Virus record (IMG/VR): IMGVR_UViG_3300046312_000089
Location: 1 to 41,676 of that record
Length of the DNA stretch: 41,676 nt
Strand: one strand, 5' to 3'
Origin: a virus
Shown here: piece by piece, positions 1 to 41,676 of the stretch
How the letters are laid out: every line of letters starts with the position of its first letter
Numbering within the stretch: position 1 is the stretch's first letter
Notes under the pieces: model-generated
What the model was told of the DNA's origin: nothing
The model's database searches: none
What the model saw: only the letters and a program-made list of their open reading frames with translations
Position numbers and translations under genes: made by a program

Positions 1-15
1 CCCCCGCAGGCATAA
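1..15 (+). CDS. 3' end of an upstream gene (partial)
   Basis: Reading from base 1 in frame gives four codons and a TAA stop at 13-15, followed by 12 bases and the next ATG. Only four residues are visible, so identity cannot be read. In phages with this gene order the gene before a Mu-F-like protein is usually the portal; that is inference from context only. Confidence 0.35.
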   Translation, partial: PPQA

Positions 16-27
16 CCCGACCCGGCC

Positions 28-3000
28 ATGGCTGAAAACCTGAGCACGACCCTTGCCGACGATGCAAAGGCCCACACCATCAACCTGCTTCGAATCGAAG
101 CGGGCATGCGCATGGAAGTGGTGGGCATGCTGGATTCGCTGGAAAAAGACCTGCTGAAGCAGCTGGCCAGCACCGACCTGACCACGGCCAAGAAAGAGCG
201 CCTGCAAGCCTTCCTTGACCAGACCTCGGCGCAGGTTTCCAGCGCCTACAAGCAGATCGCCGACGTCGGGGAAGCCAACCTCGAAAAGGTGGCGACGATT
301 TCCAGCAAGCAGGTGGCCAAGAGCATTGACGCCGGGGTGGGAGTGAACATCGGCACGGTGCTTTCGCCGCAGCAGCTGACCCGGATCGCCAAGGGCCCGA
401 TTGTGGAAGGCTCGCCGATGGCCGATTGGTGGGCCGGGCAAGACCTTGCGGCACAGCGGCGATTCAAAGGCGCGATTCAGCAAGGCCTCTTGCTTGGCGA
501 AGACATGGCCAGCATTCAACGCCGGATCCGGGGCAGCAAGGCCAGCGGATTCACCGACGGGGCCCTTTCGGTTTCCAAGCGGGAAGCGCAGGCCCTGACC
601 CGCACCGCCGTGCAATCGGTGAACAACCAAGCGCGAATCGACACCTTGATGGAAAACGACGACGTCGTGAAGGGCATCGAATGGGTGGCCACGCTTGACG
701 CCCGCACGACCAAAACCTGCATGGCCCTTGACGGCAAGCAGTGGCGCTTGCCCGACCTGAAGCCCATCGGCCACGACAAGGCCTTTCCCGGGCCGGTGGC
801 GCACTGGGGATGCCGCAGCACGCAAGGGCCGGTGACCTATTCGTGGGCCGAGCTGGCGGGCAAAAAGCTGAAGAAAAAGGAAGGTGCCCCGACCTTTCAA
901 GAGGCCTTCCAAAAGCGCCTCGAGCAACAGGGATTCACGCCCGAGGAAGCGGCCAAGATCGAAGCCAAGCAGCGGGCCAGCATGGACGGCCAAGTCAGTG
1001 ATTCGAAAGACTGGCAAGCGTGGCTGACCGGCAAGGGCGACGCCTTCGCGCTGGAAAAGCTGGGCCCCGGCCGTTTCGCGCTTTGGAAGCAAGGCAAGCT
1101 GACCCTGACCGACCTCACCGACCAGCAGGGCCGGGAGCTGACCCTTGCCGAGCTGGAAGCCGCAATCGACGGCGGCACCATCCCGCCCGAAACCGAAGGC
1201 CGCGACTTCAAACCCGCGAATGCGGCCGCAAGCTACACCGCCGCGCAAGAGGCCGCCGCCACGCTTGCCGTGCAACAGCAGCAGCAGGGCGAGGCCGCCG
1301 CGAAGCTCGCCGAATACAAGGCGACGAAGGAAGGCCAGACGCTGAAAAACAAGTGGGCGCTGAAGGTGGAAGGCGAACTGGGCCAAGCCACCGACAGCGA
1401 AAAGGTGGCGTGGGTGGAAGCCAAGGCCGCCGAAGAGCAGGCGGCGAAGAGCAAAGCCAGCGTGCTTTCCACGGCCAAGAAAAAGCTGGTGGCGGGCGAG
1501 GCCGCGACCCCGGCACAGCTGAAGCTGATCGACAGCCTGACCCCCGAGGAAAAAGCGAACTTCGACGAAGCCGTGGCCGACGCCAAGGCCAACGCCGTGG
1601 GCACCGTGGTGGCCGACATCAAAGCCGAGCTGGCGAAGAGCGACGGGCAACCCACGGCCGCGCTGGTGGGCAGCCTGAACAACCTGCAAGCGAAGTTTCC
1701 CGAGGCCTTCGAAGACGTGAAAGCCTACGCGCAAGGCCTGCAAGCCGAGAAATCGGCCGGTGATGAGCTGCAAGCCATCCTGAGCAAGGGCCACCCGCTG
1801 GAAATCGACGGGGTGACTTCGGCCAAGGGTGCGACCAACGTCGAGATGCTGGCCGACGCCAAGCACAAGGCGACGATTTACGCCAACGAAGCCCTGATCG
1901 ACATCGCGAAGAAACCCGAGGGCCAGACGCTGAAGCACAAGGCACTTGCCGAGGCGCTGAACGTGCCCACAGCGCAGCTGAAGGCCGACGGCAGCAGCTT
2001 GGTGACCTTCGCCAGCGAAGAGCCCATCGAACTGCTGAAAAAGGTGGAAGCCGTGGCCGCTGAAAAGCAGGCGCAGGCCAGCCTCGCCGCGAAGATTTCC
2101 GGGGCGAAAAAGAAATGGATGGCGGGCGAGGAATTCACCCTCGCGCAAAAGACGGCGTGGGAGCAACTGACCCCCGACCAGCAAGCGGAATACCTCGACA
2201 CGTGGGGCCAGCTGAAGGCCAAGGCCGTGGCCGTGGATCCCGACGACGCGGCCGGGAAGTGGTTTGCCGACATGCTGAACGCCAACCCCGCCGACGGCAC
2301 CGCCACCGGGGCGCAGGGCGGGCAAACCGTGACCGCGCCCGACGTGACCGCCACGGGCCCGAAAAATCAAGATTTGTTGATCCCCGACCCGGCCGGGCTG
2401 GTGAAGCTGAAAGACCTGAGCGGATCGACGAAGCCCTACCTCGCGCAAGACCCCGTGACCGGCAAAAAGTGGGTGGTGAAGGATTCCAGCAAGGGCGGGG
2501 GTGGCGTCGACCACTTCCAAAGCGAAGCCCTCGCCGATGCCATTTACCGGGCAGCCGGGGCCAACGTGCCGGGCAGTGGCGTGGTGCTGACCGGGGGCAA
2601 GGCCATCAAGGTGGCCGAGTTTCTGGAAGGCGGCCAGACGCTCGGCGAGTGGAAGCAGGGGAAGAGCGCCACCGAAGTGGCAGCCATGCACCGGAAGCTG
2701 CAAGACGGCTTTGTCACCGACGCGCTGCTGGCCAACTGGGACGTGGCGGGGCTGGGCAACGACAACATTCTGGTGACCGCCGACGGCACCCCGGTGCGCA
2801 TCGATAACGGGGGCTCGCTTTTCTTCAGGGCGCAGGGCGGGAAAAAGCCGCTGCCGCCCGAGATCGCCGAAATGCAGACGCTTCGCGACCCCGGGCTGAA
2901 CCCGAACACCGCGCAAATTTTCGCAGGCCTGACACAAGACCAGATCAACGGCCAGATTTCCGACCTTGTGGCACGCAAGGAAGCGATCCTTGCGGCGGCC

Positions 3001-4833
3001 GCGCCCGACCCCAAGGTGCAAAAGGCGCTGAAGGCACGCCTCGAGTGGCTGGAAAAGCAGCTGCCCGCCGCAGCGAAAAAGACCCCGAGCACCACCCTTG
3101 CCCCGGCATCCGCCCCCGGCCAGATTCCGGCCAACGTCGGCGAGCTGCTGGAACGCGGCCGCAACGGCGCAGGCACGGCGCTGGTGGGCGACGGCGACGC
3201 CATCGAAGACCAGCAAATCGTCGTGTGGCGGGAGAAAACGCCGCAGGGCGAAAGCGTGGTGAAGCTGGAAGCCGACCTGACCCTTGCCGGAAGCGACCGC
3301 ATCATGAAGACGCTGGCCGACGCCGGGATGGACACCGCGACGAAGGGCGGCAGCAACTCCAACCCCTACGTGCAACCGAAGCCTGCGGGCATGCACCCGA
3401 AGGATGATTTCTGGCCGCAGCTGGAAGCCGCAGCCAAGACGGTTTCGACGCACGCCGCCGACGGGCAATACAACGTGGCCACGCTGGCCACCTACGACAC
3501 CGCCAAGGCCGCCATCCTGAAGCTGGCGAATGACCCGGCGACGGCCGCCGACCCGCAGGCCATGGCCATGCTGAAGCACTACGCCGACGCCGTGGCCAAG
3601 ATCGACGCCGCCAAGGCCGCAGGCAAGGCACTGGTGAAAGGCGAGCTTGGCAGCTACAAGGTGCCCCCGGGATGGACGCCGCCCACCACCGCCAAGGCCA
3701 AGGCCCCGGGCGACGTGGAAATCGACGGGTGGACGGTGACCCGCCTTGACCGCTTCGACTTCACCGTGAAGGAAGTCAAAGGCGGGGTGCTGACCGACAC
3801 CGGGGTGGTGAACCGCACGGCCGACCACGGGCGCATTTTCCGGCTGACCAAAGGGCCGGTGGAAGTGACGGTGCTCGCCTACCGCGAAGACGCCGCCAGC
3901 ACGCCAACCAAGCGCAGCATGCAGGGCACCTTGCGGGTGACCGTGCGCGGCAACGACGACCCGGCCGCCATCGAAGCGGGCCTGCAAGCCGTGGCCAAGC
4001 TCGGGATCGACACCAAGCCCCCGAGCGACGCGCAAAAAGAACTGCTTTACCTTCACAAGGGCGTGGTGATGCGCCGCAACAACACCGACACGGCCTACAC
4101 GGGGATCCTGAACAATTCGGCCCTGAGTGACGAAGCGAAGGTGAACGCCGTCAAAGACTGGGCCGAAAAGAAATACGGGGTGACCCTGCCACGCGAAAAA
4201 GGCAAGTGGGGCGACGACTACAACCCCGAGGGCTACATGCCGAGCAACGCCACCGGCTACCGGCAATGGACGCGGTGGGACGTGCCAGCCAAGGAACGCG
4301 ACAAGCTGCTGAAAACGAAGGTGCTTTACCACAGCACCAGCGACGTGGAACGCACCTTTCTGGCGTGGGTGGAAAACGCGGGCAACACCACCACCACCAT
4401 GGAGCGCCTGCGCACCGGGGTGCCGCTTTCCGGCACGGGCGGGGCTTCCAGCGACAGCGACATCAACCGGGGCGGTGGCGATTTCCTTTACACCAACACC
4501 ACCACCAAGGCGAAGGCCGAAAAGCTTCAGGGCTTCGTCTTCAAAGGCCGGAACATTGCCCGCCTTGACCTGCGCAGCGACGTTTCCGACTCCTACGGCG
4601 CTTGGGAATACGCCAACAGCCGACGCGGGGAGCTTCAGGAAATTGCGGCGCAAAACGGCATTTCGATCAGCGTCAATTCCGGCCTGCTGAAAAACGGGCT
4701 GAACCTTTTTGACGAGCTGGAAACCCTGAACACCGGCAACGCGACACGCCGGGCCAGCATCATTTCGAAGCTGAAGGCCATGGGCTTTGCAGAATGGCCG
4801 GATGGCCGGAAACTTGAAGACGTGATCAAATGA
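28..4833 (+). CDS. Giant Mu-F-like minor head protein with kinase-like and possible toxin-like C-terminal domains
   Basis: 1601 residues, several times the usual size of a Mu gpF/SPP1 gp7 minor head protein. Residues about 180-275 carry the head morphogenesis domain, ending in the HWGCRS motif at H259-S264. Residues about 290-770 are an Ala/Lys/Glu-rich helical linker with an imperfect internal repeat (AKKK-x-x-AGE at about 483 and 693). Residues about 790-990 resemble a HipA/CtkA or PI-kinase-like fold: KKWVVKD (about 813-819), NWDVAGLGNDNIL (about 902) and RIDNGGS (about 924), which match a nucleotide-binding Lys, a catalytic loop and a DFG-like metal site. The last about 170 residues begin with VLYHST at 1432, followed by GGASSDSDI and GGGDFLYT near 1471-1488. 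This could be a toxin-like or ADP-ribosyltransferase-like domain, which is a weak recollection and not proven. Such proteins are packaged in the head and may be injected. Start ATG is in a GGCCATGG context; the stop overlaps the next gene by ATGA. Confidence 0.85.
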   Translation: MAENLSTTLADDAKAHTINLLRIEAGMRMEVVGMLDSLEKDLLKQLASTDLTTAKKERLQAFLDQTSAQVSSAYKQIADVGEANLEKVATISSKQVAKSIDAGVGVNIGTVLSPQQLTRIAKGPIVEGSPMADWWAGQDLAAQRRFKGAIQQGLLLGEDMASIQRRIRGSKASGFTDGALSVSKREAQALTRTAVQSVNNQARIDTLMENDDVVKGIEWVATLDARTTKTCMALDGKQWRLPDLKPIGHDKAFPGPVAHWGCRSTQGPVTYSWAELAGKKLKKKEGAPTFQEAFQKRLEQQGFTPEEAAKIEAKQRASMDGQVSDSKDWQAWLTGKGDAFALEKLGPGRFALWKQGKLTLTDLTDQQGRELTLAELEAAIDGGTIPPETEGRDFKPANAAASYTAAQEAAATLAVQQQQQGEAAAKLAEYKATKEGQTLKNKWALKVEGELGQATDSEKVAWVEAKAAEEQAAKSKASVLSTAKKKLVAGEAATPAQLKLIDSLTPEEKANFDEAVADAKANAVGTVVADIKAELAKSDGQPTAALVGSLNNLQAKFPEAFEDVKAYAQGLQAEKSAGDELQAILSKGHPLEIDGVTSAKGATNVEMLADAKHKATIYANEALIDIAKKPEGQTLKHKALAEALNVPTAQLKADGSSLVTFASEEPIELLKKVEAVAAEKQAQASLAAKISGAKKKWMAGEEFTLAQKTAWEQLTPDQQAEYLDTWGQLKAKAVAVDPDDAAGKWFADMLNANPADGTATGAQGGQTVTAPDVTATGPKNQDLLIPDPAGLVKLKDLSGSTKPYLAQDPVTGKKWVVKDSSKGGGGVDHFQSEALADAIYRAAGANVPGSGVVLTGGKAIKVAEFLEGGQTLGEWKQGKSATEVAAMHRKLQDGFVTDALLANWDVAGLGNDNILVTADGTPVRIDNGGSLFFRAQGGKKPLPPEIAEMQTLRDPGLNPNTAQIFAGLTQDQINGQISDLVARKEAILAAAAPDPKVQKALKARLEWLEKQLPAAAKKTPSTTLAPASAPGQIPANVGELLERGRNGAGTALVGDGDAIEDQQIVVWREKTPQGESVVKLEADLTLAGSDRIMKTLADAGMDTATKGGSNSNPYVQPKPAGMHPKDDFWPQLEAAAKTVSTHAADGQYNVATLATYDTAKAAILKLANDPATAADPQAMAMLKHYADAVAKIDAAKAAGKALVKGELGSYKVPPGWTPPTTAKAKAPGDVEIDGWTVTRLDRFDFTVKEVKGGVLTDTGVVNRTADHGRIFRLTKGPVEVTVLAYREDAASTPTKRSMQGTLRVTVRGNDDPAAIEAGLQAVAKLGIDTKPPSDAQKELLYLHKGVVMRRNNTDTAYTGILNNSALSDEAKVNAVKDWAEKKYGVTLPREKGKWGDDYNPEGYMPSNATGYRQWTRWDVPAKERDKLLKTKVLYHSTSDVERTFLAWVENAGNTTTTMERLRTGVPLSGTGGASSDSDINRGGGDFLYTNTTTKAKAEKLQGFVFKGRNIARLDLRSDVSDSYGAWEYANSRRGELQEIAAQNGISISVNSGLLKNGLNLFDELETLNTGNATRRASIISKLKAMGFAEWPDGRKLEDVIK

Positions 4834-5249
4834 AAGCCGACGCCCCCGCAGCCCTGAAAGCCCTTGCCAGCCTTGGCGAGGCCTACGCCGTGATCTACCT
4901 CCCCGGCGACCCCGTGCCCCTGCCCGTGACCACGGCGGGCGACTTCCGGGGCCGCCCGTTTTTCATGCTGGGCACCGTGGCCCATTGGATCGACAGCGCC
5001 CTCGAGGCCCGGGTGACGGGCCCGGCCTTGGGCTACTACGACGCCAAGGGCCTGCTCTACTTCGTGACCGCCGCAGCCAACGCCCCCGAGGTGCAAGCCG
5101 GGCTGGTGGTGCAAGCGATTGACGCCAGCCGCCAGCAGCTGGAAGACGGCGCGGGAATGCAGGCGGCAATCACCGCCTTGGATCCCCTCGGCGAAAGCAC
5201 CCCGGCCGCGCCACGGCCGAAGCCCGGGCCACCCCCGGCCGATGCGTAA
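4830..5249 (+). CDS. Small protein translationally coupled to the Mu-F polyprotein
   Basis: 139 residues with no family I recognise. The ATG overlaps the polyprotein stop (ATGA at 4830-4833), so translation is probably coupled. The N-terminal two thirds look globular and acidic; the last 20 or so residues are Pro/Ala-rich and probably disordered. No transmembrane segment or signal peptide is visible. A small gene tightly coupled behind a toxin-bearing Mu-F protein fits an immunity protein, but it could equally be a head accessory factor; both are inference. The gene ends just before an operator-promoter block. Confidence 0.8.
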   Translation: MKADAPAALKALASLGEAYAVIYLPGDPVPLPVTTAGDFRGRPFFMLGTVAHWIDSALEARVTGPALGYYDAKGLLYFVTAAANAPEVQAGLVVQAIDASRQQLEDGAGMQAAITALDPLGESTPAAPRPKPGPPPADA

Positions 5250-5258
5250 ATTTTCGCA
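5243..5258. promoter_or_regulatory. Palindromic operator-like site
   Basis: TGCGTAAATTTTCGCA, a 16-bp inverted repeat with one mismatched pair. It is one of about nine related sites in the window and lies 36 bp upstream of the -35 hexamer at 5295. Confidence 0.75.
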
Positions 5259-5270
5259 CGGCAAAGAAAA

Positions 5271-5322
5271 GTGTCGGAAATGGCGCATTTGTGATTGACG
5301 GCACCCACCGCGCTGCGATAGC
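5271..5322 (+). promoter_or_regulatory. Box-class promoter for the 5332/5403 operon
   Basis: The conserved box starts at 5271, the -35 TTGACG is at 5295-5300, and the -10 GATAGC is at 5317-5322 with a 16-bp spacer. An ATG follows 9 bases after the -10, so an mRNA from here would be essentially leaderless. Confidence 0.65.
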
Positions 5323-5331
5323 TTCGCGCCG

Positions 5332-5400
5332 ATGACAACGACATCGAAGCACCCGACAGGTGGCCAGCACGGCCACGAAACCCTTGCCCCCACCCTCTGA
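5332..5400 (+). CDS. Possible 22-residue leader ORF
   Basis: ATG at 5332 opens 22 codons ending in TGA at 5398-5400, two bases before the ATG of the next gene. The position relative to the -10 is the same as that of the real gene start in the second copy of the repeat (41137). The peptide is Thr/His/Gly-rich and unlike any family I know. It may serve as a leader whose termination allows reinitiation at 5403, or it may be a decayed gene start. Confidence 0.35.
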   Translation: MTTTSKHPTGGQHGHETLAPTL

Positions 5401-5402
5401 CC

Positions 5403-5825
5403 ATGTGGCTCTTTACCAAGCACGGCTTTTATTCGGCCACCCGCAGCAACACCGTGAAAGGCTTCATGCAGATCCGCGCACGCTGCCGTGGTGACCTTGA
5501 AAACCTGAAGCGCGAATTCAAGCTGACCGGGGCCATCATTGAAACCCCGCAAGCGGATTACCGCTGGCGGATCGTGTGCCGCCCGACCACGTGGGAAATG
5601 CTGGCCCTGAAGCTGGCTCAAGACGTGGACTATTCGAATTTCAAAAACAGCGTGGGCGACGACCAGCACGACAAGCCGCTGATGGCGGTTTGGTCGCTGA
5701 TGAACCGCTTTCAGGAAGACACCACCCGCAAGGCCGCCAAGGCCAACCAAAAGCTGCCGCTTTTCGACGGTGGCTACGACGACGAAGACGCCCTCGAGAT
5801 CGGGGGCCACAAATTCCAGCGATGA
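5403..5825 (+). CDS. Conserved phage-associated hypothetical protein (MWLFTKxGFYS family)
   Basis: 140 residues. The N-terminus MWLFTKHGFYS, the central DYRWRIV and the later VDYSNFKN and VWSLMNRFQ are the landmarks of a small conserved family found in many bacteria and phages, to my recollection, with no assigned function. No transmembrane segment, signal peptide or metal-binding cluster is seen. It starts two bases after the small leader ORF and its TGA overlaps the next ATG, so it is the first full gene of a short operon between two head genes. Confidence 0.85.
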   Translation: MWLFTKHGFYSATRSNTVKGFMQIRARCRGDLENLKREFKLTGAIIETPQADYRWRIVCRPTTWEMLALKLAQDVDYSNFKNSVGDDQHDKPLMAVWSLMNRFQEDTTRKAAKANQKLPLFDGGYDDEDALEIGGHKFQR

Positions 5826-6178
5826 AAAAGAAAACCAAGCCAGCCATGCAGACCGTTCACAAATTCCGAATCGCCCCGCAGGTGGAAATGCCCGAAGGGG
5901 CCACCATCCTGAAGGTGGGCTTTGACCCGAGCATCCCCGCCGTGTGCTTGTGGGCGCTTTGCGCACCGACCGCCCCGAAGGAAACCCGCTTTTTCGCGAT
6001 GGCGAAGACCGGCGAAGAGCTGGCCCCGGCCATTGACGATTGCCCGCACTTGGAAACGCTGATCGTGACCGTGCCGGGCCCCGACGGCGGCCTGAAGACG
6101 CAAGTCACCCACGTGTGGGAGGTGCCCGCCTACCTCGCCAAGCCGCCCAAAAAGGGCGACGAATGGAAGCACGGCTGA
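5822..6178 (+). CDS. Conserved small phage protein, DUF7352-like
   Basis: 118 residues, start ATG overlapping the previous stop (ATGA). The pattern VEMPEGATILKVG, then LWALC, then ETRFFAMAKTGEE resembles the small DUF7352-type proteins seen in phages and plasmids, in which a short beta-rich fold includes a MPEGA..L motif. Function is unknown. The only inference I can make is co-expression with the preceding protein from the box-class promoter upstream. A hairpin and a weak terminator follow. Confidence 0.8.
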   Translation: MKKKTKPAMQTVHKFRIAPQVEMPEGATILKVGFDPSIPAVCLWALCAPTAPKETRFFAMAKTGEELAPAIDDCPHLETLIVTVPGPDGGLKTQVTHVWEVPAYLAKPPKKGDEWKHG

Positions 6179-6186
6179 ACCCTTTC

Positions 6187-6207
6187 CCCGGGCATGGGAC
6201 GCCCGGG
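6187..6207 (+). other. CCCGGGC hairpin after the 5822 gene
   Basis: CCCGGGC (6187-6193) and GCCCGGG (6201-6207) form a perfect 7-bp stem with a 7-base loop. It is followed by a run of A and not T, so it is not a classic intrinsic terminator. It may stabilise an mRNA end. Confidence 0.4.
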
Positions 6208-6239
6208 AAAAAATGCCCGTAAGGGGGCACAAGCACAGA

Positions 6240-6273
6240 AGCCCCGGGGGAAACTCCGGGGCTGATTGTTTTC
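6240..6273 (+). terminator. Probable weak intrinsic terminator
   Basis: AGCCCCGG (6240-6247) pairs perfectly with CCGGGGCT (6256-6263) over an 8-base loop and is followed by GATTGTTTT. The U-tract is imperfect, so termination may be partial. Confidence 0.5.
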
Positions 6274-6297
6274 CGGCACGTGGGGGCCAAAAATGGC

Positions 6298-6325
6298 TTG
6301 CGGGTGATCCGGTGGGAGCGTAAAC
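6298..6325 (+). promoter_or_regulatory. Candidate promoter for the scaffold gene
   Basis: TTGCGG at 6298-6303 and GTAAAC at 6320-6325 have a 16-bp spacer. The ATG at 6334 is 8 bases after the -10, the same geometry as the box-class promoters but without the box. Confidence 0.4.
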
Positions 6326-6333
6326 CCGGGGGC

Positions 6334-7104
6334 ATGCTGAAATTCATTTACACCTCCGCAGACGAGATTCCCGAGGGAATGGCCGACCACTACACCGAAA
6401 GCAACGGCAAGTTTGTGCTGAACTGCGAAGGTGCGGTCCCCACCAGCCGCCTTGACGAATTCCGGCAAACCAACATCGATTTGAAAAAGAAGGTGGAAGC
6501 CTTCGGCGACCTTGACCCGGTGAAGGTGAAGGAAATCATGGCCAAGGCTGATGAGATTGAAGCAGCCAAGGCGACGACCCCCGAGAAAATCAAGGAAGAG
6601 GTCGACAAGCGCGTGGCGAAAATGAAGGAAGACCACGACCGCGAACTTCAGACGGTGCGCACGAAGCTGACCACCACCGAACAACAGCTTGCCGTGCGAA
6701 CCATTGACGCGGCGCTGATCGAAGCAGGCGGCGAATTCGGCCTGCGCACGACCGCCCACGACGACGCGGTGGCCCGTGGCCGTTCCCTCTTCCGCTTGGA
6801 AGACGGCCAGCCGGTGGCCTACAAGGGCGACGAAAAGCAATACGGCAAAGACGGCAGCCCGCTTTCCCCGCGTGAATTCATCGAAGGCCTGACCAAAGCC
6901 GCGCCGCACCTTTTCGAGCCGAGCGAAGGCGGCGGGGCCGGTGGATCCGGTGGCGCTGGCGGTGGTGGCGGCCGACTTCCCGAGGGCGGCAACCCATGGG
7001 CCAAGGAAACTTTCAACCTCACCAAGCAGGCGCAGATTCTGAAGCAAGACAAGGCCACGGCGCAGCGGATGGCAGCCAAGGCCGGGGTGCCGCTGAAGAT
7101 TTGA
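6334..7104 (+). CDS. Putative capsid scaffolding protein
   Basis: 256 residues. I place the start at ATG 6334 (MLKFIYTSADEIPEG) because scaffold-like proteins often begin with such a sequence followed by an acidic coiled-coil; an upstream GTG at 6280 would add 18 unlikely residues. Residues 50-150 are Lys/Glu-rich and helical (a likely coiled coil). A flexible Gly-rich stretch (GGGAGGSGGAGGGGG) near residue 210 precedes a short positively charged C-terminus, as expected of a scaffold whose tail binds the capsid protein. It lies directly before the major capsid gene, the usual scaffold position. No protease motif is visible. Confidence 0.75.
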   Translation: MLKFIYTSADEIPEGMADHYTESNGKFVLNCEGAVPTSRLDEFRQTNIDLKKKVEAFGDLDPVKVKEIMAKADEIEAAKATTPEKIKEEVDKRVAKMKEDHDRELQTVRTKLTTTEQQLAVRTIDAALIEAGGEFGLRTTAHDDAVARGRSLFRLEDGQPVAYKGDEKQYGKDGSPLSPREFIEGLTKAAPHLFEPSEGGGAGGSGGAGGGGGRLPEGGNPWAKETFNLTKQAQILKQDKATAQRMAAKAGVPLKI

Positions 7105-7112
7105 TTTCCAAC

Positions 7113-7180
7113 CGGAGGGCACGGCGGGCCCGGGGCTCATAACCCACGGGCAGGCGGTTCAAATCCGCCCCCTCCCACCA
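7113..7180 (+). tRNA. tRNA-like element, initiator-type (CAT anticodon), no D-arm
   Basis: The 3' half is canonical: anticodon loop CTCATAA (7136-7142), a 39-43 strand CCCAC, a 5-base variable region, T-arm GGCGG-TTCAAAT-CCGCC (7153-7169), acceptor strand CCCTCCC, discriminator A and an encoded CCA (7178-7180). Upstream, GGAGGG (7114-7119) pairs with CCCTCC (7170-7175), leaving a C1:C72 mismatch. A 1:72 mismatch and GGG:CCC flanking the anticodon loop are initiator tRNA traits. Only 8 bases lie between the acceptor and an extended anticodon stem (GCCC 7128-7131 with GGGC 7148-7151), so there is no D-arm. It could be a deleted tRNA gene, a tRNA mimic, or a host-tRNA-derived attachment core. 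Confidence 0.55.
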
Positions 7181-7234
7181 AGCTACCCATTACCAACAAC
7201 GCGAAAGCGGGCCACGAAGCCCGTGTGAGTTGCA

Positions 7235-7271
7235 GCCCCGCCCGGCACTGATGATCGGGCGGGGCCTTTTT
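7235..7271 (+). terminator. Strong intrinsic terminator upstream of the capsid promoter
   Basis: GCCCCGCCCG (7235-7244) and CGGGCGGGGC (7256-7265) form a perfect 10-bp stem with an 11-base loop, followed by a T5 run. It ends transcription of the scaffold operon and tRNA-like RNA and insulates the capsid promoter. Confidence 0.85.
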
Positions 7272-7272
7272 G

Positions 7273-7288
7273 TGCGAAAATTTTCGCA
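7273..7288. promoter_or_regulatory. Perfect palindromic operator-like site
   Basis: TGCGAAAATTTTCGCA is a perfect 16-bp inverted repeat. It ends 7 bp before the TTGACG of the capsid promoter, a position suited to an activator. Confidence 0.8.
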
Positions 7289-7295
7289 TGGCTGA

Positions 7296-7324
7296 TTGAC
7301 GAAGCCGGGCCCGGGGTGCTAAAC
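7296..7324 (+). promoter_or_regulatory. Late promoter for the capsid operon
   Basis: TTGACG (7296-7301), 17-bp spacer, CTAAAC (7319-7324). The implied 5' UTR is about 95 bases and ends in repeated CAAC units with no Shine-Dalgarno sequence. Confidence 0.6.
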
Positions 7325-7427
7325 ACGGCGCGAAGTCAATCGAGGCGTGCCGGGGGCAGGCCTGAACCGCCCCGGGGGGGCAGTGAGCGACGCCACCAAC
7401 CAACCAACCAACCAATCATCTCTTTTT

Positions 7428-8444
7428 ATGGCCGAGACTAAAGTTTCTGACGTTGTGGTGCCGGAATTGTTCCTGCCCTACATGATCCAACGAACCGCCG
7501 AACTTTCCGAGTTCATGACGGCGGGCATCGTTGAAAGTTCCCCGCAGTTTGACGACATCGCCACGAATGCAGGCGGCAAGTTTGCCGACATGCCTTTTTG
7601 GAATGACCTCGACGGCGACGACGAAACCGTGGAAGACGACACCGACGCCACCGTCGGCAAGATCACCGCTTCCAAGGATGTGGCACGCATGCACGTGCGC
7701 CAAAAAGCCTTCGGTGCCCACGACCTTGCCGGGATTCTGGCAGGCGACGACCCGATGGCCGCCATCGCCGAACTGCTTGCCGGTTACCGCGCACGCCGGA
7801 TTCAAGCCCACGTGATTGCCACCCTGAACGGCATTTTCGGTGCCGCTTCCATGGCGGGCAGCGTGCTTGACATCCACAAGGCCAGCGGCACCCCGGATTC
7901 CACCAACTTCCTGAACGGCCTGAGCTTCATCACTGCCACGCAGCTGATGGGCGACAGCAAAGCGAAGTTGACCGCCGTCCTGATGCACAGCGCCGTCGAA
8001 AGCCACCTGCGCAAGCTTGACCTGATCGACTACGTGCCCGACTCCGAAGGCAAGGCCATGATTGGCGTCTTCCAAGGCAAGCGCGTGATTGTTGACGACG
8101 GCTGCCCCGTGGAAACCATCGACGGGAAGCCCGTTTACAGCACCTTCCTTTTCGGACAAGGGGCCATTGCTTACGGGCAAAGCCGCAAGAACGAAGTGCC
8201 CGAAGGTGCCGCCCCGGGCAGCACTTGGCAGCTGGAATTCGGCCGCAATTCCCTCGGTTCTTCCAGCCACTTGATTAACCGCTGGCGCATCATCATGCAC
8301 CCACGCGGCATCAAGTGGGCCGAAGCTTCGGTGGCGAAAAACAACCCCACCAATGCCGAGATCGCGACCGCAACCAACTGGGTGCGCGTGTTCGAGCAAA
8401 AGAACGTGCGGATTGTGAAAGTGCGCCACAACGTGCTTTCCTAA
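7428..8444 (+). CDS. Major capsid protein
   Basis: 338 residues. The opening VVVPELFLPYMIQRTAELSEFMTAGIVESS is typical of HK97-fold coat proteins that begin with a target-binding helix. The middle (VARMHVRQKAFGAHDLAGILAGDDPMAAIAELLAGYRARR) and the later AVESHLRKLDLIDYVPDSEGK are also characteristic of a major coat family. It sits after a scaffold gene and before connectors, and has its own promoter. I chose ATG 7428, after the CA-rich leader, over an upstream GTG that would encode an implausible extension. A terminator follows at once, consistent with a very abundant product made on a mostly monocistronic mRNA. Confidence 0.9.
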   Translation: MAETKVSDVVVPELFLPYMIQRTAELSEFMTAGIVESSPQFDDIATNAGGKFADMPFWNDLDGDDETVEDDTDATVGKITASKDVARMHVRQKAFGAHDLAGILAGDDPMAAIAELLAGYRARRIQAHVIATLNGIFGAASMAGSVLDIHKASGTPDSTNFLNGLSFITATQLMGDSKAKLTAVLMHSAVESHLRKLDLIDYVPDSEGKAMIGVFQGKRVIVDDGCPVETIDGKPVYSTFLFGQGAIAYGQSRKNEVPEGAAPGSTWQLEFGRNSLGSSSHLINRWRIIMHPRGIKWAEASVAKNNPTNAEIATATNWVRVFEQKNVRIVKVRHNVLS

Positions 8445-8465
8445 GCCGCCCCGCTGATTCCCTTC

Positions 8466-8502
8466 GGGGGCGGTGCCCATAGCGGTGCCGCCCCCTTTTT
8501 TT
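8466..8502 (+). terminator. Terminator between capsid gene and next gene
   Basis: GGGGGCGG (8466-8473) pairs with CCGCCCCC (8488-8495), and a T7 run follows. No promoter was found between it and the gene at 8538, so read-through probably sets the ratio of capsid to downstream proteins. Confidence 0.8.
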
Positions 8503-8537
8503 GAGACTGAACCAACCAACCGACCATTTCCAACACC

Positions 8538-9167
8538 ATGAAAAAGCTTGCCATTCTTTCCGCCTTGATCGCAGCCGGGGCAACCCACGGCCAAAACATT
8601 CTGACCTTTGCCGCAAACGTGGCCGACGGTGAAACCTTCACCATTGGCACCGACGTTTTCGAGTTCACGGCCGACAACACCCCGACCGCAGGCCGCCGCG
8701 CCGTTGACGTTTCCGGGGGCCTGACCAATTCCACGGTGCCGACCGCAGCCGCCGCCGCGATCAACGCGGGCACCGCCTATTCGGCCGTCGTGGTGGGCAC
8801 CAACGTGGTGGTTTTCCATGACCTGCCCGGGGTTTCCGTGGCATGCAGTGAAACCATGGCGGGATCCGGCAACGCATGGGCAGCCGCCGCGCTTTACGGC
8901 CACGCCACCGCAGGGCTTTCGATTCCCGTCCAGCAATCCCGTGCGGTTTCCGCCGCCGAAGTGACGGCCGGGATTTTCGCGCTGGCCTTCAACGGGGCGG
9001 TGCAAGCGGCCACGGTGCAAGTGCGCACGGCAGCCGGTGCGCTGAAAGCCTTCGACGGGGTGACCCGGATCAACGGCCGCGTGGTTTCCATTGACCTGAG
9101 CGGCAGCACCGACTTGGCCGCCACCGACGTGGTGACCATCACCGCCAAGCTTGCAATCGTGGCCTAA
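8538..9167 (+). CDS. Probable capsid decoration or surface protein with a signal-peptide-like N-terminus
   Basis: 209 residues. The first 19 (MKKLAILSALIAAGATHGQ) look like a Sec signal peptide, which is unexpected beside head genes. The remainder is Ala/Val/Thr-rich, beta-structured and low in charge, with ADGETFTIGTDVFEFTADN, a segment type common in phage decoration and tail surface proteins. The position directly behind the major capsid gene suggests a decoration protein; the leader suggests instead an exported protein or a recent fusion. The leader of the mRNA is CA-rich (ACCAACCAACCGACC) with no Shine-Dalgarno sequence. Confidence 0.8.
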   Translation: MKKLAILSALIAAGATHGQNILTFAANVADGETFTIGTDVFEFTADNTPTAGRRAVDVSGGLTNSTVPTAAAAAINAGTAYSAVVVGTNVVVFHDLPGVSVACSETMAGSGNAWAAAALYGHATAGLSIPVQQSRAVSAAEVTAGIFALAFNGAVQAATVQVRTAAGALKAFDGVTRINGRVVSIDLSGSTDLAATDVVTITAKLAIVA

Positions 9168-9186
9168 GCCACCCACCATTGCGGCG

Positions 9187-9606
9187 ATGAACACCGACTT
9201 GCCACAGCACCGCACCGGAATGGGAATCCCAACCAGCGAAGGGGCCTTTCCACTTCCGAAGCGCAAACGTGCGCCACTGGTCGACATCGCCGCAATGGAT
9301 GCCAAGGCGAAGGCCGAGAATGACGCCCGCGAAGCCGAACTGGCCAAGCAGCGCGAAATCGAAGCCGCCGCCGAAGAGGCCCGCCGCAAGCAGGCGATTG
9401 CCGACGCCGACGCCTACCTGAAGCCCGCGCCGAAGCCCGCGCCTGAGCCAGTGCCCGAAACCCCGGTGAAGGCCGAGGAAGAGGCACCGTCGACCGGGCA
9501 AGACATCGCCGCAGCCTTGGCAGCCGCCGCAGCGGCCGAGCCCAAGGAAGAGGCACCAGCGCCCACGAACGCCCCACCCGCCACCAAGCAGGCGAAAACC
9601 AAGTGA
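9187..9606 (+). CDS. Ala/Glu/Pro-rich head-region protein of unknown function
   Basis: 139 residues. Residues about 45-80 form a charged helix likely to coil (AKAENDAREAELAKQREIEA and on). This is followed by a Pro/Ala/Lys repeat stretch (PKPAPEPVPE), a short Ala run and a second low-complexity tail, so most of the protein is probably extended. No catalytic motif is seen. It lies between the decoration-like gene and two tiny genes and shares a GTGA overlap with the next one. A structural linker or internal head protein is possible but unproven. Confidence 0.7.
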   Translation: MNTDLPQHRTGMGIPTSEGAFPLPKRKRAPLVDIAAMDAKAKAENDAREAELAKQREIEAAAEEARRKQAIADADAYLKPAPKPAPEPVPETPVKAEEEAPSTGQDIAAALAAAAAAEPKEEAPAPTNAPPATKQAKTK

Positions 9607-9761
9607 AGCCCACCCGCAAAAGCACCCCGCCTTCGAAAGCTGCCGCCCCCGCCTTTGCGCGTGGCGGCAGCCGCCGTTTTCGGGCGTGGCAACTTTCGCA
9701 AGACATGAAGGAACGCCGCGCCAACAACCCGACCATCCCCGAGCCTGAACCCGAGCCATGA
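9603..9761 (+). CDS. Small basic protein (52 residues)
   Basis: A GTG start at 9603 overlaps the preceding TGA (GTGA) and the frame runs to TGA at 9759-9761, which overlaps the next ATG. The product is strongly basic in its first 40 residues (KPTRKS, RGGSRRFRAW, MKERRANN) and ends in a PEPEPEP tail. The coupling on both sides and the smooth fill of a 150-base gap argue that it is real. It may bind nucleic acid or a head protein; function is unknown. Confidence 0.65.
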   Translation: MKPTRKSTPPSKAAAPAFARGGSRRFRAWQLSQDMKERRANNPTIPEPEPEP

Positions 9762-9961
9762 TTGACGACATCGACCCCACCACCGAAGCGCCCGAGGCCG
9801 AAGCCCCGGCACTCCTCGAGCCGCAGGAATTCCGCGACCGATTCGAAAAGGCCTACCAGATGCGAGGCCTTCCCATCCCCGAGGCGACCGACGAATGGCT
9901 GCTTGCGCAGCGTGACGCCGGGGCCTCGCCAATCGAAGCCTTCGAAGCCTTCAACGCCTGA
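9758..9961 (+). CDS. Small acidic protein (67 residues)
   Basis: The ATG overlaps the preceding stop (ATGA). The N-terminal third is acidic and Pro/Ala-rich; the rest (EFRDRFEKAYQMRGLPIPEATDEWLLAQRDAGASPIEAF) is amphipathic helix. It is the acidic partner of the small basic protein encoded just upstream, and the pair may interact, which is inference from charge and coupling alone. No known domain is recognised. Confidence 0.7.
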   Translation: MIDDIDPTTEAPEAEAPALLEPQEFRDRFEKAYQMRGLPIPEATDEWLLAQRDAGASPIEAFEAFNA

Positions 9962-9965
9962 AGCC

Positions 9966-10418
9966 ATGAAAACCATTGCCATTTGCCTTTTGCTGACCGT
10001 GCACGCCCTGACCGGGGCCGAGCCCGCACCACCGCCCGCCGCCGCGCCCGTCGGGATTGAGTGGGATCGCGGAAACCCGCCCGAAGTGGAAATTTCGGAA
10101 TTCCGCGTTTACCGGGAAACCGACACCGGCAAGGTGCTGATTGCCACCGTGGCGGGAACGCTTACCCAAGCAGCGGTCGACCTCCCCGCCGACGTTCCAA
10201 GCACCTTGACCGTGACCGCGTGGAATGGCCGGGAAAGCGGCCACAGCGACCCCTTGGTGATTGCTGCGGTGCCCGAGGCCCCGCAAGGCCTGCGGGTGAA
10301 AATCACCATTTCCTTGGACACTTCCAGCACGCTGGCACCCGACTCTTGGAAGGAAGTTGCCACCATTGTTTTGCCCGGGAATTCCCCCGCGCAATTTTTC
10401 CGCACGCGGACCAACTGA
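9966..10418 (+). CDS. Secreted fibronectin type III-like protein
   Basis: 150 residues. MKTIAICLLLTVHALTGAEP is a clear Sec-type signal peptide. The following about 80 residues (VEISEFRVYRETDTGKVLIATVAGTLTQAAVDLP...STLTVTAWNGRESGHSDPLVI) have the strand pattern of a fibronectin type III domain. The C-terminus (SWKEVATIVLPGNSPAQFFRTRTN) resembles endings I associate with exported proteins of Verrucomicrobiota and related bacteria, a recollection that supports a host-derived origin. A secreted protein inside a head-connector operon is unusual. It could be exported for host surface modification or superinfection control. I place the start at ATG 9966, after the preceding stop. Confidence 0.75.
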   Translation: MKTIAICLLLTVHALTGAEPAPPPAAAPVGIEWDRGNPPEVEISEFRVYRETDTGKVLIATVAGTLTQAAVDLPADVPSTLTVTAWNGRESGHSDPLVIAAVPEAPQGLRVKITISLDTSSTLAPDSWKEVATIVLPGNSPAQFFRTRTN

Positions 10419-10422
10419 AGCC

Positions 10423-10983
10423 ATGGCCCTGACCCTGACACCCGAAACCGGATCCGGCGACAACCCCGCCGCGAACACCTACGCCACCCTCGCCGAAGCC
10501 GACGCCTACCACGAAGGGGTGATCGAATCCAGCGCGTGGGATGACGAAGAGGAACCGGCGAAAACCAAGGCCTTGGCGCAGGCCGCCCGGGTGCTGGAAA
10601 GTCAATTCAGCTGGAAGGGGTGCCGCACCAACCCCGGCCAGCCGATGACGTGGCCGCGCCGCCGCGTGGTGGTTGACGGCACGACCCTTGCCAGCGACGC
10701 CATCCCCACACAGCTGAAGCAGGCGCAAGCCGAGATCGCCCGGGAGCTGCTGGCAGCCGGTGGATTCCAGACGCGCCCGACCAACACCGGGGGAGCTGAC
10801 CAGCTGAAGGCAATCGACCTCGGCAAGGGTGCGCTGAAGCTGGAATACCAAGAGCAAGATCCGAACGCGGCCGCCGACAACGGCCAGAAAACCGTCGTCA
10901 TGCCCTACGTGGTGCAACTGCTTCGGGACTTCGGCGTCTACCAGCAGGGCGGCGACCGCATTGTGCGCACCGTGCGCGGATAA
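10423..10983 (+). CDS. Head-tail connector, DnaT-like family
   Basis: 186 residues. ANTYATLAEADAYHEG near the start, KTKALAQAARVLESQFSWKG, then TWPRRR and LKQAQAEIARELL form the pattern of the phage protein family annotated as DnaT-like, which in phages occupies the head completion or adaptor position. ATG 10423 is chosen (context GCCATGG, five bases after the previous stop); the longer upstream form would read through the end of the preceding gene. It starts the connector series leading to the tail tube. Confidence 0.8.
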   Translation: MALTLTPETGSGDNPAANTYATLAEADAYHEGVIESSAWDDEEEPAKTKALAQAARVLESQFSWKGCRTNPGQPMTWPRRRVVVDGTTLASDAIPTQLKQAQAEIARELLAAGGFQTRPTNTGGADQLKAIDLGKGALKLEYQEQDPNAAADNGQKTVVMPYVVQLLRDFGVYQQGGDRIVRTVRG

Positions 10984-10992
10984 CCCACGACC

Positions 10993-11388
10993 ATGGCCAG
11001 CATCCGAGCAACAGCACGCGCCGCCGCACGCAAGGGATTTGCCGCCGCTGGCGACGCCTTGGTGCGCCCCAAGCTGCGCCTGCTTCCCGCGCTGGGCCCC
11101 TACGACCCGGCGACCGACACCACGCCGACCACGTGGGGCTTTGAGCAGGAACTTGACGCCGTGGAATACGACGACGTCGAAGAGCAAGCCGACGGGCCGG
11201 AAATCCGCCTGCGCAGCTTCCTTTTCCTTGGTGAATTTCTGGTGAAAGACGGGCAGCCGATCCGGGGCCAGCAAGACGGCGAAATCGAGCTGGCCGGGCT
11301 GGTTTATTCGATCAAGACCACCGAAACCGACCCCACCGGCACCGTGTGGATTTTCGGCTGCGAACAACACCGCGCCGCCGCCCCCTGA
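10993..11388 (+). CDS. Putative head closure protein
   Basis: 131 residues. The N-terminal 30 residues are basic and helical (SIRATARAAARKGFAAAGDALVRPKLRLLPALG). A beta-rich domain follows (EIRLRSFLFLGEFLVKDGQPIRGQQDGEIELAGLVYSIKTTETDPTGTVWIFGCEQ). This size, the 'diagonal' order after a DnaT-like adaptor and before an HK97 gp10-like protein, and the beta content fit a head closure or stopper protein. I recognise no strict family motif, so the role rests mainly on synteny. Confidence 0.75.
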   Translation: MASIRATARAAARKGFAAAGDALVRPKLRLLPALGPYDPATDTTPTTWGFEQELDAVEYDDVEEQADGPEIRLRSFLFLGEFLVKDGQPIRGQQDGEIELAGLVYSIKTTETDPTGTVWIFGCEQHRAAAP

Positions 11389-11392
11389 AGCC

Positions 11393-11791
11393 ATGGCCAG
11401 CACCGGAATCAGGGGCCTTGACGTGTGGGTGGATGACGTGGCCGAGCAACTCGACATTGCCGTGGAAGTGGTGGCCCGCAAGCTGACCCTTGACGCATGG
11501 GGGAAGCTGACCAAACGCACCCCGGTGGACACCGGCCGGGCACGGGCCAGCTGGCAGATTTCCGTTTCCGAGCCCTACGCGGGGCCGCCGCTGCTGCCCG
11601 GGAATTACCCCGCCCCGGCCGAGCCGGGAGTTTCGGGCATCGATGGCACCACCAGCATTTTCATCACCAGCGTGCTGGCCTACATGGAGGCGCTGGAAAA
11701 CGGGCACAGCGGGCAGGCACCCAACGGCATGGTGCGCATTACCGTGGCCGAGATCGCCGCCGAAATTGACAGCGTGATCGGGGAACTTTAG
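11393..11791 (+). CDS. Tail completion protein, HK97 gp10-like
   Basis: 132 residues. KLTLDAWGKLTKRTPVDTGRARASWQIS is the hallmark segment of the HK97 gp10/tail-completion family (TPVDTGRLR..W), followed by YMEALENGHSGQAPNGMVRITVAE, the usual alignment of the second half. It joins the tail tube to the head connector. It starts four bases after the previous stop in a GCCATGG context and is followed by a tail terminator gene, the standard order. Confidence 0.9.
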   Translation: MASTGIRGLDVWVDDVAEQLDIAVEVVARKLTLDAWGKLTKRTPVDTGRARASWQISVSEPYAGPPLLPGNYPAPAEPGVSGIDGTTSIFITSVLAYMEALENGHSGQAPNGMVRITVAEIAAEIDSVIGEL

Positions 11792-11800
11792 AAAACGGCC

Positions 11801-12220
11801 ATGAACACGGAAACCACCCGCGCCGCTGTCACTGAGCTTTTCAAAGCCGGGTGGGTGGGTGCGCTTGCCGCCACCATTCCGGTGGCCTACCCCAACCAGA
11901 AATTCAAGCAGCCGGAAAGCGGCCACTGGGCCCGGCTTTCGATGCAACTCGGCGGCCGCGACAGCGTGGCCCTTGGAGGTGCCCGCAAGCGCCAAGTGGG
12001 GATCCTCACCTTGCAGATTTTCGCGCCAGAGGAAGGCGGCACTTCCACCGCCTACAAGGCCGCCGACCTTTTCGCTTCCATCGTTGACGAAAAGCGCCTG
12101 ACCCCGGCCACGGGCCTGCTGGTGGAATTCGAAAACGCCGGAATTGTCGGGCCTTTCGCCACCAAGGGATTTTCGCAGCTGAATGCAGACGTGGCTTTCC
12201 GCGTGGACAAAACGACCTGA
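11801..12220 (+). CDS. Tail terminator protein, DUF4128-like
   Basis: 139 residues. VAYPNQKFKQPESGHWARLSMQLGGRDSVALGGARKRQVGILTLQIFAPEEGG is the typical core of DUF4128-type tail terminators, which cap the tail tube and fix its length. The gene lies between the gp10-like protein and the tail tube, as expected. No odd features are seen apart from an ATG in a GGCCATG context with no Shine-Dalgarno sequence. Confidence 0.85.
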   Translation: MNTETTRAAVTELFKAGWVGALAATIPVAYPNQKFKQPESGHWARLSMQLGGRDSVALGGARKRQVGILTLQIFAPEEGGTSTAYKAADLFASIVDEKRLTPATGLLVEFENAGIVGPFATKGFSQLNADVAFRVDKTT

Positions 12221-12254
12221 GCAATTTACAAGCCAACCAACCACCACCACCACC

Positions 12255-13436
12255 ATGGCAGACGCAAACTACGCAAGCATCGGATTCCTAGCAGAAAACA
12301 TTTGGGGAACCACCCCTTTACCTCCGCGCCTGAAGGGCCTTCGCATTACCGGCGAAGACCTGATGCACGAAAAGGAAACGATCCAATCGCAGGAAGTGCG
12401 GGCCGACCGACAGGTGGCCGACTTGGTGGAAGTGGGCGTGCAAGCTGCGGGCGGGTTTGAATTCGAATTGAGTTACGGCAGCTTCACGCCGTTCCTGATT
12501 GCCGCGCTTTTCGCCGACCCGGTGGTGATCGCGACCACCTACGGGGTTTCTTCTCTGGTGGTGGCAGAGCAGGCGCTTTATGGCACCGACCACTCTTTTG
12601 ACGACATCCCCATCGGCGCGACCGTGAAGCTTGCGGGATTTGATACCCCTGCCAACAACGGCCTGAAGCTGGTGGTCGGCAAAGGGGGTGGTGGCTCTTT
12701 GATCTTCGCACCGGGCAGCTTCACCACAGCCGAGGATGGCCCCGGGCTTGACGTGGATTTTTCCGGCACCCACCTGCGCAACGGCACGACCCGCAGCAGC
12801 TTCACCCTCGAGCGCCGCTTGGTCACTTCCGCAGGGGGCGATTTCTTCCACACCTTCCTCGGCCAGACCGTTGACAGCATGGAACTGGCTTTCGAAAGCA
12901 AGCAGATCGTCACCGGAAGCTTTGCCTTCGTGGGCAAGATTGGCGGTGCGAGCGACACCAGCGTCGACGCCGACGTGGCGGCCCTTGGCTACGACCCGGC
13001 CGACACCACCCCGGTGATGAACGCCACGGCGAACATCGGCAATTTTCTTTTCGACAACACGGCCAGCGCCGAATGCCTGAAGAGCCTGAGCCTGACCATT
13101 GCCAACGGCCTGCGGGGGAAAGACTGCATGGGCACGAAAGGCAATTTCGACATTGGCGTGGGCACCTTCGAAGTGACGGGCAGCCTTTCCGGCTACTTCC
13201 TGAACAACGCGCTTTATCAGAAATACTTGGATCACGCCGACGTGGCGCTTTCGTGGCGGGTGACCGACGCCCTCGGCAACACGCTGGTCTTCACCCTTCC
13301 CCGGCTGAAGCTTTCGACTTCCGACCCGAAGGTGGAAGGCCGCAACACCGACGTCATGGTGAACGCCGATTTCACGGCCATCCTTGACCCCGTGACACAA
13401 GCCACCCTGATCATTGACCTACACCCGGCCGCGTAA
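12255..13436 (+). CDS. Major tail tube protein
   Basis: 393 residues. NYASIGFLAENIWGTTPLPPRLKGLRITGEDLMHEKETIQSQEVRADRQVADLVEVGVQAAGGFEFELSYGSF is typical of the phage tail tube proteins in the large Phage_tube_2 group. The length is above that of simple tube proteins and probably includes an added Ig-like or surface domain in the second half. I take ATG 12255, directly after a CCACCACCACCACC leader, rather than an in-frame upstream ATG that lies within the previous gene. No terminator is visible until the hairpin at 13462. Confidence 0.85.
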   Translation: MADANYASIGFLAENIWGTTPLPPRLKGLRITGEDLMHEKETIQSQEVRADRQVADLVEVGVQAAGGFEFELSYGSFTPFLIAALFADPVVIATTYGVSSLVVAEQALYGTDHSFDDIPIGATVKLAGFDTPANNGLKLVVGKGGGGSLIFAPGSFTTAEDGPGLDVDFSGTHLRNGTTRSSFTLERRLVTSAGGDFFHTFLGQTVDSMELAFESKQIVTGSFAFVGKIGGASDTSVDADVAALGYDPADTTPVMNATANIGNFLFDNTASAECLKSLSLTIANGLRGKDCMGTKGNFDIGVGTFEVTGSLSGYFLNNALYQKYLDHADVALSWRVTDALGNTLVFTLPRLKLSTSDPKVEGRNTDVMVNADFTAILDPVTQATLIIDLHPAA

Positions 13437-13448
13437 ACCACGCCCGAG

Positions 13449-13464
13449 TGCGAAAATTTGCGCA
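13449..13464. promoter_or_regulatory. Palindromic operator-like site
   Basis: TGCGAAAATTTGCGCA, one mismatched pair from perfect. It ends 8 bp before the TTGACG at 13473, nearly the same spacing as at the capsid promoter. Confidence 0.75.
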
Positions 13465-13499
13465 CCCCGGGGTTGACGCCTCGGGGTGCCTTTGTAAAC
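13462..13499 (+). promoter_or_regulatory. Overlapping terminator hairpin and late promoter
   Basis: GCACCCCG (13462-13469) pairs with CGGGGTGC (13482-13489), followed by CTTT. The loop contains TTGACG (13473-13478), and GTAAAC lies at 13494-13499 (15-bp spacer, short). The hairpin may stop transcripts from the tube gene while the DNA serves as the promoter for the tail chaperone and tape measure genes. Confidence 0.5.
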
Positions 13500-13535
13500 A
13501 CGACACGCAACCCCAAAACACACCCCAAAACGACC

Positions 13536-13940
13536 ATGGATCTTTCCACTTTCAAAGCAGACCCCACCAAGCAAGACGGCACTTGGATCGAATACGGCGA
13601 CGCCCGCTTTCTGATCGCAAGCGCCCACTCCCCGGCCTACAAAAAGGCCTTGCGTGCCCGCGTGGGCAAGATCCCGCAGCACCTTTTGAAGAGCCAGCCC
13701 GCGCTTGCGGAAAAGGCCGCCACCGACGTGATGGCCAAGCACGTGCTGCTTGACTGGGAAGGCGTGACCGAAAACGGCAAGCCCCTTGAATCGACCCCCG
13801 AGGCCCGCCGCGCCGCCTTGGACATTCCGGCTTTCGGCGACTGGGTGGCCGAGCAAGCACTGAACCTTGCCAACTTCCAAGCCGAGGGCGACGCCGACGA
13901 CGTGGCCGCCTTGAAAAGCGTGCCTGACGTGGGCGCTTAA
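13536..13940 (+). CDS. Tail assembly chaperone, short form
   Basis: 134 residues. MDLSTFKADPTKQDGTWIEYGDARFLIASAHSPAYKKALRA resembles the GpG-type chaperone family that precedes the tape measure gene; such proteins coat the tape measure during tail assembly. It starts after an A/C-rich leader (CACCCCAAAACGACC). It ends GCT-TAA-A, a likely programmed frameshift site that fuses it to the next frame. Confidence 0.85.
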   Translation: MDLSTFKADPTKQDGTWIEYGDARFLIASAHSPAYKKALRARVGKIPQHLLKSQPALAEKAATDVMAKHVLLDWEGVTENGKPLESTPEARRAALDIPAFGDWVAEQALNLANFQAEGDADDVAALKSVPDVGA

Positions 13941-14256
13941 ATGGGAGGATTCCGAGGAATACCTCTGGACGGTTTTCGAGTCCACGGGGGTGCTGCCGAA
14001 GCCCCTCGAGGACAAGCCCGAGCCGTTGCGGGAAGACCTGCAAGAGGTGATGGAATGCTTTTGGCTGCTTGCTGAAAGCCGCCCCGTGGGCTTCGGCAGT
14101 GCCAGCGGGGTGACCACCACCGACGTGCTGGCGATGGCCTCGGCTTTCCGTTTTCGCCCCGATTGGTTTTTGGCTGTCATTCGCCAGCTTGACCGCGTAT
14201 TTCTTGCGCACCTTCACGAATCCGCTGCGAAGGCAAGCCGCAAGGCGAAACCGTAA
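13939..14256 (+). CDS. Frameshift extension of the tail assembly chaperone (GpGT-like)
   Basis: This frame has no convincing start codon but continues smoothly from the end of the short form: KWEDSEEYLWTVFESTGVLPKPLEDK and on, a typical C-terminal extension with a WE..EY segment. The frame relation is +1 (or -2). The simplest route is a +1 slip at the stop: GCU UAA A read as GCU (U) AAA. The fused product would be about 239 residues. The only in-frame alternative start is a GTG at 13990. Most tail chaperones use a -1 slip, while Mu-type phages use -2, so the direction here deserves attention. Confidence 0.7.
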   Translation, partial: KWEDSEEYLWTVFESTGVLPKPLEDKPEPLREDLQEVMECFWLLAESRPVGFGSASGVTTTDVLAMASAFRFRPDWFLAVIRQLDRVFLAHLHESAAKASRKAKP

Positions 14257-14268
14257 ACCACCACCAGC

Positions 14269-16893
14269 ATGGCCGACATCCGCACCATTGGCATCCAATT
14301 CGATCCGAAGCCAGCGAAAGCCGGGGCTGATGAAGCCAAAAAGGCGGTGCGGGACATGGCCCAAAGCGTGGGCAAAGACCTGAAAAAGGTCGAAGGCGAC
14401 GGCAAGAAAACCGGCGAGGTGGTGAAGGCCGCAGGCGGCAAAATTGAGGTGGCCGCCAAGGGTGCCGACAACGCCGTGGAAAAGCTGGGCCGGGGCAAGG
14501 GCTTTCAGCGGATGGCCGACGGGGCCCGCACCAGCGCCGGGCAGGTTTCCAACGGCATCATTGACATGCTCGACACCTTCGGCCTGCTGGATTCCCGCAT
14601 GGGCATGATGGTGCGCCGCGTGCAAAGCGGCATCAACAGCGTGGGCAACCTTTCGCGCATGTGGCGCACGGCACGGCCTGCGATGGCCGGGGGCGGTGCT
14701 GCCGCAGCCGGGGCAGGGCAGGCGATGGCAGGGGCCGCCAGCAGCGCCGCAGGGCTTGCCACCAGCACGGCAGCCGCAGGGGCAGGCATGGGGGCCATGG
14801 GCACCATTGCGGCCGTGGCCATTCCTCTGGTGCTGGCACTGGCCGCAGCCATTGCGGGGCTTGGCATCGTGGCCGGGGTTTTCGCCGCGCTGAAAGCCGG
14901 GATCCCGAAGGCCGCCGCTTTCGAGGAAGCCGAAACCGGCTTTGCCGTGCTGCTGGGCAGCTTCGACAAGGCCGCCGCGAAGATGGCCGACATCCAGAAA
15001 TTTGCGGCCGCAACGCCCTTCGAAAGTGCCGAGCTGATTCAGGGCAGCCGCTACCTCGAGACGTTCACGCAAGGCCTGCTGAACAATGAAAACGGCTGGC
15101 GACTGGTGGGCGACGCCGCCGCCGCCGCGCAACGCGACTTCGGCGAGGTTTCCATGTGGGTGGGCCGCATGTATGCCGCCCTCAAGGGAGGGCAACCGAT
15201 TGGCGAAGCCACCATGCGCCTGATGGAAATGGGGCTGATCACCCCGCAGGTGAAGGGGCAACTCGACAAGCTGGCGGAAAGCAGCAACGCCGGGGGCAAG
15301 AACTTTGCCGAAATTTGGGGCATCGCCGAAGGAAGCCTGAAGCGATTCAGCGGCACGATGGCGCTGCAAAGCCAGACTTGGAACGGGCTCATTTCCAGCT
15401 TGAAAGACAACTGGAACCTGCTGCTTGCGGGATTCGCGGCCCCCGTCATGGACGCGCTGAAGCCCGCCCTTGCCGAGGCCGTGGAACTGGTGGCATCGAT
15501 GATTCCCCACGCGAAGGCCTTCGGGGCGGCCCTTGCGCAGGGCGTGACCTTCGTCATTGAAGTTTTCAAAAGCGGGCAGATTTCGCAGGCCCTGACCCTT
15601 GGCTTGCTGGCCGCCTTCGAATTCGTGCGGGCGAACATGGTCACGGCCTACCTGCTGGCCTTCGAATTCCTTGTGGGGAAACTTGCGCAGGGGATGGTTG
15701 ACGCCATCACGCTGCCGATTCGGATTTTCAGCACCGTGATGCAGGCGGCCATTGGCTTCATCGGCAAGCTGCTGGAAGGCGACCTTTCCGGGGCCGTGGC
15801 CGTGGTGGTGAAATACTTCGGCGACGGCGGCAGCAGCGCCATCAAGATGATGGGTGCCATGGTTTACAACGTGATCGGGCAGGCCTTCGTCGACGTGGTG
15901 AACACCTTCAGGGCCGCCATTTACGGGGTGCTGCAAAAGGCGGGCGACCTCGCCAGCAAGATTTCGCTTGGCCTTGGAGGCGACGCGCTGGCCCCGATTG
16001 TGGCCCCGCCGCAGATCCAATTCACGCCAAAAGACACCAGCTTTTCGGCGATTCGCGAAGCCGCGAACAAGAGCGTCGGCACCGGGGCCCGCGACGATTT
16101 CAGCACGTTCATGGATGACATGATCGCCAAGGCCAACGCCGGGAAGGCAAAGCCCGAGCTTCCGGCCGCACCGGCAAACCCCGACCCGAGCGGGGACTTG
16201 GTGAACCCCAAGGGTGGCGCTGGCGGGGCCGCAGCAACGGACAAGATCCCCAAGGCGCTGGCCGTGCAAGGCACCGAACTGCAACGGCTGGCCGACGAAT
16301 GGCGCAACCTTGACAAGCAGATCGACCAGACGGCGGCCGGTGCCGTGCAATCCATTGCCGGGGGCATGACCGACGCCGTCACGGGCCTGATTATGGGCAC
16401 GAAAGACGCCAAGCAGGCTTTCACCGAAATGGCGGGCAGCATTGTGACCGACATCATCCGCATGATTATTCAGATGCAGATTCAGCTTGCGCTTGCGGCC
16501 GCACTTCGGGCCATGGGCGTGACCAGCATCGGGGCGGCCCACAGCGGGGGCACCGTGGGAGCCACCAACCTTTCGACGACTGGCAGCCGCACCGTGCTGC
16601 CGACCTACCACAGCGGCGGCATGGCGACATCCGAGCAAGCCGTGAAGGTGGAACGCGGCGAAAGCATCCTGACCCGCAAGCGGGCGAAGGAATTGGAAAT
16701 GGAGCTTTCGGCGCAACGGGGCGACCGCAGCGGCCAGAAAAGCGGTGGCGGCAACGAAGCCACCATCATCAACGTGTTTGACCGAAACGAGATTGCCGAC
16801 GCCGTGGTTTCCCGCCCCGACGCCGTGGTGAACGCCATCAGCCGCAGCTTGCCAGCGGTGCGCAAAATGGTGATGAGCGGGCAAAGACTATGA
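14269..16893 (+). CDS. Tape measure protein
   Basis: 874 residues. The order is a helical coiled N-terminus, a Gly/Ala-rich hydrophobic stretch (about residues 140-220, AMGTIAAVAIPLVLALAAAIAGLGIVAGVF), then the typical tape measure core (AAAFEEAETGFAVLLGSFDKAAAKMADIQKFAAATPFESAELIQGSRYLETF), more hydrophobic helices, and a C-terminal MTDAVTGLIMGTKDAKQAF with a His/Ser/Gly-rich end. At about 1.5 Angstrom per residue a tail near 130 nm is expected, which is long. Starts after CCACCACCAGC. It overlaps the next gene by four bases. Confidence 0.95.
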   Translation: MADIRTIGIQFDPKPAKAGADEAKKAVRDMAQSVGKDLKKVEGDGKKTGEVVKAAGGKIEVAAKGADNAVEKLGRGKGFQRMADGARTSAGQVSNGIIDMLDTFGLLDSRMGMMVRRVQSGINSVGNLSRMWRTARPAMAGGGAAAAGAGQAMAGAASSAAGLATSTAAAGAGMGAMGTIAAVAIPLVLALAAAIAGLGIVAGVFAALKAGIPKAAAFEEAETGFAVLLGSFDKAAAKMADIQKFAAATPFESAELIQGSRYLETFTQGLLNNENGWRLVGDAAAAAQRDFGEVSMWVGRMYAALKGGQPIGEATMRLMEMGLITPQVKGQLDKLAESSNAGGKNFAEIWGIAEGSLKRFSGTMALQSQTWNGLISSLKDNWNLLLAGFAAPVMDALKPALAEAVELVASMIPHAKAFGAALAQGVTFVIEVFKSGQISQALTLGLLAAFEFVRANMVTAYLLAFEFLVGKLAQGMVDAITLPIRIFSTVMQAAIGFIGKLLEGDLSGAVAVVVKYFGDGGSSAIKMMGAMVYNVIGQAFVDVVNTFRAAIYGVLQKAGDLASKISLGLGGDALAPIVAPPQIQFTPKDTSFSAIREAANKSVGTGARDDFSTFMDDMIAKANAGKAKPELPAAPANPDPSGDLVNPKGGAGGAAATDKIPKALAVQGTELQRLADEWRNLDKQIDQTAAGAVQSIAGGMTDAVTGLIMGTKDAKQAFTEMAGSIVTDIIRMIIQMQIQLALAAALRAMGVTSIGAAHSGGTVGATNLSTTGSRTVLPTYHSGGMATSEQAVKVERGESILTRKRAKELEMELSAQRGDRSGQKSGGGNEATIINVFDRNEIADAVVSRPDAVVNAISRSLPAVRKMVMSGQRL

Positions 16894-17468
16894 GCGTCAA
16901 CCCCACCACCACCAACCAAACGCCGCAGCTGCTGGCCGTGCTTCCCGACTGGGCAGCGGGGATCCAGCAGCGCACGGTTTACCGCACCGAAGTGACCCGC
17001 AGCCGGGCAGGCCTCGAGCAACGCACGCAACACCGCCGCCGCCCCATGCTTTCCATGGAATACATGGCGGCCGGGATTCACGACGCCGCCGCCCGCCGCA
17101 GGCTGGAAGGGATCGTCGCGCAATCCCGCAGGCCGCAGCTGGTGCCGTGGTGGCCGCACGGCAGCAAGCTGCTTTCGGCGATGACGACCGACACCAGCGC
17201 CCTGCTGGCAAGCAACCCCATCGGCGACGACTGGGATCGCGACGGCTGGGTTTACCTTTGGGACCGGGCAACCGGGCAGGAATTCCGCCAGCTGGCGAGC
17301 CGCACCGGCCGCACCCTGAGCCTGACCGACACCGGGGCGCACCTTCACTTTCCGGCCGGTGCCTACTGCTTCCCCGTGCGCCTTTGCCTGCGGGAAAAAG
17401 GCGACGACCTGCTGAACCCCGGCCGCCACCGGACCAACCCCGAAAAGCTGATTTTCCGCACCCTATGA
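16890..17468 (+). CDS. Distal tail-region protein of unknown family
   Basis: 192 residues, starting within the tape measure stop. Alternating strands and aromatic residues (VPWWPHGSKLL, DGWVYLWDRATGQEF, LHFPAGAYCFPVRLCLREKG) indicate a beta-rich structural protein. By position, directly after the tape measure, it would be a distal tail or hub component. I recognise no diagnostic motif. Its stop overlaps the next ATG (ATGA at 17465). Confidence 0.75.
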   Translation: MSVNPTTTNQTPQLLAVLPDWAAGIQQRTVYRTEVTRSRAGLEQRTQHRRRPMLSMEYMAAGIHDAAARRRLEGIVAQSRRPQLVPWWPHGSKLLSAMTTDTSALLASNPIGDDWDRDGWVYLWDRATGQEFRQLASRTGRTLSLTDTGAHLHFPAGAYCFPVRLCLREKGDDLLNPGRHRTNPEKLIFRTL

Positions 17469-19105
17469 GCTTGATCGTTTACGAGGTGCTCACCGCACAG
17501 CCAGATTTCACCGATGCCCCGGCATTCGGCATCGATGACGACCGCGACACGACCAACAGCCCGGGCGGGCGGGCCTTCGCCGCATGGACTGGCCACACCG
17601 ACCGGGTGCTGCGCTTCGACTTCCAAACCACCACGGCGGAAGAGTGGCGCAACCTCCGCGAATTCATTGACCGGATGGGCGGCCGGGCAGGGGCATTTTA
17701 CGTGCCGAGCTGGCAGCACGATTTCGAGCTGGCCGCCGATGCCGCAGCCGGTGACTTGACGCTGAAGCTTTCCGGCCATTGGTATGCCGACAACGTGACG
17801 GAAAACCGCCCCGACACGCTGGGCCGGGTGCTTTTCACGATGAACCACCTCGGGCAATTCGCCACCTACTGGGTGGCATCATTCGGCGAGGATGGCCCCA
17901 ACGACGTGGTCGGACTTGACCGGCCGATCACTGCCGCGATGGAAGCGGGCCGCACCGTGGTGGGCTTTTGCTACCTCGCCCGGCTGGCCACCGACAACGT
18001 GGAAAGCTTCCACCTGAGCCCCGACCATGCCCGCACGACGCTGGGCTTTCGCACCATCACCCAAACCCGGAGGCTGAACCAACAGGAAAGCGCGGCGGGA
18101 AGCGTGATCGGCAGCATGAAAGCCGCCTTCGACTTCATCGGAGTGGACGAAGACCCGCTTTACGAAGACGCCCTGACATACAGCTTGGCGGGGCCTTTCG
18201 TTGCGGGAATTCCGCAAAGCCAAAACTATCAAAGCGAATGGACGGCCGCCGTTATTCGGGCAACCAACCTATTCCGATTTTCAGGCCCGGCCGGGGTGGT
18301 TTTCACGACCCCGCTTTACAACGCCCCGGGCGTGGCGAGGAAGATCGCGGCGGCCTTCGACGCGGCGGCATCCCCCGCCATTGCGTGGGAGCTTGACGGG
18401 CGGATCACGGTCGGGTGGACGGCTTCCAGTGTGATCAACCGCCTGAGTTTTACCGGATACAGCCCGGTGATGTTCAACACCTTTGCGATTGATTCGACGG
18501 CTACGGCCGGATCCGCCACCCTTGCCGTTTTTTACCTGAAGCCGCAGGATTCGACGATTTACTGCCGGATCATTGCCGAGAGCTTCGCGACCGAAAGGCG
18601 CTACTGCATCAGCCCCGTGGCCGCGCTTTACCTGCAAGAGGCCCGCCGCTACGAAGGCCGCCTCGAGCTGGTGGGGATCGATGCCGGGCACCGGCTGGCC
18701 CGGTGGCGTTCGCTTGGCTACCTGACCCCGCCAGAAATTCAGATCCAAACCACGGAACTGGCCACGGTGGCCGGGAGCTACCGCGCCGTCGTGGTGCCAG
18801 TGGCCTACGAAGACACCCCGGCCACGTTTTTGGATGGCATGGCGGGCACCTACCGCAACGTCTTGGTGACCACCACGGCCCCGCCCGAGCCCGGATCGAC
18901 GTCGTATTTTGAAGCGATGGGAGGGGCCTACACCTACGTCCCGCCACCTACCATTTTCGTGGATGCCCCGGATGAACCGGGCCCCAACACCAGACTCGAC
19001 ACCACCATGACCGGGGAATACAAGCTGGTGCGCCGCGACGTTGCGATTGAAGACATCCCGGTGACCCGACTTGACGCCATCGGCGGAAGCTACGCACCTC
19101 CCTGA
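17465..19105 (+). CDS. Tail structural protein with C-terminal tandem repeats
   Basis: 546 residues. The N-terminal part (RVLRFDFQTTTAEEWRNLREFIDRMGGRAGAFYVPSWQHDFEL) resembles the start of small distal-tail proteins. A second half with a similar WELDG/WRSLGYL sequence pattern follows. The last about 120 residues contain about five imperfect repeats built on (L/F)-D/E-x-M-x-G-x-Y (LDGMAGTYRNV, FEAMGGAYTYV, LDTTMTGEYKLV, LDAIGGSYA), spaced 25-38 residues. Such repeats may form a surface array for receptor contact. ATG 17465 is chosen over a longer upstream frame. Unassigned to a known family. Confidence 0.75.
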   Translation: MSLIVYEVLTAQPDFTDAPAFGIDDDRDTTNSPGGRAFAAWTGHTDRVLRFDFQTTTAEEWRNLREFIDRMGGRAGAFYVPSWQHDFELAADAAAGDLTLKLSGHWYADNVTENRPDTLGRVLFTMNHLGQFATYWVASFGEDGPNDVVGLDRPITAAMEAGRTVVGFCYLARLATDNVESFHLSPDHARTTLGFRTITQTRRLNQQESAAGSVIGSMKAAFDFIGVDEDPLYEDALTYSLAGPFVAGIPQSQNYQSEWTAAVIRATNLFRFSGPAGVVFTTPLYNAPGVARKIAAAFDAAASPAIAWELDGRITVGWTASSVINRLSFTGYSPVMFNTFAIDSTATAGSATLAVFYLKPQDSTIYCRIIAESFATERRYCISPVAALYLQEARRYEGRLELVGIDAGHRLARWRSLGYLTPPEIQIQTTELATVAGSYRAVVVPVAYEDTPATFLDGMAGTYRNVLVTTTAPPEPGSTSYFEAMGGAYTYVPPPTIFVDAPDEPGPNTRLDTTMTGEYKLVRRDVAIEDIPVTRLDAIGGSYAPP

Positions 19106-19110
19106 AAATT

Positions 19111-20721
19111 ATGAACCTTGAACAAAGCACCGGGATTTCCGGCCAATACAGGACCCGCGTCGTCGGACGCGATGGCAAACCCGTGACCCCATGGAGCAAG
19201 CCGCACAAAAACCTGATTCTTCCGGCCGGTCTCGACGTGGGCAGCAACTGGCTAGGGAACATTTCCCGATGCCACGCGGGAACGGGGAGCACCCCCAACA
19301 AAGTGGTTTTGGACGGCACTTTTTCGCAGACGGGAACCACGGTCACGCGCACCACCGGCACCGGCATTTTCGTTTCCGCCAACGTGAACGATTTCATCAA
19401 GTTTGCGACCGGGCAAACCGCCAAGATTGTTTCGCTGACCAACAGCGTGACGGTGGTCGTCGACCGCAGCCAGACGGTGGCCGTCGCCGCCTTGACGGTT
19501 TACGATTGCAGCCGGGTGAATCTCGACACGTGGGTGCGCCAAACCAACACCACCGACGCCGGGGCGGGCCTGAGCGGCTACACGGGGAACGCCGACGCTG
19601 GCACCGCCAGATACTGGAAGACATTCAACCACGCTTTCGAAACCAGCGCCCGCAGCTACACTGAGATCGGGATTTCAGGCAATACCGCAAGCACTTCCAG
19701 CGGACAACTTCTAAGCCGGGTGCTGCTTGACAGCCCGGTGAACGTCGACGTCGACCAATTCCTTCAGGTGCGCTTCGACTTGATTTGCACCATGGGGAAT
19801 TGCCGGGTTTCCACGCCCGTGACCCCGGCCATTTCCGGGTGGCCCTACCCCTATTTGGTGCAAAGCATTGTCGCGAATGGCACTTTTTGGGACGTGACCC
19901 TGAACAAGGCGCACCACTACGCGGCCGGGCGGCCGATCACCATCGCGGGCGCGCTTCCCGTCAAGACCGTGATTTCCACCCTGAGCAGCACCGGGAGCGA
20001 CTTCACGGTGAACGCCACGGCGCACGGCCGCAGCCCCGGCGACAGCATCGTGATCGCAGGGGCCACCCCGAGCGGCTACAATGGCACTTGGACGGTGGCC
20101 ACGGTGTCGAACGCCAACAGCCTGACCGTGACCAGCGCCATCAACCCCGGGGCGGGATCTGGCGGCACCGTGAGGCTTGCCACGCCCGGCACGTGGTATG
20201 ACGGCACCCACACCATTGCGAGCGTGCCAAGCGGCAGCGTGGTGCGGATCACCAACGCGGCGACACCGCCCGCAGCGGGGGCCGACGGCACGATGGTCAA
20301 CAACCTGAATTGTTCCGCGATTTGCACCGGGTGGGGATTCTCTGCGGGCACCACCAACACCATTCAAATGGCGGGTTTCGAGATGAGCAACGGGAACGTT
20401 TCGACCAATGGCGGCACCCTACACCTGATCCCCGAAGCCAGCCTGAAAACCGGGCTTCAGTATGGCGTGGCCACCAACCAGACGGGAACACTCGGCAACG
20501 TGAACGCGACGGCCGGGGCAGTCTACGACACGGCGAACCGCAAGAAAACTTGGAGCTTCACCTTCGCATCTTCCACGGTGGTTTCGACTTCCATCCGGCA
20601 AGCGCACATTGGAAGGCAAGACGGCACGCTGGTTTTCACCTTCGAAGAGCGGCAGCGGAAAGACGACGGCTTCCAGCTGGTGATCACTTTCACGCTTTCG
20701 TGGGAACCTGCACTTGATTAA
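19111..20721 (+). CDS. Large tail or fibre-like structural protein
   Basis: 536 residues rich in Thr, Ser, Gly and Val with the strand-turn rhythm of tail fibre or tip proteins. It contains two segments of a recurring type (DFTVNATAHGRSPGDSIVIAGATPSGYNGTWTVATVSNANSLTVTS), resembling beta-solenoid or Ig-like modules seen in fibres. The C-terminus (KKTWSFTFASSTVVSTSIRQAHIGRQDGTLVFTFEERQRKDDGFQLVITFTLSWE) suggests a conserved trimerisable beta fold. Position between tail proteins supports a tail tip role. No enzyme motif is seen. Confidence 0.75.
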   Translation: MNLEQSTGISGQYRTRVVGRDGKPVTPWSKPHKNLILPAGLDVGSNWLGNISRCHAGTGSTPNKVVLDGTFSQTGTTVTRTTGTGIFVSANVNDFIKFATGQTAKIVSLTNSVTVVVDRSQTVAVAALTVYDCSRVNLDTWVRQTNTTDAGAGLSGYTGNADAGTARYWKTFNHAFETSARSYTEIGISGNTASTSSGQLLSRVLLDSPVNVDVDQFLQVRFDLICTMGNCRVSTPVTPAISGWPYPYLVQSIVANGTFWDVTLNKAHHYAAGRPITIAGALPVKTVISTLSSTGSDFTVNATAHGRSPGDSIVIAGATPSGYNGTWTVATVSNANSLTVTSAINPGAGSGGTVRLATPGTWYDGTHTIASVPSGSVVRITNAATPPAAGADGTMVNNLNCSAICTGWGFSAGTTNTIQMAGFEMSNGNVSTNGGTLHLIPEASLKTGLQYGVATNQTGTLGNVNATAGAVYDTANRKKTWSFTFASSTVVSTSIRQAHIGRQDGTLVFTFEERQRKDDGFQLVITFTLSWEPALD

Positions 20722-20724
20722 GCC

Positions 20725-21627
20725 ATGCCGGATCCCAACACGCTTTTCGGCGATGACAGCCGCCCGAACACCCGGCCGATTTACTGCTACATCGTGCGGC
20801 AGCTTGACATTGACGACGTGCCGCCGCTTTTCCTGACCCAATACGACGGGGAAGTGGTGATCGGCGGAATGCCCGGGGTTTACAACGCCGACAGCACGCA
20901 GATTTTCACCCCGGTGAACATCGGGCACGGGCCGATTTCGCGGGAAGGATCATTCGACAAGGCCACTTTCGAGGTGCGCACCCTGACTCAAGACATGGCC
21001 GGAATTTCCCGCTACGCCATGACCGGGGCCGTCCCGCGCATTCAGGTGGACATTGTGAAGGTGAACCCCGGCCGGGTGATTGCGGGCGACACCGCAAACT
21101 GGGCCGCCGACACCATCGTGGTGCAAAGCGGGCTGATGAGCAGCTTCGGATTCAAAGGCTACACCGTGGTCGTGGAGTGCGTGCCGCCGCCGCTTTTCAG
21201 TGGCCACGAAGTGCCCCGCTGCCGCTTCACCCGCACGTGCAACCACGTGCTTTTCGGCAGCGCGTGCCGGGTTGACCCCGAGCCCTTCACGCTGGAAACG
21301 AACATCCTGCAAGTGATGGTGGAGCAACGCCGGATCCGCATTCAGGGCGTGCATGCCGACGACGCGGGGAACTACTTCAGGCAAGGCGTTTGCCTTCACC
21401 AGCCCACGGGAATGCGCCTTTCCGTGGAAAAAAGCGAGATCGAAGCGGGCGACACCGTGCTGAAACTGACACAGTGGTCGCCCGACCTGAACGTCAACGA
21501 CGTGGTGGTGGTGCGGGCAGGCTGCAAGCACACCTTCGTCGAATGCCGCGACAAATTCGCAAACGCCCACAACTTCGGGGGCTTTTCCACGGTGCCGAAC
21601 AAAAACCCCACCCTGCATGGAATCTGA
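20725..21627 (+). CDS. Distal tail hub protein, DUF2163/BR0599-like
   Basis: 300 residues. The C-terminal half has the conserved pattern of the BR0599 family: CRFTRTCNHVLFGSACRVD, then VVRAGCKHTFVECRDKFANAHNFGGFSTVPNKNP (GC.H....C..F.N..NFGGF..VP..NP). In gene transfer agents the related ORFG13 is part of the baseplate hub. The Cys residues may bind metal or iron. It overlaps the peptidase gene by 11 bases, matching the GTA order hub, peptidase, megatron. Confidence 0.85.
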   Translation: MPDPNTLFGDDSRPNTRPIYCYIVRQLDIDDVPPLFLTQYDGEVVIGGMPGVYNADSTQIFTPVNIGHGPISREGSFDKATFEVRTLTQDMAGISRYAMTGAVPRIQVDIVKVNPGRVIAGDTANWAADTIVVQSGLMSSFGFKGYTVVVECVPPPLFSGHEVPRCRFTRTCNHVLFGSACRVDPEPFTLETNILQVMVEQRRIRIQGVHADDAGNYFRQGVCLHQPTGMRLSVEKSEIEAGDTVLKLTQWSPDLNVNDVVVVRAGCKHTFVECRDKFANAHNFGGFSTVPNKNPTLHGI

Positions 21628-22102
21628 CCTTTGGACCCCCGAGGCCGAGGCCATGGCGCTGGCCGAGTGCGAAAATTTTCGCAACACCCCCCACATGCAG
21701 CGGCGGGCGATTCCCGGCCGTGGCGTCGATTGCGTGCAATTCGTGGTGGCGGTGGTGCAAGCGGCGGGGATTCTTCCGCCGTTCACATGGCCGCAATACC
21801 GGCAAGACATTGGCTTTCGGATCAACCGAAACCAGCTTGGCGACCTGATGCGGGAAGCCTTCCACGCCGAAGCCTTCGCGGCGGAAGACTGGGAACCGCG
21901 CACGGGCGACGTCGGGATTTTCCGCTGCGGCCGCACCTCCAACCACTGCGGCATTTTTGTGGCGGGCAGATTCTGGCACGTGACCGTGACAACGCCCGTC
22001 CATGACTGCAACGTGGGGGTGGTGCGCGGCAGCCTGCAAGAGGTGGTGCGGTTCACCGCCACCGGCCTGCGGGGCGAACCTGAAACTTTGAAGACAACAT
22101 GA
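21617..22102 (+). CDS. NlpC/P60-like tail peptidase
   Basis: 161 residues. RGVDCVQFV places a nucleophilic Cys at C39, and SNHCGIFV supplies a His at H110, as in the NlpC/P60 superfamily. The GTA ORFG14 peptidase is the closest analogue by order. Such an enzyme in the tail tip opens peptidoglycan during DNA entry. No signal peptide is seen. A perfect 16-bp palindrome of the operator family lies inside the coding sequence at 21668-21683. Confidence 0.85.
   Translation: MESDLWTPEAEAMALAECENFRNTPHMQRRAIPGRGVDCVQFVVAVVQAAGILPPFTWPQYRQDIGFRINRNQLGDLMREAFHAEAFAAEDWEPRTGDVGIFRCGRTSNHCGIFVAGRFWHVTVTTPVHDCNVGVVRGSLQEVVRFTATGLRGEPETLKTT
21668..21683. promoter_or_regulatory. Perfect palindromic site inside the tail peptidase gene
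   Basis: TGCGAAAATTTTCGCA, identical to the capsid operator at 7273, here within codons for Cys-Glu-Asn-Phe-Arg. No promoter is evident nearby, so it may be a stoperator-like or chromosome-organising site. Confidence 0.6.
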
Positions 22103-24804
22103 GCAGCAACACTTGGATCAGCGTAGGGGTGGGGATTCTGGCGGCCGCCGTGATTGTTTTCTCGGGGGGCACGGCCACGGCTGCGCTTTTCGCCTTCAGC
22201 CTCGGGGCCACGGCCACCAGCTTGGTGCTGGGCCCCGGCGACAACGGCCAGAAAAGCGGCCTGCGGCCCGATGAATTCCAGATGAACCAAAGCAGTGAAG
22301 ACATCACCGTCCCGGTGATTTTCGGCACCAGCAGGGTTTCGGCAAACTACATTTTCGTCGACTTCGACAACTTCGGGAGCAAAGAGATTTACCAAGAGCA
22401 ACAGGGCGGAAAGGGCGGGGGCGGGGGCGGCAGCGAAAAGCAGCAGATGGGCTTCACCTACACCGTGCCCCTTTCCTATGGCATTTGCATGGGCGAAATC
22501 GACCGGCTGCGCCGCGTGATTTCCAGCCCCGGCTTGGACGTGTGGAAGAAATTCAGCGACGCCGGTCTGGACTTTCCGAGCGGCCCCGAAACCTTCGACC
22601 TGATCTACACCAAAGAGCAGGGCGACCAGACCTACAAGGAAGGCGGATCGTGCAAGTTTTACCCCGGGAGCGCCAACCAAGGAAGCGGCAGCAACACCGA
22701 AGACAGCAACCACCGGCATTTCTGCTGGGTGCATTTCCCGGAATACACGATGACCAACAGCCCGGCACCGCGCACGCTGCTTTTTGAGATCACGCGCATG
22801 CCGAAGGTGCTTGATGACGACGGCGACACCATCCCCGACTTTCCGACCCGGGCCAGCTACGACGACACCAAGGCCGAATGGCTTGACGCCAACCCCGCCG
22901 CCGTGGCGTGGGAAATCCTGCAAAATGACGTGTGGGGGAAAGGCGCGACCATGGCCGACCTTGACGTGGCGACGTTCAAAACCGCCGCCGCCTACTACGC
23001 CAACAAGAGGATCGGCATCAGCACGGCCATGGGGAAAACCACCCTGAACGAATTCATGGGCCGACTTCGCGACATCTTCGGCCTTTGGGTTTGGTGGGAT
23101 GGCAGCAAGATGCGGTGCCGTTGCATTTGGGACCGCACCGGAGCCTATTCCCCGCGCACCCGGATCACCGCGCAAGACGTGGTCGACAGCCCGCAATTCA
23201 ACCGGCCGAGCCTTTCGGGCACCTACAACGAAATCCGGCTGGAATTCACCAACCGGGAAAGCAACTGGTCGGGCGAGGTGGCCACGGCCATGGACTTGGC
23301 GCACGTGGAAACCGTGCAAGGGGTGCGCACGCAAACGATTGACGCGGCCGAGATCGGCACGCGGCGGGCGGCCGAGCTGGTGGCGCACGCCATGCTGCGG
23401 CAAATGGCCTACCCCGGGGCCACGTGCGTGATGCGCCTGCGCCGCACCTATTCGGGACTCCAGCCGGGCAGCTTCGTGGAATTCGTGTGGGATGAATGGC
23501 GCGACACCGGCACGGCGACGACATTCTGGCGGGTGATTTCCGTCAACGACGACGACCAAGGAAGCGAAGGCCTGACCGTGACGCTTGCCGAAGACCTTTA
23601 CGCGACCGCCCGCGACGGCGAAGTGAGTTCAGCCGAGTGGGAAGACCCGTTTTCGGGAGTGGACGAAGACGATCCGCTCGAGCTTTCCGACCTTGACGAC
23701 GGCAACCTTTTCGGTGACCGGCCAGCGGGCAGCATCAGCCCGGTGATTTTGTGGGAACCCAACAGTTGGGCCAGCCAGATGAACCGGGGCATTCTGGTGA
23801 TGCCGACCCGCGAAAAAAGCTACGTTTCCAGCGTTTCACTGGCGTGGCGGAAATACGGTGATTCGCAGACGACGGCCCTCCCCAACAGCCGGGCGATGCC
23901 CTACAACGGCACCCTGCTTGACGCGGTGCCAGCCGACGGCCCGCTGGTGGCCCGTGGCGCGGCCAACGGATTCAGGGTGCAACTTTACCACGCCGCCAAC
24001 GCCAGCGCCTTGGAAGCGGCCACGGGGCTGGTGCAAGGCAACGCCGACCACTTCGGCGAGCTGCTGCGCCTGCTGCAAGCGGTGATGATCATCAACGGCG
24101 AGATTTTCCGCATTGGCTTTGCCGAGGTGACGGCCCCGGGCGTGGTGACCGTGCGCACCTACGTGCGGGGCGAACTCGGCAGCGTGAAGACTGCCCACCC
24201 GGTGGGCACAAAGGCCAGCTTTTTCAGCACCTTTGCCACTTCGGCATTCACCAGCGCCGAAGGGATCCCGACCACCGACAAGGTGGTGCTGACACTGAAG
24301 CCCGCCATTTCGGTTTCCAGCATTTTGGGGGAAGAGGTGATCGCCACCACCGAAGCACCCGAAGACGGGCTGGGCATTCGCTTTGCCGGGGATTCCGTGG
24401 CTCCGCTGCCGCCCGAGCTTTTCAGCGCGACGCGCATCGGCACCACTTGGACGGTGAAGATCCGCCCCCGCGTTTGGTATGGTGGCGCGGGCTACCGAAA
24501 CGACATTGCCGACGACCTCGGCAACTTCGTGACCGACCTCACCACGCTTTCGCTTCAGGTGGCCAAGGGCACGGGCAGCACCAAGGTGGTGGTGCCAGCG
24601 GGCACCAGCTTTGCTTCCCCGCCCTTCACGATGCCGACAGGCACCAGCATCGATGCACTGACATGGACGCCCGACGACGGCGGCCCGGCTGGCGGCATCA
24701 TCACCTTGGTGCTGACCTTCGACGCCAACCCGGCCACGGTGCGCATTTGGGGCGTGCGCAACGGTTTCGAAAGCACTACACCCCTCGTCATTCCCCAACC
24801 GTAA
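22099..24804 (+). CDS. Central tail tip (megatron/lambda J-like) protein
   Basis: 901 residues, starting inside the previous stop. The N-terminus is a hydrophobic Gly/Ala segment (residues about 6-50, VGVGILAAAVIVFSGGTATAALFAFSLGATATSLVLGPG), then SEDITVPVIFGTSRVSANYIFVDFDNFG, a pattern typical of tail tip proteins (PF13550-like). A Gly-rich linker (KGGGGGGS) follows, then large beta domains with a likely hub region (TDGSKMRCRC and so on), and a fibronectin-like C-terminus. It forms the tip opening and part of the host-contact platform. The N-terminal hydrophobic stretch may be inserted in membrane during infection. Confidence 0.85.
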   Translation: MSSNTWISVGVGILAAAVIVFSGGTATAALFAFSLGATATSLVLGPGDNGQKSGLRPDEFQMNQSSEDITVPVIFGTSRVSANYIFVDFDNFGSKEIYQEQQGGKGGGGGGSEKQQMGFTYTVPLSYGICMGEIDRLRRVISSPGLDVWKKFSDAGLDFPSGPETFDLIYTKEQGDQTYKEGGSCKFYPGSANQGSGSNTEDSNHRHFCWVHFPEYTMTNSPAPRTLLFEITRMPKVLDDDGDTIPDFPTRASYDDTKAEWLDANPAAVAWEILQNDVWGKGATMADLDVATFKTAAAYYANKRIGISTAMGKTTLNEFMGRLRDIFGLWVWWDGSKMRCRCIWDRTGAYSPRTRITAQDVVDSPQFNRPSLSGTYNEIRLEFTNRESNWSGEVATAMDLAHVETVQGVRTQTIDAAEIGTRRAAELVAHAMLRQMAYPGATCVMRLRRTYSGLQPGSFVEFVWDEWRDTGTATTFWRVISVNDDDQGSEGLTVTLAEDLYATARDGEVSSAEWEDPFSGVDEDDPLELSDLDDGNLFGDRPAGSISPVILWEPNSWASQMNRGILVMPTREKSYVSSVSLAWRKYGDSQTTALPNSRAMPYNGTLLDAVPADGPLVARGAANGFRVQLYHAANASALEAATGLVQGNADHFGELLRLLQAVMIINGEIFRIGFAEVTAPGVVTVRTYVRGELGSVKTAHPVGTKASFFSTFATSAFTSAEGIPTTDKVVLTLKPAISVSSILGEEVIATTEAPEDGLGIRFAGDSVAPLPPELFSATRIGTTWTVKIRPRVWYGGAGYRNDIADDLGNFVTDLTTLSLQVAKGTGSTKVVVPAGTSFASPPFTMPTGTSIDALTWTPDDGGPAGGIITLVLTFDANPATVRIWGVRNGFESTTPLVIPQP

Positions 24805-24816
24805 CACCCCACGACC

Positions 24817-25296
24817 ATGGCACTACTTCCAACCACCGGACTCGAAAACCACCCCGTCGGCACCACCGGCCTGAACGGCCTGATCAATGGCAACTGGGAA
24901 AAGCTGGAAGCCATTTTCTTGGCGCTGGCGGCCGCGACCCCGGGCGGGCGGATTCAGTGGGATCCGGCAACCAAGAAATTCACGCTGCGCCCCGCGCTGG
25001 CCGTGCTGACCTATTCGGCGACGCCCACGTGGTCGCTGGCCGGTGCCGTGACGCAAACCCTTGCCCTGACCGGCAACGTCACCATCGCCACTTCCAACCT
25101 GACCGCAGGGGCCGAAGGCAATCTGGTGATTTCCGCCGACGCTTCGCTGCGCACCCTGACTTTCCCGGCCGGGTGGGTTTTCCTCGGCGCTGCCGCCCCG
25201 GCGAGCATTGCCGCCAGCAAAAAGGGGCTGCTTGAAATCCTGAGCACGACGGCCGCCGACAGCGGGGTGGTGGCGCGGTGGACGGTGCAACCATGA
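24817..25296 (+). CDS. Small tail tip or fibre-associated protein
   Basis: 159 residues, mainly small and beta-forming residues (LTYSATPTWSLAGAVTQTLALTGNVTIATSNLTAGAEGNLVISADASLRTLTFPAGW). It reads like a short beta-helical fibre or fibre-base segment. The N-terminus (LPTTGLENHPVGTTGLNGLINGNWEKLEAIF) is typical of the attachment helices of phage fibres. Unassigned family. It starts after CACCCCACGACC and its stop overlaps the next ATG. Confidence 0.7.
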   Translation: MALLPTTGLENHPVGTTGLNGLINGNWEKLEAIFLALAAATPGGRIQWDPATKKFTLRPALAVLTYSATPTWSLAGAVTQTLALTGNVTIATSNLTAGAEGNLVISADASLRTLTFPAGWVFLGAAAPASIAASKKGLLEILSTTAADSGVVARWTVQP

Positions 25297-26198
25297 TCGA
25301 ACAACTACACGCCACGAAGCTGCGCCTTGCCCGGGAGAATTCCACGGGCAGCGGCAGCCCGTCGGGCGATTGGATCACGCCGCCGACCACGGCCGCAGCG
25401 GTTTCCCGCAACTTCATGCAGACGGCACAGCGGCAAGACGTCTTCCGCCAGCTGAACGCCCGCAAGGTGGTGGCCGAAGCTTGGATCATGCGAAGCAGCC
25501 ACGAAGTGGGCATGGAGTGGCTGGAATGGGTGCTGCTGCCGCACCTGACTGCCCGGGCGGGCGGGGTTTACACCTTGGATCCCGAGGCCGAGGGCCCCAC
25601 CTACGTGCTGCAAACCGAAACCGAGCAAGGCCACCGGGCGAAGTTTTCGGGGCTGAAGCTGAACGAAGTGCAACTGATTTTCGAGGAAGGCCGCACCGTG
25701 CGGGTGGATTTGCAATGGATCGGCCTGCGCCGCACCGTGCCCGTCGATGCCCTGCCCGGGGCCGCGACGGCACCCACCGGGGGGCTGGTGGCCAACTTCC
25801 TTTCGCAAGCCGCGATGACCACCGGGGCATGGACGGCCGACCCCCGCGCCGACCAGCCGGTGAACGCCCACGGGGCACAGATATTTTTGCAGCGGGACAT
25901 TGCGGCCGCAGACTTCGGGCCGGATGGAATCCCCGAGGCGCACACCCGCGCCGCGTGGCGACTGCTTGGCGAATGCTACATGCCAGAAACGCCGGGGATC
26001 ACCGACACCGCCTTTTCGGGCGACTGGCAAGGCAAGGTGGCACTTTGGATCGGGGCCGCAGCCAAGCACCTGCGGGTGAACAACGCGCAAGGCTACGTGA
26101 CCGACGACGACCTGAAGGGCTACGATTTCCGGGTGCGCCGCTTGGTTTTCGAGGGGAAAAGCGACGACCGTCGGGCAGTTTGTGAATTCAGGGCGTGA
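25293..26198 (+). CDS. Tail-region protein of unknown function
   Basis: 301 residues. ATG 25293 overlaps the previous TGA. The protein appears globular, with mixed alpha/beta segments (EWLEWVLLPHLTARAGGVYTLDPEAEGPTYVLQ; KLNEVQLIFEEGRTVRVDLQWIGLRRTVP) and no transmembrane or catalytic motif. Two similar halves (about residues 80-150 and 215-300, each ending in VDLQW or VRRLVFEG) hint at a duplicated tube-like fold, which I cannot verify. It ends the tail module, before the lysis genes. Confidence 0.7.
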   Translation: MIEQLHATKLRLARENSTGSGSPSGDWITPPTTAAAVSRNFMQTAQRQDVFRQLNARKVVAEAWIMRSSHEVGMEWLEWVLLPHLTARAGGVYTLDPEAEGPTYVLQTETEQGHRAKFSGLKLNEVQLIFEEGRTVRVDLQWIGLRRTVPVDALPGAATAPTGGLVANFLSQAAMTTGAWTADPRADQPVNAHGAQIFLQRDIAAADFGPDGIPEAHTRAAWRLLGECYMPETPGITDTAFSGDWQGKVALWIGAAAKHLRVNNAQGYVTDDDLKGYDFRVRRLVFEGKSDDRRAVCEFRA

Positions 26199-26202
26199 CG
26201 AA

Positions 26203-26230
26203 TTGGCGTGCGCAAACTATTCACGATCCA
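26203..26230 (+). promoter_or_regulatory. Candidate promoter for the lysis cassette
   Basis: TTGGCG (26203-26208) and GATCCA (26225-26230) with a 16-bp spacer; the ATG at 26242 follows after 11 bases. A half-site TGCGCAAA (26209-26216) lies in the spacer. The -10 is weak, so this is tentative. Confidence 0.3.
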
Positions 26231-26241
26231 TCGCCCACGCT

Positions 26242-26721
26242 ATGTCTGAACAAATTCCCAACCCCAATTTTTCCGAACATAACGCCGCCGCATTGGCCAC
26301 CCTGAACGAAAAGGTTGATTCGCTGGCAAATTCGATTGGCAAGCTGGCCGAGGTGGTGGGCGAAGAGAGGCGGAACAACCTCGAAAACACGCGGAGGATT
26401 TACAACGAAATCACGGCCATGCGCGACCGCGTGGCCGGTGCGGGCCGGATCACTTGGCCGCTGCTGGTCACCACGTTTTCGGCGGCGCTGGCATTCGCCG
26501 CGATTGTGGGAGGGCTGGGCAGTTATGCCCTGCAAAGTGAAACCGGGCGACTGAACACCCGCGTCGATGCCGTGGAAGACAAGGCCAAGGCGACCGCCGA
26601 CAAGATCGAAAACGACCGCCACGCCGACGTGGAAGCCGCTCGCCAAGTGGCGAAGCTGGAAGAGTGGCAAAGGCTGATGGAACCGCACCTGAAGACCATC
26701 ACGGCCCCGCGCACCAACTGA
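26242..26721 (+). CDS. Holin-like single-pass membrane protein
   Basis: 159 residues. I take ATG 26242 (MSEQIPNPNFSEHNAAALATLNEKVDSL) because an upstream GTG lies inside the previous gene. An N-terminal coiled coil (LNEKVDSLANSIGKLAEVVGEERRNNLENTRRIYNEI) is followed by one transmembrane helix (residues about 73-95, LLVTTFSAALAFAAIVGGLGSYAL) and a second charged coiled coil. This topology is seen in some phage holin or membrane-anchored accessory proteins. It starts the lysis cassette. One segment only makes a class III holin or a pinholin-type role possible, or a spanin-like anchor. Confidence 0.7.
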   Translation: MSEQIPNPNFSEHNAAALATLNEKVDSLANSIGKLAEVVGEERRNNLENTRRIYNEITAMRDRVAGAGRITWPLLVTTFSAALAFAAIVGGLGSYALQSETGRLNTRVDAVEDKAKATADKIENDRHADVEAARQVAKLEEWQRLMEPHLKTITAPRTN

Positions 26722-26730
26722 GAATTTTCC

Positions 26731-27096
26731 ATGAAAAACAAAGCACTGATGATCGTTGCGGCCTGCGCCGCGTTCCTTGTGGCATCCTGCGCCACTTCCA
26801 CCACCGGAGGGCCGAGCTTGGCCATTCCCGTGGCTATCGGCTACCGCGTTCCCGACACCGACGTGGTGGTGGTTTTGCGGCCTGACACCACCAAGCCTTC
26901 GGGCTACAACCTGACCATTTCGGGCACCTACAAGGGCCTCGAGCAAACCCCGACGGGCTGGAAATTCACCAGCGCCAAAAACGGGCTGGTTTACCTGATC
27001 GACACCAGCGGCCCCACCCCGGGCCTGACCGTGATCGGATCGGGCGACCTTGGCGGGGGCTTCGTCGTAAACCCACCACCCGAAGCCACGAAATGA
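26731..27096 (+). CDS. Lipoprotein in the lysis cassette
   Basis: 121 residues. MKNKALMIVAACAAFLVASC is a signal peptide with lipobox LVASC and Cys20 as the acylated residue. The mature part is beta-rich (VPDTDVVVVLRPDTTKPSGYNLTISGTYKGLEQTP; GWKFTSAKNGLVYLIDTSGPTPGLTVIGSG) and ends in PPPEATK. A lipoprotein placed between a membrane protein and the lysis enzymes suggests an outer-membrane spanin partner or an exclusion factor. It is longer and more globular than a typical o-spanin. The end overlaps the next ATG (ATGA). Confidence 0.75.
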   Translation: MKNKALMIVAACAAFLVASCATSTTGGPSLAIPVAIGYRVPDTDVVVVLRPDTTKPSGYNLTISGTYKGLEQTPTGWKFTSAKNGLVYLIDTSGPTPGLTVIGSGDLGGGFVVNPPPEATK

Positions 27097-27764
27097 TTCT
27101 GCTGGCCCTGCATGGGATTCTGACCGGGAGATCAGACGTCACTTGGCCCGAAAGGCTTCAGGCGTTTGCCTTCAGGCGCGACCGCGAAATGGTCGTGCTG
27201 ACCGACCAATACGACGCGGGGCCCTTCCCGCGCCTGAATTGGTTTGTCGGAAACCCACGCATGGCCCGCGCCATGGCCCTGCGCATTCGCGATTGGTTGG
27301 AAGACAGCGAGCACACGAAGGTGGCGCTTGTGGGACATTCCAACGGCTGCGACATCGTGCGCCGGGTGGCCATTGAACTGGCCGAAAGCGGCGTGGTGGT
27401 GCAATGCCTGATTTTATGCGCCCCGCCGATCACCCCGAGCCTGAAGGTCAACGGCCTGCAAGCTTGCATTGAAGCCGGGAAAATTCGGCGGGTGGTTTGC
27501 TACTACACGCCACGCGACACGGTGCTGGCCGCCGCCCGCACCGGCAACCCCCTGACATGGATCGGGGCCATGCTGCGGTGGCCATACGGGAACATGGGCC
27601 GGGTGGGAATTCCCGACGTGCCCACCGTCGAAGCCGACGCCCCGGCACCCAACGCCGCAGTTTTCAACCGGGTTTTCCCGACCTACTGGCACACGACCTA
27701 TTTTAACAGGGCGACCTCGCCCGCAACCTTCAACCTCATTCTGAACGATGCTCACTTGGATTAA
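27093..27764 (+). CDS. Alpha/beta hydrolase, possible lysis esterase
   Basis: 223 residues. LLALHGI near the N-terminus is the oxyanion-hole strand, VALVGHSNG carries the nucleophile S83, YYTPRD provides D142, and YWHTTYF provides H200, a full Ser-Asp-His set for an alpha/beta hydrolase. No signal peptide is seen. Its place between a lipoprotein and a lysozyme, with overlaps on both sides, suggests a role in lysis, comparable in logic to the LysB esterase of mycobacteriophages but not homologous by any motif I can name. Its substrate, possibly lipid or ester-linked envelope material, is unknown. Confidence 0.8.
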   Translation: MILLALHGILTGRSDVTWPERLQAFAFRRDREMVVLTDQYDAGPFPRLNWFVGNPRMARAMALRIRDWLEDSEHTKVALVGHSNGCDIVRRVAIELAESGVVVQCLILCAPPITPSLKVNGLQACIEAGKIRRVVCYYTPRDTVLAAARTGNPLTWIGAMLRWPYGNMGRVGIPDVPTVEADAPAPNAAVFNRVFPTYWHTTYFNRATSPATFNLILNDAHLD

Positions 27765-28506
27765 AAATTTCGTTGCCCGGTGGACTGGGCAAAGCTTCAA
27801 CCCGCTATTTTCCGCGCCCGTGCAAGGGCCATGGATCAGCCCCGAGGGCGTGGCGTGGATTGCCAATTTCGAAGCGGGCGGCCGCGCCTACTACGACCGA
27901 CGCCTGCGCATGCCGACGTGGCCGGGCGGTGCCAGTGGCGTGACCATTGGCATCGGCTACGACGTGGGCTACAACACCGTCGAACAACTGCTTGCCGACT
28001 GGGCCACGCTGATCCCCGCCACCACCTTGGCCCGCCTGCAAAAGGTTTGCGGCATCAAAGGCACGGCAGCCAAAAGCCGGGTGGCGGCGCTGGCAGACAT
28101 CCGCATCCCGTGGGAAGCCGCCCTGAAGGTTTTCCAAACCCGCAGCGTGCCCCGCTTCGGCAAGGAAATGGTGAAGGCCTTCCCCGGTGCCGAGCTGCTG
28201 CCGATTGCCGCGCAAGAGGCGCTGCTTTCGCTGGTCTTCAACCGTGGGGCCAGCCTGAGCGGTGAAAGCCGCCGCGAAATGGCGGAAATTCGCAAGCTGG
28301 TGGGCTACTACCGGGGCAGCAGCGACCGCCCGCGCCTGCTGGGCCTGATTGCCGACGAAGTGGTGAAGATGAAGCGCCTATGGGTGGGCAAGGGCCTTGA
28401 CGGCCTGCTGACACGCCGGGATCAGGAAGCGGCGCGGATCCGCAACGGCTTCAGGATCGACGAAAGCCTTGTGGCGGCCGGTGGCCTCATTCCGATGCTG
28501 GCTTGA
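27748..28506 (+). CDS. Endolysin, lysozyme-like
   Basis: 252 residues. FEAGGRAYYDRRLRMPTWPGG (E42 the likely catalytic Glu) followed by SGVTIGIGYDVGYN is the active-site arrangement of lysozyme-type muramidases related to pesticin and phage T4 lysozyme (GxxxIGIGxxxG). The central region is helical and contains LSLVFNRGASLSGESRREM, matching the later lysozyme helices. There is no clear signal peptide, so export depends on the holin. The start overlaps the preceding gene by 17 bases. A terminator and an operator follow closely. Confidence 0.85.
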   Translation: MLTWIKNFVARWTGQSFNPLFSAPVQGPWISPEGVAWIANFEAGGRAYYDRRLRMPTWPGGASGVTIGIGYDVGYNTVEQLLADWATLIPATTLARLQKVCGIKGTAAKSRVAALADIRIPWEAALKVFQTRSVPRFGKEMVKAFPGAELLPIAAQEALLSLVFNRGASLSGESRREMAEIRKLVGYYRGSSDRPRLLGLIADEVVKMKRLWVGKGLDGLLTRRDQEAARIRNGFRIDESLVAAGGLIPMLA

Positions 28507-28509
28507 CCG

Positions 28510-28525
28510 TGCGCAAATTTTCGCA
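28510..28525. promoter_or_regulatory. Palindromic operator-like site
   Basis: TGCGCAAATTTTCGCA, one mismatched pair. It follows the endolysin stop by 3 bases, overlaps the first base of the terminator stem, and lies about 60 bp upstream of the next -35. Confidence 0.75.
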
Positions 28526-28560
28526 CCCGCCCGGGGGAAACCCTTGGCGGGTTTTTCTTT
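28525..28560 (+). terminator. Terminator of the lysis cassette
   Basis: ACCCGCC (28525-28531) pairs with GGCGGGT (28546-28552) and is followed by TTTTCTTT. A nested AAACCC/GGGTTT hairpin is also possible. Ends the late lysis transcript. Confidence 0.75.
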
Positions 28561-28614
28561 GTGCCGGAAAAGGCGCATTTGTCGCTTGACGGGGCGCGGT
28601 GCGATGGGCCATTT
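28561..28614 (+). promoter_or_regulatory. Box-class promoter for the DNA metabolism operon
   Basis: The conserved box starts at 28561 with a one-base longer spacing (25) to TTGACG (28586-28591). CATTTT (28609-28614, 17-bp spacer) is the best -10. The ATG at 28625 follows after 10 bases, so the mRNA would be leaderless. Confidence 0.6.
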
Positions 28615-28624
28615 TCGGCCCGCT

Positions 28625-29338
28625 ATGCAACACCAACCGATTGAACAAATTCAGGCACTGCCCGACCGGGCCGTGGTTTACTGCTTCGAAGGCACCGTCC
28701 AGAAAGCATTTCGCCGAAGCGACGGCACCAACAGCACCGGGCCGTGGTCGATTGAAACCTTCCTGCTGAAGGAAGACAGCGGCGGCGAAATCAAGCTGAT
28801 GCTGAAAGACGCCGACCCCGCAGGCTGGGCCCCGGGCACGAAGCTGCGCCTCGAGGCGTGGAAGGGCGACAAGGGCTTTTCCGGCCTTTACGCCGCCGAC
28901 GACGAATACAAGGGCGAGGTGCGCCGGATCCTGCGGGCAACGAAGACCTGCAACGTCACGGTGCTGAACGGCCAGCAGCAGGCCGCCCCGCAACAGCAGC
29001 CCCAACACCAGCAGCAGCCAGCGCAAAGCCAGCCAGCGGCGCAAGTGAGCACCCACCAGCAGGGCATGCACAATGCCGACGTGGGCAGCCCGCCACCCAA
29101 GCAGCAGACGAAGGCCGCGCCCGACAGCGTGACCGAAGCCAAGCGCACCATGATGCAGATCGCCAACCTTCACCTGCTTTCCGCGCAAGTGGTGGAATCC
29201 TACGAAGCCCCGGCCTTCAAAAAGGCCACCGGGCAAGACATGACCGAAAGCCAGCGCCAAGGTGCCATTGCCTCGATTTTCATCGAATCGTGCCGCAGCG
29301 GACTGGTGCGGAACATGCCGACGAAAGCCCTCGATTGA
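28625..29338 (+). CDS. OB-like, Gln/Pro-rich protein (single-strand binding candidate)
   Basis: 237 residues. Residues 10-110 form a beta-rich domain with an OB-like strand pattern (VVYCFEGTVQKAFRRS; WSIETFLLKEDSGGEIKLMLKD; GTKLRLEAWKGDKGFSGLYAADD; CNVTVLNG). Residues about 115-160 are a Gln/Pro/Ala-rich linker; the C-terminal 70 residues are helical. It precedes a Rad50-like ATPase, so a single-strand binding or recombination partner role is plausible. The start is ATG 28625, next to the box-class promoter, not an upstream ATG that lies inside the terminator region. Confidence 0.75.
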   Translation: MQHQPIEQIQALPDRAVVYCFEGTVQKAFRRSDGTNSTGPWSIETFLLKEDSGGEIKLMLKDADPAGWAPGTKLRLEAWKGDKGFSGLYAADDEYKGEVRRILRATKTCNVTVLNGQQQAAPQQQPQHQQQPAQSQPAAQVSTHQQGMHNADVGSPPPKQQTKAAPDSVTEAKRTMMQIANLHLLSAQVVESYEAPAFKKATGQDMTESQRQGAIASIFIESCRSGLVRNMPTKALD

Positions 29339-29373
29339 TTCACCCCAACACCCACCCAAGAAACATTTCCAAA

Positions 29374-31509
29374 ATGAAAAACGACACCACCACGACAACC
29401 GCCGCGCCCTTCATTGCAGGCGTGGAATTCACCAACCTGAAGGGATGCAGCGGGCATCATGAGCTTTCCAGCCTTGTGGCCATCGTGGCCCCCAACGGCA
29501 CCGGGAAAACCGCAGTGAAAGACGCCATCCAACTGGCGATTGCGGGCAGCCACCCGGATTTCGGCAAGACCGGCAAGGCGCTGATGGGCTTGGCCAGCGC
29601 CCCAACCCTTGGCGTGGGCATCATGCTTTCCAACCACCAGCGCGTGGCCCGCAGCTGGGCCATGGACGGCAAGGGAAGCGTGAAGGCCACCGCCGACGTG
29701 CCGAGCGACTGGCCCGCCGACGACGTGGCAATGGCTTTCAACCCCACGACGTTCATCAGCCTGAACGATGCCGACCGGGTGGCCACGCTGCTGCGACTTG
29801 GCGGCACCACCACGCCGACGACGGCCGCCGTCGAGGCATTGCGCGACACCCTCGAGGCCAAGGCCACGGGTGCCAGCCGGGTGACCATCACCGAAATGGA
29901 TCCTTTCAGCCCGAAGCTGACCGACCCCGGGACATTCCTCGAGGCCGCCGAAGCCGAGCTGGTGGAAAGCCGCAAGGCGCACAAGCGTGACATCGCCCGG
30001 CTGGAAGCCGCCGTGAAGGGCTTGGAGGATGCCGCACGCGGTGCCGAGGCCCCGGTGAAGGTGGAAGTCACCGAAGTGGAAGCCGCCGCCATGGATGGGC
30101 AGAAACTGGCCGAGGAAGCCTCGCGCATTGCCGAGCGCCACCGCGCCGCCGACCGGCTGCGCCGCCGCGTGGCCGAGATCGGCGACGCCGGGACATGGAC
30201 ACCCGACGACGACGCGGCACTGGTGCGCCTTGGCAACGAAGTGGCCCGCCTTGCGAAAGCCGAAGGCGAGGAAGCCGCCGACAAGGAAGCCTTGCGCCGG
30301 GCCCTTGCCGAAGGCCCCGAGCCCGAGGAAGTGGAAGAGGCCAACGAAGTGCTCGCCACCACCGAAGTGGCAGGCCCGAGCTTGCCGAAGGAAGACGCCG
30401 CAAGCGCCCGGGCGGTGCTGCTGCAAAAGTGCGCCGCCGTGGAAACGATGCTGCCGCGCCTGCGAAAAGACGTTGACGACATCAAGGGCATGATGGGCAT
30501 GGAATGCTGCCCGACGTGCGCGGCCGCTGGCAGCGACCTGAAAGAGCGCCTGAAGGCCACGCTTTCGCCGCAGCTGGAAGTTGCCACCGAAAAGGTGGCC
30601 GAGGCCGAGGCGAGTCTCGACACCATGGGCGCGAAGCTGAAGGAACTGGCCGGGGTGCTGGAAGAGTGGGAAGCCACGGAAAAGCGCCACAAGGCGATTG
30701 CCGACGCCCGCGACGTGATCGCCCGCGACGTGAAGGTGGAAGCCGAAGCCAAGGCCCTACGTGCCCGCATCGATGCCCGCGCCGAAGAGCTGATCGACCC
30801 CGCGACCGGCACCCGCCCCAACCGCGCCGAACATCTGGCGGAATTCACCGCCCTGCAAGAGCGGTTCACCCGCGCCAAGGCCCTGAAAGACCTCGGCGAG
30901 GTGCCGAGCGCCGACGAAGTGGCCGCCCTTGCGAAGCTGGCCGAGGAAACCGCAGCAAGCCGCGACGACCACGCCGCGAAGCTGGCAGGCCTGAAGATGA
31001 CCTTGCAACGCTGGCAGGAATGGGGAGCGCAGGAAGGCCACACCACCCGCATGCGTGAAGAGCTGGAAACCGCCCGCACGAAGCTGAAGGAAGTGGAATC
31101 GCTGGTGACGCTGACCCGCGAAGCCGGGGCCGCCATGGCCGCCGCGATTGCCGAGCCGCTGGCCAAGGGCGTGCGCTACTTCACCGACGGGGTGCTGCCC
31201 GGCCGCGTGGTGGTTGACGCCAAGCTGGCGATTTACCTCGAGACGGCCGACCGTGGCCTGCGGGGATTCCCCGCACTGAGCGGCAGCGAAAAGGCGGTGG
31301 TGGCATTCGCCCTTGCCGCGACGCTGGCCGCGAAGACGCCGCTCCGCATTGCGGTGATCGACGAAGCCAGCACGATGGACGGCACCCGCAAGGTGGCCTT
31401 CCTCGAGCGCGTGGCCATGGCCGTGGCCGACGGCGTGCTTGCGCAAGCCATTGTGATCGACCACGCGGTGCGCGACTTCGGCGACCCTTGGCAGATCCTG
31501 AGCCTCTGA
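29374..31509 (+). CDS. Rad50/SbcC-like ATPase with zinc hook
   Basis: 711 residues. Walker A is APNGTGKT (K45) near the N-terminus, the ABC signature LSGSEKA is near residue 635, and Walker B IAVIDEAS is near 659-666. Long Glu/Ala/Lys coiled coils (about 195-370 and 385-560) flank a CxxC hook (C379-P-T-C382), as in Rad50/SbcC dimers. No SbcD-type nuclease gene is adjacent in this window, which is odd, and the OB-like protein upstream may serve with it instead. Likely role: DNA end processing or recombination during phage replication. ATG 29374 is preferred over a longer frame that overlaps the preceding gene; the leader is CA-rich. Confidence 0.9.
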   Translation: MKNDTTTTTAAPFIAGVEFTNLKGCSGHHELSSLVAIVAPNGTGKTAVKDAIQLAIAGSHPDFGKTGKALMGLASAPTLGVGIMLSNHQRVARSWAMDGKGSVKATADVPSDWPADDVAMAFNPTTFISLNDADRVATLLRLGGTTTPTTAAVEALRDTLEAKATGASRVTITEMDPFSPKLTDPGTFLEAAEAELVESRKAHKRDIARLEAAVKGLEDAARGAEAPVKVEVTEVEAAAMDGQKLAEEASRIAERHRAADRLRRRVAEIGDAGTWTPDDDAALVRLGNEVARLAKAEGEEAADKEALRRALAEGPEPEEVEEANEVLATTEVAGPSLPKEDAASARAVLLQKCAAVETMLPRLRKDVDDIKGMMGMECCPTCAAAGSDLKERLKATLSPQLEVATEKVAEAEASLDTMGAKLKELAGVLEEWEATEKRHKAIADARDVIARDVKVEAEAKALRARIDARAEELIDPATGTRPNRAEHLAEFTALQERFTRAKALKDLGEVPSADEVAALAKLAEETAASRDDHAAKLAGLKMTLQRWQEWGAQEGHTTRMREELETARTKLKEVESLVTLTREAGAAMAAAIAEPLAKGVRYFTDGVLPGRVVVDAKLAIYLETADRGLRGFPALSGSEKAVVAFALAATLAAKTPLRIAVIDEASTMDGTRKVAFLERVAMAVADGVLAQAIVIDHAVRDFGDPWQILSL

Positions 31510-31535
31510 CTTTCGGGAGCATAGCAAGACCCGGG

Positions 31536-31577
31536 CGGGGTGGTTTTCCTTCGGGAATTCCGCCCCGTTTTCTTTTT
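31536..31577 (+). terminator. Intrinsic terminator with UUCG tetraloop
   Basis: The stem runs 31536-31549 and 31554-31567 with loop TTCG, 12 pairs including one G-U and a two-base internal mismatch, followed by TTTTCTTTTT. It lies directly before the box-class promoter of the helicase gene. Confidence 0.85.
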
Positions 31578-31629
31578 GTGCCGGAAAAGGCACATTTAAT
31601 CTTGCGCAGGTAGGTGCTGCCCCTACGCT
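31578..31629 (+). promoter_or_regulatory. Box-class promoter for the UvrD-like helicase operon
   Basis: The conserved box begins at 31578 (here GTGCC-N6-GGCAC is a perfect inverted repeat). TTGCGC is at 31602-31607 and TACGCT at 31624-31629 with a 16-bp spacer. The ATG at 31638 follows after 8 bases. No 16-bp palindrome precedes this one. Confidence 0.6.
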
Positions 31630-31637
31630 TGGCCCCG

Positions 31638-33152
31638 ATGCAACTCACCGATGAACAAATGAGGGTGCGCGACAATGAAGGCCATTTGCTGGTTGTAGGC
31701 GCAAGAGCTGGAAGCGGAAAGACTGCCACCATGGTGGCGCGGATCCGAAAACAAATTGCCGACGGCACCGACCCCGAAGCGATACTGGCCATCACCTTCA
31801 CGGTGGCCGCCGCCCGGGAGCTTCAGCAGCGCCTTGGCGTGGAACTGGGCCATTGCGGCACGCTTCACAGCTACGTGATGCGCCACGCCGCCACCGACGG
31901 GGGCGCGAAGATCGCCGACGACGGCGAGGTGGCCGCACTGGTGGCCGAGGCCTTCGCCAGCCTGAGCGTGCGCGGGGTGACCGCCAAGCAGGTGCTGGCC
32001 GCCATGGAAGACGTGATCGACCCGCCCGGCGACGTGGGCGTGGTGCTGCGATACGTCACCACCGCCCTGCGGGCACGCGGGCAAACCACCTTCAGCCTGA
32101 TGCTGCGGCAGTTTTTGGAGGAAATGAAGATTGGCGTCCACGTGCGCAAATTTGCGCTCTTGGTGGTGGACGAAGCACAAGACACCGCCCCCATCGATGC
32201 CGCGATTTACGACCGGATCGAAGCCACCACCAAGGTTTTCATCGGCGACAGCCTGCAATCGATTTACGGCTTCCGGGGCTGCGACGACCGCTTTTTTCGG
32301 AAGATGGCCCGCCGTGCCAGCGACTTCCTGCCACTTTCCACGACCTTCAGGTGCCGCAAAGCCATCTGCAAGGCCGCCAACCGGCTTTTCCCGATGGCGG
32401 GCACCATGATTTCGGTGCACACCGACGGCGAGGGCTACGTCGAGGCCCTGCGATTCCGCAACGAAGCGGCCGAGCTGAAGGGAATCGAGGCATGGGCCCG
32501 CCAGTGCAACGGCACCCGCGCCGTGCTTTGCCGCTACAACGCCGACGTTGCCCGCGTCGGGGCGTGGCTGCTTGCCAGCGGCATGAAGGTGCGCTTGCGC
32601 CGTGCCGAGCCTGACAAGCTGCTGGTGGCCGCCCTGCGCTACTTGGTGAAGCCCACGCCCGAGCGTGAAGCCGCCGTGCTGGTGGAACTCGGCGAGCGTG
32701 CGCGAAAGGTGGCCGAGCTTTGGAAGAGCCGCGCCGAATTGGAAGCGGGCCGCCCGCTGGCGTGGGTGCTTCAGGAATTCGGAATCCCCGAGCTGACCGC
32801 CTCGGAAGCGGCCCCGCACGGGGTGACCGTTTCCGAGGCGCTGGAAGCCGCCCTGCGGGGTGAAATGCCCGGCGAGGCCGACACCACCGAAGTGGTGGTG
32901 GGAACGATTCACAGCGTGAAGGGGCGCGAATTCGACGACGTGCTGCTGGCCAGCTGCTACGCCCCCGGGAAACGTGCCGACGAAGACGAAGAGGCGCGGA
33001 TTTTCTACGTGGGTATCACCCGGGCGCGAAACACCGCCACCGTGACTTTTGCCGACCGCAGAATCGACACCCGCACCATGGCCGAGCTGGCCGGGGTGCC
33101 GAGCCCGTTCATCAAACTTGCAGGAATCCCGACCACCGAAAGCCACGCATGA
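31638..33152 (+). CDS. UvrD/PcrA-like superfamily 1 helicase
   Basis: 504 residues. The Q-motif region begins MQLTDEQ, then Walker A GARAGSGKT (K28), LAITFTVAAARELQQRL (motif Ia), LLVVDEAQDTAPID (motif II), SLQSIYGFRGCDD (motif III), GTIHSVKGREFDDVLLAS (motif V) and FYVGITRARNTATVTF (motif VI). It lacks the larger insertions of host UvrD and is shorter than RecB-type enzymes. It probably unwinds DNA in phage replication or recombination. ATG 31638 is chosen because it follows the -10 in the shared geometry. A palindromic site lies inside the gene at 32143. Confidence 0.9.
   Translation: MQLTDEQMRVRDNEGHLLVVGARAGSGKTATMVARIRKQIADGTDPEAILAITFTVAAARELQQRLGVELGHCGTLHSYVMRHAATDGGAKIADDGEVAALVAEAFASLSVRGVTAKQVLAAMEDVIDPPGDVGVVLRYVTTALRARGQTTFSLMLRQFLEEMKIGVHVRKFALLVVDEAQDTAPIDAAIYDRIEATTKVFIGDSLQSIYGFRGCDDRFFRKMARRASDFLPLSTTFRCRKAICKAANRLFPMAGTMISVHTDGEGYVEALRFRNEAAELKGIEAWARQCNGTRAVLCRYNADVARVGAWLLASGMKVRLRRAEPDKLLVAALRYLVKPTPEREAAVLVELGERARKVAELWKSRAELEAGRPLAWVLQEFGIPELTASEAAPHGVTVSEALEAALRGEMPGEADTTEVVVGTIHSVKGREFDDVLLASCYAPGKRADEDEEARIFYVGITRARNTATVTFADRRIDTRTMAELAGVPSPFIKLAGIPTTESHA
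32143..32158. promoter_or_regulatory. Palindromic site inside the helicase gene
   Basis: TGCGCAAATTTGCGCT contains a perfect 14-bp inverted repeat (GCGCAAATTTGCGC). It has no visible promoter and may be a stoperator-like or organising site. Confidence 0.5.
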
Positions 33153-33925
33153 CCGAAGCGCAGATTTGCCAAAACAACGATGGCATCAACGCCATTTTCA
33201 TTCACAGCAGCGTCGACGACGCCGGGCTGGATCCCTACGAATTCCGCGTGCTGATGCACCTGAGCCGCCGCGCCAACCGCAAGGGGATGGCGTGGCCCGG
33301 GCTGGCGAGCGTTGCAGAAACCACCCGAATGAGCGAAAGACGGGTGCGGGATGCACTGCGGGTGCTCGAGCAAAGGAAGATGCTGGTCACCAGCCAAGCG
33401 CCGGGGAAAGGAAATCGCCACCAATACGAACTGACCGCCGCGAATGAGTGGATTTTAGAACCGGCACCTGCTGCCGGTTTAGAAGTTCAAACCGGCACCA
33501 CAGGAGGTTTTGAACCGGCACCTGCTGCCGGTTCCTCTACTAGAGAAGGAAATCCAGTTGAAGGATATCCAGACAAAGGGCATTCGCCCGTTGTTTTTGG
33601 AAATTCTAAAAAGTTTTTGGCACACCATGCAGGGGCCGCGATTCTGGAAGAGCTGCCCGACCCGTTCAAAAAGCATGCCAACTTTTGCCTGCGCCTTGGG
33701 GAATTCGTGGCCGAGCGTTTCAAGCTGGGCCGGAAGATGACCCCCGAGGCCTGCCACCGCCTCGCGCTGAAATTCGTGAAGTTTGACCCCGACACCTGCG
33801 CCACGGCGCTGGAAACCACCCTTGACCGGGGATGGACGGGCGTTTTCCCCGAAAGCGTGAAGCCGAGCCAGACGGGTGCGATCACCGCGCAACCGCAGCT
33901 TTCCGAATGGGGCTTTGGAGAATGA
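33149..33925 (+). CDS. Replication initiator-like protein with winged helix
   Basis: 258 residues, start overlapping the previous stop (ATGA). The N-terminal 90 residues form a winged helix (LDPYEFRVLMHLSRRANRKGMAWPGLASVAETTRMSERRVRDALRVLEQRKMLVTSQ), typical of phage replication initiators. The middle (residues about 100-155) is encoded by a lower-GC stretch with repeats, yielding a duplicated EPAPAAG. The C-terminus is helical with ACHRLALKFVKFDPDTCATALETTLDRGW. Like lambda O, the gene probably contains the origin. The downstream DnaC-like gene is its expected partner. Confidence 0.8.
   Translation: MTEAQICQNNDGINAIFIHSSVDDAGLDPYEFRVLMHLSRRANRKGMAWPGLASVAETTRMSERRVRDALRVLEQRKMLVTSQAPGKGNRHQYELTAANEWILEPAPAAGLEVQTGTTGGFEPAPAAGSSTREGNPVEGYPDKGHSPVVFGNSKKFLAHHAGAAILEELPDPFKKHANFCLRLGEFVAERFKLGRKMTPEACHRLALKFVKFDPDTCATALETTLDRGWTGVFPESVKPSQTGAITAQPQLSEWGFGE
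33458..33533. other. Candidate replication origin: iterons within the initiator gene
   Basis: Two identical 22-bp units (33458-33479 and 33512-33533), each the inverted repeat AACCGGCA-N5-TGCCGGTT, plus a third AACCGGCACC half-unit at 33490-33499. An AT-richer, A/T-tract-containing stretch follows (about 33540-33630, with TTGTTTTTGG and TAAAAAG), suitable for duplex opening. Arrangement inside the initiator gene parallels the lambda O origin. Confidence 0.6.
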
Positions 33926-34641
33926 GCCCCGACAACCCACCGATGACCACCACGACGATGAACCTCACCGACCCCACCCGCTGCATGCTTTGCAGCAAGC
34001 CCCACGAACAAACCGAAGAGCACCCGACTTGCCCCGAGTGCGAAGCCCTGCCCGAGATCGACGCCGAAGCCGCCGAAGACTACCGCGCCCGGGAGCGTGC
34101 CGAAGCCCGGGAACGGCTTTGGCGCGACAAGGTGCCGAAGGAATACCGCAACACCGACCCCGCGCTGCTGCTGCCCCGTGCTGCCGAGCTTTTCCCCCGC
34201 GTGGGCAACTGGGATTTCAAGACCGGCAAGGGCCTGACCCTGATCGGGCCGACCGGCCACGGCAAAACCCGGCTGGCGGTGCGTGCCATGCGTGCGGCCT
34301 TCGACACCGGGGCCAGCGTTTCCATCCTGCGGGCCGCCGAAGTGCGCATGAAGCTTTGGGAAAGTTTCGCGGGTGCCAGCAAGCTGGTGGCGCAGGCAAC
34401 CAAGCCGCAGGTGCTGCTTTTCGACGACCTCGGGCAAGGCGCGACTTCCGAGCAAATCGACGAAGTGACGCTGGCCATTCTGGAAGCCCGCACCGCCGAC
34501 GGAAAGCCCACCCTGACCACCACGCAATTCAGCGACGTGCGCCTGATTCAACGCTTCCACCGGGTGGAAACCGGCGAAGCCATCGTGCGCCGCTGCGGCC
34601 TGCAATTCGCCACCATTTTGAACCTGACCCCGAAACCATGA
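33922..34641 (+). CDS. DnaC-like helicase loader ATPase with zinc cluster
   Basis: 239 residues. A N-terminal zinc cluster C21-x2-C24-x12-C37-x2-C40 is followed by a basic helix and an AAA+ domain: Walker A GPTGHGKT (K115), Walker B LLFDDLG (about 165-171) and TLTTTQFSDVRLIQRF (sensor region). These are typical of the DnaC/IstB group. It pairs with the initiator gene just upstream and would load a host replicative helicase. ATG 33922 overlaps the previous stop (ATGA); an in-frame ATG at 33943 is an alternative. Confidence 0.85.
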   Translation: MSPDNPPMTTTTMNLTDPTRCMLCSKPHEQTEEHPTCPECEALPEIDAEAAEDYRARERAEARERLWRDKVPKEYRNTDPALLLPRAAELFPRVGNWDFKTGKGLTLIGPTGHGKTRLAVRAMRAAFDTGASVSILRAAEVRMKLWESFAGASKLVAQATKPQVLLFDDLGQGATSEQIDEVTLAILEARTADGKPTLTTTQFSDVRLIQRFHRVETGEAIVRRCGLQFATILNLTPKP

Positions 34642-35006
34642 CCCCGAACACCCGAGCCAAGATCCTGCCCGCCCTGCTGCTGGCCTTTCCCGCCCCGCTG
34701 GCGGCCTTCATCCCGCACCTGCTGGGCCTTCCCCATTCCGCTGGCTTCAGCGTGGCGGTGGCGGCCGTGACGAGCATCCTCGCGCTGGCCCTTGCCGGTG
34801 CCCGGGATCAAGACCCCGCCCGCTCCATGTTTCACGGCGGGGCCCCGGCCTACTGGGTGGCCGCGCTTTTGTGGCTGCTGGCCTCGAGCTTCGCCGCCGC
34901 CGTGCCGATCCTGCCCGGTGCCGGATGGGCGACCCGGTGGGCGCTTTTCACCTGCGGCACCATCGGGGCGCTTGCGGATTTCGGGACACGTGTCAAAAAC
35001 CGCTGA
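34638..35006 (+). CDS. Small membrane protein, four-helix candidate
   Basis: 122 residues, start overlapping the previous stop. Three to four hydrophobic helices are visible: about residues 10-30 (LPALLLAFPAPLAAFIPHLLGL), 37-55 (FSVAVAAVTSILALALAGA), 71-92 (AYWVAALLWLLASSFAAAVPIL) and a short fourth (LFTCGTIGALADFG). No catalytic residues. A membrane protein within the replication operon might anchor replication, block superinfection, or act as a holin-like protein; none can be decided from the sequence. Confidence 0.75.
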   Translation: MTPNTRAKILPALLLAFPAPLAAFIPHLLGLPHSAGFSVAVAAVTSILALALAGARDQDPARSMFHGGAPAYWVAALLWLLASSFAAAVPILPGAGWATRWALFTCGTIGALADFGTRVKNR

Positions 35007-35009
35007 ACC

Positions 35010-35564
35010 ATGCAACAATTCACACCCGAAGAGCACGCAACCGTGCACGCCGTCTCCAGCCTGATGGCCCGCACCATGGCGCTGCCCGCCCACGACCGGC
35101 ACGCCGTGACCATTGCCCGCACCCAACTGATGGGGCCGCGCCACGTGCAAATTTCGATTGCGAGCGCCGCCGCCGACGTGCCGCTGATCATCGGCGGGAA
35201 GGGCACCAACGCCAAAACCGTGCGGGAACTTTCCATCGGGGCGCTGCCGCCCGGTGGCTTCATCGAAACGCACTTGGAGGTGCCCGACGCCCCGCAGGAT
35301 CGCCAGCACCGCGACTTCGGCGACCTTTCCGAGCTGCCCGACGACCTTGTGCGGGAAATCACCGAAGTGGTGGTGGAATGGCACAAGCACCTCGGCGGGG
35401 TGGCCCCTGAAGTGCGTTTCGAAAGCACCCCGAGGTGCGACATCTGGCTGGTGCAAGGCCGGGGGATTCCCGGGGCGGCCATGGGCAGCCTGCGCCGCGT
35501 GATTGGCTGGGCCTGCAAGGTGCGCGGCCGCAACGGATTCATCGAATGGGAAAGCCCACGCTAA
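35010..35564 (+). CDS. KH-like RNA-binding candidate
   Basis: 184 residues. Residues about 57-75 read VPLIIGGKGTNAKTVRELS, which matches the GxxG loop and following helix of bacterial KH proteins (IIGkxGrTAkaIR), with G62-G63-K64-G65 at the loop. An N-terminal helix and basic elements surround it. The second half (LPDDLVREITEVVVEWHKHLGG; RCDIWLVQGRGIPGAAMGSLRRVIGWACKVRGRNGF) is unassigned. A KH-like protein in a phage DNA module could act on RNA or replication primers, but only the short motif supports this. The start follows a CCATGC context. Confidence 0.6.
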   Translation: MQQFTPEEHATVHAVSSLMARTMALPAHDRHAVTIARTQLMGPRHVQISIASAAADVPLIIGGKGTNAKTVRELSIGALPPGGFIETHLEVPDAPQDRQHRDFGDLSELPDDLVREITEVVVEWHKHLGGVAPEVRFESTPRCDIWLVQGRGIPGAAMGSLRRVIGWACKVRGRNGFIEWESPR

Positions 35565-35965
35565 ACGCCTTGACCCGTGGCCGCCTTGTCGCCCACCCGC
35601 ACGACCACGTGCTGCGGTGGCGCGTCAAGAGCCTGAGCCGCCCCGAAATCGAGCACGTGGTCGACTTGGACGCATGGGCGGGCAACGGCGCATGCAGTTG
35701 CGAGCACTTCGAATTCAGGCTGGCCCCGCTGCTGAAGGATGGCGCTGCCCGGGGCGGTGCCGCCACCCGCTGCGGCCACATCATGGTGGCCCGCGACGCC
35801 TTCACCAACCACATGATTCAGATCCTGAGCGCCCGGGCCAAGGAAATCGAAAGTTGCGAAAATGCGCAACTTTCACAACCCTGCCCCGAGTGCGGCGGGG
35901 AAACCGAAATCGACGGCGAGCCATGCCACCTTTGCGGTGGCATCGGGGCCGTGCCCTGCGACTGA
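35546..35965 (+). CDS. SWIM-like and DnaJ-like zinc protein
   Basis: 139 residues, start within the last codons of the previous gene (19-base overlap). ACSCEHFEFR with RCGHI (C50, C52, C76, H78) matches a SWIM zinc finger (CxCx(n)CxH). The C-terminus has CPECGG...CHLCGG, resembling the CxxCxG units of the DnaJ zinc centre. Such proteins usually bind DNA or protein. A palindrome-like element lies at 35851 and a further operator site immediately after the stop. Function unknown. Confidence 0.7.
   Translation: MGKPTLNALTRGRLVAHPHDHVLRWRVKSLSRPEIEHVVDLDAWAGNGACSCEHFEFRLAPLLKDGAARGGAATRCGHIMVARDAFTNHMIQILSARAKEIESCENAQLSQPCPECGGETEIDGEPCHLCGGIGAVPCD
35851..35872. repeat. Variant inverted repeat near the end of the zinc protein gene
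   Basis: Eight-base arms AAGTTGCG and CGCAACTT flank six bases. The core (TGCGAAAATGCGCA) resembles the 16-bp palindrome with two bases fewer, so it may be a decayed or distinct site. Confidence 0.4.
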
Positions 35966-35981
35966 TGCGCAAATTTTCGCC
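35966..35981. promoter_or_regulatory. Palindromic operator-like site directly before the 35982 start
   Basis: TGCGCAAATTTTCGCC, with two mismatched pairs (pair 5, as at 28510, and the outermost pair). It abuts the ATG at 35982, so a bound protein would cover the start region of the gene. Confidence 0.6.
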
Positions 35982-36152
35982 ATGATACCGATACCCCAAA
36001 AACTGAAACGGTGGGCCATTGCCCACGCCCTGCAAATCACATGGAAGCTTGCCCGCATGGCCTACTTGTGGGCCGAAAACAAGCGCCCGGCCGGTGGCTG
36101 GTTTCCGAAGCCGACAACCAAAAACCAAGTGAACGATGGCCGGAAGAAATAA
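35982..36152 (+). CDS. Small basic protein (56 residues)
   Basis: ATG 35982 immediately follows the operator-like site. The protein is basic (KLKRWAIAHALQITWKLARMAYLWAENKRPAGGWFPKPTTKN) with an amphipathic helix in the middle. It overlaps the next start by 17 bases. No family is recognised. It may be a DNA-binding or membrane-associating accessory. Confidence 0.65.
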   Translation: MIPIPQKLKRWAIAHALQITWKLARMAYLWAENKRPAGGWFPKPTTKNQVNDGRKK

Positions 36153-36621
36153 CGGCACGGCATTCGAGCGCCAACTCGAAACGATTTTTGCCGCCTACCT
36201 GAAGCAGGGCCGGGCGAAGATTGAAAAGGTGGATCCGCCCACCAAGGTGCTGGGCCGCAAGGTGCTTTTCATGCCGAACCCGTGGCTTGATTTCGCGGGC
36301 GTGTGGACTGAGCGCGACGGCCGCACGCTGCTGATCGAAGCGAAGACCACGCAAAAGCCCACCTTGGAGCTTGGCGGCACCCACGGCCTGACAAAGGCGC
36401 AGTGGGGCAATGCCATGGACTGGCAACGGGCCGGGGCCATGGTGCTGCTTTTGTGGGAGCACAAGGGCGAAATCCGGGTGACCACGCCGTCCATGGCCAT
36501 GGCCGATTGCCGGGAGCAAGACCGCAAAAGCCTGCGGTGGTGCGACGCCCACAAGCTGCCGCAGGGCCTCGGATGGGTGACTTTCGACCCCTTAACGTGG
36601 GCCGCACGCTTGACAGCCTGA
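36136..36621 (+). CDS. RecU-like Holliday junction resolvase
   Basis: 161 residues. FERQLETIFAAYLKQGRAKIEKVDPP at the start is typical of RecU, and DFAGVWTERDGRTLLIEAKTT gives the PD-(D/E)xK core: D52, E68 and K70. RecU-type nucleases resolve four-way junctions and end phage recombination intermediates. The length matches phage RecU. The start overlaps the preceding gene; ATG 36136 is used. Confidence 0.8.
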   Translation: MAGRNNGTAFERQLETIFAAYLKQGRAKIEKVDPPTKVLGRKVLFMPNPWLDFAGVWTERDGRTLLIEAKTTQKPTLELGGTHGLTKAQWGNAMDWQRAGAMVLLLWEHKGEIRVTTPSMAMADCREQDRKSLRWCDAHKLPQGLGWVTFDPLTWAARLTA

Positions 36622-36626
36622 AAAGA

Positions 36627-36914
36627 ATGAGCCACAAAAGGCGCATGGACACCAACGAAGTCACCACCCCCAAGGAATTGAGCGACACCCAACTGGCTCC
36701 GCTGGTGGCGTGGGCGCATTCCAATCGGGGGGCCATTGGCCGCATTGCCGAGCGAATGGCGAAGAAAAGCGGCAACGCCGTGAATCGCCACATGGTGGGC
36801 CGCTGGCTGGCCCCCGAGCCCGACAAACGAATCCAGCCGACGCACGGCTACGCCCTCCTCATGGCCGAGGTGGTGGCCGAGCTGCAAGAGGAAGACCGCA
36901 ATCCCGCCCCCTGA
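36627..36914 (+). CDS. Small helix-turn-helix DNA-binding protein
   Basis: 95 residues. LVAWAHSNRGAIGRIAERMAKKSGNAVNRHMVGRWLAPEPDKRIQPTHGYALLMAEVV reads as a Cro/CI-like helix-turn-helix in which residues about 30-60 form the recognition motif. It is the only clear small regulator seen in this window and is therefore the first candidate to bind the palindrome or box families. The start could be ATG 36627 or Met7 at 36645. The TTGACA at 36610 is too close to the start to be its -35. Confidence 0.7.
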   Translation: MSHKRRMDTNEVTTPKELSDTQLAPLVAWAHSNRGAIGRIAERMAKKSGNAVNRHMVGRWLAPEPDKRIQPTHGYALLMAEVVAELQEEDRNPAP

Positions 36915-36951
36915 TTTTCCAGACCCCAACCCCAAAACGACCAAAACACCG

Positions 36952-38127
36952 ATGAAAGACCATCCAATCGCAGGGCTTTTTCCCCTGCTTGCCCCCACCG
37001 AACTCAACGAACTGGCCGAAAGCATTCAGCGCAGCGGCCAGCGCGACGACATCGTGCTTTTTGAAGGCCTGATCCTTGACGGCCGCAACCGCTTCAGGGC
37101 CTGCGAAATTGCGCAGATCAAGCCGCGCACCCGGGTTTTCGACCCGAAGAAAGACGGGCCGAGCCCGCTCCGCTTCGTGCTGGATTTGAACCTGAGCCGC
37201 CGCCACCTGACCACCAGCCAGCGGGCGGCCATCGCCGCCGAAGCCCTGAAGCTGCGGGAAGCCATGGCCAAGCAATCGACGGGCGGCACGGCTTCCACCC
37301 CGGCACCGCTGAAGGCCTACGACCCCGAGGAAGCAGCCGAAGAGGAAGAAACCGGCACCTTGGTGGTGGACGGCACCAAGGCCGAGCCCGAGGCCATCCA
37401 ACAGGCTGCGGATCCCGACGACGACCTGCCCGCCGAAGACAAGCCGACCGTGGCGGAAACCGCGCAAGCCATGGGCGTTTCCAAGCGCAGCGTCGAACAC
37501 GCCAAGAGCCTGACCCCCGCGCACCTCGAGGAAGTGAAGCAGGGCAGCAAGACCTTGCACGCCGCGAAGCAGGAAGAGGCCACCGACAAGCTGAAGGAAC
37601 AACGCAAGGAAGCCATTGCCAAGGTGGCATCGATTTGCGGCAAGGAATTCGCCGACGCGATGGCCCGCAACACCATCCTGAAAACGGTGAAGGAACTGGC
37701 GGCATTCCTCGCGCTTGACCCCGAGCAAATGAAGGCGGTGCAACCGCTGATTTCGACAGGCTGGAAGGTGAAGAAAGCCCTCGCGCACGCCCTGAACAAC
37801 CTGAACGGGGAAAGCAGCATTGCCGACTTGATCAACAAGGCGATTTCCAGCGGTGGCGACGAATTCACCGTGGTGGTCAACGGGTGGGAGATTTCCGCCA
37901 TCAACGTGGGCGCAAGCCACGACAGCGACGGCAAGCCGAGCGGATGGACGCCGGGCGACCCCGCACCGAAGGGCCCGAGCAAGCCCGAAGAGCCCACCGC
38001 CGTGGCCAAGGCCTTGGAGAAAGCAGCCAAAACCAAGGCGAAAGCCAAGGAAAAGGCCGACGCCAAAGCCAAGGCCGCCGAAGCCGCCAAGCAGGCCGCA
38101 GCCGACGCCGAATCCGCAGGCGCATGA
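36952..38127 (+). CDS. ParB-like nuclease-domain protein
   Basis: 391 residues. KDHPIAGLFPLLAPTELNELAESIQRSGQRDDIVLFEGLILDGRNRFRACEIAQ is the ParB N-terminal (ParB/Srx) domain; a helix-turn-helix-like stretch (VAETAQAMGVSKRSVEHAKSL) lies near residue 165. The C-terminal 150 residues are helical, with a Lys/Ala-rich tail. No ParA gene is next to it, so partition is doubtful; phage ParB-like proteins often act in regulation, nuclease activity or DNA binding. It could bind the dispersed palindromes in a parS-like way, which is inference. Start ATG after a CA-rich leader. Confidence 0.85.
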   Translation: MKDHPIAGLFPLLAPTELNELAESIQRSGQRDDIVLFEGLILDGRNRFRACEIAQIKPRTRVFDPKKDGPSPLRFVLDLNLSRRHLTTSQRAAIAAEALKLREAMAKQSTGGTASTPAPLKAYDPEEAAEEEETGTLVVDGTKAEPEAIQQAADPDDDLPAEDKPTVAETAQAMGVSKRSVEHAKSLTPAHLEEVKQGSKTLHAAKQEEATDKLKEQRKEAIAKVASICGKEFADAMARNTILKTVKELAAFLALDPEQMKAVQPLISTGWKVKKALAHALNNLNGESSIADLINKAISSGGDEFTVVVNGWEISAINVGASHDSDGKPSGWTPGDPAPKGPSKPEEPTAVAKALEKAAKTKAKAKEKADAKAKAAEAAKQAAADAESAGA

Positions 38128-38269
38128 TTTCTCGCCGCCCGGGTTTCGCGACAAAAACGCGACACGCCCGGGAAAGAAAAACCGCCCCCCACGCAAGTGG
38201 AGCCGCCGAAGCGTGAAGGCCGGGGCCGCATTCTCCTGACAGAAACCACCAACCAACAGCACCAACACC
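38128..38269 (+). other. Gap with hairpin and CA-rich leader
   Basis: CCCGGG arms (38138-38143, 38167-38172) with an inner TCGCG/CGCGA stem form a hairpin followed by AAAGAAAAA, not T, so it is not a clear terminator. The gap ends in ACCACCAACCAACAGC before the ATG. No coding capacity was seen. Confidence 0.5.
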
Positions 38270-38539
38270 ATGCCGAAAGCCACCACTGCCACCGTTCGCC
38301 GCCGCAAAGTAATTTGCCGGGCAACCACCGTCAACGCGCCGACAAAAAGCGCAAAATGGGATGCCCTGATGAGACTGAGCACGCCCGAGCTGAAAAACCT
38401 CCTACGGGCCGCCAAGATCGGGATCCCGAAAGAAAAGCACATGATGGCCGAGCGCCTTTCCGAGCATGAATCCGTGGCCGTGGCAGTGACCACCGAAGCG
38501 GTGGTCTTTGGTGCGCCGGGCAAGCCCGTCCCCTGCTGA
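38270..38539 (+). CDS. SAP-like DNA-binding protein
   Basis: 89 residues. LSTPELKNLLRAAKIGIPKEKHMMAERLSEHE matches the two-helix SAP pattern (L...eLk.lL...gi..K..mveRL). Basic N-terminus (KATTATVRRRKVICRATTVN). Such small proteins bind scaffold or A/T-rich DNA. It starts after a CA-rich leader (ACCAACCAACAGCACCAACACC). Confidence 0.6.
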   Translation: MPKATTATVRRRKVICRATTVNAPTKSAKWDALMRLSTPELKNLLRAAKIGIPKEKHMMAERLSEHESVAVAVTTEAVVFGAPGKPVPC

Positions 38540-38552
38540 TTTCCAAGCGCGG

Positions 38553-38618
38553 CCATTCCGGGGGGGATGGCTGCCGGGAATGGTGGCCGGGTGGGAAACT
38601 GCCCGGCCACTACTTTTT
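38553..38618 (+). terminator. Double hairpin terminator
   Basis: The upstream hairpin CCATTCC/GGAATGG (38553-38583) overlaps the second by one base. The second is a perfect 9-bp stem GTGGCCGGG (38583-38591) and CCCGGCCAC (38602-38610), followed by TACTTTTT. It ends the ParB/SAP transcript before the helicase gene. Confidence 0.8.
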
Positions 38619-38646
38619 CACCCCCCAACCTGATGACAAAACACCG

Positions 38647-40290
38647 ATGAAATTTACCCTCCGAGACTACCAGCAGCAATTTTGCCGTGCCGTGGTGAAC
38701 GCCTTCACCATCGGGGCCGAAGGCCAAGGCCCATTTGAAAGGGTGCTTGGCGTGGCCGCCACCGGGGCAGGCAAAACCATCATGGCCGCCGCACTGGTTT
38801 GGTGGATCACGCGCAAGCCGCGCCGCACCGGCCGCGTGCTGATGCTGGCCGACACCGACGAGCTGGTGCAACAGGCCGCCGACAAGATCCTGCAAGCCAC
38901 GGGCCTGATTCCCGACATCGAAAAGGCCGCCAGCATGGCCAGTCTCGACAGCGCCGTGGTGGTGGGATCGATTCAGACCCTGAGCCGACGCCTCGAGCGG
39001 TGGCCAGCCGACCAATTCGACTTGGTGATTGCCGACGAAGCGCACCTGAGCATGGCCAACAACTGGCAAAGGGTGCTGAAGCACTTCGGCGACGGCGGGG
39101 CATGGATCCTCGGCATAACGGCGACCCCCGAGCGGGGCGACGGCCAAAAGCTGATGCGCTACTATGAGCACATCGCCGCCGAAATTGGCCTTTTCGATTT
39201 GATAAACCGGGGGCACTTGGCACCCATCACCGTGCAAGTTTGCCCGCTGCAAATCGATTGCACCGGTCTGGTGGCAGCCAAAAAGGGGCTGAACAAAGGC
39301 GAATTCGACGGCGACCAGCTGGAAGAGGCAATCGAGCCATACCTTGCGGCCATCATTGACGAGTGGCAGCAGCACGCGGGCGACCGCCGCACGTTGGTCT
39401 TTCACCCGAGCGTGAAGGCCAGCCAGAAATTCACGGAAATGCTGCAAGCTCGTGGGATCGCGGCCGCGCACGTTTCCGGGGCCAGCAAAGACCGCAAAGA
39501 AGTGCTGAAGGGCTTCGAAAGCGGGCGCTTTCAGGTGCTGAACAACGCACAGCTTTTGACGAAGGGCTACGACTGCCCGGCGATTGCCTGCATCATCAAC
39601 CTGCGGCCGACGAAGAGCCGCACGCAATACCTGCAAATGGTGGGCCGGGGCACCCGCACGTGCGAGGGGAAAACCGATTGCCTGCTGCTGGATTTCCTCT
39701 GGCAATTCCAAGAGCTGGGCATCATGCGCCCGGCCGCCCTGATGGGCAAAAGCGACGAACACGAAGAGGCCGTGGCCAAGGTCATGGAACGCGGCAAGCG
39801 CCTGACCCTCGGCGAGGCCAGCGAAGAGGCCGAGCGGGAACGGGAACAACAGATCATCCGCCAGCTGAAGCGGGCGGCCGAGCGCGGGGGCCGCCAGACC
39901 TACGACGCCCGGGTGCTGGGTGCCATGCTTCACCAGCCGGATTTGATCGACTACGAACCACGGGCGAAGTGGGAGAAACTGCCGCCGACCCGAGGGCAGC
40001 AGCGGTTTTTGGAAACGCAAGGGATCGACCCCAAGAGCGTGAAGGGGCTGGGCCACGCCGCGAAGATTATGCACGCGCTGGCCGACCGCAGAAACCACGG
40101 CATGGCCACCACCAAGCAGGTGGCGGCGCTGGCCGTGGCCGAGGTGCCAAACGCCCACCAGCTGACCTTCAGCGACGCCCTGAGCTGGCTCGAGCGGGCG
40201 ATTGCCGAAGCGCCCGAAGAGGGCATGGAAGCACCGGCCAAGGCCTACGCCGGGCCAGCCGTTTCACGTGGCATGCGCCTTGACGATTAA
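38647..40290 (+). CDS. Superfamily 2 DEAD/DEAH helicase
   Basis: 547 residues. The Q-type start LRDYQQQFCRAVVNAF, Walker A AATGAGKT (K43), DEAH (D130-H133), GITATPER (motif III) and YLQMVGRGTRTCEGK (motif VI) are all present. The C-terminal part (KLPPTRGQQRFLETQGIDPKSVKGL) resembles DNA-binding extensions of phage SF2 helicases such as RadD-like enzymes. It probably unwinds or remodels DNA in recombination-dependent replication. The gene starts after a CCCCCCAACC leader and its TAA precedes the next gene by a few bases. Confidence 0.9.
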   Translation: MKFTLRDYQQQFCRAVVNAFTIGAEGQGPFERVLGVAATGAGKTIMAAALVWWITRKPRRTGRVLMLADTDELVQQAADKILQATGLIPDIEKAASMASLDSAVVVGSIQTLSRRLERWPADQFDLVIADEAHLSMANNWQRVLKHFGDGGAWILGITATPERGDGQKLMRYYEHIAAEIGLFDLINRGHLAPITVQVCPLQIDCTGLVAAKKGLNKGEFDGDQLEEAIEPYLAAIIDEWQQHAGDRRTLVFHPSVKASQKFTEMLQARGIAAAHVSGASKDRKEVLKGFESGRFQVLNNAQLLTKGYDCPAIACIINLRPTKSRTQYLQMVGRGTRTCEGKTDCLLLDFLWQFQELGIMRPAALMGKSDEHEEAVAKVMERGKRLTLGEASEEAEREREQQIIRQLKRAAERGGRQTYDARVLGAMLHQPDLIDYEPRAKWEKLPPTRGQQRFLETQGIDPKSVKGLGHAAKIMHALADRRNHGMATTKQVAALAVAEVPNAHQLTFSDALSWLERAIAEAPEEGMEAPAKAYAGPAVSRGMRLDD

Positions 40291-40294
40291 AACC

Positions 40295-40522
40295 ATGATG
40301 ACACCCGACGACACCCACGAAGACGGCACCCCGATTTTCGACGCCGACAGCTTCGGCAGCGCCTTGGAATTCACCCACCACATGACCGTGGCCAGCGTGC
40401 CCGTGCCCTGCTGGCTTCGGATCGGCCGCACCTGCATGAAGGTGACCGAAGACACCCTGAAGCCGATCACCCGCGGCGTGCTGCTTGCCGAGCTGATGCG
40501 CGAACACCTGAGCGGGGCATGA
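40295..40522 (+). CDS. Small unknown protein (75 residues)
   Basis: ATG at 40295, with a second in-frame ATG at 40298. The protein is acidic at first and then hydrophobic/beta (FTHHMTVASVPVPCWLRIGRTCMKVTEDTLKPITRGVLLAELMREHLSG). It overlaps the next start by four bases. No family is recognised; it belongs to a three-gene run of small proteins downstream of the helicase. Confidence 0.6.
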   Translation: MMTPDDTHEDGTPIFDADSFGSALEFTHHMTVASVPVPCWLRIGRTCMKVTEDTLKPITRGVLLAELMREHLSGA

Positions 40523-40743
40523 ACGCCGAAGACCTCGAGCACTGGCAACCGATGCCATGGGATCGCCCCGGGCCCTTCAGCGTGGAAATTTGGGAGATTC
40601 CGGGGCACTGGGATGCGATAGACACCACGCCCGATTTCCTCGAGGCCGCCCGCCTTGCCAGCCGGGTGGTGCGCCGCGACTGGCGGGTGCACCGGCACGA
40701 AGAGCGGGTGCAAATTCTCGACGCCCACGGCCGCCCGTGCTGA
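40519..40743 (+). CDS. Small unknown protein (74 residues)
   Basis: Start overlapping the preceding stop. Trp-rich and mixed-charge (EHWQPMPWDRPGPFSVEIWEIPGHWDAIDTTPDFLEAARLASRVVRRDWRVHRHEERVQILD); the second half could be a short helix followed by a strand. No domain recognised. Co-transcribed with its neighbours. Confidence 0.65.
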   Translation: MNAEDLEHWQPMPWDRPGPFSVEIWEIPGHWDAIDTTPDFLEAARLASRVVRRDWRVHRHEERVQILDAHGRPC

Positions 40744-40753
40744 AGTGCGTGGC

Positions 40754-41044
40754 ATGAACCACGACAGCGTGCCACTGGTGATTTTCGAGAATGGGAACGC
40801 TGCGGCCGCACACGGGCCGGGCGGTGCCTGCTGGGCCGACGACGAAAGCCACCTTTACGTGGTGATCCCCGGGCACAAGTGCCTTGACGCCATCGCCGTG
40901 ACCCGGGATCAGGCCGAGGCACAGCGCACGCCGCGCACGTGGCTGCTGACCGGCACCCGGGAGTGCCCGACCCTGCATCCTTCCTTGCACGTGCCCGGCC
41001 AGTGGCATGGATGGCTGCGGGAAGGCCAGCTGGTTTCCTGCTGA
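40754..41044 (+). CDS. Small conserved phage protein, DUF6527-like
   Basis: 96 residues. RECPTLHPSLHVPGQWHGWLREGQLVSC matches a conserved ending of small phage proteins of the DUF6527 type (TLxPSI...WHGWLxxGxLVSC); a His/Cys pair there might bind metal. The first part (SVPLVIFENGNAAAAHGPGGACWADDESHLYVVIPGHKCLDAIAVTRDQAEAQRT) is unassigned. Start at ATG 40754. It ends just before an operator-promoter block. Confidence 0.65.
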   Translation: MNHDSVPLVIFENGNAAAAHGPGGACWADDESHLYVVIPGHKCLDAIAVTRDQAEAQRTPRTWLLTGTRECPTLHPSLHVPGQWHGWLREGQLVSC

Positions 41045-41045
41045 T

Positions 41046-41061
41046 TGCGCAAATTTACGCA
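41046..41061. promoter_or_regulatory. Palindromic operator-like site
   Basis: TGCGCAAATTTACGCA, one mismatched pair. It lies 36 bp upstream of the -35, the same as in copy A. Confidence 0.75.
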
Positions 41062-41073
41062 TGGCAAAGAAAA

Positions 41074-41125
41074 GTGTCGGAAAAGGCGCATTTGTGATTG
41101 ACGGCACTCACCGCGCTGCGATAGC
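41074..41125 (+). promoter_or_regulatory. Box-class promoter for the 41137 gene
   Basis: Box from 41074, -35 TTGACG at 41098-41103, -10 GATAGC at 41120-41125 (16-bp spacer). The ATG at 41137 is 11 bases further, implying a leaderless mRNA. Confidence 0.65.
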
Positions 41126-41136
41126 TTCCGGGCGTG

Positions 41137-41646
41137 ATGACAACCGCACCGATGAAAAACAAGCTGACCGCCACCGAAAAAGCCACCATGGAACTGCCCG
41201 AGGCCGACCGCCTCAACGTGGGCGACGCCGTGACCCACACGATCCACACCGACGCCAACGCCGGGCACGTGGTGAAGGTTTCCAAAAACGGCCGCACCGT
41301 GTGGGTGCAAGCCGCCACGCAAAAGCTGCTGAATGGCCCCAACAGTGGCGAGGCCGACGCCCTTGTGACGCACCCCGGTGGCTTCGCTGGCCACACCGAA
41401 GGCACCCAACGGTGGGAGGTGACCGCCAACCCCGAGGGCCACATCCAGAAATTCACGGCCCGCCCGATTCAGCGCAAGGAATTCGTGCGTGATGCCGCCA
41501 CGGGGATGACCAAACGCGACGCCAACGGCCGCATGGTCGAAGAGCTGGTGACGGAATGGCGCTGGAAGCTGGCCGGGCACCCGACCAACAGCCCGGGCAA
41601 CAACCTGCGCCGTGGTGCCCGCCCGCATTACGACTACAACTTTTGA
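41137..41646 (+). CDS. Conserved phage protein of unknown function
   Basis: 169 residues. NVGDAVTHTIHTDANAGHVVKVSKNGRTVWVQAATQK suggests a small beta domain, and the C-terminus EWRWKLAGHPTNSPGNNLRRGARPHYDYNF resembles conserved tails of phage hypothetical proteins I recall (xxxGRxxYYDYNF). No catalytic motif. ATG 41137 is preferred over GTG 41134 because of its position after the -10. A second in-frame ATG is at 41152. It is the first gene of a new operon that leaves the window. Confidence 0.75.
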   Translation: MTTAPMKNKLTATEKATMELPEADRLNVGDAVTHTIHTDANAGHVVKVSKNGRTVWVQAATQKLLNGPNSGEADALVTHPGGFAGHTEGTQRWEVTANPEGHIQKFTARPIQRKEFVRDAATGMTKRDANGRMVEELVTEWRWKLAGHPTNSPGNNLRRGARPHYDYNF

Positions 41647-41676
41647 TTTTCCCCCCACCCCCCCGAAACAAACGCC
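41647..41676 (+). other. A/C-rich end of window, probable leader of the next gene
   Basis: The last 30 bases are CCCCCCACCCCCCC-type and A-rich, resembling the CA-rich leaders seen before many genes here; no ATG is reached. Confidence 0.3.

Follow-up and report, generated by a model that had tools for sequence, protein, structure and literature searches.

A phage promoter class specific to one lineage, with an operator of its own and probable leaderless starts

A 16-bp dyad, GYGYC-N6-GGCRC, composed of two GYGYC half-sites 11 bp apart and referred to here as box 2, marks a set of phage promoters in which the dyad is held at a fixed distance from the -35 hexamer and the start codon lies just behind the -10 element. 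Sequence comparison gives good support to a phage promoter class that is specific to its lineage and whose starts are probably leaderless; the kinds of element behind it, a phage operator set and leaderless promoters, are known. The window, that is, the whole stretch of DNA analysed, is an IMG/VR phage record of 41,676 bp with a GC content of ~64% and conserved genes on the + strand. Its head-tail module is of the SPP1-like kind, with a major capsid protein 42–47% identical to those of phages of Gram-positive and other bacteria, and its replication module encodes a UvrD helicase, an O/DnaD-like initiator, a DnaC/IstB-like loader, a Holliday junction resolvase and a DEAD-type helicase. A scan of window proteins revealed no terminase or portal gene, and the record begins where the portal gene of a relative ends, indicating that the window is an incomplete genome. 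This relative, IMGVR_UViG_3300017766_003746 (G001; 59,307 bp), is collinear with the window at ~77% nucleotide identity, and a second relative carrying box 2 is represented by one contig (L089/L158). No close relative of the window was found in the phage collection by nucleotide similarity, or among viral contigs by comparison of the UvrD protein. The part of G001 that is missing from the window encodes a pair of DNA methyltransferases (L073:133-1563 and L073:2098-3438), one of which carries a fused ParB N-terminal domain. A strong AT skew, with A exceeding T on the coding strand by up to ~0.36, is seen at window positions 1-6000, 28000-31000 and 36000-40000.

The four boxes listed in an earlier note on this DNA, at 5271, 28561, 31578 and 41074, are real: all lie on the + strand with 0–1 mismatch to the pattern proposed there, 0.02 matches are expected by chance, and four were never reached in shuffled sequences. 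With a weight matrix built from box 2 sites, the sites score 22.6–26.5, compared to maxima of 15–20 in shuffled sequence. Three orthologous promoters (28561, 31578 and 41074) retain the box in G001 (g42900, g45985 and g55107) with 15/16, 15/16 and 13/16 identical positions, respectively, while the 40 bp preceding the box in the 28561 pair are only 11/40 identical. At the place in G001 orthologous to 5271 (g18625), the promoter has been rebuilt and the box sits between the -35 and the -10. G001 has an additional box at g6424, where a clear leaderless ORF is absent, and the second relative has one at L089:3444 with the same core promoter, before an unrelated 92-aa ORF. Two sites, g1988 and L089:7985, fall outside the common register; the former (G001 1988-2003) is a perfect dyad, GCGCCGGAAAAGGCGC, the same as the g6424 box, with no promoter in register. 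In other phage contigs box 2 was absent except for one match, rejected as chance or unrelated, and two helicase relatives (62–64%) were without boxes. The strict box 2-promoter pattern was absent from 388 genomes of a candidate PVC-group phylum, and in the majority of five Shine-Dalgarno (SD)-poor genomes a looser dyad was about as frequent as in controls.

The -35 hexamers begin 24–25 bp downstream of the box starts, as reported in the earlier note. Across about eight promoters, tallied by site as four in the window, four in G001 and one in L089, the same dyad is centred 15.5–17.5 bp from the first base of the -35, placing its centre at about -52 and in one helical phase relative to the -35. 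The distance from box start to start codon is 60–64 nt at about seven promoters heading an ORF, and the genes behind them, namely the helicase, a 22-codon ORF and several unrelated small proteins, include several that are non-homologous, indicating that the start-codon geometry belongs to the promoter. The -10 elements are [TC]AnnnT-like (TATTGA at g55107) and end 7–10 nt before the ATG, so that transcription starting 6–8 nt past the -10 would leave a predicted leader of 0–4 nt. The closeness of -10 and ATG thus stands, with the spacing of 8–11 nt given previously corrected to 7, 9, 8 and 9 nt; at the 41074 promoter a GTG (41134) directly precedes the ATG (41137). Strong promoters 5–10 nt before starts are over-represented compared to other distances (5/40 starts in the window, 7/42 in G001). 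The geometry, kept in a relative of ~77% nucleotide identity, places the predicted transcription start at the start codon or a few nucleotides from it. Coordinates of the features are collected in Table 1.

Table 1. Positions of promoter elements, operators and associated genes in the window
Feature	Position	Strand	Basis or context
Box 1 palindrome TGCGTAAATTTTCGCA	5243-5258		28 bp upstream of box 2 (start-to-start)
Box 2 copy	5271-5290; dyad 5271-5286, GTGTCGGAAATGGCGC	+	Pattern match, register
Core promoter TTGACG-N18-TAGCTT	5295-5324 (-10, 5319-5324)	+	ATG 5332, 7 nt downstream
22-codon ORF at predicted transcription start	5332-5400	+	Stop just before ATG 5403
Scaffold promoter TTGCGG-N17-TAAACC	6298-6334	+	ATG 6334, 7 nt downstream; -35 immediately preceded by decayed box
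Contrast promoter, box 1 at about -51, no box 2	7273-7325	+	TTGACG 7296; long leader to major capsid gene, ATG 7428
Contrast promoter, box 1 at -52	13449-13500	+	TTGACG 13473; A/C-rich leader to tail-region gene, ATG 13536
Box 1 copy	28510-28525		Upstream of 28561 promoter; terminator-like hairpin between box 1 and box 2
Terminator-like hairpin and T tract	28531-28560	+	Ends directly at box; terminator scan and sequence
Box 2 copy	28561-28580; dyad 28561-28576, GTGCCGGAAAAGGCGC	+	Pattern match; ortholog g42900
Core promoter TTGACG-N18-CATTTT	28586-28615 (-10, 28610-28615)	+	ATG 28625, 9 nt downstream; conserved in G001
237-aa protein, no assigned function	28625-29338	+	First gene of unit; SMC/AAA-type ATPase follows
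Box 2 copy, perfect dyad	31578-31597; dyad 31578-31593, GTGCCGGAAAAGGCAC	+	Ortholog g45985
Core promoter TTGCGC-N16-TACGCT	31602-31629 (-10, 31624-31629)	+	ATG 31638, 8 nt downstream
UvrD/Rep-family helicase	31638-33152	+	First gene; then O/DnaD-like initiator, DnaC/IstB-like ATPase
Candidate regulator gene (weak), ATG 36645; four-helix model	36610-36914	+	Own boxless leaderless-type promoter TTGACA-N17-CACAAA-N6-ATG
Box 1 copy	41046-41061		Starts 28 bp upstream of 41074 box
Box 2 copy	41074-41093; dyad 41074-41089, GTGTCGGAAAAGGCGC	+	Ortholog g55107
Core promoter TTGACG-N18-TAGCTT	41098-41127 (-10, 41122-41127)	+	GTG 41134 and ATG 41137, 6 and 9 nt downstream
169-aa protein, no assigned function (phrog_19789)	41137-41646	+	

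The proposal of a dedicated promoter class holds in that the class is real and has its own operator; its exclusive link to leaderless starts and its link to replication were overstated. Only two of the four window promoters, 28561 and 31578, head replication or recombination-type units, the 5271 promoter being located in the head module and the 41074 promoter before a gene without assigned function. Candidate leaderless-type promoters without box 2 are present both in this phage and in related ones, at 36645 and 11801 (both conserved in G001), at L089:2440 (with box 1 instead) and at L160:2228, although 36645 and 11801 overlap the coding sequence of the preceding gene, which may explain part of their conservation. 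Nor is the scaffold promoter clearly boxless, as had been stated: its G001 ortholog (g19729) has a box-like GTGCCGAAAATGGC abutting TTGCCG, with a score of 15.6 that is within the shuffle range, and the window copy carries a decayed version, GGGCCAAAAATGGC. There is no SD signal anywhere in the window (1-41676), and the starts pair less strongly with the anti-SD (dG -2.83) than ATGs in general do (-4.20; P = 6e-4; in G001, P = 3e-6). Given the boxless cases and this genome-wide absence of SD sites, the leaderless start was rejected as a property of the box. Window regions upstream of starts are C/A-rich and often end in ACC-ATG.

A similar C-rich upstream context is found in SD-poor genomes of one PVC-group phylum, where TAnnnT lies 5–10 nt before the ATG 35 times compared to 14.9 expected (P = 6e-6; five genomes, the signal coming mainly from two), while SD-using members of that phylum have 2 such motifs against 5.2 expected. 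From these start contexts, leaderless initiation looks like a habit of the host lineage and not the doing of the box, and the host is probably a member of the Verrucomicrobia, some of which have already been listed as SD-scarce organisms (PMC10783764). The contig with the best bacterial match in a comparison of prophage capsids (50% identity; PXDI01000066.1, 'PVC group bacterium') was rejected as host evidence, since its 35% GC and strong SD sites indicate that it is probably mis-binned; the phylum was reached through this contig and is informative via start contexts only.

Taken together, we consider it reasonably likely that a phage-encoded dimeric protein controls the box 2 promoter set, by activation more probably than by repression, and that leaderless initiation follows the habit of the host. 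Box 2 would be the operator for this protein at sigma-70-type promoters, a dimer being suggested by half-sites one helical turn apart and a phage origin by the absence of the box from candidate hosts and other phages. Bound at about -52, the protein would most likely act as an activator touching RNA polymerase, as suggested by the location of the site, the preserved helical phase and the non-consensus -10s. Four units would thereby be turned on jointly: the one at 28625, the one with the UvrD helicase, initiator and loader, the one at 41137, and the 5332 peptide/head-module unit. Initiation 0–4 nt before the start codon would yield leaderless mRNAs, and ribosomes would load on their 5′-terminal AUG, presumably the default in an SD-poor, probably verrucomicrobial host. 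A weak candidate for the regulator is the protein encoded at 36645-36914, which is 91% identical in G001, the only other member of its family found, and has a weak 'transcriptional regulator' family match. A fold search with its model (mean pLDDT 79) gave no significant match, the top ones including the HTH protein Aca1 at E ~2.

The main rival is that box 2 binds a phage repressor, shutting early promoters later or acting in a lysogeny-type circuit, which we regard as unlikely, if the least unlikely of the alternatives. It draws on the good -35 hexamers, which suggest activity without help and that an activator is perhaps unneeded, and on the g18625 box, located inside the core promoter. A degenerate box-like sequence also overlaps the -10 on the minus strand at 28606, and another overlaps the start at 36645, both at scores no better than chance. 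Against this, the roughly eight clear sites are centred outside the core promoter, where simple repression is uncommon, and scanning of proteins from the window and G001 revealed no integrase.

That the start codons are mis-assigned, and the mRNAs are ordinary leadered ones with downstream starts, appears improbable. Alternative in-frame starts do exist at 31659 and 41152, and the ATG at 5332 opens only 22 codons before the next conserved gene begins at 5403. This reading does not fit well with an ATG or GTG at a constant distance from the box in front of non-homologous genes, or with the 16 nt that immediately precede the ATG being 16/16 (31578 pair) and 14/16 identical in two window/G001 orthologous pairs. 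Over the first 60 nt of the gene, identity in the 31578 pair is 49/60, although the point is weakened in that the 16-nt stretch can also be read as in-frame coding sequence from an upstream GTG.

It is still less probable that the box acts as an RNA hairpin, GUGCC-GGAAAA-GGCAC, terminating or processing the upstream transcript. Variation in the arms is compatible with pairing, and the 31578 copy folds better than 200/200 shuffles and was called terminator-like, but the remaining three copies fold unremarkably (z = -0.45, -1.02 and -1.06), a U tract is missing after most copies, and the position of the box is fixed to the promoter and not to the upstream gene. Two copies are already preceded by a separate terminator-like hairpin, in a scan in which terminator-like sites were no commoner than in shuffles; with one of the two window copies scanned qualifying, a terminator function was rejected except possibly at 31578. 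Equally improbable is an UP-element-like or host-factor site read by host polymerase or a host regulator: the box is located where alpha-CTD and host class I activators bind, and the sequence between box and -35 is AT-rich, but the conserved G/C-rich arms are not UP-like and the strict pattern is absent from the 388 genomes surveyed above, with the looser dyad near control level in most of the five.

A second operator, box 1, is the palindrome TGCGNAAATTTNCGCA, with nine window sites at ≤1 mismatch (2910, 5243, 7273, 13449, 21668, 28510, 32143, 35966 and 41046) compared to 0.01 expected, and 15 sites in G001. Its placement is mixed, at promoters in the -52 register, after stop codons and inside genes, with many sites lacking a promoter. 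It lies 15.5–16.5 bp from the -35 at L089:2440 and, in both phages, at the promoters for capsid and tail-region genes. Five box 2 promoters carry a box 1 copy that begins exactly 28 bp upstream of the box 2 start. As read from the sequence, the leaders behind the capsid and tail promoters are tens of nucleotides long or longer. These arrangements suggest two operator classes sharing one register. Four further contigs with apparent box 1 promoters were rejected as chance or unrelated. A 391-aa protein (36952-38127) has an N-terminus of ParB type by eye, a sub-threshold HTH match and no significant Pfam match, and may be a box 1 binder.

In class I activation of the CRP type, a pair of half-sites spaced 11 bp and flanking N6 lies upstream of an intact -35. 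Box 2 has the same half-site layout, whereas its half-site sequence and its centre (-52 as opposed to -61.5) differ, and no CRP-family protein was found among the proteins scanned. The Ogr-delta late promoters of P2 and P4 likewise share a dyad, TGT-N12-ACA, at several operons under one small phage activator (PMC3931495). The sequence at 31577-31594 fits this consensus, but all six letters are present in only 1 of 11 boxes (3–5 in the rest), the P2 promoters feed late genes, unlike the window set, and no Ogr-like CX2CX22CX4C finger was found as CX2C-X18-26-CX4C in the + frames of the window (an incomplete genome), G001 or L158. Leaderless genes of Deinococcus-Thermus have a -10 (TANNNT) a few bp before the ORF (PMC12340547), a feature shared here, where it is accompanied by an evident -35 and an operator specific to the set, in a phage and in another lineage. 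The naturally leaderless cI mRNA of phage lambda (PMC4965119) is a single gene in an SD-using host, as opposed to several units under one operator in an SD-free phage.

The closest parallel is found in the cultured Verrucomicrobia phage P8625 (NC_029047; host Puniceicoccales sp. IMCC8625; PMC4642752). It too lacks an SD signal, and at least three of its genes have TTGACA-N17-TATnnG-N7-ATG together with a shared palindromic repeat, GTATCN..TTATTGGATAC, which covers the -10 in promoters of leaderless type (5426-5456, 9634-9664, 10750-10780 and near 15594). Unlike box 2, this palindrome (GTATCC..GGATAC) overlaps the -10 and is not at -52, and its sequence is unrelated. The repeat-plus-leaderless set is not described in the P8625 paper (PMC4642752). 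In the open-access literature we found no publication on the box 2 operator or on leaderless sets in verrucomicrobial phages, and no published start-site maps for verrucomicrobial phages or their hosts.

It is possible, though we hold it only tentatively, that phages of SD-poor Verrucomicrobia direct their infection programme by phage-specific transcription factors placed on leaderless promoter sets, here with two operators, box 1 and box 2, in one register near -52 dividing the genome into a mostly leadered structural class and a leaderless one to which replication genes belong. In such genomes, gene callers that depend on SD sites will put starts in the wrong place; the annotated TTG start of P8625 at 9620 is a likely example, being probably wrong, with an ATG near 9656. 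If the proposed reading is true, these promoters would be a concrete instance, in a phage, of leaderless translation coupled to the control of a gene set, and would supply a sequence signature by which transcription starts could be located in verrucomicrobial phages and their hosts.

Follow-up and report, generated by a model that had tools for sequence, protein, structure and literature searches.

A probable initiator-type tRNA gene without a D-arm near the major capsid gene of a viral contig

In this study, we describe a D-arm-less, initiator-type tRNA-like gene of 68 nt, including an encoded CCA, that lies between the head scaffolding and major capsid protein genes of a 41.7-kb viral contig (41,676 nt; this whole stretch is referred to as the window). 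The element occupies positions 7113..7180 of the plus strand, to which all window coordinates refer. Judged from sequence comparison, it is probably a maintained phage gene for an initiator-type tRNA that has lost all or part of its D-arm. This reading is based on the architecture of the element, on relatives at the same place that carry compensatory stem changes, and on the recurrence of D-short forms in other phages. If the gene is indeed maintained and works with ordinary bacterial factors, it would reveal which parts of an initiator tRNA are truly needed.

Direct reading of the element (CGGAGGG CACGGCGGGCC CGGGG CTCATAA CCCAC GGGCA GGCGG TTCAAAT CCGCC CCCTCCC A CCA) bears out the original prediction of a tRNA-like element with initiator traits, an encoded CCA and no canonical D-arm. 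The 5' acceptor strand CGGAGGG (7113..7119) is paired from G2 to G7, with GGAGGG (7114-7119) fully matched by CCCTCC (7170-7175), and C1 (7113) is open opposite C72. Thus, six of the seven acceptor pairs are formed and 1:72 is open, as in initiators. The 3' acceptor strand, together with A73 (7177) and the encoded CCA (7178-7180), spans 7170..7180 and was recovered by direct reading and by a structural scan. The T-arm (7153..7169), seen by direct reading, in the scan and in an alignment, has all five pairs (GGCGG/CCGCC) and the loop TTCAAAT. Positions 8-26 of a tRNA are represented by an 11-nt stand-in without a D-arm (7120..7130), of which the first 8 nt (7120-7127) link the acceptor to the extended anticodon stem. 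In the minimum free energy (MFE) structure, the anticodon arm (7128..7151) consists of 5 bp, a bulged A7146 and 3 bp, that is, an 8-bp stem GCCCGGGG/CCCaCGGGC with one bulged A. Its loop CTCATAA holds the anticodon CAU at 7138-7140 and is bordered by GGG/CCC. The acceptor strand GGAGGG was expected 8 nt before an extended anticodon stem, and the MFE structure confirms this spacing. The extended stem itself stands with a qualification, since it is present in the MFE structure but in the canonical register just 3 pairs remain, 27:43 and 28:42 being mismatched. The extension needs bases 44-47 of the 5-nt variable region and leaves A48 ahead of the T-stem. The D-arm is absent from the MFE fold, whose energy (-33.6 kcal/mol, z -1.69) is only mildly unusual, as expected of a GC-rich sequence. 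No clear equivalents of G18-G19, U8 and R11:Y24 can be recognised in the element.

Both strands of the window were scanned for an acceptor, an anticodon arm and a T-arm with the D length left free, and 7113-7180 was the single match. The same scan of 60 dinucleotide-preserving shuffles gave no match. Together with the stem covariation described below, this leads us to reject a chance origin, as had been anticipated from the combination of a C1:C72 mismatch, GGG:CCC and an encoded CCA. Regarding its class, the element shows the canonical 7-bp acceptor, the 5-bp T-arm with a TTCRANY loop and the CCA, and the canonical D-arm of 3-4 bp is missing, with 11 nt preceding the 5-nt anticodon strand. 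The bacterial initiator features of a 1:72 position without a Watson-Crick pair (here C1xC72) and of CAU with three G-C pairs by the loop are both present, and the purine 11:pyrimidine 24 feature is missing along with the D-stem. ARAGORN reported no tRNA at the element, and its score with the Rfam tRNA model (RF00005) was 17.1 bits, under the gathering threshold of 29. A canonical D-arm further upstream, named in the original prediction as the sign of a misreading, was found neither with ARAGORN nor with the Rfam tRNA model, and the expected 3' similarity to initiator tRNA is seen as a match of about 80% between the 3' 49 bases and annotated tRNA-Met genes. Because the element falls below the Rfam threshold and lacks a D-stem, we do not count it among the canonical tRNAs and call it a D-arm-less initiator-type tRNA-like gene. 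In general, standard tRNA finders mostly overlook such D-short elements. A reading of GGAGGG as a Shine-Dalgarno sequence was rejected; GGAGGG has no gene start behind it, and a relative at the same place (L003) reads GTAGGG.

The element begins 8 nt after the stop codon (7104) of the gene for the head scaffolding protein (6280..7104; phrog_206, E 3e-39). It is followed by an intrinsic terminator (7235..7271, an inverted repeat with a 10-bp perfect stem and then TTTTT, 55 nt past the CCA), by a promoter-like TTGACG-N15-TGCTAA (7296..7322) and by the major capsid protein gene (7428..8444; phrog_247, E 1.6e-99), which likely starts at ATG 7428 within the ORF 7347-8444. A location between the scaffold terminator and the capsid promoter had been proposed, which is not correct, as the element is 5' of the terminator. 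Since it precedes the terminator, it would be the final item of the upstream transcript and is outside the capsid leader. The terminator fold has z values of -3.6 in the window, -4.3 in L003 and -5.8 in L004, a second relative with the element at the same place. The motif TTGACG-N15-TGCTAW also aligns in both relatives; a consensus promoter scan did not call the 7296-7322 site. The gap between terminator and promoter-like site contains a perfect 16-bp palindrome, TGCGAAAATTTTCGCA (7273-7288), possibly an operator, which is present in L003 and absent from L004. Elsewhere in the window, a 1601-aa ORF (28-4833) has matches to head morphogenesis families that are limited to its first ~460 residues, and the remaining ~1140 residues gave no PHROG match at 0.001.

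Relatives of the window were sought by capsid protein. Many were found, and the element is carried only by L002, L003 and L004. L002 is an identical contig over the shared stretch, and besides it no relative nearer than L003 and L004 was found. The capsid proteins of L003 and L004 are 90% and 66% identical to that of the window, respectively, and in both the tRNA-like element is situated 8-9 nt past the scaffold stop. In the more distant relatives L005, L213 and L219, the terminator and the promoter-like site are present and the tRNA is absent. The L003 element has 75 nt, a complete cloverleaf with an 18-nt D region, G11:C24 and C1xA72, and it scored 38.5 bits in a direct scan, having been overlooked by a fast Rfam search of whole records. 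L004, the only D-short relative at the same place, has a 13-nt D region and 27.8 bits, which is below 29; its T-stem carries a U.U mismatch, and its cloverleaf (-19.5 kcal/mol) is not its MFE structure (-25.0 kcal/mol). The histories of element and flanks disagree. By its flanks the window goes with L003 (identity is 78-79% over the scaffold gene and over the 110 nt directly past the element, then falls to 69%); by the element it goes with L004 (81% identity, flanks 54-65%; 65% element identity to L003). In the simplest reading, the D-short form would be old in the group and the site in L003 would have been taken over by a different initiator tRNA; alternatively, the D-arm may have been lost twice independently. 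Under either scenario, the window form is no pseudogene of recent origin.

Selection on the structure was assessed in an alignment of seven elements (window, L003, L004, L090, L108, L327 and L113) from which the D region was left out. Paired cells amount to 96.4%, and 9 pairs are altered on both sides. The covariation score is 0.571, compared to 0.168 in shuffled alignments and at most 0.182 in slid registers, and for the five D-short elements only it is 0.494 versus 0.184. Position 1:72 is unpaired in 7/7 elements, with C1 opposite A, C or T, and the G2-G7 pairing is kept at 100% in the seven relatives; L108, L327 and L113 were drawn by a pattern fixing C1G2, GGG(5-7), GGCTCATANCC, TTCAANTC and ACCA and were retained because their acceptors pair well, and therefore invariance at those columns is partly imposed. 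The pairing of the T-stem and of the outer anticodon stem was not imposed by the pattern. The GGG/CCC of the window by the loop is shared with L004 and L113, and position 29:41 differs in the others, being A-U in L003 and C-G in L090, L108 and L327. L090 harbors a recognised tRNA-Met (46.6 bits, G11:C24 as in L003) just ahead of a probable scaffold gene; its major head protein is unrelated (phrog_3437), and the search for relatives of its capsid returned L090 itself only. The L003 element resembles that of L090 and differs from it at 12/75 positions. Five compensated pairs account for ten of these, a G-C/G-U change for another, and the last lies within the anticodon loop. As a separate observation, the TAA stop of a 146-aa phage gene in L090 (1121-1599) falls in the tRNA-Met anticodon loop, the C-terminus being encoded by the 5' half of the tRNA.

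Initiator function is determined by the CAU anticodon, which MetRS reads, by three G-C pairs, which serve P-site selection, and by the lack of pairing at the 1-72 end, on which formylation and resistance to peptidyl-tRNA hydrolase depend; the D-stem is only of secondary weight (PMC4611024). The window element retains CAU, the three G-C pairs and the unpaired 1-72 end and is without the D-stem determinant. It would be transcribed as the last cistron of a portal-to-scaffold transcript that ends at the terminator 55 nt on, and host RNase P and 3' exonucleases would then release a 68-nt RNA bearing the encoded CCA. This RNA would be charged by host MetRS via its CAU anticodon and, owing to the unpaired 1:72, accepted by Met-tRNA formyltransferase, while the GG:CC pairs beside the loop would suit the ribosomal P site and its use in initiation. 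Since an initiator goes through neither EF-Tu nor the A site, it may not need a D-arm. The RNA would in this way supplement or replace the host initiator tRNA during synthesis of the very abundant capsid protein. The element also bears on the question why phages carry tRNAs, here with one beside a capsid gene.

Alternatively, the element could be a tRNA-like processing signal in the late transcript that directs RNase P and 3' nucleases to trim the scaffold mRNA; the released RNA would have no translational role. The acceptor, T-arm and RCCA are the only parts that are intact in every form. An acceptor, a T-arm and RCCA make up a minimal RNase P substrate. A role of RCCA in the RNase P substrate is noted in one report (PMC12710915). 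The placement of the element, with a stop codon 8 nt ahead of it and a terminator 55 nt beyond, would also suit such a signal. However, the two transcripts are already separated by the terminator, and a processing signal leaves the conserved CAU loop, the adjoining G-C pairs and the invariant open 1:72 unexplained, so that we regard this explanation as unlikely. Still less probable is a decoy or replacement aimed at a host nuclease with initiator tRNA as its substrate, of which VapC is an example; through its unusual shape or a changed anticodon loop, the RNA would evade the nuclease or soak it up. Anti-nuclease roles have been proposed for phage tRNAs altered in the anticodon loop, and VapC hits initiator tRNA, but phages mostly avoid encoding the targeted tRNA-fMet (PMC10264068). 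The idea is based here on U38 of L003 only, where the other elements have A38; the usual CUCAUAA loop is retained in both the window and L004.

That the element derives from a host tRNA gene as an attachment core, or is a decaying tRNA pseudogene, is disfavoured as the least probable explanation, for although the graded Rfam scores (46.6, 38.5, 27.8 and 17.1) could be taken as decay and Arthrobacter phages have a 3'-half-only tRNA-Met match near a tyrosine integrase, the 5' acceptor strand is retained and covaries here, the D-short form is common to the window and L004 despite flanks of 54-65% identity, and no integrase or resolvase occurs in the window, L003 and L004 records (L004 is a 13-kb fragment). 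The attachment core, already doubted in the original prediction for its unusual place and for want of an integrase, was rejected as the main reading, as neither a tyrosine integrase (PF00589) nor a serine recombinase (PF00239) was found in the window or the 59-kb L003 record and the 5' acceptor strand is present and conserved.

As a probable maintained initiator-type tRNA gene, the element was compared with known systems. Phages commonly encode initiator-type tRNA-Met (603 matching records), and Sinorhizobium phage phiM5 (L331, 2353-12426) has a tRNA-Met directly 3' of its major capsid gene, in the head cluster. Thus, the kind is already known, and what sets the window form apart is the missing or minimal D-arm. 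The tRNA-Met of phiM5, of many mycobacteriophages and of Pseudomonas phage PA5oct share with the window element CAU, an encoded CCA and initiator-like anticodon and T-arms. However, the D-arm region of the phage tRNA-Met examined is ~18-20 nt and most of them are annotated, whereas the window form has 11 nt and was missed by ARAGORN and Rfam. Bacterial tRNA-fMet likewise has an open 1:72, GGG:CCC by the loop, CUCAUAA, the T-loop TTCAAAT and A73-CCA; compared to it, the window element is without a D-stem and hence without an A11:U24-type determinant, carries C72 where tRNA-fMet has A72, lacks U8, and has an anticodon stem that reaches into the variable region. In metazoan mitochondria, D-armless tRNAs likewise replace the D-arm by a short linker and retain the other arms, but they are organellar elongators with mitochondrial partner factors. 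For armless tRNAs, a 2014 review tabulates metazoan mitochondria only and calls bacterial tRNA genes uniform (PMC4033280), and the words 'phage' and 'initiator' are both absent from a 2020 review of non-canonical tRNAs (PMC7609411). No D-armless phage or bacterial tRNA was found in the open-access literature searched.

Among 75 distinct CAU, CCA-encoding elements from the fetched loci, 71 have a D region of 18-24 nt and the other 4 one of 12-14 nt; the window element (11 nt) is outside this filter because its canonical anticodon stem is 3 bp. The D-short CAU lineages among the matches listed are window/L004 and, from viruses unrelated to these, L108/L327 and L113. Erythrobacter phage vB_EliS-L02, the one isolated phage in which a related form was seen, probably adds a further one, with an unannotated element of 26.1 bits and a 13-nt D region (OL955261.1, 71233-71299; L333 covers 69755-72792). 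Like the window element, it has an anticodon arm extended by the variable loop, but its A1:U72 is paired, it has an A4xC69 mismatch and it is located in a 30-tRNA array. Other candidates were discarded: apparent D-short matches with 8-9 or 15-17 nt were interpreted as ordinary tRNAs placed in a false acceptor register, and L324 has a better 7-bp acceptor further upstream.

Loss of the arm seems to be offset in the window, as in L108/L327, by variable-loop bases that extend the anticodon stem to 8 bp, and between L108 and L327 a compensatory change (CAC/GTG to CAG/CTG) lies inside this extended stem. The stabilisation gained by pairing of D region and variable loop in the window, L108, L327, L113 and Erythrobacter elements exceeds that of 96-100% of 68 canonical CAU tRNAs (68/68 for the extended arm of the window), and L004 is unremarkable. 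Against same-letter shuffles, just the window (p 0.03) and L113 (p 0.06) stand out; thus, the case for the extended stem is suggestive, not proven. Potentially, these elements represent a recurrent, overlooked phage class of working D-arm-less initiator tRNAs, several lineages of which would be stabilised by an anticodon stem extended with the variable loop, the D-arm being unneeded since the A site is never entered; we put this forward tentatively, as somewhat less than an even prospect. If true, phage tRNA censuses overlook a class, and the form would offer a compact scaffold for translation engineering. On the minus strand of L113 (reverse-complement position 2857), ~100 nt past the CAU element, there is a second tRNA-like element of 65 nt with a 7-bp acceptor, a short D region and CCA, which suggests a small array of atypical tRNAs.
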